This document shows, piece after piece, positions 1 to 39,993 of a stretch of 39,993 nt of DNA. This stretch comes from an uncultured Prevotella sp. (GTDB lineage: Bacteria > Bacteroidota > Bacteroidia > Bacteroidales > Bacteroidaceae): NCBI GenBank assembly GCA_946623195.1, contig CAMOQW010000006.1:1-39993 (forward strand), written 5' to 3'. Every line of letters begins with the position of its first letter. Within the stretch, counting starts at the first letter, position 1. A program made the translations under genes and the position numbers. A model generated the notes under the pieces. The model had not been told where the DNA came from, ran no database searches, and worked only from the letters and a program-made list of their open reading frames with translations.

Positions 1-1632
1 GGTGCACTGCCCTTCGGTGTGCAGACCAACCTGCTGGCTGCTTATGCTGGTAAGGCTACTGCTGCTGTAGAATTCCCGACTGCTGATGCCGGTCTCTATG
101 CTGACCTGCGCGGTGAGGATGATGTACCCGCCATCTCCGTGGAAGACTATAACTATCTGAATGGTCTCGGACTGTGGCCCGCTGGTGTTACTGTGGCACA
201 GGGTGAGTATTTCGTTAGCGAAGCTGAGGATAATGCCGGTAAGCTTTATCTGACTGTGAACCCCACCAAGCTTGACTTTACCGGTACTCAGTTCAAACTG
301 GTGAACAGCCAGGGCAAGGAAGTGAAGGTTGAGCTGTCTGCTATCCGTCCCAGCGACGAGGTGATGCACTTCGGTTGGACTCGTGGTACCAGCGTGGAGG
401 CTCCCTCTGCTAATGGTTTCTATGAGGTGAACGCTCAGATTACTAAAGAAAATGTCGCTGACATGCAGCCCAACATCAAGAAGGAAGTGATTGTTAATGC
501 TGCCAAGAAGGTGATCAAGGAGCACACCAAGACTTCTGTGAAGGATCTGGCCCGGGCTCTCTTCTCTGGTATGCAGAATGTGCTGCAGCGCAACGCTGTG
601 GAGGCTTCTTGGTTCGACGAGACGCTCGGTGAGAACCGTGCCTACACTTCTGAGTATGCTATCGCTGCTGCTGCTGTTCATCCCCTCGGCTTCAGCTTCC
701 TGAAGGATGTCAACGTTCCTAAGACTCGCTACACCCAGCTGCCTAAGTTCACCAAGCAGCTCATCGCTGACTCTCTGCACCTCAATATCGACATCAAGAA
801 GTTGGAGGTTACTACCGCTCAGCGCGAGGATGGCACCTTCGTAATCCTTGTTGAGATTCCTCAACTGGATTTGGATCCACAGGCAATAGATGTCTATACT
901 GATGCTGAAGGAAATGTAACCGCAATGTATTATGGATATCCTATATATCGTGATGCAGATGGATACTGGAGATTTGGAAACATTGAACGGCGTAATGGCT
1001 ATGCATACCTTGACATGACTCGCGTATTTGAGGAGCTCTTCGGCCGCTTCAACGATGCCTTTGCTGGTCTGAATACTTTGGACACTCAGTTCAATGGCAA
1101 GATCGACAACATTGTTGATCAGGTGAACTATTATATCAACAAGTACAACAGCATTGCTGACCGCGTTAACAACGCCATCAACAGCCTGCCTGTTCGCATC
1201 AACAACATGCTGCAGCCTGTACTGCTCTATCAGAGTGCTAAGGGCTTCAGCCGCATGAGCGCAAGCTTCCTCGCTACTACTCATCTTCGTCTGAATGGTC
1301 AGGCCGAGGGTGAAATCAGCATTCTGCCTACTTCTTACTCTCTCGAACTGCTCGCTCCTTCGTACAAGAAGAGCCTCTTGGTAACCAACGTCTACAAGAC
1401 TGTTGACGGTAAGGTTCAGTCGGCTCAGGGCGTACAGGGTGACCTGGAGGCTGCTTTGAAGGACCTGAACGGTCAGCTGGCTGACTACGCTTGCTTCAGC
1501 AGCTATACCAAGGGTGCCAAGCTGCAGGTCAAGAAGAAGTATGCTGGCATGACCTTCGAGATTGCCTACACCGCTGTTGACTACAACGGTAAGGTGGCCG
1601 GCCGTAAGTTCTACTTCACGGTGGCTGAGTAA
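1..1632 (+). CDS. Partial surface/secreted protein, unrecognised (5' end outside window)
   Basis: The reading frame is open from base 1, so the N-terminus and any signal peptide lie upstream; a GTG at 19 is internal in frame and not a convincing start. I do not recognise the family. The visible 543 residues have no obvious catalytic motif. The middle (about 1090-1215) is Asn/Ile-rich and looks helical or coiled, and the end is beta-rich. The gene sits 44 nt upstream of an OmpA-family gene with no promoter between them, so the two are probably co-transcribed envelope genes. Codon use is strongly biased (CTG, GGT, AAG), as in a highly expressed gene, except for an A/T-rich stretch at about 865-1005 using ATA, AGA, GGA and GCA. 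The C-terminus at the TAA is intact. Confidence 0.7.
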   Translation, partial: GALPFGVQTNLLAAYAGKATAAVEFPTADAGLYADLRGEDDVPAISVEDYNYLNGLGLWPAGVTVAQGEYFVSEAEDNAGKLYLTVNPTKLDFTGTQFKLVNSQGKEVKVELSAIRPSDEVMHFGWTRGTSVEAPSANGFYEVNAQITKENVADMQPNIKKEVIVNAAKKVIKEHTKTSVKDLARALFSGMQNVLQRNAVEASWFDETLGENRAYTSEYAIAAAAVHPLGFSFLKDVNVPKTRYTQLPKFTKQLIADSLHLNIDIKKLEVTTAQREDGTFVILVEIPQLDLDPQAIDVYTDAEGNVTAMYYGYPIYRDADGYWRFGNIERRNGYAYLDMTRVFEELFGRFNDAFAGLNTLDTQFNGKIDNIVDQVNYYINKYNSIADRVNNAINSLPVRINNMLQPVLLYQSAKGFSRMSASFLATTHLRLNGQAEGEISILPTSYSLELLAPSYKKSLLVTNVYKTVDGKVQSAQGVQGDLEAALKDLNGQLADYACFSSYTKGAKLQVKKKYAGMTFEIAYTAVDYNGKVAGRKFYFTVAE

Positions 1633-1676
1633 TTCACGGAGTATAAACGGAAATAAAAACGAAAAAACATAAGATT

Positions 1677-2831
1677 ATGAAAATGAAGAAAATCGTAATG
1701 TCTTGCCTGCTTCTGGCTGGTGTGCTTAGCGCATCAGCTCAGGAACAGTATCCCAAGACGGTGTATGACCACAATCCTTATTGGTACATACAGTTGCAGG
1801 GCGGTGCTCAGTACACATTAGGTGAGATCGACTTCAAGGACCTGATTTCTCCTAACGTTCAGGTTGCCCTCGGTCGTCAGTTTAATCCTGTCTTCGGCGC
1901 TCGCCTGGCTGTCAACGCTTGGCAGAGCAAGGCTGGTATCGATGGTCCCGTTTCTTACGAGAAGTGGAAGTGGAACTATGTGGCTCCCGGCATCGACCTG
2001 ACCTTCAATCTTTCGAACCTCTTCTGTGGTTTCAATCCTAACCGCATCTTCAACTTCAGCGTCTTCGCTGGACTAGGTGCCAACATCGGTTGGGACAACA
2101 AGAAGAATGACATCATCGCAGCTGCTCAGGCTAACTATCCCTTGACCTATGCTTCTGAGGGTACGACCCAGAATGCTGCTTACGTTTGGGATGGCACGAA
2201 GGTTCGCATGTTCGGACGTGCCGGTGTTGCTGCCGACTTCCGCGTGAGCGATGCTGTCTCTCTGGGTATCGAGGTGAATGCCAATACACTCTCTGACCAC
2301 TACAACAGCAAGAAGGCTGGCAACTGGGACTGGTACTTCAACGCTCTGGCTGGTGTGAAGATCAACCTTGGCAAGACCTATTCTACTCGCACCATCGAGG
2401 CTCCGAAAGTTCCTGAGAAGGTGATTGAGAAGGTCATCGAGCGCGTGGTTGAGAAGCCCGTTCCGCAGGTTGTTGAGCCGACCCGTTCTGTTGCTGAGAA
2501 GAAGGAAGACAAGTTCCGTCGTGACGTGTTCTTCATGATTCGCGGTACTCAGGTTTCGAAGGGTGAGCAGTCGAAGGTGAAGGAAGTGGCCGAATATCTG
2601 AAGGCTAACCCCAATGCTACTGTTGAGGTGACCGGTTATGCCGACAGAGGTACCGGTAACCCCACCATCAACCGCAATCTGTCACAGCGTCGTGCTCAGG
2701 CTGTGTTCAACATGCTGACTCGCACCTATGGCATCAAGAAGGATCGCATCAAGGTTGACTTCAAGGGTGACACCGTTCAGCCCTTCGCCAAGGATGTTGA
2801 TAACCGCGTTACTATCTGTATTGCTGAGTAA
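1677..2831 (+). CDS. OmpA-family outer-membrane protein
   Basis: 384 residues. Residues 1-22 form a signal peptide ending ASAQ. Residues 23 to about 235 resemble an outer-membrane beta-barrel rich in aromatic and Gly residues. A linker of repeated Glu-Lys-Val-Ile units follows (about 243-266), then a C-terminal OmpA peptidoglycan-binding domain (about 280-384). Its conserved core is visible as VTGYADRGTGNPTINRNLSQ followed by RRAQAV. The family anchors the outer membrane to peptidoglycan in the periplasm. The start at 1677 (MKMKK) places the signal peptide correctly; an ATG at 1683 would also work. It probably shares a transcript with the preceding gene, and a strong terminator follows. Confidence in the family is high; the exact role is unknown. 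Confidence 0.9.
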   Translation: MKMKKIVMSCLLLAGVLSASAQEQYPKTVYDHNPYWYIQLQGGAQYTLGEIDFKDLISPNVQVALGRQFNPVFGARLAVNAWQSKAGIDGPVSYEKWKWNYVAPGIDLTFNLSNLFCGFNPNRIFNFSVFAGLGANIGWDNKKNDIIAAAQANYPLTYASEGTTQNAAYVWDGTKVRMFGRAGVAADFRVSDAVSLGIEVNANTLSDHYNSKKAGNWDWYFNALAGVKINLGKTYSTRTIEAPKVPEKVIEKVIERVVEKPVPQVVEPTRSVAEKKEDKFRRDVFFMIRGTQVSKGEQSKVKEVAEYLKANPNATVEVTGYADRGTGNPTINRNLSQRRAQAVFNMLTRTYGIKKDRIKVDFKGDTVQPFAKDVDNRVTICIAE

Positions 2832-2865
2832 TCGCAATACTTGCAGTAAGATTGTATAAACTTTC

Positions 2866-2920
2866 AGTCCAGCCTATCATCTTTGTGGAAAAACTACATT
2901 GATGGGGGCTGGACTTTTTT
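2866..2920 (+). terminator. Rho-independent terminator after OmpA gene
   Basis: A 9-bp stem (AGTCCAGCC at 2866-2874 with GGCTGGACT at 2907-2915) is followed directly by five T. The loop is long (32 nt) but can pair partly. It ends the transcript of the OmpA-family gene. Confidence 0.8.
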
Positions 2921-2941
2921 ACATCTAAATACATTTCGGGT

Positions 2942-4069
2942 ATGAAGAAATTCATGATAACTTTATTGGCACTGCTGCCTCTGATGGCGTCTGCTCAGTT
3001 CACGTCCGGTTTCTATCGGGTGCAGAACGCAAAGACGCTGCGGTTTCTGAGGGTGGTTGACAACCGTGCCAAGGCATTGCCGGAACAGAGTGATGTCGAT
3101 GTGGCTGCCTTGAAACTGGTGAGGGGCTTCGATGAAAAGGTTTGTTACGACCCCAATACCATCTGTTATATCGCTCAGGTTTCTACTTATCAGTACAATA
3201 TCATCGTGGGAAATCTTGACTTCCACACGCAGACGGGTACCTATCTGGACTTCGACCCTGACGTGCCCAGCTCTGCTCCGTCGGGAAGCTATATTATCAG
3301 CGGTACGGGTACGGTGAGCGGGGTTACTATCAGCAAGAAGCTCTATGACACGAATTTTAAAACAGATACGGTTGCCGACTTGCGTACGGCTGGCACCAAG
3401 GACTATCAGTATTGGTATGTCAGACCCGTGAACGATACCTACTATCTGGGTGTCAAGCCTGATTTCTCTGCCAGTCTTGACGGTGCTGAAGACCGCTATT
3501 ATACGACCTACTATGCCTTCTATCCGTTTAATTTCGGAAGCAATATGAAGGCTTATTACCCGACGGAAATCAGTGGGGAATATGTGAAGGTGAAGGAGGT
3601 CAGCAAAACGATACCTTCTGCTACTGCCATGATTGTGGAATGCAGCAGCAAGACTCCCAAGGACAACAGGGTGGAGCCCATCACGTCGGCTCCTTCCGTG
3701 TCTGGCAACATGCTGAAGGGTGTCTATTTCTGCAATGATGTGGCCGGCGACCACCGTAATGTGGTAGAGTATAAGTCTTCCACCATGCGTGTGCTGGGTA
3801 AGACTGCTGACGGCAAACTGGCTTTTGTCACTGATAGGAGCTTAAAGTATATTCCTGCCAACAAAGCCTATCTGACGGTGCCTGTCGGTACGCCGTCCAC
3901 ACTGTATGTGGTGACGGAGATTCCTTCTGGCATAGAACAGGTGAAGGCTGATGTGAAACCCGTCCGCCAGGGTGTCTATTCGCTGAATGGCCAGCGTCTG
4001 GGTGATACGACGGAGGGGCTTTCCAAAGGTGTGTATATCGTCAACGGCCGGAAGATGGTCGTCAAATAA
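2942..4069 (+). CDS. Secreted protein with C-terminal sorting-like tail, function unknown
   Basis: 375 residues. A signal peptide (1-19, ending ASAQ) precedes a Tyr/Thr-rich, probably beta-structured body without recognised catalytic motifs. The last 40 residues have the pattern GVYSLNGQRL...GLSKGVYIVNGRKMVVK. This matches the common Bacteroidetes C-terminal motif seen in exported proteins and resembles type IX secretion sorting domains (family-level knowledge; no secretion machinery is in the window). The same tail recurs in the protein at 30615-31382. It is a single gene between two terminators. The promoter is unclear: a near-consensus CATCTTTG at 2878-2885 lies inside the upstream hairpin. 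A long open frame on the opposite strand is a shadow. Confidence 0.8.
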   Translation: MKKFMITLLALLPLMASAQFTSGFYRVQNAKTLRFLRVVDNRAKALPEQSDVDVAALKLVRGFDEKVCYDPNTICYIAQVSTYQYNIIVGNLDFHTQTGTYLDFDPDVPSSAPSGSYIISGTGTVSGVTISKKLYDTNFKTDTVADLRTAGTKDYQYWYVRPVNDTYYLGVKPDFSASLDGAEDRYYTTYYAFYPFNFGSNMKAYYPTEISGEYVKVKEVSKTIPSATAMIVECSSKTPKDNRVEPITSAPSVSGNMLKGVYFCNDVAGDHRNVVEYKSSTMRVLGKTADGKLAFVTDRSLKYIPANKAYLTVPVGTPSTLYVVTEIPSGIEQVKADVKPVRQGVYSLNGQRLGDTTEGLSKGVYIVNGRKMVVK

Positions 4070-4097
4070 AAAAAGGCTCCTTCGCGGAGCCTTTTTT
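4066..4097. terminator. Bidirectional terminator between convergent genes
   Basis: A stem GGCTCC (4075-4080) / GGAGCC (4086-4091) has a 5-nt loop, an A tract on its left and a T tract on its right. It can therefore end transcripts arriving from both sides: the secreted protein on plus and the barrel-like protein on minus. Confidence 0.85.
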
Positions 4098-4112
4098 CAT
4101 GCCGGTGCCTGT

Positions 4113-5045
4113 TCAGAAGAGCCTTCTCGTGATGCGGAGATTGAGCACCGGAAAAACCTTGATGCCGCTGATGAAGTCTACGTAGTCGCCAACCTTTCCG
4201 CTGATGTTGGAGACGTCCTTCGACAGGTTCGTGCCGTCGTGGGTTGTAATGGCGGGCTCTCCTCCCCAGAACATGAGTCCTGCGTCGAAGCTGACCTGAT
4301 AACGGTTGTCGTTTTTAAAGAGCTTACCGCCGTAACCGAATCCCAGATACGGCTTGAAGCTGTTGACCGTAACTTTGGCTGAAACGGTGCAGTTCTCGTC
4401 GGGCTCCATCAGATAGGGGGTGCCGTCGTCATAGTCGCCGACATGGATTCCCATGCGGCCACTGCGCTTGATCTTGCGTCGCAGGTCTGGGTCGACATCA
4501 AAATCACCAAAAACATTCTCACCCTCAGAGACTTTCTCGTAGATGTTGTTATAGATGTTGACGGCCACAAGTGTCGGGGCGTCTTCCAAGTCGTTGATGG
4601 CTTCGGCAATCTGGGACGGTCCCCAATGGAAACCGGCCGTCAGGTGCCAGTGCTTGTTGCGGAAGGGGAATACATCGAACAGCAGTTTGAAGTTCCAGAG
4701 GGTGGGCTTGCCGTTCATCTTCACTTGCGAGTCGGCTTTATAGCCGGTGAAGCTCTCCAGGCGGTCCGAGAGATTGTCGAACTGGGTGTCTATCAGCGAA
4801 CCGTCGTCACTGAACGACTGGATGTCGAAATGGAGGCTTTTGGTGAAACGGGGCATGAACTCAAAGCCGGTACGTATCTGAACATATTCACCTAAGGGTG
4901 TTGCCAAGTCGAAACCGATACCGGTGGTGCCCAGCGTTAGTCCGAGGTCCAGATGGTTGAAAGCCTGAAAATCTTTTTTGTCGTTCTGCGCCATACCTGT
5001 TGTGGTCAGACAGGCAAGGGCTATTGCTGCGATGGTTTTTCTCAT
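4113..5045 (-). CDS. Exported barrel-like outer-membrane protein, unknown function
   Basis: 310 residues from the start at 5045 (MRKTIAAIALACL), chosen because it begins a clean signal peptide (to about residue 20, ending GMAQ) and lies 30 nt inside a Bacteroidetes promoter. The upstream in-frame extension runs through that promoter and into the divergent gene, so it is rejected. The mature part shows alternating short strands (LGLTLGTTGIGFDLATPLG, then YLGFGYGGK, then VSFDAGLMFWGG) and ends in Phe (LRITRRLF), as expected of an outer-membrane barrel. The middle (about residues 130-210) is acidic and may be an extracellular loop. It is divergent from the OmpA-family gene at 5180. The substrate is unknown. 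Confidence 0.8.
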   Translation of the reverse strand: MRKTIAAIALACLTTTGMAQNDKKDFQAFNHLDLGLTLGTTGIGFDLATPLGEYVQIRTGFEFMPRFTKSLHFDIQSFSDDGSLIDTQFDNLSDRLESFTGYKADSQVKMNGKPTLWNFKLLFDVFPFRNKHWHLTAGFHWGPSQIAEAINDLEDAPTLVAVNIYNNIYEKVSEGENVFGDFDVDPDLRRKIKRSGRMGIHVGDYDDGTPYLMEPDENCTVSAKVTVNSFKPYLGFGYGGKLFKNDNRYQVSFDAGLMFWGGEPAITTHDGTNLSKDVSNISGKVGDYVDFISGIKVFPVLNLRITRRLF

Positions 5046-5075
5046 TTTACCGGATGTATTGTTTTGTTTCGTCTG

Positions 5076-5107
5076 CAAAAGTAGGACAATTTTCTGAAAT
5101 ATCCAAT
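5076..5107 (-). promoter_or_regulatory. Promoter for barrel-like gene
   Basis: On the minus strand a TACTTTTG -7 box (5076-5083) is preceded, 20 nt upstream, by ATTG (5104-5107), one mismatch from the TTTG -33 element. It overlaps the divergent promoter of the gene at 5180. Confidence 0.6.
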
Positions 5108-5114
5108 AAAATGC

Positions 5115-5145
5115 TTTGTTTTTATGAAATAAATACTTATTTTTG
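5115..5145 (+). promoter_or_regulatory. Promoter for OmpA-family gene at 5180
   Basis: A perfect Bacteroidetes promoter: TTTG (5115-5118), a 19-nt spacer, then TATTTTTG (5138-5145). The predicted transcript starts about 28 nt before the ATG at 5180. Confidence 0.75.
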
Positions 5146-5179
5146 CAGTAGCAAAGAAGAACCAAAGTATTATAGTTCA

Positions 5180-6325
5180 ATGAAAAGACTGATATCGTTG
5201 CTGGCGGTGACCGGTATTGTGGCGGCTGCTTGGGCGCAGGATGACGTCCAGGTGGCACCGTCCGAAAAGTATAGTGTGACAACGAATGGCTTCTGGCACA
5301 ACTGGTTTGTCAGTGCTGATGCCACGTGGAGTGCCTTTTATAGCCAGGAGCGGGCATTGGTTGCTCCGTTCCGCAAGTTTCCGGGTGGCTCGGAACATAC
5401 CAATATGGGTCTCTCGCTGGCCTTCGGGAAGTGGTTTACCCCCGGACTCGGCCTGCGTACCAAGTTAGGACTCTGGCAGTGGGGCAAAGAAGAACAGGGC
5501 ATCGGCGGTGACAAGTTCTGGTCGCTCAACGAGCAGGTGCTCTTCAATTTGAGCAATCTCCTGCGCGGCTATCATGAACAGCGGCTATGGAACCTGATTC
5601 CGTATATCGGAGCCGGCGTCAATCGCAACATGTCGCATAGCCACTATAGTACCCAGCTGAGTGCCGGACTGCTGAACACATTCCGAATCAGCCGCCATCT
5701 GAGTGCTAACCTCGACCTTGGCTGGAACAATTTCGAGGCAGGTAACCAGGGCCTCGGCATCAAGAACCGTGCCCACCAGTTTTCGCTGGAAGTCGGTCTG
5801 ACCTACCATATTGGCAGCAGTCGCTGGAACCATGCTACCGACAACGATGCCAAGGATGCGCTGACCGAGGGCGAACTGGATGCCGTGAATGCCCAGTTGG
5901 CGGATGCGCTGGCGGAGAATGACCGGCTGCAGCAGGAACTGGATGCACGCCCGGAGGTAACGGTGCAGCCCGCAGTACAGCCGGCTGTCCGGCAGGAGGT
6001 CAAGTATGCCGCCGTACCCATCTCCATTTTCTTCGACAAGGGCAAGGCCGTGTCGGTGGCACCGCGTGATGTGCTGAACATGAAGGCAGTGGCTGAATAT
6101 GCCAAGGAGCATCCTGTCCGACTCGTCGTGACGGGCTATGCCGATAGCCGGACGGGGTCTGCCGAGGGCAACCTGAAATTGTCGCAGCGACGTGCTGATG
6201 CTGTCGCTGATGAACTGGTGCGCCTGGGTGTTCAGCGTAATATGATCGATGTCGTAGCAGCCGGTGGCGTTGATGCCCTCTCACCTTCCGACTTCAACCG
6301 CCGGGTTACCATAGAGATGAAATAG
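5180..6325 (+). CDS. OmpA-family outer-membrane protein with coiled-coil linker
   Basis: 381 residues. The start at 5180 (MKRLISLLAVTG) gives a 20-residue signal peptide ending AWAQ; the in-frame extension upstream to 5000 runs through the promoter and is rejected. Residues 21 to about 222 are barrel-like. Residues 228-258 form a helical, Leu/Ala/Glu-rich coiled coil (LDAVNAQLADALAENDRLQQ). A short Pro/Val linker (PEVTVQPAVQPAV) follows, and residues 276-381 are an OmpA domain with VTGYADSRTGSAEGNLKLSQ and RRADAV. It probably tethers the outer membrane to peptidoglycan. It has the same overall plan as the protein at 1677 but a different linker. Confidence 0.9.
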   Translation: MKRLISLLAVTGIVAAAWAQDDVQVAPSEKYSVTTNGFWHNWFVSADATWSAFYSQERALVAPFRKFPGGSEHTNMGLSLAFGKWFTPGLGLRTKLGLWQWGKEEQGIGGDKFWSLNEQVLFNLSNLLRGYHEQRLWNLIPYIGAGVNRNMSHSHYSTQLSAGLLNTFRISRHLSANLDLGWNNFEAGNQGLGIKNRAHQFSLEVGLTYHIGSSRWNHATDNDAKDALTEGELDAVNAQLADALAENDRLQQELDARPEVTVQPAVQPAVRQEVKYAAVPISIFFDKGKAVSVAPRDVLNMKAVAEYAKEHPVRLVVTGYADSRTGSAEGNLKLSQRRADAVADELVRLGVQRNMIDVVAAGGVDALSPSDFNRRVTIEMK

Positions 6326-6343
6326 GCTTTTTTTGCTAAATCT

Positions 6344-6375
6344 TTTGGCTGTTTGTGGATTTTGTAGTATCTTTG
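6344..6375 (+). promoter_or_regulatory. Promoter for paaK-ACT operon
   Basis: TTTG (6344-6347), a 20-nt spacer, then TATCTTTG (6368-6375) match the Bacteroidetes promoter. The predicted leader before the ATG at 6433 is about 50 nt and holds no clear hairpin. Confidence 0.75.
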
Positions 6376-6432
6376 CACTCGACAACAAAAACTAAATCCC
6401 GTACTATTAATTAAACAAAGCAAAAGACTAAA

Positions 6433-7731
6433 ATGATTTGGAATGAGACTGTGGAGTGCATGAACCGCGAGCAACTGCGCGAGATTCAAAGCATCCGATT
6501 GAAGAAGATGGCGGAATATGTGTATCATAACACGCCATTCTATCGTAAGAAATTTCAGGAGATGGGCCTGGAGCCTGGTGATATCAAGTCGATAGACGAT
6601 ATCACCAAATTGCCTTTTACCAACAAGCTGGATTTACGCGACAACTACCCCTTCGGTTTGGCGGCGGTGCCCATGTCGCAGATAGTCCGCATTCATGCCT
6701 CCAGTGGTACTACCGGTAAACCGGTGGTGGTGCTCTATACCCGGAAAGACCTGGCGATGTGGGCAGAGGCCATATCACGTGCCTTTACAGCCTATGGCGC
6801 CGGAAAGGACGACATTTTCCAGGTGGCATACGGCTACGGTCTGTTTACGGGTGGCCTGGGTGCTCACGACGGAGCTACCAACATCGGTGCTTCGGTGATT
6901 CCCATCTCGTCGGGTAATACGCAGAAACAGATGACGCTGATGCACGATTTCGGTTCTACGGTACTCTGCTGTACTCCCTCGTACGCCATGTTCTTGGGCG
7001 AGGCGATGAACGAGTGCGAATGGCCTCGCGAAGAGTTCAAGTTGAAGATCGGTGCCTTTGGCGCTGAACCCTGGACCGAGAAGATGCGTGTCAAACTGGA
7101 GGAGACGCTGGGCATCAAGGCTTACGACATCTACGGCCTGTCTGAGATTGCCGGTCCCGGTGTGGGCTATGAGTGTGAGCATCAGTGTGGCACCCACCTG
7201 AATGAAGACTATTTCTATCCCGAAATACTGAACCCCGAGACGGGTGAACCCATGCCCGAGGGCGAGTTGGGTGAATTGACGTTCACCCATCTGACCAAGG
7301 AAGGTATGCCGCTGTTACGCTATCGTACGCACGACTTGACAGCCCTGCACTATGAGAAGTGCAAGTGTGGCCGTACGCTGGTTCGCATGGACCGTATTCT
7401 GGGCCGTTGCGATGATATGCTGATTATTCGTGGCGTCAACGTGTTCCCGTCGCAGATTGAGGATGTCATCCTGAAGCAGCAGGAGTTCGAGCCTCACTTC
7501 CTGTTGACCGTTGACCGCGTCAACAATACCGACACCAGTGAACTGAAGGTGGAGGTGAAGGAAGAATTCTTCACTGACGATATGTCTACGATGGTTGGAC
7601 TGCAGAAGAAACTGGAAGGCGAGTTGCGCAGCGTGATAGGTCTGGGCTTCAAGGTGCGCCTCGTAGAACCTAAGGGTATTGAACGCTCCACCGGCAAGGC
7701 CAAGCGTGTGATTGATAACCGAAAGCTCTAA
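6433..7731 (+). CDS. paaK: Phenylacetate-CoA ligase-type adenylate-forming enzyme
   Basis: 432 residues, the usual length for PaaK. The enzyme activates aryl acids such as phenylacetate with ATP and loads them onto CoA in the cytoplasm. Visible motifs are the P-loop-like SSGTTGKP (residues 90-97), the YGLSEIAGPG adenylate-binding motif (from residue 234), RYRTHD, and a C-terminal domain with IIRGVNVFPSQIE and the lysine-bearing RSTGKAKRV near the end. A double-ACT protein follows 51 nt later in the same direction. This pairing suggests aromatic amino acid or aryl-acid metabolism under amino-acid control (inference). The ligase may prefer indoleacetate or another aryl acid; sequence alone does not decide. 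Confidence 0.92.
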   Translation: MIWNETVECMNREQLREIQSIRLKKMAEYVYHNTPFYRKKFQEMGLEPGDIKSIDDITKLPFTNKLDLRDNYPFGLAAVPMSQIVRIHASSGTTGKPVVVLYTRKDLAMWAEAISRAFTAYGAGKDDIFQVAYGYGLFTGGLGAHDGATNIGASVIPISSGNTQKQMTLMHDFGSTVLCCTPSYAMFLGEAMNECEWPREEFKLKIGAFGAEPWTEKMRVKLEETLGIKAYDIYGLSEIAGPGVGYECEHQCGTHLNEDYFYPEILNPETGEPMPEGELGELTFTHLTKEGMPLLRYRTHDLTALHYEKCKCGRTLVRMDRILGRCDDMLIIRGVNVFPSQIEDVILKQQEFEPHFLLTVDRVNNTDTSELKVEVKEEFFTDDMSTMVGLQKKLEGELRSVIGLGFKVRLVEPKGIERSTGKAKRVIDNRKL

Positions 7732-7782
7732 GCAGACTTTCCTTCAATAGAACAAAGACATCAACAAATAAAAGATACCAAT

Positions 7783-8208
7783 ATGTTAGCAAAACAATTA
7801 TCTATTTTCCTGGAGAATAAGTCGGGCCGTCTGACTGAGGTGACCGATGTGTTGGGCGAGGCGGGTGTCAACCTGTCGGCCATGAGTATCGCCGACAATT
7901 CTGATTTCGGCATTCTTCGCTGCATCGTCAGCGACCCCGACAAGGCCTATCAGGTGCTGAAGGCTGCCCACTTTGCCGTTAAGATTACTGACGTCATCGG
8001 GTTCGTGTGTCCTAACACCAGCGGTTCGCTGGCCAAGGTGCTGAAGATGCTGAGCGAGGGCGGAGTGTTCATAGAGTATATGTATTCCTTCGCCAATGGC
8101 AATGTGGCCCATGTGGTCATCCGTCCTACCGACTTGGAGAGCTGCGAGCGTATCTTGGCCGAAAAGAAGGTCGATTTGCTGGCTGCCAGTGACCTTTATA
8201 AGCTGTAA
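7783..8208 (+). CDS. Double ACT-domain amino-acid-binding protein
   Basis: 141 residues made of two ACT domains and nothing else: about 4-70 (LSIFLENKSGRLTEVTDVLG) and 72-141 (VIGFVCPNTSGSLAKVLKML). Each shows the beta-alpha-beta start with a Gly-Xaa-Leu turn where ACT domains bind amino acids. There is no catalytic domain, so it is probably a stand-alone sensor or regulatory subunit. It lies 51 nt after paaK and is probably co-transcribed with it, which suggests it senses an aromatic or branched amino acid and adjusts the ligase pathway (inference). Confidence 0.9.
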   Translation: MLAKQLSIFLENKSGRLTEVTDVLGEAGVNLSAMSIADNSDFGILRCIVSDPDKAYQVLKAAHFAVKITDVIGFVCPNTSGSLAKVLKMLSEGGVFIEYMYSFANGNVAHVVIRPTDLESCERILAEKKVDLLAASDLYKL

Positions 8209-8230
8209 AGATAAAAAAGTTGCGAAAAAA

Positions 8231-8262
8231 TTTGGTGGATTCGGAAAAATGCCGTACCTTTG
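8231..8262 (+). promoter_or_regulatory. Promoter for tRNA-Val
   Basis: TTTG (8231-8234), a 20-nt spacer and TACCTTTG (8255-8262) form a perfect Bacteroidetes promoter 20 nt before the tRNA. Confidence 0.8.
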
Positions 8263-8282
8263 CACCCGCTTACAAAAAGTAA

Positions 8283-8360
8283 GGGCGCTTAGCTCAGCTG
8301 GTTTAGAGCATCTGCCTTACAAGCAGAGGGTCGGCGGTTCGAATCCGTCAGCGCCCACCA
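8283..8360 (+). tRNA. tRNA-Val (anticodon TAC), CCA encoded
   Basis: A complete cloverleaf can be folded by eye. The acceptor stem is GGGCGCT (8283-8289) / AGCGCCC (8350-8356). The D stem is GCTC/GAGC. The anticodon stem TCTGC/GCAGA holds loop CTTACAA, giving anticodon TAC (valine). The T arm is GGCGG-TTCGAAT-CCGTC. The discriminator A and an encoded CCA end at 8360. It has its own promoter and terminator, so it is an independent unit. Confidence 0.97.
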
Positions 8361-8362
8361 AG

Positions 8363-8391
8363 GAGTTCCGAAACTGTTCGGAACTCTTTTT
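8363..8391 (+). terminator. Terminator after tRNA-Val
   Basis: A 10-bp stem (GAGTTCCGAA 8363-8372 / TTCGGAACTC 8377-8386) with a 4-nt loop is followed by TTTTT. Confidence 0.9.
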
Positions 8392-8426
8392 GTTAAATAT
8401 CAATAAAAACGGGCTCTGCCGCAAAT

Positions 8427-8454
8427 AATTCTTAATTCTTAATTCTTAATTCTT
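8427..8454 (+). repeat. Four perfect 7-bp repeats (AATTCTT) upstream of purB
   Basis: Four exact tandem copies of AATTCTT lie between the tRNA terminator and the purB -7 box. The array covers the place where the -33 element should be, 10 nt before TACCTTTG. It belongs to the group of 7-bp-period arrays found through the window. Confidence 0.9.
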
Positions 8455-8464
8455 ATTTTATTTG

Positions 8465-8472
8465 TACCTTTG
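8465..8472 (+). promoter_or_regulatory. purB promoter -7 box
   Basis: A perfect TACCTTTG at 8465-8472 has no TTTG at the right distance upstream; the 7-bp array occupies that place. The ATG is 56 nt downstream. Confidence 0.65.
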
Positions 8473-8528
8473 CACGGTCATTGAGACAATGTGTAGCTAT
8501 ATATAATTTAAGGTAATAAGAGAAAGTC

Positions 8529-9878
8529 ATGGAATTAGACGCTTTAACAGCCATCTCGCCTATTGATGGCCGCTATCGGAATAAGACGGAAAAACTGGCA
8601 GAATACTTCTCGGAGTATGCACTGATTCGCTATCGGGTGCGTGTGGAGATAGAGTATTTCATCACCCTGTGTGAGTTGCCCCTTCCCCAATTGGAAGGTT
8701 TCGACCATAGCCTCTTCCCGCAGCTTCGCGACATCTACCTTCATTTCACTGAGCAGGATGCTGCCCGCGTGAAGGAGATAGAGCAGACCACCAATCACGA
8801 CGTGAAGGCCGTAGAGTACTTTATCAAGGAACGCCTTGCGACTCTTGATGGTTTCCCCCTTGAAACTCAGGAGTTTATTCACTTTGGCCTGACGTCACAG
8901 GATATCAACAACACCTCGGTACCCCTTTCTGTCAAAGAGGCCCTGGAACAGGTGTATTATCCCATGGTGGAAGAGCTGGTTGAGCAGTTGAACGACTATG
9001 CCGAACAGTGGAAGCAAGTGCCGATGTTGGCCAAAACCCATGGTCAGCCCGCTTCACCGACCCGCTTGGGTAAGGAGATCATGGTCTATGTCTACCGCCT
9101 CGAACAGCAGCTGCAGGGTTTGAAGGATACTCCCATTACCGCCAAGTTCGGTGGTGCTACGGGCAACTATAATGCTCACCATGTGGCCTATCCGCAGTAT
9201 GACTGGCGCGAGTTTGGCAATCAATTTGTCAGCGAGAAACTCGGACTGGAACGCGAGGAGTGGACTACCCAGATTTCCAACTATGACTGGCTGGGAGCCA
9301 TCTTCGATGCGATGCGCCGCATCAATACCATCATCATCGACCTGGACCGCGACTTCTGGATGTATATCTCGATGGAGTACTTCAAGCAGAAAATCAAGGC
9401 CGGAGAGGTGGGCAGCAGTGCCATGCCTCATAAGGTGAACCCCATTGACTTCGAGAATTCTGAAGGTAATTTGGGCATTGCCAATGCTGTCTTGCAATTC
9501 CTGGCACAGAAATTGCCGGTCAGCCGACTGCAGCGTGACCTCACGGACTCAACGGTGCTGCGCAATGTGGGAGTGCCAATGGGACACGCCCTGATAGCCC
9601 TGCAGAGTACGCTGAAGGGGTTGCGCAAACTCATCCTCAATGAAGAGAAGTTGCAGCAAGACCTTGACAACACGTGGGCTGTGGTGGCAGAAGCCATCCA
9701 GACCGTGCTGCGCCGCGAGGCCTATCCCCATCCCTATGAAGCCCTGAAGGCGCTGACGCGTACCAACCAGAAGATGACCGAGGAAACGATTCATGCCTTT
9801 ATCCAACAGCTTGAGGTCAGTGACGAGGTTAAGAAGGAATTGATGGCCATTACGCCGATGAACTATACAGGAATGTAG
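8529..9878 (+). CDS. purB: Adenylosuccinate lyase
   Basis: 449 residues, close to the Escherichia coli-type PurB. It catalyses two fumarate-releasing steps of purine synthesis: SAICAR to AICAR, and adenylosuccinate to AMP. The N-terminus LTAISPIDGRYRNKTEKL is typical of the family. KTHGQPASPTRLGKE carries a catalytic-region His, and the superfamily signature SSAMPHKVNP lies at residues 296-305 with its flexible serine loop. It has a recognisable -7 box 56 nt upstream. The next gene follows after 96 nt with no terminator, so read-through into rluB and asnS is possible. Confidence 0.97.
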   Translation: MELDALTAISPIDGRYRNKTEKLAEYFSEYALIRYRVRVEIEYFITLCELPLPQLEGFDHSLFPQLRDIYLHFTEQDAARVKEIEQTTNHDVKAVEYFIKERLATLDGFPLETQEFIHFGLTSQDINNTSVPLSVKEALEQVYYPMVEELVEQLNDYAEQWKQVPMLAKTHGQPASPTRLGKEIMVYVYRLEQQLQGLKDTPITAKFGGATGNYNAHHVAYPQYDWREFGNQFVSEKLGLEREEWTTQISNYDWLGAIFDAMRRINTIIIDLDRDFWMYISMEYFKQKIKAGEVGSSAMPHKVNPIDFENSEGNLGIANAVLQFLAQKLPVSRLQRDLTDSTVLRNVGVPMGHALIALQSTLKGLRKLILNEEKLQQDLDNTWAVVAEAIQTVLRREAYPHPYEALKALTRTNQKMTEETIHAFIQQLEVSDEVKKELMAITPMNYTGM

Positions 9879-9974
9879 AAAACAATTAAAGAATCACAAT
9901 CGTATAACACAAGAGAGAACAACACAAGAAGTGGAGCCGTGAGGCCCCTTAACAACAAACCAAAAGAAAACATC

Positions 9975-11369
9975 ATGGAATTCGAAAACGAAAAGCAAAA
10001 CACAGAGCAGGCTGCTGAGCAGCAGCACAGCAACGAAAGCCAAGAAGGAGGCAATCAGAGTAACTATCGTCCGGGACGCTCGCCCCGTCCGCGTATTCAC
10101 CAGCAGACACGGCCCTACGCACCGGGAGGTCTCAACCACCGCTCGTCGCAGGAGGAAGGTGGCTTCCGTCCTGAGGGCTTCGGTGCCGGTTTGCAGGGTG
10201 CTGCTCCACAGCGCGGCGGTTATCGTCCTCGTAACAACTATAATCATGACGGCGGCTATCAGTCGCGTCAGCAGGGTGGCTATCGTCCCCGTCCGCAGCA
10301 TGGTCAGCAGGACGGCGGCTATCAGTCTCGTCCTCAGCAGGGCGGCTATCGTCCGCGTCCGCAGTATGGTCAGCAGGACGGCGGCTATCAGCCTCGTCCT
10401 CAGCAGGGCGGCTATCGTCCGCGTCCGCAGTATGGTCAGCAGGACGGCGGCTATCAGCCTCGTCCTCAGCAGGGCGGCTATCGTCCGCGTCCGCAGTACG
10501 GTCAGCAGGGTGGCTATCAGGGTCGTCCCCAAGGAGGCTATGGCCCTCAGCGCGGTGGTTTCAACAAGAAGCAGCATGGTGCTTACGATCCTAATGCCAA
10601 GTATAGCTTGAAGAAGCGCATCGAATATAAGGAAGAGAATTACGATCCCAATGAACCCATCCGCCTGAACAAGTTCCTGGCAAATGCCGGCGTATGCAGC
10701 CGCCGTGAGGCCGACGAGTTCATCCAGGCAGGTGTGGTGACAGTGAATGGTGAGGTCGTCACCGAACTGGGTACCAAGGTTCTGCGTACCGACGAGGTGA
10801 GGTTCCACGACCAGCCCGTCACCATGGAGAAGAAGGTGTACGTGCTGCTCAACAAGCCTAAGGACTACGTGACCACCAGCGACGACCCCCAACAGCGTAA
10901 GACCGTGATGGACTTGGTGAAGAACGCCTGTCCTGAGCGTATCTATCCGGTAGGACGCCTGGACCGCAACACCACGGGTGTGCTGCTGCTCACCAATGAT
11001 GGCGACCTGGCTTCGAAACTGACCCACCCGAAGTTCTTGAAGAAGAAAATCTATCACGTCTATCTGGACAAGAACGTGACCGCTCACGATATGCAGCAGA
11101 TTGCTGAAGGCATCCAGTTGGAGGATGGCGAAATCAAGGCCGACGCCATTGACTATGCCAGCGATACCGACAAGAAGCAGGTGGGCATTGAGATTCACTC
11201 GGGCAAGAACCGCATCGTGCGCCGTATCTTCGAGAGCTTAGGCTATAAGGTTACCAAGTTGGACCGCGTACAGTTTGCCGGTCTGACCAAGAAGAATGTC
11301 CGTCGCGGCGATTGGCGCTACCTCACCGAAGAGGAGGTGGATCGTCTGAGAATGGGAGCGTATGAATAA
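9975..11369 (+). CDS. rluB: RsuA/RluB-family rRNA pseudouridine synthase with repetitive R/G/Q-rich N-terminus
   Basis: 464 residues from ATG 9975 (MEFENEKQNTE); a GTG at 9939 is possible but less likely. It converts uridine to pseudouridine in rRNA. Residues 1 to about 205 are disordered and very rich in Gly, Gln, Arg, Tyr and Pro, including three perfect-length 22-residue repeats (GGYRPRPQYGQQDGGYQPRP plus QQ). An S4 RNA-binding domain starts near residue 229 (IRLNKFLANAGVCSRREADE). The catalytic domain carries GRLDRNTTG at 327-335, with Asp330 as expected nucleophile. The catalytic part most resembles RluB/RsuA; which rRNA base it modifies cannot be decided here. The long low-complexity arm probably adds non-specific RNA binding or self-association (inference). 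AsnS follows 55 nt later. Confidence 0.93.
   Translation: MEFENEKQNTEQAAEQQHSNESQEGGNQSNYRPGRSPRPRIHQQTRPYAPGGLNHRSSQEEGGFRPEGFGAGLQGAAPQRGGYRPRNNYNHDGGYQSRQQGGYRPRPQHGQQDGGYQSRPQQGGYRPRPQYGQQDGGYQPRPQQGGYRPRPQYGQQDGGYQPRPQQGGYRPRPQYGQQGGYQGRPQGGYGPQRGGFNKKQHGAYDPNAKYSLKKRIEYKEENYDPNEPIRLNKFLANAGVCSRREADEFIQAGVVTVNGEVVTELGTKVLRTDEVRFHDQPVTMEKKVYVLLNKPKDYVTTSDDPQQRKTVMDLVKNACPERIYPVGRLDRNTTGVLLLTNDGDLASKLTHPKFLKKKIYHVYLDKNVTAHDMQQIAEGIQLEDGEIKADAIDYASDTDKKQVGIEIHSGKNRIVRRIFESLGYKVTKLDRVQFAGLTKKNVRRGDWRYLTEEEVDRLRMGAYE
10275..10508 (+). repeat. 66-bp in-frame tandem repeats inside the pseudouridine synthase gene
   Basis: Three 66-bp units lie at 10275-10340, 10341-10406 and 10407-10472, with a 36-bp partial fourth unit to 10508. 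Units 2 and 3 look identical; unit 1 differs by a few silent or near-silent changes. The unit length is a multiple of three, so copy number can change without breaking the frame. Confidence 0.95.
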
Positions 11370-11374
11370 TGATT

Positions 11375-11392
11375 AATGAGTAATTACTCATT
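11375..11392. repeat. 18-bp perfect palindrome between rluB and asnS
   Basis: AATGAGTAATTACTCATT is its own reverse complement. It lies 6 nt after the rluB stop and overlaps the start of a 7-bp-period array. There is no T tract, so it is not a typical terminator. Confidence 0.8.
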
Positions 11393-11412
11393 GCCCATTT
11401 CTCATTACTAAT
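11385..11412 (+). repeat. 7-bp-period array between rluB and asnS
   Basis: Four degenerate heptamers: TACTCAT, TGCCCAT, TTCTCAT, TACTAAT. The array ends 12 nt before the asnS ATG. Confidence 0.7.
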
Positions 11413-11424
11413 TAGAGACAGAAT

Positions 11425-12870
11425 ATGAAGAGAACAAAGATAGTAGACGTACTTAAGAGTACGGAATTTGGAAAAGAGGTTTGTGTGAAAGGTTGGGTGC
11501 GTACCCACCGTTCGAGTAAAGCCGTCGACTTCATCGCTTTGAATGATGGTTCGACCATCAAGAACGTGCAGGTGGTGGTAGACCCTGCCAAGTTTGACGA
11601 AGAGCTGCTGAAGCAGATTACCACCGGAGCCTGCATCTGTGCAGTGGGTACGTTGGTGGAGAGCCAGGGTGCCGGTCAGACTTCCGAGATTCAGGCTACG
11701 GCGCTTGAAATCTACGGTCTCTGCGACAACACCTATCCCATGCAGAAGAAAGGTCAGTCGTTCGAGGTGATGCGCAAGAATGCCCACATGCGTCTGCGCA
11801 CCAACACCTTCGGTGCCGTGATGCGCATTCGTCACAACATGGCTATGGCTATCCACACCTATTTCCATGAACATGGCTTCTTCTATTTCCATACCCCACT
11901 GATTACTGCCAGCGACTGCGAAGGAGCCGGCAACATGTTCCAGGTGACCACCAAGAACCTCTACGACCTGAAGAAGGACGAGAACGGAAAGATTATCTAT
12001 GATGACGACTTCTTCGGCGAGCAGACCTCGCTGACTGTCTCTGGGCAGCTGGAGGGTGAACTGGGTGCCACGGCCTTAGGGGCTATCTACACCTTCGGAC
12101 CAACATTCCGCGCCGAGAACTCCAACACACCGCGCCATCTGGCCGAGTTCTGGATGGTAGAGCCTGAGGTGGCATTCCTGGACCAGGAAGAGCTGATGGA
12201 CCTGGAGGAAGACTTCATCAAGTACTGTGTCCGTTGGGCCCTCGACAACTGTAAGGACGACCTGCAGTTCCTGAACCAGATGATTGACAAGACCCTTATC
12301 CAGCGCCTGGAGGGTGTCTTAAAGGAGACCTTCGTGCGGCTGCCCTATACCGAGGGTATCAACATCCTGCAGGAGGCCATCAAGAAGGGCAAGAAATTTG
12401 AGTTTCCCTGCAACTGGGGCGACGACCTGGCTTCGGAACACGAGCGCTACCTCGTGGAGGAGCATTTCAAGAAGCCCGTCATCATGACCGACTATCCCCG
12501 TGCATTCAAGTCGTTCTATATGAAGCAGAATGCGCCGCTCTCTGAGGGCTCCGAGCACTCAGTAGGCTACAAGGGAGCCATTGCTCCCGGTCCGACGATG
12601 CAGGGCACCGATGTGCTGTTCCCGCAGATTGGTGAGATCATCGGTGGCAGCGTCCGTGAGGAGAGCTACGACAAACTGATGGCAGAGGTGGAGCGCCGCC
12701 AGATGGACCAGACCCATCTGTGGTGGTATATCGATACCCGCCGCTGGGGAACTTGTCCTCATGCCGGTTTTGGGCTGGGCTTCGAGCGCCTCATCCTGTT
12801 TGTCACCGGTATGCAGAACATCCGCGACGTCATTCCGTTCCCACGCACCCCGAAGTCGGCAGAGTTCTAA
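11425..12870 (+). CDS. asnS: Asparaginyl-tRNA synthetase
   Basis: 481 residues, a class IIb aminoacyl-tRNA synthetase that charges tRNA-Asn with asparagine in the cytoplasm. The N-terminal OB-fold anticodon-binding domain is about 1-110 ([20 protein letters not shown]). The catalytic core has motif 2 at 228-242 ([15 protein letters not shown]) and motif 3 near 448-456 (GFGLGFERL), followed by DVIPFPRTP. The asparagine-type reading FRAENSNT, rather than the FRDED of aspartyl enzymes, supports AsnS over AspS. There is no separate promoter box in the 55 nt upstream, so it is probably co-transcribed with the pseudouridine synthase. Confidence 0.97.
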
Positions 12871-12883
12871 CGCATAAAAACAT

Positions 12884-12920
12884 AAAAAAGCCCTGACTTG
12901 ATGGAAAGTCAGGGCTTTTT
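12884..12920. terminator. Bidirectional terminator after asnS
   Basis: A 9-bp stem GCCCTGACT (12890-12898) / AGTCAGGGC (12907-12915), with A tract before and T tract after, serves asnS on plus and the DUF5723-type gene on minus. Confidence 0.9.
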
Positions 12921-12935
12921 CATGGCTGCCTGTCA

Positions 12936-14324
12936 CTACCAGGTAATATTCATACCCAGATTGACACTTGCCTTTGAACTGAGGGGGATGCCTTCTTTAG
13001 ACTGTTTGCCTAAGATATGATCCATACCCACGAAGAAATTGTAGCCTTTGGGGTGGATGTTAACCAACCAACCGGCACTGGCTCCAAAGCTGCCAACTCC
13101 CAGGCTCACGCCACCGTCGAGCCAGCGAAGAGGTTCCCAGTTGGCGCTGAGACGGCCTTCTGTCCAGGAAAAGTCACCTTGGAAACGAGTGCTGCTAAGC
13201 AGGCCAAATGACAACTTACGATACATGGGTAGTGTGTATTCCGCTCCCAAGTTGAGGGTAGTGCCGATGCCGGTAGTACGTCCGCCTTTGTCGCCTTGGT
13301 CTTGAAGATGTGCAAATTCGGCGAACTGGTCAGCATAGCCATCGCTGGCAGCGCGCATGCCGCCATGACGGGCAATGTCGACATCGTGGAAGCCGTCGAA
13401 CACAAACTGACTATTGATGTTGCGCGCCTGCATATCGTTCGACCAGCTGATGAATCCGAGGTCAAGCAAAGCCGCAGAGAAGTTCCAGTCGTCATTCAGC
13501 TTGTAGGTGGCACCCAGGTCAATGCCGAGACCGAAACCGCCTACGCCAGGACTCTTGACGTCTATATTGTTGACATATTTGTATTCGCCAGGCTTCTGCC
13601 TATATTCCTTTTCGTTCTGCTTGTAGATAAAGCCCTTCATGGAAACGTCGGAGGTAGTATTGGCAGAGACAATCCATTTGTCGGCATCGTTCAGCTGGGC
13701 CTGTACGTTCTCCATCTTCACATCGGCCCGGCCTACGCCCAGCAGCACTTTCAACTTGGCACCGGCACGCAGCTTTTCGCTGAACTGACGAGAGTGGCCC
13801 AGTGCTATTTCCACGTACGAGATGGCCCCGGCAGAAATGTCGCCGATGTCGTAGTTGCGGTTGCCGGTATTCTTTGCAAACTCAAACAACTCATAAGGCA
13901 GCGAGACACCGAAGTTGGTCTTCGAGTTAATCTCAATGGTATTGTATCCGCCCCATCCCTTGAAGCCGGCAGAAAGGACGGTGATTCCCACACTACCTAT
14001 GATGCGGTTGTTGCCTTTGGCAAATCCGTCAAGAGCTGCGGCAGCGTCAATGTATGGGTTCATGAACGATGTCATCGTCTTATTGCCGTAGGGTGTGGGG
14101 TTGGGCTTGATGATGGCATCATAGCCAAAGTTGCCCTGAGTGCGGACATTGATGTTGCCCAAGGCGGGGATGGACACGTAGCTCTGGTCGTTTCCAAAGG
14201 CAGGGTTCATCGTATGACGGAACTTGTAGTCGTCAGTAAAATATGCTGAGTTCAGCGATTGGGCCGTTGCAGTAACCACCGATAGCAGGAAGGTGGCAAC
14301 AAGCATGATTCTCATTTGTTTCAT
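12936..14324 (-). CDS. DUF5723-type outer-membrane barrel protein
   Basis: 462 residues from ATG 14324 (MKQMRIMLVATFLLS), chosen because it opens a normal signal peptide ending ATAQ. An upstream ATG at 14354 overlaps the previous stop as TAATG and would add ten residues; it may be used through coupling. The mature start SLNSAYFTDDYKFRHTMNPA has the MNPA pattern typical of Bacteroidetes barrel proteins of the DUF5723 family (recognition by eye). Many Gly-aromatic strands follow, and it ends NLGMNITW with an aromatic last residue, as barrels do. It is the second gene of a two-gene operon with a large lipoprotein. The function is unknown; an outer-membrane or surface role is inferred. Confidence 0.82.
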   Translation of the reverse strand: MKQMRIMLVATFLLSVVTATAQSLNSAYFTDDYKFRHTMNPAFGNDQSYVSIPALGNINVRTQGNFGYDAIIKPNPTPYGNKTMTSFMNPYIDAAAALDGFAKGNNRIIGSVGITVLSAGFKGWGGYNTIEINSKTNFGVSLPYELFEFAKNTGNRNYDIGDISAGAISYVEIALGHSRQFSEKLRAGAKLKVLLGVGRADVKMENVQAQLNDADKWIVSANTTSDVSMKGFIYKQNEKEYRQKPGEYKYVNNIDVKSPGVGGFGLGIDLGATYKLNDDWNFSAALLDLGFISWSNDMQARNINSQFVFDGFHDVDIARHGGMRAASDGYADQFAEFAHLQDQGDKGGRTTGIGTTLNLGAEYTLPMYRKLSFGLLSSTRFQGDFSWTEGRLSANWEPLRWLDGGVSLGVGSFGASAGWLVNIHPKGYNFFVGMDHILGKQSKEGIPLSSKASVNLGMNITW

Positions 14325-14353
14325 CTTTCTATTGCTTTTTACGTGGTTTGACA

Positions 14354-16165
14354 TTAGTTTGCATTATAGATTACCTTGCCGACAACTTTCACGGCCAGGT
14401 CTTTCAGCAGAAGCGTCTGTGTGGTTTTGTTAAGTGTGACGCCACGGAGCTGATTGTTGCCCTTGGCTTTCAACTTAAGCTTGATGCCGTCCAGACGGCT
14501 AATGTCACCGCTAATCCTGACTTCAACGGGTGACTCTGTGGCACCGTCTTTCGTTCCGGCAACATCTTTCTGGATGAGATCGACATTGAGGATGCTGGCA
14601 TCCAGCTCCTGTCCGTTTACGTCTAATGGGCTGATGGCCAGTTCCAAGTCGGCAGGAATCTTGTTGACGGCAGTGGCTGTGGCATGAACGTAAGCGCCCT
14701 CGGCCAGTTGCAGTTTGTCGATGTCCTTGTGCCAGTCGGTCTCCGTATCAGTATAGACGATAACAGCCTTGTCGCCGAATGCCAACGGACATTCAAACTT
14801 GTATTCTGGAGCCAAGCGGTAAGTGTAGCCCAACTTGATGGTAGCCGTCTCCTGGGCAGCCTTGGCACTGGTCACGGTAAACTTGATTTCCATGGGTTCT
14901 TTCAGCTTTTTGATAAGATCAGAAAGGTTGTCGACAATCAAGGGCGTATAGCCTGTCAAGCCTGTTGGCGCTTGTCGGCAGATGACGACACGTGTCACGT
15001 AGGGGGTTATACCGTCGGGCGAGGCCGCTATTTGTATGGGGGTGACCGCAATCGGTGAGGTGTGAGTGTCGGAGGTCAGCTGTGCATGGATAGTGCCTCC
15101 CAAGGGCATGGTAGATGATATGGTCAGCCATATCTGCGGGTTGTCAATATCGGCCACCACCTCTTCCTCCGTCAGGAAATCGGGCAGACTGTTGATTTCC
15201 ACCGTACCGACATCGTTGAGGTCAATCACTGGGTCGAAGACGCCACGGGCTTCGGTAATGACAATGCTCTCAAAGGATGCCATACCGCTCACTGCGACAG
15301 ACGAAGTGTTGGGGAAGGCCAGTTCAGCAATCTTTATCTTCAAATTGACATTGGCCTTGAGCATGAACTTCCCGTTTTCCAGTTTGACGTAATTGTTTTC
15401 ATCCACGGTCTTCACATTGAGGCGTGTGACATTGAAAACAATCTGTAAGCGGCTATTGTTGATGGCATAGTCGGTCAGCGTAAGAACATTATTCTGCGTG
15501 TCGAACGAGTTTGGCATAGACGGACACGTCATTGTCAGCATGTCTGGTAAATTGACCTGCAGCTTTGACAATTTCCTGATGGCCTCTGGCAGCGTGACAT
15601 CGACAGTCAGATTCACGCCTTGACCGTTTTCGCCTAATGCTACATATTCCAAAGACTTGATGGCCGGGTCAGCATCAAACTCATATTCCAAGAGCGAGAT
15701 GTTGCCCTCAGCCTCGGGAATGTCGATGGTGCCCGTCTGTCCGAGGATGTTATAGTCATACGGCAAGGTAATCGTCGGAGGCAACTGCTCCTTGACGGCG
15801 TTAGGGATTGCTGGCAAATCAATGTCGAATGACAGCCCTTGTGAGTTGTTGGCAGCAATGGTGATGCGGTTCACGTTCACCTCGACTGGTGCTATGGGGT
15901 TGTCGGGCTCTTTGAAGAGCTTGTAGTCGCCATTGGCTTCAGTCGTAATGAGGTCTGATTTGCTGATGTCCAGTAGGTCGTCCAGCATAATCTCTTTGGT
16001 AGAGTTGTTACTGGGTAGCATAAGCTCGTTGCCACCGAATCCCAGGGTGCCGTCAACCTTGTTAAAGTCGTAGTCCTTGTTGATGCATCCAGCCAATAGC
16101 AAGGAGCCTCCAATCGCAATCAGACAGAGCAGACGTTTGTTGAAAGTTAGTTTTTCCATACGCAT
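14354..16165 (-). CDS. Large lipoprotein of unknown function
   Basis: 603 residues from 16165 (MRMEKLTFNKRLL). A lipoprotein signal peptide ends in the lipobox LLAGC with Cys27 (another start, MEKLTF at 16159, is equally possible). The body is beta-rich, with repeated stretches about 120-180 residues long that suggest several Ig-like or sandwich domains, but no family is recognised. It ends with TAA overlapping an ATG of the next gene by one base (TAATG), so the two are translationally linked and their products probably act together at the outer membrane. A frame extension upstream to 16264 passes through the promoter and is rejected. Confidence 0.82.
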   Translation of the reverse strand: MRMEKLTFNKRLLCLIAIGGSLLLAGCINKDYDFNKVDGTLGFGGNELMLPSNNSTKEIMLDDLLDISKSDLITTEANGDYKLFKEPDNPIAPVEVNVNRITIAANNSQGLSFDIDLPAIPNAVKEQLPPTITLPYDYNILGQTGTIDIPEAEGNISLLEYEFDADPAIKSLEYVALGENGQGVNLTVDVTLPEAIRKLSKLQVNLPDMLTMTCPSMPNSFDTQNNVLTLTDYAINNSRLQIVFNVTRLNVKTVDENNYVKLENGKFMLKANVNLKIKIAELAFPNTSSVAVSGMASFESIVITEARGVFDPVIDLNDVGTVEINSLPDFLTEEEVVADIDNPQIWLTISSTMPLGGTIHAQLTSDTHTSPIAVTPIQIAASPDGITPYVTRVVICRQAPTGLTGYTPLIVDNLSDLIKKLKEPMEIKFTVTSAKAAQETATIKLGYTYRLAPEYKFECPLAFGDKAVIVYTDTETDWHKDIDKLQLAEGAYVHATATAVNKIPADLELAISPLDVNGQELDASILNVDLIQKDVAGTKDGATESPVEVRISGDISRLDGIKLKLKAKGNNQLRGVTLNKTTQTLLLKDLAVKVVGKVIYNAN

Positions 16166-16208
16166 AAGTTTAGTAGTAACACAGCTATTAATATCTTTAT
16201 ATCGGCTA

Positions 16209-16239
16209 CAAAGATAAGCATTAATTTTGAGAAAACAAG
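16209..16239 (-). promoter_or_regulatory. Promoter for lipoprotein-DUF5723 operon
   Basis: Minus-strand TATCTTTG (16209-16216) with CTTG (16236-16239) 19 nt upstream, one mismatch from TTTG. The leader before the ATG is about 35 nt. Confidence 0.6.
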
Positions 16240-16272
16240 AAAAAGAGAACAAATTTCTTCCCAATTCCTTAA

Positions 16273-16941
16273 TTATTCTCCAAAAGTGGGCTGTTCCAAC
16301 AGTCCGTCGCGCATGTGGATGGTGCGGTCGGTGATGCGGGCCAGTTCCTCATCGTGGGTGACGATGACGAAGGTCTGGCCAAAACGGTCGCGCAGGTCGA
16401 AGAAGAGCTGATGCAGTTCGGCCTTGTTCTTGCTGTCGAGAGAACCGCTGGGTTCGTCGGCCAGGATGACGGCGGGGTTGTTGACCAGGGCACGGGCCAC
16501 AGCAATGCGTTGCTTCTCGCCCCCCGACAGCTCGTTGGGCTTGTGGCTGGCACGTTCGCTGAGGTTCATGAACTGCAGCAACTCCTCGGCCCGCCTGCGG
16601 GCTTCCTTGTTGGAGGTGCCAGCGATATAGGCCGGTATCATGATGTTCTCGATAGCTGTGAATTCAGGCAGCAGTTGGTGGAACTGAAACACGAAGCCGA
16701 TGTGGCGGTTGCGGAAGTCGCTCAACTTGTTGCTTGACAGTTGGGTGGTGTCGATGCCGTCGACACACACCGTTCCCGCATCGGGGCGGTCCAGCGTGCC
16801 GATGATTTGCAGCAGGGTGGTCTTTCCGGCTCCGCTGGGTCCTACGATGCTTACCACCTCGCCTCGGTCGATGTTCAGGTCGATGCCTTTCAGTACTTCC
16901 AGTGAGCCGAAGCTCTTCTTGATTCCTTTGATGTCTATCAT
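16273..16941 (-). CDS. lolD: LolD-type ABC transporter ATP-binding protein
   Basis: 222 residues, the length of LolD/MacB-type ATPases. Motifs: Walker [10 protein letters not shown] (34-42), Q-loop Gln86, signature LSGGEKQR (138-145), Walker B VILADEP (158-164) and the H-loop His196 in VTHDEE. LolD powers release of lipoproteins from the inner membrane by the LolCE permease, which is not adjacent here. Its ATG overlaps the stop of the antiporter by four bases (ATGA), so translation is coupled. MacB- or FtsE-like function cannot be excluded because no permease is next to it; LolD is the best fit by size and motif wording. Confidence 0.85.
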
Positions 16942-19073
16942 TTCTTTGCTATTCGTTTCTTGTTGATCCAGCGGAGGATGCTGTCGTAGATGCTGCTCTC
17001 CTCCTGGTGCTGTGCTGCGGTGAAGGTCATGGCGTCCTCCTTGGCCTCGCCATACTGGTCGGGGAAGATGATCATGATGTTCTTGCCGCTGAAGTGCTGT
17101 TGCATTTCGTTGGGCAGTCGCTCCAGGGCACTCTTATACGAGATGGTACCCTTACGTGCCGTGATGACCACGAACATGTGGTCGCCATTGATGGTCTCAG
17201 CCAGTTGGGGCAGTTCGTTCCAGTGTGCCATGTAGGTATATTCCGCCCTCACGTTGGGATGACGGTTGTTGATGTATTCGCGAATCAAGTCCATCGACTC
17301 GTTGCGCCCGTGGAACTGGATGCGGCAGTCTAAGTTGCCTGCCATGCGGGCCAGCCGCTCCAGCCATCGGTGGAAGCCCGGCTCGAATTCTGCCCGCGAC
17401 GGTACCACCACCTGTATGCGGCGCAGCGTGTTCAGCGGTTGTACGAAGCGTGTCAGGATAATCTGCCGGTTCAGTCCGTTGTAGAGACTCTGGATGAAGT
17501 CGCCCCAGAATTTCGGGTTCACCTCCGTATGCACGTGCATGCCCATGATGATTTCCGAGGCTCCGAACTCGCGGAAGGCGTGCTTGATGCCGTTGGCAAT
17601 ATTGGTGGCCAGCCGCACCTGTGTCTGCATGTGGACGTCCGACGAGGCCGCCCGCTGTTCCAGTTGTTCCAACAGCAGCAAGCCTCTTTCCCGGTTCTTG
17701 GCGGCCTGGTCGTCGTCATACACCACGTTCAGGGCTACCAGTCCGCGGTTCAGCTTCTGGTTGCGCATCATGATGGCCATGTCCAGCAGTTGTGGTGCTA
17801 TCTCAGGGTATTTTACGCAGAGGAATATCTTTTCGTCGTCCTGCTGCCGGCTATCGGCTGTTGGCTGCTGACTGTTGGCAATGACGATTTCCTGTGCCGC
17901 ATGTTCCGTCATCAGGGTTGAGATGATGCAGGTAATCAGAATCATGATGATGACACCGTTCAGCATCTCATTGTTCACCAGGTAGTGGCCAGGTGCCACC
18001 TCCAGTCGCATGCCCACCATCACCATGGCGATGGCACCGGCGGCATGGGCGCAGGTCAGACCGAACATCATGTTGCCTGCCGACTTGGGCAGTCGGAACA
18101 GCAGGCTCGACAGGTAGGCCGCCACAGCCTTGCCGAAGGTGCCGAAGAATGCTATCAGCAGTACTATCCAAAGCATGCGAGGCCCCTCGAACAGCGTGCC
18201 GATGTTGATGAGCATGCCCACGCCTATCAGGAAGTAGGGGATGAAGAGCGCGTTACCGATAAACTCGATGCGGTTCATCAGCGGCGACACGTGCGGTATA
18301 TACCTATTTAATATAAGCCCAGATATGAAGGCCCCCACGATGCCCTCTACGCCGATGGCCTCCGACAGGGCTGCCGACAGGAACATGACAGCCAGCACGA
18401 AGATGAACTGCATGACGGCATCCGAATAGCGACGCAGGAAATAGCGGGCCAGTTTCGGAATCAACCATACCGTGCCTGCGCAGAACAGCCAGAACTTCAG
18501 CAGGAACTGCACCCAGAAACCTATGCCGACATCTTCGCCGTACGACGCTGCCAGTGCTGCCAGCATCAGCAGGGCCAGGAATAGCGACAGCATGCTTGAC
18601 CCTACGCTCAGCATGACGCTGGAGTCGCGCTGCAGTCCGTAGCGCGAGATGATGGGGTAGGCGATGAGTGTGTTCGACGCCATGATGCAGCCCAGCAGAA
18701 ATGACGCCGTAGCCGAATAGTCGAGCAGCCAGATGGCCATGATGTAGGTGAGTCCTAACGGCACCAGACAGGTCAGTAGTCCGAAAATGAGAAAGCGCTT
18801 CGAGTTCTTCTTCACGCTCTCCATGTCCATCTCCAGACCGGCCAGAAACATGATGTAGAGCAGACCTACCTTGCCAAAGAGCTCGAAGGATGAATCGCGC
18901 ACCAGGATGTTCAGCCCGTGTTCGCCGACGACGACTCCCGCCAGCACCATGCCGATGATATGGGGAATGCGCAGCTTGCCCATGATGATGGGGGCAAACA
19001 GGATGATGAGCAGCACCACGCAGAAGATAAGCGTGGGACTGGTGATGAGTGGTTGTATGTTGTAGCCGGGCAT
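16938..19073 (-). CDS. CPA2-type cation:proton antiporter with C-terminal soluble region
   Basis: 711 residues from ATG 19073 ([13 protein letters not shown]). An upstream in-frame start at 19127 overlaps the promoter and is rejected. Residues 1 to about 395 contain about 12 hydrophobic segments with the CPA2 features [20 protein letters not shown] and [18 protein letters not shown]. It is expected to exchange Na+ or K+ for protons across the inner membrane. Residues 397-408 are a Gln/Ser-rich linker encoded by a 7-bp-period repeat (see repeat at 17848). Residues 410-711 form a soluble cytoplasmic part resembling two universal-stress-protein-like domains, a common arrangement in Bacteroidales antiporters. 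The downstream LolD gene is coupled by a 4-base overlap. Confidence 0.9.
17848..17882 (+). repeat. 7-bp-period array inside the antiporter gene
   Basis: Five degenerate heptamers (CGGCTAT, CGGCTGT, TGGCTGC, TGACTGT, TGGCAAT) encode the minus-strand linker [12 protein letters not shown], between the membrane part and the soluble domains. One unit more or less would shift the frame, since 7 is not a multiple of 3. Confidence 0.75.
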
Positions 19074-19093
19074 TATTCTTCTCTTATCACATG

Positions 19094-19124
19094 CAAAGGT
19101 ACGAATTATTTCTGAATCCGCAAG
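19094..19124 (-). promoter_or_regulatory. Promoter for antiporter-lolD operon
   Basis: Minus-strand TACCTTTG (19094-19101) with CTTG (19121-19124) 19 nt upstream. The leader is only about 14 nt. Confidence 0.65.
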
Positions 19125-19200
19125 CAATCGAAGTGTAAAATATTCGCCAGCATCATCATGAAAATAAAAGTAATGGTATCTTCAAATTGTTGACGGAAAA

Positions 19201-19232
19201 TTTGGGTATTCCAGATTAAAATGTTACTTTTG
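19201..19232 (+). promoter_or_regulatory. Promoter for HU-related gene
   Basis: TTTG (19201-19204), a 20-nt spacer and TACTTTTG (19225-19232) form a perfect Bacteroidetes promoter. Transcription should start near 19240, leaving a leader of about 157 nt that contains the whole 22-bp repeat array. Confidence 0.75.
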
Positions 19233-19246
19233 CAGGCGGAAGGTTA

Positions 19247-19334
19247 TGTTCATAGTACGCTGAACGTATGTTTATGGTACTTAGAACTTATGTTTATGGT
19301 ACTGAGAACAGATGTTTGCAGTACTGGGAATGAG
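19247..19334 (+). repeat. Four 22-bp operator-like direct repeats before the HU-related gene
   Basis: Units at 19247-19268, 19269-19290, 19291-19312 and 19313-19334 follow the pattern TGTTyATgGTACTnnGAAC. The GTAC core falls exactly every 22 bp (19255, 19277, 19299, 19321). Unit 1 is a dyad with arms GTTCA/TGAAC centred on GTAC; units 2-4 keep part of the arms. A spacing of about two helical turns would place all four on one face of the DNA. They start about 7 nt after the predicted transcription start. Confidence 0.85.
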
Positions 19335-19396
19335 AATAGGAACCAGAGTCAGGAAGAAATAACCATAGGGGTAGAACAAAAAAAGAAACAGAGAAG

Positions 19397-20062
19397 ATGG
19401 CAAACTATTACTTACAGAAAATGCCTCAGGGCATGAAGGAGGGCGAGAACGTCGTGTTCCCCCGGATGCAGACGTACACGCTGTTCGACTTCGAGACAGT
19501 GCTGAAGCACATGCACACATACGCCGGCAGCATCAGCGAGGGCACGATGCGTGCGGTGTTTGAAGCCTTTTTGCAGACCATGAGGACATGGATGCCGATG
19601 GGCCACAATATCAAGATTGACGGGCTGGGCGTATTCTCACTCACGCTGGGCTTCGATATGTCGACACCCTCGGAGCAGGCGCTGGCCAGCGGGAAGGGAC
19701 AGGAGGGTGCCTCGACGGACAAGGAACCGAAGACGAAGTACCGCCACATCTGCATCAAAGGCATCCGGTTCAAGCCAGACGCTGAACTGCTGGCCACCAT
19801 GAACCGTGAGACGACCTTCGACAAGGTCAAGAGCGGTGCGGTGGAGCCCAAGAAGGGCGGGCTGAGCCGTGAGGAACGACTCTCGAGGGCGCTGGCCCTG
19901 ATTGAGCAGAACGGTTTTATGACCCTCTCCGACTATGTCGTGGCTACGGGACTGAGCAGAACCGGCGCCTCGCTAGACCTGAAAGCCCTTGTGGCCGACC
20001 TCACGACGGGTATTACGACTCGCGGCAGTTGTTCTCATAAGGTGTGGGTTAAGCGGCGTTAG
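19397..20062 (+). CDS. HU-related DNA-binding protein with C-terminal helical domain
   Basis: 221 residues. The N-terminal part (about 1-140) has the pattern of Bacteroidetes HU-related proteins: YYLQKMP, helices with TLFDFETVLKHM, then HNIKIDGLGVFSLTLG matching the HU beta-arm core, and the second strand IKGIRFKPDAELL. Residues about 153-221 (LSREERLSRALALIEQNGFM) look like a small helix-turn-helix or winged-helix domain, with the helix pair MTLSDYVVATGLSRTGASLD. It probably binds DNA and may control its own promoter through the four upstream 22-bp repeats (inference). No secretion signal is present. A flavoprotein remnant starts 4 nt after its stop. Confidence 0.87.
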   Translation: MANYYLQKMPQGMKEGENVVFPRMQTYTLFDFETVLKHMHTYAGSISEGTMRAVFEAFLQTMRTWMPMGHNIKIDGLGVFSLTLGFDMSTPSEQALASGKGQEGASTDKEPKTKYRHICIKGIRFKPDAELLATMNRETTFDKVKSGAVEPKKGGLSREERLSRALALIEQNGFMTLSDYVVATGLSRTGASLDLKALVADLTTGITTRGSCSHKVWVKRR

Positions 20063-20066
20063 ACAG

Positions 20067-20288
20067 ATGAAGACGGCAATAATCGGCGGCGGTGCTGCAG
20101 GATTCTTCCTGGCAGTCAACCTGAAAGAGCTGATGCCGGAGATGGAGGTCGTCATCTTCGAGCGCAGCAGGCGCGTGCTGGCCAAGGTGGAGGTCAGCGG
20201 CATTACGGGCGGTTTCAACTTCCAGGCGGCGTGGACTACCGCCTACACCGTGGCCCGAAGTATCGCGGCGTCGAAAGACAGAAGATGA
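20067..20288 (+). pseudogene. Internally deleted BaiN/YhiN-type flavoprotein remnant
   Basis: An open frame of 73 residues. Residues 1-45 match the N-terminus of the NAD(P)/FAD-dependent oxidoreductase family of about 400 residues (YhiN/BaiN/HI0933-like): dinucleotide-binding GGGAAGFFLAVNL, then FERSRRVLAKVEVSG. Residues 46 onward match its extreme C-terminus, ITGGFNFQAAWTTAYTVA. About 330 residues in between are missing, joined in frame at about 20199-20202. The product cannot hold FAD and substrate as the family does, so I call it a pseudogene. The join lies in GGC-rich sequence, which suggests deletion between short direct repeats, or an assembly collapse. It lies 4 nt after the HU-related gene. 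Confidence 0.85.
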
Positions 20289-20312
20289 AAAATAGCGGAG
20301 TGGCAGTTAAAA

Positions 20313-20333
20313 TTTTCACTTTTCACTTTTCAC
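20313..20333 (+). repeat. Three perfect 7-bp repeats (TTTTCAC) upstream of asd
   Basis: Three exact copies of TTTTCAC followed by TTT lie 16 nt before the asd -7 box, covering the expected -33 region. Confidence 0.9.
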
Positions 20334-20349
20334 TTTACCCTTTTTTTAT

Positions 20350-20357
20350 TACCTTTG
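20350..20357 (+). promoter_or_regulatory. asd promoter -7 box
   Basis: A perfect TACCTTTG 38 nt before the ATG. No TTTG is found 19-21 nt upstream, where the 7-bp array lies instead. Confidence 0.65.
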
Positions 20358-20395
20358 CACCCCGAATAGTATAACCAAGGAAAAGAATTAGACTT

Positions 20396-21409
20396 ATGAA
20401 AGTAGCAATTGTGGGCGCCTCAGGCGCTGTAGGACAGGAATTCCTGCGCCTGCTTGACGAGAGAAATTTCCCGATGGACGAACTGGTGTTGTTCGGCTCC
20501 GAGCGTTCGGCCGGCACCAAGTACACCTTCCGTGGCAAGGAACTGACCGTGAAGCTCCTGCAGCATAATGACGACTTCAAGGACATCGACATCGCCTTCA
20601 CCTCAGCAGGTGCCGGCACCTCGAAGGAGTTTGCCGAGACCATCACCAAGTATGGTGCCGTGATGATTGACAACTCGTCGGCCTTCCGTATGGACGACGA
20701 TGTGCCCCTGGTGGTGCCGGAGTGTAATGCCGCCGATGCCCTGAACCGTCCGCGTGGCATCATTGCCAACCCCAACTGCACCACCATCATGATGGTAGTC
20801 GTGCTGCAGCCCTTGGAGCAGCTGAGCCATATCAAGCGCATCCATGTTGCGAGCTACCAGAGTGCGTCGGGTGCCGGTGCTGCCGCTATGGCCGAACTGC
20901 AGCAGCAGTATAAGGAGATGGTAGAAGAGGGTGAGGTGAAGACCATCAAGAAGTTCCCCCACCAGCTGGCCTACAATGTGATTCCGCAGATTGACGTCTT
21001 CCAGCCCAACGGCTATACCAAGGAGGAGATGAAGATGTATAACGAGACCCGCAAGATTATGCATACCGATGCCAAGTGCTCGGCCATGTGCGTGCGTGTC
21101 AGCTCGTTGCGCAGCCATTCCGAGAGTGTCTGGATTGAGACAGAACGTCCGCTGAGCGTCGAAGAGGCCCAGCAAGCCATTGCCCAGGCCCCGGGCTGTA
21201 AGTTGGTTGACGATCCTGCCAACCTGGTTTATCCCATGCCCCTTGAGACGGCCGGCAAGGACGATGTCTTTGTGGGACGTGTCCGCAAAGACCTCAGCGA
21301 CGACTGCGGTCTGACCTTCTGGCTCTCTGGCGACCAGATTCGCAAGGGTGCTGCCCTGAATGCCGTCCAGATTGGCGAGTATTTAATTCAGGTAGGGAAC
21401 GTGAAATAA
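20396..21409 (+). CDS. asd: Aspartate-semialdehyde dehydrogenase
   Basis: 337 residues, the usual family length. It reduces aspartyl phosphate with NADPH to aspartate semialdehyde, the branch point to lysine/diaminopimelate, threonine and methionine. Visible features: N-terminal Rossmann motif [34 protein letters not shown]; the catalytic cysteine Cys128 in [23 protein letters not shown]; and the substrate-binding segment with [15 protein letters not shown], where the family's catalytic His sits. It is a single gene with its own -7 box and converges with operon A, whose stop lies 20 nt beyond. I see no clear terminator hairpin in that gap. Confidence 0.97.
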
Positions 21410-21429
21410 AACCTCGTAGAAGGGGGGCT

Positions 21430-22086
21430 TTACGGTAGTTTGATGAATCGCGGACTGGCCCAGATTTCCAGATAGCTGTTGGCTGACTGGTAGGGCTGTT
21501 GTTCGGACCATACGCCGTAGAGTTCCTGATTCTGCGGAAACTTGAAGACGTTATCCTCCTTCGAAGTCCATTCGCTCCATAGCGTCATGCCCTCCAATCG
21601 CCCCGTCTGGATGTTTTCGGAAAGGAAATAGAGATATTGCGAATAAGAGGCTACGGGCGTAGTGGCACTGAGCACCCAGCCCAGTCGGCGCTTGTCGTCC
21701 TGTTCGGCTGCCGTCACCAGCCAGTCGGCAGCTATGGCGGTGCCGTCCTTGACGCAGAGGGTGTCGGCATGACAGTGCAGACTGCCAGCGTCGTCGGCCA
21801 GAGTGGCGGTGAAGCGGACGGTGTCGATGGTGGCTATGCCGATGCCGTCGTCGGTATCGATGCCTGCCGGCGATGCCACGAGCATCCAGCGTCCCGTCAG
21901 CCCCTCGAACGTGGGCGGCGCATCCTGCTTAAACTCAATGCTTTTGATTCCTGAGGTGGGCCACACTTTGGTGGTGCCGTCCTGCATACGGATTTGCAGG
22001 TTATATTCCTGTGCTGTGGCTGTCAGACTAAAAAGTGCAGCCGACAGCAATAGCCATTTGCGTATGGTCTTTTCCGTTTTCTTCAT
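21430..22086 (-). CDS. Secreted protein of unknown function, last gene of operon A
   Basis: 218 residues. A signal peptide (about 1-25, KWLLLSAALFSLTATAQ) is followed by a short module YNLQIRMQDGTTKVWPTSGI with KSIEFKQ, also seen in the proteins at 23673 and 24804. The rest is beta-rich (LTGRWMLVASPAG, then LYGVWSEQQPY) and may be a lipocalin-like sandwich (weak inference). The start at 22086 lies inside the preceding gene, giving an unusual 59-bp overlap in another frame; no later ATG would keep the signal peptide. Confidence 0.75.
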   Translation of the reverse strand: MKKTEKTIRKWLLLSAALFSLTATAQEYNLQIRMQDGTTKVWPTSGIKSIEFKQDAPPTFEGLTGRWMLVASPAGIDTDDGIGIATIDTVRFTATLADDAGSLHCHADTLCVKDGTAIAADWLVTAAEQDDKRRLGWVLSATTPVASYSQYLYFLSENIQTGRLEGMTLWSEWTSKEDNVFKFPQNQELYGVWSEQQPYQSANSYLEIWASPRFIKLP

Positions 22087-23653
22087 AGTAGATATTGTTT
22101 GCTTTTCGATGTTGCATGTTAAGTGCGGCGTGCGCCTTCAGGCGGGTGCCAGGCACGATGAAGTCGTATCTCACGTTGCCGCCGACGGTGTATTGCGGTG
22201 CCGTCAGATATTGGTATTCCTGCCATAGCCAGGCCTCCATTTCGGCGGGTGGCGTCTGCTTGTCGCTGGGTGTGGCGAAGGTGTCGTCCTCGAAAGGCTC
22301 ATCGCTGCCCTTGCTGTAGCCGATGCTGGCACCAACGGTCAGCACGCCGTGCCGCATGGCGATGTGGCGGGTGCCCTCTGCTGTCAGACCGGTGGCCGAC
22401 AGCCGCTGGCGGCGCAGGTAGGGGTAGCAGTAGGCCGTCTGGCGGCGGTGCATGAGTGTCACGACGGCCCGCACGGTCCAGGTGGGCAGTTCGTGGCAGA
22501 TGCCGTAGTGGCCCGTATAGCCCAGCGTGGTGTTGACCCACCGCTTGTCGCCGGTTTTCACGTCGTCGTAGTATTCGTAGTAGTAGGAGCCCTTCTCGTT
22601 CTGCATCTCGCGGTAGGTCTCAGCATTGTTTCGCAGCACTTCGGCGTCGATGTTGGCCGTCAACTGGTGCAGGGTGCCGGCAGACGGGCGGTAGCTCAGT
22701 AGGGCGTTGTAGCTGTATCGGTTGCCGTGGTGGTTGGTGAAGGTGATGGTGTAGGGCGAGCGTCGTCCGTAGTAGCCCTTGCGATGTGTGAAGCCGAAGT
22801 TGTTGTAGAACGACAGCCCGTCTGCCGGCGTCAGTTCCAGTTGTACGTCCAGCCCGTGCCCTTCGTCGAAGAGCGGCATCTCGCGCGACTTGTCGGTATA
22901 GCCGTAGTTGCCGAACTGCTCCACCCGTCCGATGAAGTTTCCGTAGTCGATGAGCGACTTGTACACCTTTTCACCCTTGCCGTAGGTGCTGAAGGTGACG
23001 CTCTCCGTTTGGCGGTGGTATCGGTAGTTGGCACCGATGGTGAATAGTGAGCGGTGAGCGGTGAGTGGCGAGAAGGTGAGGCCTGCCGTCAGCGTCAGGT
23101 CCATCAGCTTGTTCTTGTGGCGCAGGTCCTTGTATTTGGCGTAGTTGGCGGCGGTATAGTCGATGCGCAGGCCGGCGGCCATGCCTTTGGTGACCTGGCA
23201 GCCCACGGCCCCCGTCAACTGGTAGGTGTCGCGATGCTTGCGGCCCAGGTTGGTCAGCGAGTCCTCCACGATGTCGAAGGGCAGGCGTGTCGGGTCGATG
23301 AATGCCGACCCCGCCATGTCGCGGCCGGTCCAGTTGTCGTAGTTCATGCGCCCATAGACCACCGTCCGCTGGGAGATGCGGTAGAACGACTCGATGCCTG
23401 CCGTCAGCATTAGCGTCTTGGGCGACTCGAAATAGTTGACGAAGCCGCCGCGTCCCATGCCGATGCTCACTTCGGCCTCAGCGATGGCTGCAGACCGGTA
23501 GCGCGTCAGTCCGGCGGCATTAGGACCGGTGAGCCATGCCTCCTGCTGCTTCACAAACCGGTAGTCGCGGAGCAGCAGCGAGTCCTGGGCGTGACTGCCG
23601 GCATGATATGCCAGCATACAGGACAAGAGAGTGAATGTCAACAGTCGCTTCAT
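22028..23653 (-). CDS. DUF6850-type outer-membrane beta-barrel protein (operon A)
   Basis: 541 residues. A signal peptide (1-22, ending SHAQ) is followed by a long barrel with many Tyr/Arg-rich strands, ending in the barrel-typical MAIAVGCTF with terminal Phe. The opening DYRFVKQQEAWLTGPNAAGL parallels SYRLSDQQQLWHQTRNAAGM in the operon B homologue at 31439, showing the two are paralogues of similar length. Residues 193-204 (FSPLTAHRSLFT) are encoded by a 7-bp-period repeat. It probably acts with the TonB receptor and the DUF4876-type lipoproteins at the outer membrane (inference from the repeated neighbourhood). Confidence 0.85.
   Translation of the reverse strand: MKRLLTFTLLSCMLAYHAGSHAQDSLLLRDYRFVKQQEAWLTGPNAAGLTRYRSAAIAEAEVSIGMGRGGFVNYFESPKTLMLTAGIESFYRISQRTVVYGRMNYDNWTGRDMAGSAFIDPTRLPFDIVEDSLTNLGRKHRDTYQLTGAVGCQVTKGMAAGLRIDYTAANYAKYKDLRHKNKLMDLTLTAGLTFSPLTAHRSLFTIGANYRYHRQTESVTFSTYGKGEKVYKSLIDYGNFIGRVEQFGNYGYTDKSREMPLFDEGHGLDVQLELTPADGLSFYNNFGFTHRKGYYGRRSPYTITFTNHHGNRYSYNALLSYRPSAGTLHQLTANIDAEVLRNNAETYREMQNEKGSYYYEYYDDVKTGDKRWVNTTLGYTGHYGICHELPTWTVRAVVTLMHRRQTAYCYPYLRRQRLSATGLTAEGTRHIAMRHGVLTVGASIGYSKGSDEPFEDDTFATPSDKQTPPAEMEAWLWQEYQYLTAPQYTVGGNVRYDFIVPGTRLKAHAALNMQHRKANNIYYEENGKDHTQMAIAVGCTF
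23041..23075 (+). repeat. 7-bp-period array inside the DUF6850-type gene
   Basis: Five heptamers (TGAATAG, TGAGCGG, TGAGCGG, TGAGTGG, CGAGAAG), two of them identical, encode the minus-strand segment LTAHRSLF in a predicted loop. Confidence 0.8.
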
Positions 23654-23672
23654 GAGGGCAAGAGGGTGAATG

Positions 23673-24794
23673 TCAGTCTCTTAATGAGCATTTCGGACGC
23701 TCGTGGAAGTCGGCGGTGGAATTGTTGGTGTCCAGATAGACGATGTGGGCACCGGCGGCGATGCTGGCTTCGGCATCAATGCCGCTGGGGTCGGTGGTGG
23801 AGCCATACACCAGTTTGCCGCTGTTCTCGGGCAGACTCTCGGTAAACTCCTTGTCGACATTGCGATAGAGCGAGTGGCCCATCTTGTTGGTCAGCCACAC
23901 GTAGCCCGCATCGATGTCGGCAGTCAGCCGTTTCTTGCAGTCGTCGGGTTTCTCCATGGCATACACCTCCATGCCGTCCAGTATCCAGTCGTTGGGCACT
24001 TTCACGCAGGTGTGTATCTGGTCCGTCTTGTCGCCGTCGTACCAATAGTTGTCGGCAGTGGTGGCGAACACGTCGGGGGTGACCTCCTGCGTCTGGAACA
24101 GGATGACAGCTGGCGACGACATGCTGAACGGCCAGCCGTTGCCCTGGGCATAGCGCACCGCCTTCAGATAGTGGCTGGTGGGGATGACGGCCGAGGGAGT
24201 GGGGTAGTAGCTGGTGTGGTTGTAGCCGCTCTCGGGGTCGTACATACAGTAGTAGTCGGCGTTGGCATAGTTAATCGACTGGCTGACGGTAGGCGTGTTG
24301 TCAATGGCCCCGCAGATGTTGACCACCACCTGCGAATAAGGTTCGATGACCAGTGAGAACGGGAAATACCAGATGCCGTTCCAGGCCGGTATGAACTTGT
24401 CCTTCTCGTATTTCAGTCTGCCGTCGGTGCCGTAGTTGTTGTTCTGGGCCTGGGCGTTGGCCGGTGCTGCCATGCCGATGCACAGATTGTTGGCAACAGC
24501 CTGCTGCGGACAGTTGTTGTAGAGGATGATGCACTTGTCGAACTGGAAGTGCGTGCTGCCATCGTCCAGCATGACGCCGCCATTGTAGAGCTCCTTGATG
24601 ATAATCTGGTCGACATTCCGGTCCTCCAGGCGGGGCATCTGCTGTACGTACTGGATGTCCTTGATGTCGGCTGTCGACACCTCTTGCTGCGAACCGTCGC
24701 TCATGGTGATGACCATCTTCCAGGTCTGGGCTTCCACCCCCATCGGGCAGAGCATCAGACACAATATACTCAGTAACAGATAATAGCGTTTCAT
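23673..24794 (-). CDS. DUF4876-type secreted protein (operon A, second copy)
   Basis: 373 residues. A signal peptide (about 1-22, ending VEAQ) is not followed by a lipobox Cys, unlike the other two DUF4876-type proteins here. Residues 23-52 form the short module WKMVITMSDGSQQEVSTADI with KDIQYV, shared with the neighbours at 21430 and 24804. The DUF4876-type body follows: IIIKELYNGG, CIILYNNC, GIWYFP, an AIDNT-containing strand, then SGIDAEASIAAGAHIVYLDT with NNSTADFH near the end. The DTNNSxxDF ending is common to all three copies. It may bind substrate at the cell surface for the operon's receptor (inference). Confidence 0.83.
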   Translation of the reverse strand: MKRYYLLLSILCLMLCPMGVEAQTWKMVITMSDGSQQEVSTADIKDIQYVQQMPRLEDRNVDQIIIKELYNGGVMLDDGSTHFQFDKCIILYNNCPQQAVANNLCIGMAAPANAQAQNNNYGTDGRLKYEKDKFIPAWNGIWYFPFSLVIEPYSQVVVNICGAIDNTPTVSQSINYANADYYCMYDPESGYNHTSYYPTPSAVIPTSHYLKAVRYAQGNGWPFSMSSPAVILFQTQEVTPDVFATTADNYWYDGDKTDQIHTCVKVPNDWILDGMEVYAMEKPDDCKKRLTADIDAGYVWLTNKMGHSLYRNVDKEFTESLPENSGKLVYGSTTDPSGIDAEASIAAGAHIVYLDTNNSTADFHERPKCSLRD

Positions 24795-24803
24795 AAGGCT
24801 GTC

Positions 24804-25274
24804 TTAGTGCTTGATTTTAAAACTATGGGTTGGGGTACGCAGGATGAGGACGCCATGTCCCATTCCGTTCAGGTTGATGCAGGCGCGACCCTCGCCGTCG
24901 GCTTTGGTGCTGCCCAAGGTCTTGCCGTCTAAGGAGTACACCGTGACGGCATCGCCGGCCTTCAGACCCTCGAACGCTGCCTCGCCAAAGGCGACGACGG
25001 GGCGCACGGCCTTGTTGTCGAGTTCCGCCTGTCGGATGCCTGTGGACACTTCTTCAAAACTGGTCTTCAGACCCTCCATGCTGGTGGTGAGCGTCTCGGT
25101 GCCGCAGGTCACGACGAGCTGGCCTTCGCTGAAGGTGATGACAGGCATGTCGGTCAGCGCAAACTTGCTGACGGTGCCGTCCTGTGCAGTCAGCACCAGA
25201 TACTGCGTGGCGGCTACCCGGAAGGGCAGCAAGGTCATGAGGACAATGGTGCAGAGCAATAATCTTTTCATCAT
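24804..25274 (-). CDS. Small secreted protein with sorting-like C-terminus (operon A)
   Basis: 156 residues. A signal peptide (about 1-22, ending RVAA) is followed by the short module QYLVLTAQDGTVSKFALTDM with PVITFSEG, a variable middle, and a C-terminal 60-residue beta region. That region contains AVTVYSLDGKTLG and GVLILRTPTHSFKIKH and looks like the sorting-type tails of exported Bacteroidetes proteins. It lies 9 nt before the second DUF4876-type gene and 12 nt after the small lipoprotein gene. The function is unknown; it may be a surface-anchored accessory subunit. Confidence 0.78.
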   Translation of the reverse strand: MMKRLLLCTIVLMTLLPFRVAATQYLVLTAQDGTVSKFALTDMPVITFSEGQLVVTCGTETLTTSMEGLKTSFEEVSTGIRQAELDNKAVRPVVAFGEAAFEGLKAGDAVTVYSLDGKTLGSTKADGEGRACINLNGMGHGVLILRTPTHSFKIKH

Positions 25275-25286
25275 TATAGTATATAG

Positions 25287-25676
25287 TTAATGTACGATTC
25301 TTCGTCTCGACATCTGTAGGTCTATCTTGATTCGGTTGGTGCTGTCGGGCGACACGATGATCATGCTCCGCACACCGTTGAAGTTGTATCGCCACCACGT
25401 GTCTCCTGTAGTATCCGTCAGCTGGGTGGCCGTGCTGGCTTCATAGATGCCGGGGGGCACGCGGTAGTGCGCCACCCCCTGTGCATCTGTGCTGTCGACG
25501 AAGACGCTGGCCGAGGCATCCTTCAGCTCCACGCGCACCCCCGGGTAGGGGTCTACGCTGTCTTCCGGATACACCAGTTGCACCGTGACGTCGCACAGCT
25601 CCATCGTCTCGTCATAGTGGCAGGCACTCACCAGGAGTGCCATGCCCATGATGCTATATAATAGCCTTCTCTTCAT
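25287..25676 (-). CDS. Small lipoprotein with one Ig/prealbumin-like domain (operon A)
   Basis: 129 residues. The lipobox LVSAC gives Cys19. The mature protein is a single predicted beta-sandwich (VTVQLVYPEDSVDPYPGVRV, then STDAQGVAHYRVPPGIYEAS) of the carboxypeptidase-regulatory or SpaA-like kind. Its pattern resembles the N-terminal domain of the operon B protein at 32997 (VTVKVQVVMPDGF, then TDAEGMVTFQNIVPDNYDIS). What is one protein in operon B thus appears as two neighbours in operon A. It lies 4 nt after the first DUF4876-type gene. Probably a surface or periplasmic lipoprotein partner of the receptor. Confidence 0.82.
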   Translation of the reverse strand: MKRRLLYSIMGMALLVSACHYDETMELCDVTVQLVYPEDSVDPYPGVRVELKDASASVFVDSTDAQGVAHYRVPPGIYEASTATQLTDTTGDTWWRYNFNGVRSMIIVSPDSTNRIKIDLQMSRRRIVH

Positions 25677-25680
25677 TGGT

Positions 25681-26766
25681 TTATTTCAGCGACCATCCCT
25701 TGCGTACGTGGAAGTCGGCGGTAGAGTTGTTGGTGTCCTGATAGACGATCTTGGCACCGTTCTTCATAGAGGCGGCAGCGTCGATACCGCTGGCATCCTG
25801 GGTGTCCTCTACGGCCTGGTCGTAGTTGTACACCAGCTTGCCGGCATTGTCCTTGATGGCCTCGGTAGCCTTCTGGTCTACGTTACGATAAGCGGAATAC
25901 TGCTTGTTTGAGTTGTACAGGGCATAACCGGCGTCGACATCGCTGGTCAGGCGCTTCTTGCTGTCTTCAACCATGGTGGTGCGATAGGTCTCCACACCGT
26001 CAACCACCCAACTCTTCTGAATCTTGACGCAGTAGTTGGCTGCTGTCTCCTTGCCGCCGTCATACCAGCTGTTGGCAGCATCGGCGCAGTAGGCTGCAGG
26101 CTCGATGCCGGCGGGGAACTGGAACAGCACGATGTTGGGGCACATCACGCTGATAGCCCAGGCGTTGCCCAGTCCGAAGACGGCAGCTTTCCAGTAGTTG
26201 GCAGCGGGAATACCCTCGAAGGGTGCGGGGTAGGCATTGGGGTTCACATAGGGGCTCGCGGGGTCGTACATGGCATAGTAGCTGGCATCGGCCAGATTGA
26301 AAGCCTCAGGAGCCAGTGCCGTGTGGTCGATGGCACCGTTGATGGCTATCACTGCGTCGGCATACGGCTCGATGGTAATCTCGGGAATGTACCAGATGCC
26401 GTAAATCATCGGCAGCCAGTTCTCTGCCTCGTACACCAGTTGGCCGGCTTCGTTGTAGTTGCCGTTGTTGGCATGGGCATTGCCCGGGGGCACCGTACCG
26501 ATAGCCAGATTGGTGGCCTTGACCGTCTTGTCGCTGTTGTTGTGCAGAATCATACCCTTGCACCAGCTGTAGGTCTTGTTGTCTGTGGTCTTGAAACCGC
26601 CACCAACATTAATCTCTTTGATAACCAGGCTCGAAGCGTCGCCAAAGGCGGGCTCAGCGGGAACGGGGTTGTCCTCGATGTTGGAACACGACTGCAGGGC
26701 AGTGCTCATGCCTGCTGCCATCATCAGGGCAGCGAGAGCTTTTGCGTAAAACTTCATTGTTTTCAT
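25681..26766 (-). CDS. DUF4876-type lipoprotein (operon A, first copy)
   Basis: 361 residues from ATG 26766 (MKTMKFYAKALAAL); a start at 26757 (MKFYAK) is also possible. The frame is open to 27096 but that stretch lies in the receptor gene. A lipoprotein signal ends at LQSC, Cys27. The body has the DUF4876 pattern: LVIKEINVGGG, YSWCKGMILHNNSDKTVKAT, AIGTVPPGN, GIWYIPEITIEPYADAVIAI, AINGAIDHT, and SGIDAAASMKNGAKIVYQDT with NNSTADFH at the end. It follows the TonB receptor by 41 nt. By analogy with SusD-type partners it may sit on the cell surface and pass ligand to the receptor, but it is not SusD (inference). Confidence 0.87.
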   Translation of the reverse strand: MKTMKFYAKALAALMMAAGMSTALQSCSNIEDNPVPAEPAFGDASSLVIKEINVGGGFKTTDNKTYSWCKGMILHNNSDKTVKATNLAIGTVPPGNAHANNGNYNEAGQLVYEAENWLPMIYGIWYIPEITIEPYADAVIAINGAIDHTALAPEAFNLADASYYAMYDPASPYVNPNAYPAPFEGIPAANYWKAAVFGLGNAWAISVMCPNIVLFQFPAGIEPAAYCADAANSWYDGGKETAANYCVKIQKSWVVDGVETYRTTMVEDSKKRLTSDVDAGYALYNSNKQYSAYRNVDQKATEAIKDNAGKLVYNYDQAVEDTQDASGIDAAASMKNGAKIVYQDTNNSTADFHVRKGWSLK

Positions 26767-26807
26767 TGTTGTTTTGTTTTTTAGTGTGATTAAAAATGGT
26801 GATATGT

Positions 26808-29804
26808 TTATAACTTGAGTCTCAGGGATAGCCCGTAGTAGAAGCTGGGGATGTAGCTGCTGCCGAAGAGCGATGTCTCCAGGTCGGTTTGCGAGGAGCG
26901 TACGGTGCTCATGTTGCGGAGGAAATTGTTGGCATAGAACGACAGGCTGACGTGGTCGCCAATCTCCTTGGTCACACTCAGGTTGGCCGAATAGTAGGCC
27001 GACAGGCGGTTGGGGTTCATTACGTAGGCATAGTTGGAACGAACCACCAGTTTCGTCAGGTCGTTGTAGAGGGTCGGGTCGTTGTCCTTGGCCCACAGGA
27101 ATTTCTCGGCAAAGGGAATCATCTCCGTGGGGTTGTCCCAGGTGGTATAGTATTCGGGATAGACGGCAATGAACTTGTTCTCGCTGTTGCCGTCATAGGG
27201 CGTACCGATGTAGTCACTGTTGTTGTCCAGCACATAGCCACGTGTTCCGTCGTTTAGCTCGCTCAGCTGGCGACGGTAGTTGTAGAGCGAAGTTTCCAGG
27301 CGCAGGGCCACAATCATACGGATTTTAGGGATATGCGTGGTCACCGTCACGTTCAGGTTGGTTTGTTTCGACAGGATGCCGTTGCTGACTGATGCCAGCG
27401 CACTGCTGCCCGCCGTAGTCACGCTCGAACCGCGATAGTAGCCCACGTAGCCGTAGGGCTTGTTGCCTGTCATGGTGGTATTGACTCCTAAGGGGATGTC
27501 GGCAAACAGCGTCTCGTCGACACCTTTGTAGCGGTAGTAGTTGCCGTCCAGTCGGATACTGGTGCGCAGGGCCTTGATGGGTGCGAAGTCGATGGTCCAT
27601 TCCACCCCATAGCGGCTCACGGGACTGGCATTGATGTAGTGGTTGTTGACAGCGTAGGTGTTGCGCTCGCTGTAGGTCAGAGCTTTCGGTTCGGCGCTGC
27701 CCGTGGCATCGCTGACGGTGACAATACCCGTCAGCCTGTCAACGCTGAAGCGGCGCTGGTCGGCAGGAATGGTGATGCCGTTGAGGGCCGCCGGTGCCGT
27801 GTACTTATAGGTCATGGGGGAAAAGATGTCCGTGGACATGTAGGGCCGGAAGGTCTTGTGATGGAACACCGACAGAGCCACACGCGTTCCCTTGATGTTC
27901 AGCTCGATGCCACAGTCGGTCTGTTGGGTGTACTGCCAGCGCAAATCGGGATTGTAGAGAGCCTTCGAGGGATAGGTGTGATAGGCATAGTAGGAACGGT
28001 TGTCGCTGGTTGATGTCGAGGCGAAGGCCAGACGGTCGGCATACGACGGACTGGGGTAGAGCACCTGGAACGACGGCAACTTGACGCTCTTGCCCCATCC
28101 GGCATGCAGCAGCAGGTCGCTGACGATGCGCTTGCGCTGGTTGCGCCAGAAGATGTAACGTCCGTTGAAGCGGGGCGACAGCGTGCTGACCGTGCCATAG
28201 TCGGAGCCGCTGATCAGGGTGATGTCGTCGCGCAGACCGGCTGTCAGTTCCACGGAGGAACGCCGGGCTGTGGGGATGATGACCTTGTCTTCCAGATAGA
28301 GCGCTACGTTGTGCATGGTGGGCAGGTCGGCGTAGCGGTATTCACGCCAGGTGGGGGCATAGCGCATGTCGTCGTAGTAGGTGCCGCGACCGCTGTTGTG
28401 ACTGCCGGAGTAGTCGGCGCCCAGCATCAACCGGTTGGTCCATTGAACATTGAACGTTGAACATTGAACATGGTCTTCGGCTTTCAACTTCACCGACCAC
28501 GACAGCGGCTTCGAGTCGTTGAAGCTCTTGACGTACCAGTAGCCGGTGGGGCCCAGGATGATGCTGGCATCGGGATTTGCATCGTAGTCTTGGGCGATGA
28601 AGTAGCCCTCTTCCATCGTGTGGATGTAGGGCTGTGTCGAGGCACTGCTGGTGCTGGCATAGGTCTCGCTGCGCTTGTCGGCATACGACAGCGATGCTTT
28701 CAGCGAGAGGTTGGTGAGCCACGACTTGTTCAATAGCCAGTTCAATTCGATGTGTGCCCGGAATGCATTGTCGCGCACTTTGCGGTAGTCGTCTAACTGT
28801 TCGTCGGGGTCGGCCTCCGAGTTGTAGCCGCCTATGTTGCCACTTAGCCCTACGTTGAGTGTCAGTGGCATGGTCCGCTTCATCAGCGTGTTCATGTAGT
28901 TCAGCGACAGGATGTTGCGCTGGTAAGCCGTGTGGGGCGAGGCGGCATCGCTGAAGCTGCGTGCGTGTTCGAACGATGCGTTCAGCACTCCCTTGCCTTT
29001 GCCTAAGTCAAACCCCTTGTTCAGGGCTATCTGGCGCGTGTGCTGGTTGATTTTTCCTTCTACGACGAAGGGCGACTTGCCGCGCCGGGTGTTCACTTTG
29101 ACCACGCCGTTCGACAGGTCGCCGTATTCCACTGAGGGGATGCCGGTCACCACCTCAATACTCTCTACGTTCGATGCGCTGATGGTGCGGGTGGAGGCTC
29201 CGTTGGTCTCGCCCAAGGTGGCATTGTTGTCCATGCGTACCCCGTCCACCTCGATGGCGGTGCCAAAAGAGGCGTTGCCCCGTTCCTGACTGCCCGACCG
29301 CAGGGCCATGCGGCTGTCGCTCATCAGCGAAGGGTTCTCCGTCTTGCCACCGGGCAAGAGGGCGGCTACTTCGCCGATGTTCAGCACCTGCTGCTGGTCC
29401 AGAGCAACTCGGTCGATGGTGTAACTGGTGGTTGCCTCGTCGGTCTTGCGGCGAGCGGTCACCGTCACTTCGTCCAGTTTCAGACTTTCCTGTTTCATCT
29501 TCAACCGGAGATGGTCTACGTTGCGGGTCAACGTCATGGGCAACGTACGCTTCTGATAGCCCAGACACTGTGCGATGAGTGTCAGCTTGCCAGCCCTCAC
29601 ATTGCGGATGGTGAAGCGACCGTCCTCGTCGCTGACGGCCCACTGTCCCGTCTCTTGCAGCAGGATGCTGGCAAACTCAACGGGTTTGCCGTTGTCGTCT
29701 TGGATAATCTGTCCGGATAGTGTCAGTTGTTGTGCCCTTGCCGTGCTGACAAAGGTGACTAAGCACAAGAGCATTGAAACATATCTGATGCGAAGCATGG
29801 GCAC
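26808..29804 (-). CDS. TonB-dependent receptor with CarboxypepD_reg-like domain (operon A)
   Basis: 998 residues. A signal peptide (1-24, ending ARAQ) precedes a carboxypeptidase-regulatory-like beta domain (about 27-110: FASILLQETGQWAVSDEDGR). A plug domain follows (about 115-240: FGTAIEVDGVRMDNNATLG and IEVVTGIPSVEYGDLSNGVV), then a 22-strand-type barrel ending in LSLRLKL. Such receptors import a ligand across the outer membrane using TonB energy. It lacks a SusD neighbour. The plug has GIPSxEYGDLxxGxVxV in common with the receptor at 34203, so they are paralogues. Residues 445-455 (QCSTFNVQW region) are encoded by a 7-bp repeat array. It heads a seven-gene operon; its own promoter carries a palindromic element. 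Confidence 0.93.
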   Translation of the reverse strand: MPMLRIRYVSMLLCLVTFVSTARAQQLTLSGQIIQDDNGKPVEFASILLQETGQWAVSDEDGRFTIRNVRAGKLTLIAQCLGYQKRTLPMTLTRNVDHLRLKMKQESLKLDEVTVTARRKTDEATTSYTIDRVALDQQQVLNIGEVAALLPGGKTENPSLMSDSRMALRSGSQERGNASFGTAIEVDGVRMDNNATLGETNGASTRTISASNVESIEVVTGIPSVEYGDLSNGVVKVNTRRGKSPFVVEGKINQHTRQIALNKGFDLGKGKGVLNASFEHARSFSDAASPHTAYQRNILSLNYMNTLMKRTMPLTLNVGLSGNIGGYNSEADPDEQLDDYRKVRDNAFRAHIELNWLLNKSWLTNLSLKASLSYADKRSETYASTSSASTQPYIHTMEEGYFIAQDYDANPDASIILGPTGYWYVKSFNDSKPLSWSVKLKAEDHVQCSTFNVQWTNRLMLGADYSGSHNSGRGTYYDDMRYAPTWREYRYADLPTMHNVALYLEDKVIIPTARRSSVELTAGLRDDITLISGSDYGTVSTLSPRFNGRYIFWRNQRKRIVSDLLLHAGWGKSVKLPSFQVLYPSPSYADRLAFASTSTSDNRSYYAYHTYPSKALYNPDLRWQYTQQTDCGIELNIKGTRVALSVFHHKTFRPYMSTDIFSPMTYKYTAPAALNGITIPADQRRFSVDRLTGIVTVSDATGSAEPKALTYSERNTYAVNNHYINASPVSRYGVEWTIDFAPIKALRTSIRLDGNYYRYKGVDETLFADIPLGVNTTMTGNKPYGYVGYYRGSSVTTAGSSALASVSNGILSKQTNLNVTVTTHIPKIRMIVALRLETSLYNYRRQLSELNDGTRGYVLDNNSDYIGTPYDGNSENKFIAVYPEYYTTWDNPTEMIPFAEKFLWAKDNDPTLYNDLTKLVVRSNYAYVMNPNRLSAYYSANLSVTKEIGDHVSLSFYANNFLRNMSTVRSSQTDLETSLFGSSYIPSFYYGLSLRLKL
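28441..28468 (+). repeat. 7-bp-period array inside the operon A TonB receptor gene
   Basis: Four heptamers CATTGAA, CATTGAA, CGTTGAA, CATTGAA (one mismatch), encoding VQCSTFNVQ on the minus strand. Nearly perfect repeats of this kind are prone to slipped-strand change. Confidence 0.9.
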
Positions 29805-29820
29805 TCTTTATATTCGGGCG

Positions 29821-29868
29821 CAAAGTTACGAAATAATTGTTTCTTCTGCAATACCTACTTTTAGGTAT
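29821..29868 (-). promoter_or_regulatory. Operon A promoter with inverted-repeat operator
   Basis: Minus-strand TAACTTTG (29821-29828) has ATTG (29849-29852) 20 nt upstream. A perfect inverted repeat ATACCTA-CTTT-TAGGTAT (29851-29868) overlaps this -33 element. The string TGCAATACCTA (29847-29857) occurs again at the same distance from the -7 box of operon B. Confidence 0.7.
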
Positions 29869-29871
29869 GTC

Positions 29872-30618
29872 CTATTGCTCCTCTTTGCATTCGTGCGGCT
29901 TTGGCAGCTCTGCCTGGATGCCTGCCTGACGAATGGCCTGCAATAGCCGGTCAGCGGTCGTCTCGTCGTTGAAGTAGGTGACGGCCAGTGAATTGCGCTT
30001 GGGGTTGACGTTCACGTCCTCTACGCCATCCATCGCCAGAACCGTTTCCAGTGTCTCGGGTGTGGCTTGTCCGGCTGGCACGAGATAGTAGGCAAATTCA
30101 ATCTTCGGACTGGTGTAGTAGTTGACCGGGGTGTAGCCGAGCTTGTTGATGACGGCACGAATACTGTCCTTGCAGGTGCGGTTGGCATCGTAGCGGATGA
30201 AGATGTAGTGCTTGTCCAGATGGGGTCCCAGTGAGTCGATGCCTTCCAACTGGTTGAGCCGTTTAGCGATACGGTCGTAGCATTTCCGGCAGTGCATGTC
30301 GTCCATGCGCTGGCCCATGCCCTTATGGATGACTTCCTTGGGGTCGTAGGGGGTTGCCTTGTAGCGCTTAGTGGCAGCCAGTCGGGCCTTGATGGAGTCG
30401 CTACACGTCAGGGTGGGGTCGAAGGCGATGGTAGCCGTACGGCGCTCTAGGTTGAAATTGATACCGCCTATGCCCTTGTCCTGTCGGAGGACCGTCTTCA
30501 CTTTGTGGGCACACTCGCCGCAACGCATGCCTTTAATGCGGACGGTGAGTGTATCGCTGGCCGATGCCGCTGACAGCATGGCTATGGCCGATAGTGCCAA
30601 TAAGAATACTCGTTTCAT
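29872..30618 (-). CDS. Exported protein with three HMA-like domains (metal binding)
   Basis: 248 residues. A signal peptide (about 1-20, ending SAASA) is followed by three heavy-metal-associated-like domains. Domain 1 (about 23-92) has GMRCGECAHK with Cys33/Cys36. Domain 2 (about 98-168) has DDMHCRKCYDR with Cys110/Cys113. Domain 3 (about 172-236) keeps the fold pattern (MDGVEDVNVNPKRNSLAVTY) but has no cysteine. Domains 1 and 2 each carry a further Cys at matching places (TCSDSI Cys72, TCKDSI Cys149). The tail PHECKEEQ adds His and Cys. HMA domains usually carry Cu(I) or Zn in the cytoplasm; an exported triple copy suggests periplasmic metal handling. The ATG overlaps the previous stop (ATGA). 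Confidence 0.87.
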   Translation of the reverse strand: MKRVFLLALSAIAMLSAASASDTLTVRIKGMRCGECAHKVKTVLRQDKGIGGINFNLERRTATIAFDPTLTCSDSIKARLAATKRYKATPYDPKEVIHKGMGQRMDDMHCRKCYDRIAKRLNQLEGIDSLGPHLDKHYIFIRYDANRTCKDSIRAVINKLGYTPVNYYTSPKIEFAYYLVPAGQATPETLETVLAMDGVEDVNVNPKRNSLAVTYFNDETTADRLLQAIRQAGIQAELPKPHECKEEQ

Positions 30619-31382
30619 CGTATGATGTGTTTTTTACCGTTAATAATATACAAACCCTTGGTCGGCCGACCGCTGATGCGGCGACCTTGCAGGTCGAAAC
30701 ACTGCTTGTCAGTCGGCTGGACCATCGAGAGACTACTGATTCCCGTGATGTCGCTCACCTCAGGACATCCCCACATCTCTTTGCTCCATGGGATGAAAGT
30801 CACCTCAGCTATGGTGGTCTGCATGGTGTCGGCGATACGGGCCAGAGGACTGGTGGCGGCATCGTTCAGTGCCATGTAGAGGTGCTCGTCGGTTCCCATG
30901 TCGCAGTGTCTGTATCCTTCGGTAGCGTAGGTGGCGTCAACCTCAAAACCTGTGCGGTCGGGGGTGTTGACGAACTTGAAGATGCGGTAGTTCTTGAAAT
31001 CGACAGTTCCCGCTTCGTCGGCCCATCGGGTGGAAACGGTGAAGAACTGCTTGGTGGCCGTGCGATTGGTCAGCGTCAGTGTGTAGGTGCCTGGCTTGGC
31101 TGTCAGCACGTAGCCCGAACTGCTGGTGGCAGAATGGGCGATGATGGCCGTGTCCAGCTTGACATTACCGAAAGAGAGTCCGGTAGACTTGGTACTCGAC
31201 GAAGCACTGATGTTGCTGCAGATGACATCGGCAGGACCTGTGAAGTTGCGGCTGGGCTTGAAAGCCACATGGCCCGAGGCCGGCACTACGACGGTGGTGT
31301 CCTTGTCATCCTCGGCAAAAGCATTGCCGGGCAGCATACTGGCAATGAGGGCCAGTACTTTGATTGAAGTAGAAATGTTCAT
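30615..31382 (-). CDS. Secreted protein with sorting-like C-terminal tail (operon B)
   Basis: 255 residues. A signal peptide (about 1-23, ending NAFA) precedes a beta-rich body (SGYVLTAKPGTYTLTLTNRT) and the tail CFDLQGRRISGRPTKGLYII with NGKKHIIR, the same kind of tail as in the gene at 2942. It may be surface-attached. It overlaps the HMA gene by four bases (ATGA), so the two proteins are made together. The body contains Cys-Pro and HCDMGTDEH stretches that could hold a metal (speculative). Confidence 0.8.
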   Translation of the reverse strand: MNISTSIKVLALIASMLPGNAFAEDDKDTTVVVPASGHVAFKPSRNFTGPADVICSNISASSSTKSTGLSFGNVKLDTAIIAHSATSSSGYVLTAKPGTYTLTLTNRTATKQFFTVSTRWADEAGTVDFKNYRIFKFVNTPDRTGFEVDATYATEGYRHCDMGTDEHLYMALNDAATSPLARIADTMQTTIAEVTFIPWSKEMWGCPEVSDITGISSLSMVQPTDKQCFDLQGRRISGRPTKGLYIINGKKHIIR

Positions 31383-31417
31383 TGTGTTCCTTATTTTTTT
31401 TTGTTTCTTATTATTCT

Positions 31418-31438
31418 CTCACCTCTTACCTCTCTCCT
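31418..31438 (+). repeat. 7-bp-period array between operon B genes
   Basis: Three heptamers CTCACCT, CTTACCT, CTCTCCT abut the stop codon of the DUF6850-type gene, 36 nt before the next gene's ATG at 31382. Confidence 0.75.
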
Positions 31439-32995
31439 CTAATAATACAACCCGATGCTCACCCCGACGGTGGAGCGGTGGAGACTGTGCTGTGCACCGA
31501 CATACTGACCATAGCAGCGGGCAAACCATTGCGTCTGCCGACTCTTGATGGGAATGGGGTGCTGGTATTCCAGTTGCAGTCGACCTCGGAAAAAGTCGGC
31601 ATCCAGTATGGTCACGTCAGGCAACAGCACGGCGGTGGCAAAGTCGGTGGTGGCATCAGCCAGGACCAGGTCGGTCTTCTTGGCAGCATGGTAGCCAGCC
31701 TCGGCATCCACCATAAGCCGATGGCCCCATAGCGATACGCCTCCTTCGAGGGTGATGTCCGAACCGCCATGATCCAATTTGCTGACGGGCAGTAGCCGCT
31801 TGTTGCTGATGTTGTTCAGGGCATATCTGATGCCCACATAACCTTGTTGCCGCTGGCCATCGGTCATCGTCAGCCGGTAGTGGGCGGTGAGTTGGAGTTG
31901 CTTCATCTGGTAGCGCTTACGGTATTCCATGGTGGTCTGCCAGTGTACAGAGGTGTAGCCCGTCTGACCGTCGGTTTCTGAGATGCGCTCCTGGCGGTAT
32001 TCGTCAGCGTAGGCCTGTTCGTAGTTGACGGCGGCATCCCACGAGTGCAGCAGTTTGCCCCGATGCAGGCGGTTCTGGGTGGATAGGCCATAGCTGTAGG
32101 TGTAGTAGCGGCCGGGTTCATACTTGTTGGTACCGTAGATGTATTCCGTGCCGTGAATGAGGGTGATGGCTGTCACATTGTGGAATGCCGTACCCTGAAA
32201 ACCGTAGCTCAGTTCGCCCCCGAACTCATGGTTTACATATTCCCGCATGTAGCCCTGATAGCCGCCAATCGTTCCTGTGGCTTGTTCGAGGCCTGTCATG
32301 ACGTAGTATTTCAGATTGGGGTCGGTCTGTATGGTAGTCAGTCCGGTCAGTTTCTCTTTACGGCGTTCGTAGTGCAGGGCGGCTCCCAAGCGATGGCCCA
32401 TACCCATGTCGAACGTTATGGAGGGTGTGATGCGATAGTCCAGCAGGTTGATGCGTGAACGGGGGTCGCGCAGTCGGCTCAGGTCGCCTACCTCATAGTG
32501 CAGGCTGGCCCCGTAAGTGAAACGGCCCAGTTGTATGGTCGACAGGCTGGCATCGAGCGTGAAGTCCTGATGGTCGTACTTGCCGTAGACACTGCTGCCC
32601 GAGATGAACGGGTCGGCATCGTAGGAGCGCATCACGTCGCTCCAGGCACGCTGCTTGGTGCGCCCCATGTTGAAGTCGAAGGCGCCATAGCCGTAGAGAT
32701 AACGGCCAATCTTCTGATAACGCTCAGTGAAGAAACGGAGGTTGTTTTGCATTCCGCCGTCCTGAATACGGTGGTAGTCGCCGTCCACATGGTGATAGTC
32801 GAAATAGGCTGTGCCGCGGTTGGCGGAACTGTCGGTAGCGGCAAAGTCGAAAGTCATGCCTGCGGCATTGCGCGTCTGGTGCCACAGCTGTTGCTGGTCG
32901 CTCAGCCGATAGCTGGTGGCGGTGACTTGTGCATCGATTGTTGCGGCGATGGCGCAACATATAGAACAGAGGGCGAGGGGGAGTATCCTTTTCAT
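31439..32995 (-). CDS. DUF6850-type outer-membrane beta-barrel protein (operon B)
   Basis: 518 residues. A signal peptide (about 1-23, ending IDAQ) is followed by SYRLSDQQQLWHQTRNAAGM, matching the start of the paralogue at 22028, and a long barrel rich in Tyr, Arg and Gly (YGASLHYEVGD, LGAALHYERRK). It ends GVSIGLYY with an aromatic residue, as outer-membrane barrels do. It starts 1 nt after the stop of the DUF4876-type gene, so the two are closely linked. It is probably an outer-membrane partner of the operon B receptor. Confidence 0.86.
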   Translation of the reverse strand: MKRILPLALCSICCAIAATIDAQVTATSYRLSDQQQLWHQTRNAAGMTFDFAATDSSANRGTAYFDYHHVDGDYHRIQDGGMQNNLRFFTERYQKIGRYLYGYGAFDFNMGRTKQRAWSDVMRSYDADPFISGSSVYGKYDHQDFTLDASLSTIQLGRFTYGASLHYEVGDLSRLRDPRSRINLLDYRITPSITFDMGMGHRLGAALHYERRKEKLTGLTTIQTDPNLKYYVMTGLEQATGTIGGYQGYMREYVNHEFGGELSYGFQGTAFHNVTAITLIHGTEYIYGTNKYEPGRYYTYSYGLSTQNRLHRGKLLHSWDAAVNYEQAYADEYRQERISETDGQTGYTSVHWQTTMEYRKRYQMKQLQLTAHYRLTMTDGQRQQGYVGIRYALNNISNKRLLPVSKLDHGGSDITLEGGVSLWGHRLMVDAEAGYHAAKKTDLVLADATTDFATAVLLPDVTILDADFFRGRLQLEYQHPIPIKSRQTQWFARCYGQYVGAQHSLHRSTVGVSIGLYY

Positions 32996-32996
32996 C

Positions 32997-34196
32997 TTAG
33001 TATTCGCGGGGTTTGATAGTGGCAGAGTTGACGAAATCGTTGAGTGAGTTGTTGGTATCCTGCAGTACTACGCGTCCGTCGGACGTGATGCTGGCGGTCC
33101 GTCGGCATACCACCTCGCCGGAGTAGCCATTGGCCGACGAACAGTAGGTATAGCCAGCATCCAGATAGTCGTAGAGTCGTTTGGTATAGATGTCGGGGCC
33201 GGTCTGCGAACGGTTCTTCAGCACCTCCACGGCATCGATGACAGCACTGGTGGGAATCTCCATAAACAGGTTGCCGCGTGTTTTGCCGTAAGCATAGACG
33301 CGAGGCCACTGGGTGACATCCTCGTCAGTGCTGAAAATAACTACGGAGGCTGGCCCGCCCTGTACTAGGTTCATGTAGGTCAGTGTGCTGTAGCAGGTAT
33401 ATACCAGTTCCAGTGCCGGAGTGTCGGGGTTGTTGGTGGTGCGCCCTTGGATGTCCTTGGCCTCGAAGTCGGCATCCAGCAGGTTGTATTCGTAGGCATT
33501 CTGTGCCGTCAGCGTATGGTCGATGGCGCTGTTTACTAATAGCAACGTGCCGCCTGGCTCAATGGTGACGGCCGTAGTGGTGGGAATACGGTACACTTGT
33601 TTGGCAAATACCGTGTCGGGTACCTGGCCTGGCACGTAGGCTACCGTGCTCTCCGTTTCCGTCAGGGCGATGTATAGTCCGGCAGCATCGACGGTCTCGC
33701 CAGAGTTGTTGTAGATTTCTATGTATTTACCGGCCACGTAGTTGCGATTGTTAGCATCCTTGCTGCCTTCATAGTATATCTTGCCGATGAGCAACGACTG
33801 GTCTTTCTGTACCGTAGTGGTGAGGCGGATGGGGGTGTCGCTGCTGGCAGCGAGCATCTGCGTGTTCAGACTGCCCGACACCGTATAGGTGGCATTCTCA
33901 ATATGATTGCCCGTCAGGGTGGCATACTCCTCGGCCGTCATCTTCCATGAGGTTGAAATGTCATAGTTGTCGGGAACGATATTCTGGAAGGTCACCATGC
34001 CTTCGGCATCGGTCTCGGCTGTGATATTTTGTCCGTTCAACGACAAGGTGACTACTTTGCCTGCCACGTTGGCTGCTCCGAATCCGTCGGGCATGACAAC
34101 TTGTACTTTCACTGTGACGGGCTGTGTGGCATCGTCGAAATCCACACAGCTGACGAGCGTGCAGACGGTTAATAGTGTTATCAGTATCTTTTTCAT
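32997..34196 (-). CDS. DUF4876-type lipoprotein with fused N-terminal Ig-like domain (operon B)
   Basis: 399 residues. The lipobox LVSC gives Cys17. Residues about 24-90 are an Ig/prealbumin-like domain (VTVKVQVVMPDGFGAANVAG, TDAEGMVTFQNIV). The rest is the DUF4876-type domain: IGKIYYEGSKDANNRNYVAG, KYIEIYNNSGETVDAAGLYI, AIDHTLTAQNAY, and RVVLQDTNNSLNDF near the end. KYIEIYNNSGE resembles lamin-tail-like sandwiches (weak). It lies 6 nt after the TonB receptor and is probably its surface lipoprotein partner. Compare 25287 and 25681, where the two domains are separate genes. Confidence 0.88.
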   Translation of the reverse strand: MKKILITLLTVCTLVSCVDFDDATQPVTVKVQVVMPDGFGAANVAGKVVTLSLNGQNITAETDAEGMVTFQNIVPDNYDISTSWKMTAEEYATLTGNHIENATYTVSGSLNTQMLAASSDTPIRLTTTVQKDQSLLIGKIYYEGSKDANNRNYVAGKYIEIYNNSGETVDAAGLYIALTETESTVAYVPGQVPDTVFAKQVYRIPTTTAVTIEPGGTLLLVNSAIDHTLTAQNAYEYNLLDADFEAKDIQGRTTNNPDTPALELVYTCYSTLTYMNLVQGGPASVVIFSTDEDVTQWPRVYAYGKTRGNLFMEIPTSAVIDAVEVLKNRSQTGPDIYTKRLYDYLDAGYTYCSSANGYSGEVVCRRTASITSDGRVVLQDTNNSLNDFVNSATIKPREY

Positions 34197-34202
34197 TGCT
34201 AT

Positions 34203-36986
34203 TTACAAGTTAAAGAACAATTCTACACCGAAACTATAGGTTCCTGTGTTGCGCTGGGTCAGCGTACTTGAGGTGCTGGTGGTCATAAAGGGTTCGTAGA
34301 ACAGGGCATTGTTGGCATAGAACGACAGACCGGCTGTACGCCCCAGTTCCTTGGTGAGTCGGAACGAGAGATTCCAGGTGACGGGATTCTTCGTGGTGAC
34401 ATTGCTGCCTGCCTCTTTCTGCTGTTCGGCGACCTTGACATATTCAATGCCTGTCGGTTCGGCGGCATAGTAGTTACCATCGGCTCCCAAGTAGCCGCTC
34501 TGCATGTCGGCGGTCAGTTCGTGATAGTTGAGACCGGTATCTATCCAGCCAATCGGTGTCTTGGCGGCAGCATAGCTCAGTGTGGAGTTGTGCCAGATGA
34601 CCTGACCCGTGAACGAGGCCACCATGCGCAGTTGCGGGATGTTGGTTACCAGTCGCAGCGTGTTGACGAAACGGCGATAGCGGCTGTAGTCCAACTCTGA
34701 GGGATATACCATTTTGAAGGGGACGGTCTGATACTGGCTCCAGTTCCAGGTGGTGGTCTTGCTTTGGGGATTGTCTGCGTCTAAGTTCTTGGAGTAGCTC
34801 TTTGACTCCTGCCAGGCACCGCTCAGATAGACCGACGTGTTCAGCGGACGGATACGCCCGAGATCAAAGTCGAATTCAATGCCACGGTTGATGCTGACAT
34901 TGGTGTTGCCCACCTTGCCTGTAGTAGACCAGTAGGTGCTGGGGCGACTGCTGTCAGGGGTGCCTCCGCTGATGTCGATGCGTCCGTCGCTGCCAATGTT
35001 CAAACCGGCAGGCGTGGCGAAGTAGTAGACGGGGTAGGTGAGGAATTCCGTCACGTTACCGAAACCATTCGGGGTGCGGTCTTGGTAGGCCAGAATACTC
35101 AGCTTGTGCTTGCCCGGCAACAGGATGTCGATGCCAGCCTCTATCTTGGTGGTAGTGGCATTCTTCAGGTCTTTGGAAAAAGCGACATCATAGACGAAGG
35201 TGTGATAGCCGAGCATCTGGGCCGATACGTTGTTCTGAGGCATGTAGTTCAAGGCTACGCGGTCGGTATAGTGCTTGTCGGGATAAAGATAGGACAGGCC
35301 TGGCGTCTTCGAGTTCAGACCGAAACCTCCGCGCAGGTTGAGCCAGTCGGTCAGCTCCATAGTGACGTTCACGCGTGGCGACAGGGCAAAGGTGCGCACA
35401 TCATCGAAGGGCTGCATGGCTGTGAAACGGGCACCCAACTGGATGCGGAGGTTACGCTTTCCGGCATACTGCCATGTGAAGTTGTCCTCAGCGTATGCCG
35501 CTATCTGATGCAGACCCGGAATGTCGCTGAAGGCTCGCGGACGACCGTCACTGTTGGGACGTAGCGGGTGGCGCTCGTCATCGTTGTAGTAGCCGCGTCC
35601 CGAGTTCCAGTCGTACTTGTAGTCAACGCCCACCTTGAAACGCTGGTTGGTACGGCCTGTCTTCAGATAGAAAGAGTCGTTCACCTTCAGGTAGAAGTTA
35701 CCGGGATGCGAGTGGTTGATGCCGGTAGCCAGATAACTGGAGTTTTCCCATGGAATGCTCCAATATCCTGTCTCGGTGGCGGTGATGATGGGGATGAGAC
35801 CGCTGCTGGTGCCGACGAACGACGTGTTGCGGCTGTTGTTGGCCGTGAGACTCAGTCCAATGGTGTAGGAGATGTTGCGAGCCAGCAGTTTGTCGGGTGT
35901 CCATTTGCCGTTGTGGGTCAGCAGAAATGTTGCCTGGGTATTCTTCGACTGCGTGCCGTCGTCGATGGCATCAGGGTCATTGCCGCTCCAATCCTTGCCG
36001 TAGGTGTAGCGTAGCCGGGTGTCGGTATGCCACCGATGTGTGATGTCTACGCCGTAGCCTATGCTCAGGGTGTAGCGGTCGAAAGAGCGTGTCTTCTGGC
36101 GGGGATCGCCCCATGCCTGAGCGTAATCGATGTTGAAGTTCAGTACTCCGTAGCGGTCCATCTTCAGTCCTTTGCCCAACGAATAGTTCATGAGCGACGG
36201 GTTCACCTTACCCTTTACCTGCCAGGGCGTGATGCCTATCTTGCTGTGTACGACTACCATACCGCTGGTCAGGTCGCCGTATTCTGCCGAGGGGATGCCG
36301 CGAATCACCTCCACCTCGTCGATGTCATCGGCTGCTATCTGGCGCATATCGGTGCCGATGGCGGTGGTCGACGAGAAATCGCCTTGGCTTACGACGCCAT
36401 TGTTCGACAGGGGGACACCGTCTATCACGATACCTGAGCCAAAGCGGTTGGTGATGTTGTTGGCGGAAATCTCACGGAGTTGTAACTGCTGGCTGCTGGT
36501 CAGGTCGGCATTGCCCATGATATGGCCAGGCACCAACTGCATGATGTCGGCCAGCGACGAAGCCTGCAGATGGTCGATGGCCTGACGGCCAATGATGCTG
36601 CTGGTCGACGTGCCGCTGGCGTTCTGTCGGGCCACCACCATCACTTCGTTGAGGGCCAGAGTGGTAGGTTCCATCTGGAAGGTCAGCGACAGAGGTCCCG
36701 ATACCCGTATCTGGGTATTGAGGGACTGATAGCCCACATAACTGATGCTTAGCGTATAGAGCCCGGCTTCTACATGGGGAAAAGTGGCCCGGCCGTCCAT
36801 GTCGGTTACTGCCAGCAGTCCTGTGGGGTGCAGCTGAACGCTGGCCATGATAATCGCTTCTTGTGTCTGTTTGTCCTTTACCGTTAGGTTAACAGCGTAG
36901 GTCTTTTTGTCTGACTTCTGTGCCTCCAATCCTAAGGGGATGAGCGACAGCAGAAGAAACAGGAAAGTCTGCCTCATTATTTTCAT
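34203..36986 (-). CDS. TonB-dependent receptor with CarboxypepD_reg-like domain (operon B)
   Basis: 927 residues. A signal peptide (to about residue 22, LIPLGLEAQ) is followed by a regulatory-like beta domain (about 30-110: IIMASVQLHPTGLLAVTDMD). The plug comes next (about 118-245: FGSGIVIDGVPLSNNGVVSQ, VEVIRGIPSAEYGDLTSGMV), then a large barrel ending YSFGVELFFNL with the terminal aromatic-Xaa pattern. It shares plug wording, the GKxN...LxKGxxxxxxGVLN strand and gene order with the receptor at 26808. No SusD partner is present. The start at 36986 (MKIMRQ) could also be 36977 (MRQ). Its ligand is unknown; the HMA protein at the end of the operon points to a metal or metal complex (inference). 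Confidence 0.93.
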   Translation of the reverse strand: MKIMRQTFLFLLLSLIPLGLEAQKSDKKTYAVNLTVKDKQTQEAIIMASVQLHPTGLLAVTDMDGRATFPHVEAGLYTLSISYVGYQSLNTQIRVSGPLSLTFQMEPTTLALNEVMVVARQNASGTSTSSIIGRQAIDHLQASSLADIMQLVPGHIMGNADLTSSQQLQLREISANNITNRFGSGIVIDGVPLSNNGVVSQGDFSSTTAIGTDMRQIAADDIDEVEVIRGIPSAEYGDLTSGMVVVHSKIGITPWQVKGKVNPSLMNYSLGKGLKMDRYGVLNFNIDYAQAWGDPRQKTRSFDRYTLSIGYGVDITHRWHTDTRLRYTYGKDWSGNDPDAIDDGTQSKNTQATFLLTHNGKWTPDKLLARNISYTIGLSLTANNSRNTSFVGTSSGLIPIITATETGYWSIPWENSSYLATGINHSHPGNFYLKVNDSFYLKTGRTNQRFKVGVDYKYDWNSGRGYYNDDERHPLRPNSDGRPRAFSDIPGLHQIAAYAEDNFTWQYAGKRNLRIQLGARFTAMQPFDDVRTFALSPRVNVTMELTDWLNLRGGFGLNSKTPGLSYLYPDKHYTDRVALNYMPQNNVSAQMLGYHTFVYDVAFSKDLKNATTTKIEAGIDILLPGKHKLSILAYQDRTPNGFGNVTEFLTYPVYYFATPAGLNIGSDGRIDISGGTPDSSRPSTYWSTTGKVGNTNVSINRGIEFDFDLGRIRPLNTSVYLSGAWQESKSYSKNLDADNPQSKTTTWNWSQYQTVPFKMVYPSELDYSRYRRFVNTLRLVTNIPQLRMVASFTGQVIWHNSTLSYAAAKTPIGWIDTGLNYHELTADMQSGYLGADGNYYAAEPTGIEYVKVAEQQKEAGSNVTTKNPVTWNLSFRLTKELGRTAGLSFYANNALFYEPFMTTSTSSTLTQRNTGTYSFGVELFFNL

Positions 36987-37020
36987 TACTTCCGTTAGAT
37001 AGAACCAAATTTTGCGGGTG

Positions 37021-37068
37021 CAAAATTACTAATAAATTAGAACGCGTGCAATACCTATAAATGGTGAT
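37021..37068 (-). promoter_or_regulatory. Operon B promoter with the element shared with operon A
   Basis: Minus-strand TAATTTTG (37021-37028) has ATTG (37049-37052) 20 nt upstream. TGCAATACCTA lies at 37047-37057, exactly as far from the -7 box as in operon A. The second half-site here (37062-37068, TGGTGAT) is degenerate. Confidence 0.68.
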
Positions 37069-37080
37069 TTTGGGAAAATT

Positions 37081-37108
37081 CTTCACCCTTCATTCTTCAT
37101 TTTCCATT
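37081..37108 (+). repeat. 7-bp-period array upstream of the M16 protease gene
   Basis: Four heptamers CTTCACC, CTTCATT, CTTCATT, TTCCATT lie 9 nt before the -7 box and occupy the expected -33 region. Confidence 0.8.
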
Positions 37109-37117
37109 CTATTTTTG

Positions 37118-37125
37118 TACCTTTG
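37118..37125 (+). promoter_or_regulatory. M16 protease promoter -7 box
   Basis: A perfect TACCTTTG 26 nt before the ATG, without a TTTG at the right distance; the 7-bp array is there instead. Confidence 0.62.
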
Positions 37126-37151
37126 CGGGCAAATTCAATAATCATCACATA

Positions 37152-39959
37152 ATGAGAAAGCAATTTTTAGCAACACTTTTACTGTTGGCTGTTACGGGTG
37201 CGTCGGCCCAGACACTGCCACAGGATCCTGTCGTGCGTAAGGGTACGCTGAAGAACGGCATGGCCTACTACATTCGTCATAACGGCAAGGAGGCCGGACT
37301 GGCCGACTTTTACATTGCCCAGCGTGTGGGCAGCATCCAGGAGGAACCCCGCCAGCGCGGACTGGCCCACTTCCTGGAGCACATGGCCTTTAACGGAACA
37401 AAGAATTTTCCGGGCAAGGGGAAACGGTTGGGCATCGTTCCTTGGTGTGAGACCATCGGAGTCAAGTTTGGTGCTAACCTGAATGCCTACACCAGCATCG
37501 ACCAGACGGTCTACCACATCGGGTCGGCTCCACTGAAGCGCGAGGGTATCATCGACTCCTGTCTCTTGGTGCTGCACGACTGGAGCCATTACTTGTTGTT
37601 GGAGGACGAGGAGATAGACAAAGAACGTGGCGTCATTCATGAGGAGTGGCGCACCCGCCGTGCCGGACGTGCCGTACAGAGGCTGATGGAGCAGGCCATG
37701 CCGAAAGTGTATAAAGGTACTAAATATGAGGACTGCTTGCCCATTGGTTCGATGGATATTGTCGATAACTTCCCCTATCAGGACCTCCGCGACTATTACC
37801 AGAAATGGTATCGGCCTGACCTTCAGGCCATCATCGTGGTGGGCGACTTCAATGTGGATAAGATGGAGAAGAAAATCAAGAAAATCTTTTCACCTATCCC
37901 CATGCCCAAGAATGCTGCCAAGCGTGAGTACTATCCCGTCAGCGACAACGACACGATGATTGTCGATATCGAGAAAGACCCCGAGCAGCCCATCGTACTG
38001 TGTCATCTCTACCAGAAGCGCGATGCGACGCCCGATGCAGAGAAGAATACCGTCGGCTATGTGCGTAGCGACTATGTCGACGGACTTATTGGCAATATGC
38101 TGAACGACCGGTTGGCAGAACTGCGCCAGCAGGCCACTCCACCGTATCAGAGTGCTACGGGGCGTGCTTCGTCGTTCTTCCTCAGCCGTACCAAGGAGGC
38201 TTTCTCAATGTCTGTCAGTTGTAAGCAGGACAATATTCTGGGCGGGCTGATAGCCGCCATTGGTGTGGCAGAACAGGCACGCCAGCATGGTTTCACGCAG
38301 GCCGAACTGGACCGCGCCAAGAAGTTTAAGCTGAACCACGACGAGCGCAAGGCCCGCGAGCAGGGAGATCGCCGTAATTCAAAACTGGTGAGCGAATGTG
38401 TGCAGAACTTCCTGGAGGGCGAGCCGCTGCTGTCGGTTGACTACCGTTTGGAACTGACACGCCAATTCGACCGTGAGGTGACACTGGAGGAAGTCAACCA
38501 AGCTGTCCGCGAACTGATTACCGACCGCAATCAGGTGGTCATCATGTATGCACCGGACAAACCGGAGGTGCATCTGCCAACGGAGGCCCAGTTGGAGGAG
38601 GTCGTATTGGCCGCCCAGCAATTGAAGTATGCTCCCTATACGGAACAAACGGTGGCTGAGCACTTTATCACCCATCTGCCCAAGGCAGGCTCCATCGTTA
38701 GCGAGAAACCCTACCGTCATGGTTTCACGGAACTGACATTGTCGAACGGGATGAAGGTTTATGCTAAGAAGACCGACTATTCTGCCGATGCCGTGATGAT
38801 TCGTATGAAGGCAGAAGGTGGAACGTCGCTCTATTCGGATGCCGATATACCCAACTTCTCGCTCATCTCCAGTGCCGTGACAGAAGGCGGTGTCGGTGAC
38901 TTCGACCAGACTACGTTGCGCAAGATGCTGAAAGGCAAGTCGGTACGCATCAGTCCTTCGGTAGGTTCCAAAAGTCAGAGTATCAGCGGTGGCGTGTCGG
39001 TAAAGGATATGCAAACATGGTTTGAACTGGCCTATCTCTATTTCACCCAACCGCGCCGCGACACCGTGGCCTATCAGGGACTCATTAACCGCACCCGTGC
39101 CTTCCTGACCAACCGTAATGCGTCGCCGAAGGTTGACTATAACGACTCTATCAATGCCGTCCTCTATGGACATCATCCGCGTCTGAAACCTGTAGTTCGG
39201 GAGACGCTCGACAAGGCTGACTACGACCGTATTCTGGAAATCTACCGCGAACGATTCAGCGATGCTTCCAACTTCCGGACAGTCATCATCGGCAACTACG
39301 ACGAACAGGAGTTGCGTCGACTGCTCTGCCAGTATTTGGCTCCGCTCCCCGCCACTCATAAGGCCGAGAAGACCAACTACCAAAATGTGCCTCAAGTGGT
39401 TGGAGGACAGCAGGTTGTGCAGTTCCGCAAGAAGATGGCTACCCCCTTGGCTAACGTTTCTGTGTTCTATACGGTCGATGTGCCCTTCACCCCTCAGAGT
39501 GACCTTGAACTTGATTTCCTGAAGCGTTGCCTCTCTATCGCTTATACGGATTCTGTACGCGAGGAGAAAGGCGGCACCTACGGGGTCAGCGTGGAGTTTG
39601 ACTTGCAAAAGGATGACAAACCTAATGCCACATTCCGAATCTCCTACAATGCCGACCCGCAGCGTTATGACGAACTGAATCCTATCATCTACCAGCAGTT
39701 GCGGCACATTGCTCAGCATGGACCTGCAGAGAGCAGCATGAACAAGGTGAAGCAGTATCTGGCGAAGCAGTATCAGCAGTTGGCCATCATGAACGACTAC
39801 TGGGACTATGTCGTCTGGCATGAATTGGAAGATGGTGCCGACTTCGACCGTGATTACTGCAAGATGGTGGAGCAGATGAAGGCTGAGAATGTGCAGCGTA
39901 TGGCTCAGCGACTGTTGGATGCCAAGCGTTGCATAGAGGTGACGATGTTATCAGAGTGA
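37152..39959 (+). CDS. M16 (pitrilysin/insulinase) family zinc metalloprotease
   Basis: 935 residues, fitting the long two-half Bacteroidetes M16 proteins. A signal peptide (1-20, ending ASAQ) places it in the periplasm or at the envelope. The inverted zinc motif HxxEH is HFLEH at 73-77, with the further Glu ligand expected in the Glu-rich stretch EDEEIDKERG (151-160), and RGVIHEEWR after it. The second half (about 520-935, from FTELTLSNGMKVYAKKTDYS) repeats the fold without HxxEH, as in inactive halves that help form the chamber. It probably degrades peptides. It is divergent from operon B over a 165-bp region, but there is no direct evidence of shared regulation. Complete within the window. 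Confidence 0.94.
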   Translation: MRKQFLATLLLLAVTGASAQTLPQDPVVRKGTLKNGMAYYIRHNGKEAGLADFYIAQRVGSIQEEPRQRGLAHFLEHMAFNGTKNFPGKGKRLGIVPWCETIGVKFGANLNAYTSIDQTVYHIGSAPLKREGIIDSCLLVLHDWSHYLLLEDEEIDKERGVIHEEWRTRRAGRAVQRLMEQAMPKVYKGTKYEDCLPIGSMDIVDNFPYQDLRDYYQKWYRPDLQAIIVVGDFNVDKMEKKIKKIFSPIPMPKNAAKREYYPVSDNDTMIVDIEKDPEQPIVLCHLYQKRDATPDAEKNTVGYVRSDYVDGLIGNMLNDRLAELRQQATPPYQSATGRASSFFLSRTKEAFSMSVSCKQDNILGGLIAAIGVAEQARQHGFTQAELDRAKKFKLNHDERKAREQGDRRNSKLVSECVQNFLEGEPLLSVDYRLELTRQFDREVTLEEVNQAVRELITDRNQVVIMYAPDKPEVHLPTEAQLEEVVLAAQQLKYAPYTEQTVAEHFITHLPKAGSIVSEKPYRHGFTELTLSNGMKVYAKKTDYSADAVMIRMKAEGGTSLYSDADIPNFSLISSAVTEGGVGDFDQTTLRKMLKGKSVRISPSVGSKSQSISGGVSVKDMQTWFELAYLYFTQPRRDTVAYQGLINRTRAFLTNRNASPKVDYNDSINAVLYGHHPRLKPVVRETLDKADYDRILEIYRERFSDASNFRTVIIGNYDEQELRRLLCQYLAPLPATHKAEKTNYQNVPQVVGGQQVVQFRKKMATPLANVSVFYTVDVPFTPQSDLELDFLKRCLSIAYTDSVREEKGGTYGVSVEFDLQKDDKPNATFRISYNADPQRYDELNPIIYQQLRHIAQHGPAESSMNKVKQYLAKQYQQLAIMNDYWDYVVWHELEDGADFDRDYCKMVEQMKAENVQRMAQRLLDAKRCIEVTMLSE

Positions 39960-39970
39960 GAGAAAAGAAA

Positions 39971-39993
39971 TCGAATATCGAAATATCGAAATA
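39971..39993 (+). repeat. Short repeat (TCGAATA / TCGAAATA) at window end
   Basis: Units of 7, 8 and 8 bp start 11 nt after the protease stop and run to the window edge. It may be another member of the 7-bp-period group, or may continue outside. Confidence 0.55.

Follow-up and report, generated by a model that had tools for sequence, protein, structure and literature searches.

Heptamer tandem repeats called STRR occur in heterocystous cyanobacteria, where they are also found inside the hairpins of an RNA gene, and by that general description the arrays reported here from Prevotella are alike in being heptamer tandem repeats. Heptamers were the commonest class of long simple sequence repeat (LSSR) in most genomes studied by Mrazek et al. 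(2007), who proposed slippage tied to a 7-nt polymerase contact; the passages that cite this work (PMC4679880, PMC4692102) name ten top genomes, with none from Bacteroidota among them. The Prevotella arrays share tandem 7-bp units beyond chance with LSSR-type heptamers; however, they are imperfect, have a length mode of 32–34 bp, a TCA core, and promoter sites, and take a step of 8 in some sister species. MacGregor (2015; PMC4679880) describes TAACTGA direct repeats in Beggiatoaceae, cyanobacteria, and five Bacteroidetes, with other heptamer direct repeats near TAACTGA in Gramella and Aequorivita and larger heptamer assemblages in Elizabethkingia. Those repeats, too, are intergenic heptamers with TGA, but they consist of one fixed unit that lies mostly right before start codons, whereas Prevotella has many related units, some of them just upstream of a −7 box. 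The heptamers GGGAATC and GGGGA(C/T)T of Xanthomonas and Nostoc, which differ in length and sequence among close relatives, are described in PMC4692102, where Calothrix heptamers are also mentioned, as G-rich and proposed to form quadruplexes; Prevotella units are mostly not G-rich. The BrickBuilt MITE of Porphyromonas gingivalis (PMC4596501) is intergenic, with a tandem repeat, inverted ends, and promoter activity, but it has a 23-nt unit and forms one sequence family; a comparable multiplied composite element was found here in only one genome (G023). The heptamer excess itself is thus already on record for many bacteria, and heptamer repeats for five Bacteroidetes. Among open-licence papers, none on heptamer arrays in Prevotella was found, and the searched passages of PMC4060949 yielded no mention of heptamers; the length mode, the promoter register, the in-place swap of units, and the 7- or 8-nt step by species appear to be undescribed in the searchable open-licence literature.

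The window, i.e., the whole stretch of DNA analyzed, comprises 39,993 nucleotides from an uncultured Prevotella sp.; it comes from a rumen Prevotella-type bacterium, since its AsnRS shares 95% identity with the AsnRS of an uncultured rumen Prevotella and with that of Prevotella sp. tc2-28, and its Pfam content is consistent with Bacteroidales. At a score of at least 12, it holds five period-7 arrays and 0 or 1 array at each other period from 4 to 20; period-7 arrays of this score averaged 0.00 in 30 Markov simulations (order 2, fitted per 2–4 kb block, codon structure not kept). Seven arrays reach a score of at least 9 (simulated mean 0.24, maximum 3 in 100 simulations) and nine a score of at least 8 (simulated mean 1.00, maximum 5). 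The initial annotation had listed at least eight heptamer arrays in this DNA and perhaps one more at its end. The seven with scores of at least 9 stand; the GGCTGTT-like array at 17848..17874 (+), with a score of 8 where about one is expected, is by itself indistinguishable from chance, and the array at 39970..39993 (+), which runs into the window end, is a period-8 array (AATATCGA), not a heptamer. One period-7 array missing from that list (7503–7517, score 8) is likewise at chance level.

Three of the arrays lie 6–9 bp upstream of TACCTTTG, which we take to be the Bacteroidota-type −7 promoter box (TAnnTTTG), and such promoter arrays overlie the position of the −33 element of Bacteroides promoters. 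The TTCTTAA array (8426..8455, +; 30 bp, 4.3 perfect copies, TRF score 60, score 23) covers the −33 region of the purB promoter, 9 bp upstream of the purB box (8465..8472, +); the TTTTCAC array (20313..20343, +; score 18) is located in the argC promoter (box 20350..20357, +), and the CTTCATT-like array (37081..37108, +; score 9) in the promoter of an M16 peptidase gene (box 37118..37125, +). Two arrays occupy gaps of about 55 bp separating co-directional orfs. One belongs to a composite of ATTAATGA and ATTACTC heptamers, partly palindromic (11362..11414, +; two TRF rows, score 13), which extends from the rluB end into the rluB–asnS gap (array at 11383); the other, CTCTCAC/CTCTTAC (31416..31440, +; score 9), lies between two minus-strand orfs. 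The remaining three are within orfs: the array at 17848 in that of a Na+/H+ exchanger (16938–19127, −), a CGCTCAC array (23047..23072, −; score 13) in that of a DUF6850 protein identified by Pfam (22028–23653, −), and a TTCAATG array (28441..28471, −; score 18) in that of a TonB-dependent receptor (26808–29804, −). TAACTGA, its complement, and any rotation of it are absent among the period-7 units of the window. A known RNA family was ruled out as the identity of the arrays, as an Rfam scan of the window found no family over any of them, tRNA-Val being the only match at gathering score.

The window contains several other features. A short orf at 20067–20288, which reads MKTAIIGGGAAGFFLAVNL... 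and is presumably flavoprotein-like, ends some 25 bp short of the argC promoter array and is perhaps a remnant of a deletion or rearrangement. A 66-bp repeat occurs four times at 10248–10546 and encodes GYQPRPQQ-type repeats in the N-terminus of an RluB-like pseudouridine synthase, and 22-bp imperfect repeats (TATGTTTATGGTACGCAGAACG) precede the gene of an HU-HIG DNA-binding protein (19245–19330). The region 22028–36986 (−) carries a repeated TonB receptor/DUF4876/DUF6850 set, with two genes each for the receptor and for DUF6850 and three for DUF4876.

The 7-bp period recurs in relatives. The 17 loci nearest by AsnRS (285 kb; simulated with order-2 Markov chains in blocks of 2–4 kb) contain 30 period-7 arrays and 0 for periods 3 to 6, along with 6 of period 8, 4 of period 9, and 13 of period 14, a multiple of 7. 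Raw counts per 400 kb, which have no simulations of their own, are 23 period-7 arrays in G001, 14 in tc2-28, 31 in G004, and 31 in G006, vs 0–2 for each of periods 3–6; in the same order, period 8 gives 10, 2, 4, and 10 arrays and period 9 gives 6, 2, 3, and 7. These densities are not a random sample, because G004 and G006 were sampled for the arrays in their first loci, G002 and G007 as isolates, and the first G023 stretch for its many pattern matches. The excess of 7 bp over 5, 6, 8, and 9 bp that the initial annotation had named as support for its proposal is seen in the window and in four of the five 400-kb samples of relatives; other counts speak against a simple 7-bp rule. By raw count, the isolate khp7 has 1 period-7, 11 period-8, and 2 period-9 arrays in 400 kb, and G041 has 1 period-7 and 4 period-8 arrays in 80 kb. 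In G023, 400 kb hold 26 arrays of period 7 and 21 of period 9, almost all of them within one of two 200-kb stretches. The period-8 arrays of khp7 (L081–L100), such as AAAGGTAA and AAGGAGAC, stand in place of heptamers. Period-9 ATCTAGAGA arrays of 51–96 bp were also observed in two other loci (L032, 864–959; L031, 6502–6552).

Whole-genome pattern counts, which are overlapping matches and not arrays, extend the comparison to the genus and the phylum. Four TCA at a 7-bp step are present in 35 of 40 genomes of the genus, with 0 to 370 matches per genome. Over the 40 genomes, step 7 yields 4692 matches for TCA and 2613 for the reversed pattern ACT, and step 8 yields 947 and 1609, respectively; the reversed pattern is not a true null, since ACT-type arrays exist. 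With both patterns pooled, the 7-step exceeds the 8-step in 32 of 40 genomes, one is tied, and the 8-step exceeds the 7-step in seven, three of which have fewer than 25 step-8 matches; for TCA alone the 8-step prevails in 2 of 40. Five of the 40 genomes have at most 10 matches of each step. Across the phylum, at least one 7-step TCA match occurs in 94 of 118 Bacteroidota genomes, the reversed control being often equally frequent. Most of the species sampled in this group thus favor a 7-nt step, and some favor an 8-nt step.

Our preferred explanation, which we hold tentatively, is that the arrays are short satellites that strand misalignment makes and homogenizes locally, in lineage-preferred steps of 7 nt or at times 8 nt, and that are kept where they are tolerated or useful. 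Misalignment during replication or repair would proceed either as slippage or as misalignment followed by realignment, and the realignment would alter units while leaving the length constant; the arms of hairpins would stay matched through template switching from one inverted arm to the other, and TCA/TGA-containing heptamers would be favored. Arrays would persist where tolerated, i.e., in intergenic gaps, at promoter positions −38 to −7, and in variable protein loops in a stop-free frame, and some were probably co-opted as promoter upstream elements or hairpin arms. It is rather unlikely that the arrays instead form a dispersed family of short cassettes, being the (solo) ends of MITE- or REPIN-like inverted-repeat elements with an ancestral period of 7 and TCA core, although the range from 0 to 370 matches per genome inside one genus would suit such a family. 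It is similarly doubtful that they are multi-copy sites for a putative DNA- or RNA-binding factor touching TCA/TGA every 7 bp (every 8 bp in some species), with four steps making about 32 bp, and aiding promoters or transcript ends; the range from array-rich to nearly array-free genomes would be compatible with this factor. Chance or an assembly artefact of metagenome-assembled genomes is highly improbable, and for the strong arrays it is refuted. In its favor, the two weakest arrays (17848 and 7503) do not exceed chance, several of the genomes sampled were assembled from metagenomes, and G004 and G006 were picked for the arrays in their first loci. Against it, the counts are far above simulations, 400 kb of the isolate tc2-28 contain 14 arrays, and in a genome with a 1.98-Mb contig one 200-kb stretch, chosen for its density, contains 25 arrays and another contains 1. 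Misalignment, an element family, and a binding factor are not exclusive, and a mixture is expected, in which locally homogenized satellites have in part been taken over by promoters.

In 2.7 Mb, the period-7 arrays have a mode at 32–34 bp (62 arrays), with 40 arrays at 29–31 bp and only 14 at 35–37 bp; short arrays of 17–22 bp number 89 vs 23 in simulations (order-3 Markov chains fitted per 2–4 kb block, codon structure not kept). No such mode was found at periods 5, 6, 8, 9, and 11 in the same 2.7 Mb. A typical array amounts to five copies of a 4-mer with four 3-mers between them. The median length in promoters (n = 26) is 30 bp; hairpins (26) and other intergenic DNA (91) both have a median of 33, and orfs (54) have one of 32. 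These context classes are approximate because orfs were called by length alone. The four period-8 arrays of G041 measure 31–35 bp, and the 11 of khp7 measure 26–84 bp, nine of them 26–38. Similar length in all contexts favors an element family, and the length mode also fits a binding factor with four steps. The mode counts against misalignment, since plain slippage predicts decaying lengths that vary by 7. Plain slippage was rejected, as the lengths do not simply decay and the resemblance between neighboring units is a weak signal. It favors misalignment but is only a little greater than after shuffling (z = −2.3, from the 141 arrays of 197 that could be used).

The units are not arbitrary. 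The initial annotation had described different unit sequences and a process independent of sequence; of the window units, TTTTCAC, CTCTCAC, CGCTCAC, CTTCATT, CTCATTA, and TTCAATG, read on one strand, all contain TCA, which leaves TTCTTAA and the unit at 17848 without it. Overall, TGA/TCA occurs in 121 of 171 units vs 49.6 expected when unit letters are permuted, a 2.4-fold enrichment, and the units are more alike than letter-permuted ones, which speaks against independence of sequence. The mean best unit identity is 4.74 of 7 within genomes (letter-permuted 4.18) and 4.47 of 7 between genomes (letter-permuted 4.15). The within-minus-between similarity is 0.40, where 200 label shuffles gave a maximum of 0.13, and this excess comes mainly from G023, with none in G006, tc2-28, or the window, which counts against an element family. 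The arrays therefore make up a family whose words are related, and only some genomes have clear dialects. A common unit is shared by 17 of 26 arrays in G023, 8 of 31 in G004, and 8 of 23 in G001; this sharing favors an element family and, against misalignment, points to spread. The TCA/TGA core is in line with a binding factor, but TGA/TCA is missing from 50 of 171 units, the reversed ACT is also common at the 7-bp step (2613 vs 4692 matches for TCA in the 40 genomes), and the copies are homogeneous at all seven positions (503 variants among 7088 bases), a uniformity not to be expected from selection for a core of 3 bp. As the selected feature, tandem stops in all three frames were rejected: the most depleted triplets of the 171 units include TAT, GGA, GAT, and TAG (TAG in 25 vs 49.6 expected), and TAA is outside both the 14 most enriched and the 14 most depleted.

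Promoter arrays mostly occupy about −38 to −7 from the TAnnTTTG box. Arrays with a score of at least 10 were paired with 557 TAnCTTTGC boxes lying up to 70 bp downstream, which gave 21 pairs (an array between divergent boxes counted twice); 19 of the 21 arrays start at −35 to −41 relative to the box, and 18 end at −12 to −4. Among 141 noncoding arrays, 18 abut such a box, vs 2.1 with random placement (maximum 8 in 200). This tight placement favors a binding factor; against it, there are only 21 pairs at 557 boxes. A general 7-bp rhythm of promoters was rejected, as lag-7 identity upstream of boxes in the relatives (e.g., 0.337 in G006, arrays included, and 0.298 in G004) is at most slightly above that of other lags.

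At purB, arrays of 30–32 bp lie 5–9 bp upstream of the box in the window and in seven relatives among 30 loci examined, with TTTTCAC units in L212, L215, L216, L220, and L223, CTTTCAA in L239, CTCAATT in L222, and CTTAATT in the window; L227 has a 44-bp array farther upstream. Four further loci, in a set of 47 most of which have none, also carry arrays there: 32 bp in L006, L013, and L025, and 39 bp in L005, lengths that have no simulation of their own. L212, L215, L216, and L220, which are 88–94% identical in 531 nt of purB (the ungapped purB identities of L223, L228, and L236, spoiled by an indel, were left out of use), have the same unit and copy number with few variants. Between L222 and L239 (86% identical in purB), two identical C/T differences recur in three successive copies, with one in the fourth, and there is no gap from the terminator to the box. 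The argC promoter of L004 similarly has AATTATG units in place of TTTTCAC. Old and invariant arrays, which the initial annotation would have counted against its proposal, were thus seen in part: four close species agree in purB copy number over 88–94% identity (first 531 nt of purB), and more distant ones have a different unit at the same site. Where the unit differs at the purB promoter, it does so in every copy, with length and place remaining constant; because the length is fixed while the letters change, something preserves the periodicity itself. This constancy of place and length favors a binding factor, and the near-uniform lengths (30–32 bp in the window and seven relatives, 32 bp in three more, 39 bp in L005) count against misalignment. 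In L228, L233, L236, and L238, about 85–90 bp with the purB promoter and array are missing and purB directly follows the tRNA-Val terminator, an absence that favors an element family.

Arrays in coding DNA, which the initial annotation had reported along with intergenic ones, number 54 of 197, counted in orfs that have 150 codons or more and make up 88% of the sequence. In 38 of the 54 every sense frame is free of stops, and for 30 of the 38 the opposite strand is stopped in all frames. Neither this stop-free frame nor the underrepresentation of arrays in orfs is proof of selection, since both partly follow from the orf definition. One loop of PurB carries arrays in 6 of 62 sequences (L002 and L238 being from the same genome), with five different units: CTCTCAC in L033 and L010, GTTCAAC in L227, AAATCTC in L026, TTCATCC in L021, and AACTTTC in L031; the other sequences have short or unrelated loops. 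These were accepted at a score of at least 8 and 17 bp, the 21-bp array of L021 being weak. A loop of AsnRS carries an array only in L016 (1 of 19 aligned), where it has 13 codons vs 7 in L011, and the TonB receptor array of the window encodes HVQCSTFNVQ in a segment that is variable among 12 homologues. The PurB and AsnRS arrays stand in place of native codons, and by eye no target-site duplication is apparent at them, which argues against an element family; a binding factor leaves the 54 arrays in orfs, and coding loops in particular, unexplained. The distribution in these loops (PurB 6 of 62 with five units, AsnRS 1 of 19) is what a repeated origin at tolerant places would give, and it fits misalignment.

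Among 41 neighboring array pairs separated by less than 250 bp, the inverted match is the better one in 21 and the direct match in 14, with 6 ties, a distribution that would suit inverted-repeat elements, but only 26 of 197 arrays fall in the hairpin class. By eye, inverted partners appear to keep matching units. In G023, heptamer arms surround a repeated period-9 CTAGGAATA core, and 155 similar-flank pairs occur among 27 arrays: a composite element has multiplied in this genome, and it counts, as does a pair of G001 hairpins with a common core, in favor of an element family. We observed many copies of GAGAGTT arms with the CTAGGAATA core in one 200-kb region of G023 (C3, 1.50–1.70 Mb, L241–L250) and one heptamer array in the other region of the same size. 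Elsewhere, similar-flank pairs are rare (2 in G001, 4 in G004, and 1, a promoter box, in G006), and no shared flanks were found in tc2-28 (16 arrays) or G041, which speaks against such a family. Two 8-step hairpins at different places in G041 share a variant unit, and their loops are dissimilar. A hairpin present in tc2-28 and L058 has identical flanks in both copies; it is therefore one orthologous locus with no sign of movement.

Pairs of internally varied arrays share a variant pattern in 0 of 351 cases in G004, 1 of 276 in G006, and 0 of 78 in tc2-28, where unit-order shuffles gave 1.4, 0.5 (maximum 1), and 0.0; there is thus no sign of recent whole-array copying in these genomes, a result that is weak where the null is near 0. 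In G001, sharing exceeds the mean of the shuffles (4 vs 1.1, with a maximum of 4), as it does in G023 (33 vs 23.6, with a maximum of 30); the period-8 arrays of khp7 show no clear excess (6 vs 3.9, null maximum 8). The results in G004, G006, and tc2-28 speak against recent whole-array copying and an element family there, and the slight excess in G001 and G023 favors such a family. A Y1/RAYT transposase was also rejected as the mobilizer: PF01797 (Y1_Tnp) matches 23 of 40 genomes, and its counts do not significantly track the pooled 7-step counts (Spearman 0.24, p 0.14). Length, shared units, and hairpins are all explained if an element family has spread, but such spread is evident in G023 only.

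Local misalignment with realignment, by comparison, accounts for the homogeneous copies, the concerted change, the matched hairpin arms, and the repeated origin in loops, and the unshared variant patterns between loci in G004, G006, and tc2-28 agree with it weakly. On the other side, it leaves the choice of 7, the 32-bp mode, and the TCA core unexplained, and the shared units within genomes and the composite element of G023 point to spread. The period, length, unit bias, placement, and concerted unit difference at constant length are observed, and from them we infer misalignment as the cause, with takeover of some arrays by promoters. A more speculative proposal, which we regard as improbable, is that one trans-acting protein or replication–repair complex, which has a pitch of 7 or 8 nt and either makes or needs four steps, sets both the step (7 in most species, 8 in some) and the total of about 32 bp as traits of a lineage. 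Periodicity and not sequence would then be inherited, and Bacteroidota promoters would use such sequence-flexible arrays at −38 to −7.

Collectively, these results concern a little-described class of repeats found at promoters, between genes, and in protein loops throughout Prevotella and, judging from pattern counts, in much of Bacteroidota. Sister species with a 7-step, with an 8-step, or nearly free of arrays provide a natural comparison for tracing the cause, and the arrays bear on the old question of why heptamers are so common among bacterial microsatellites.
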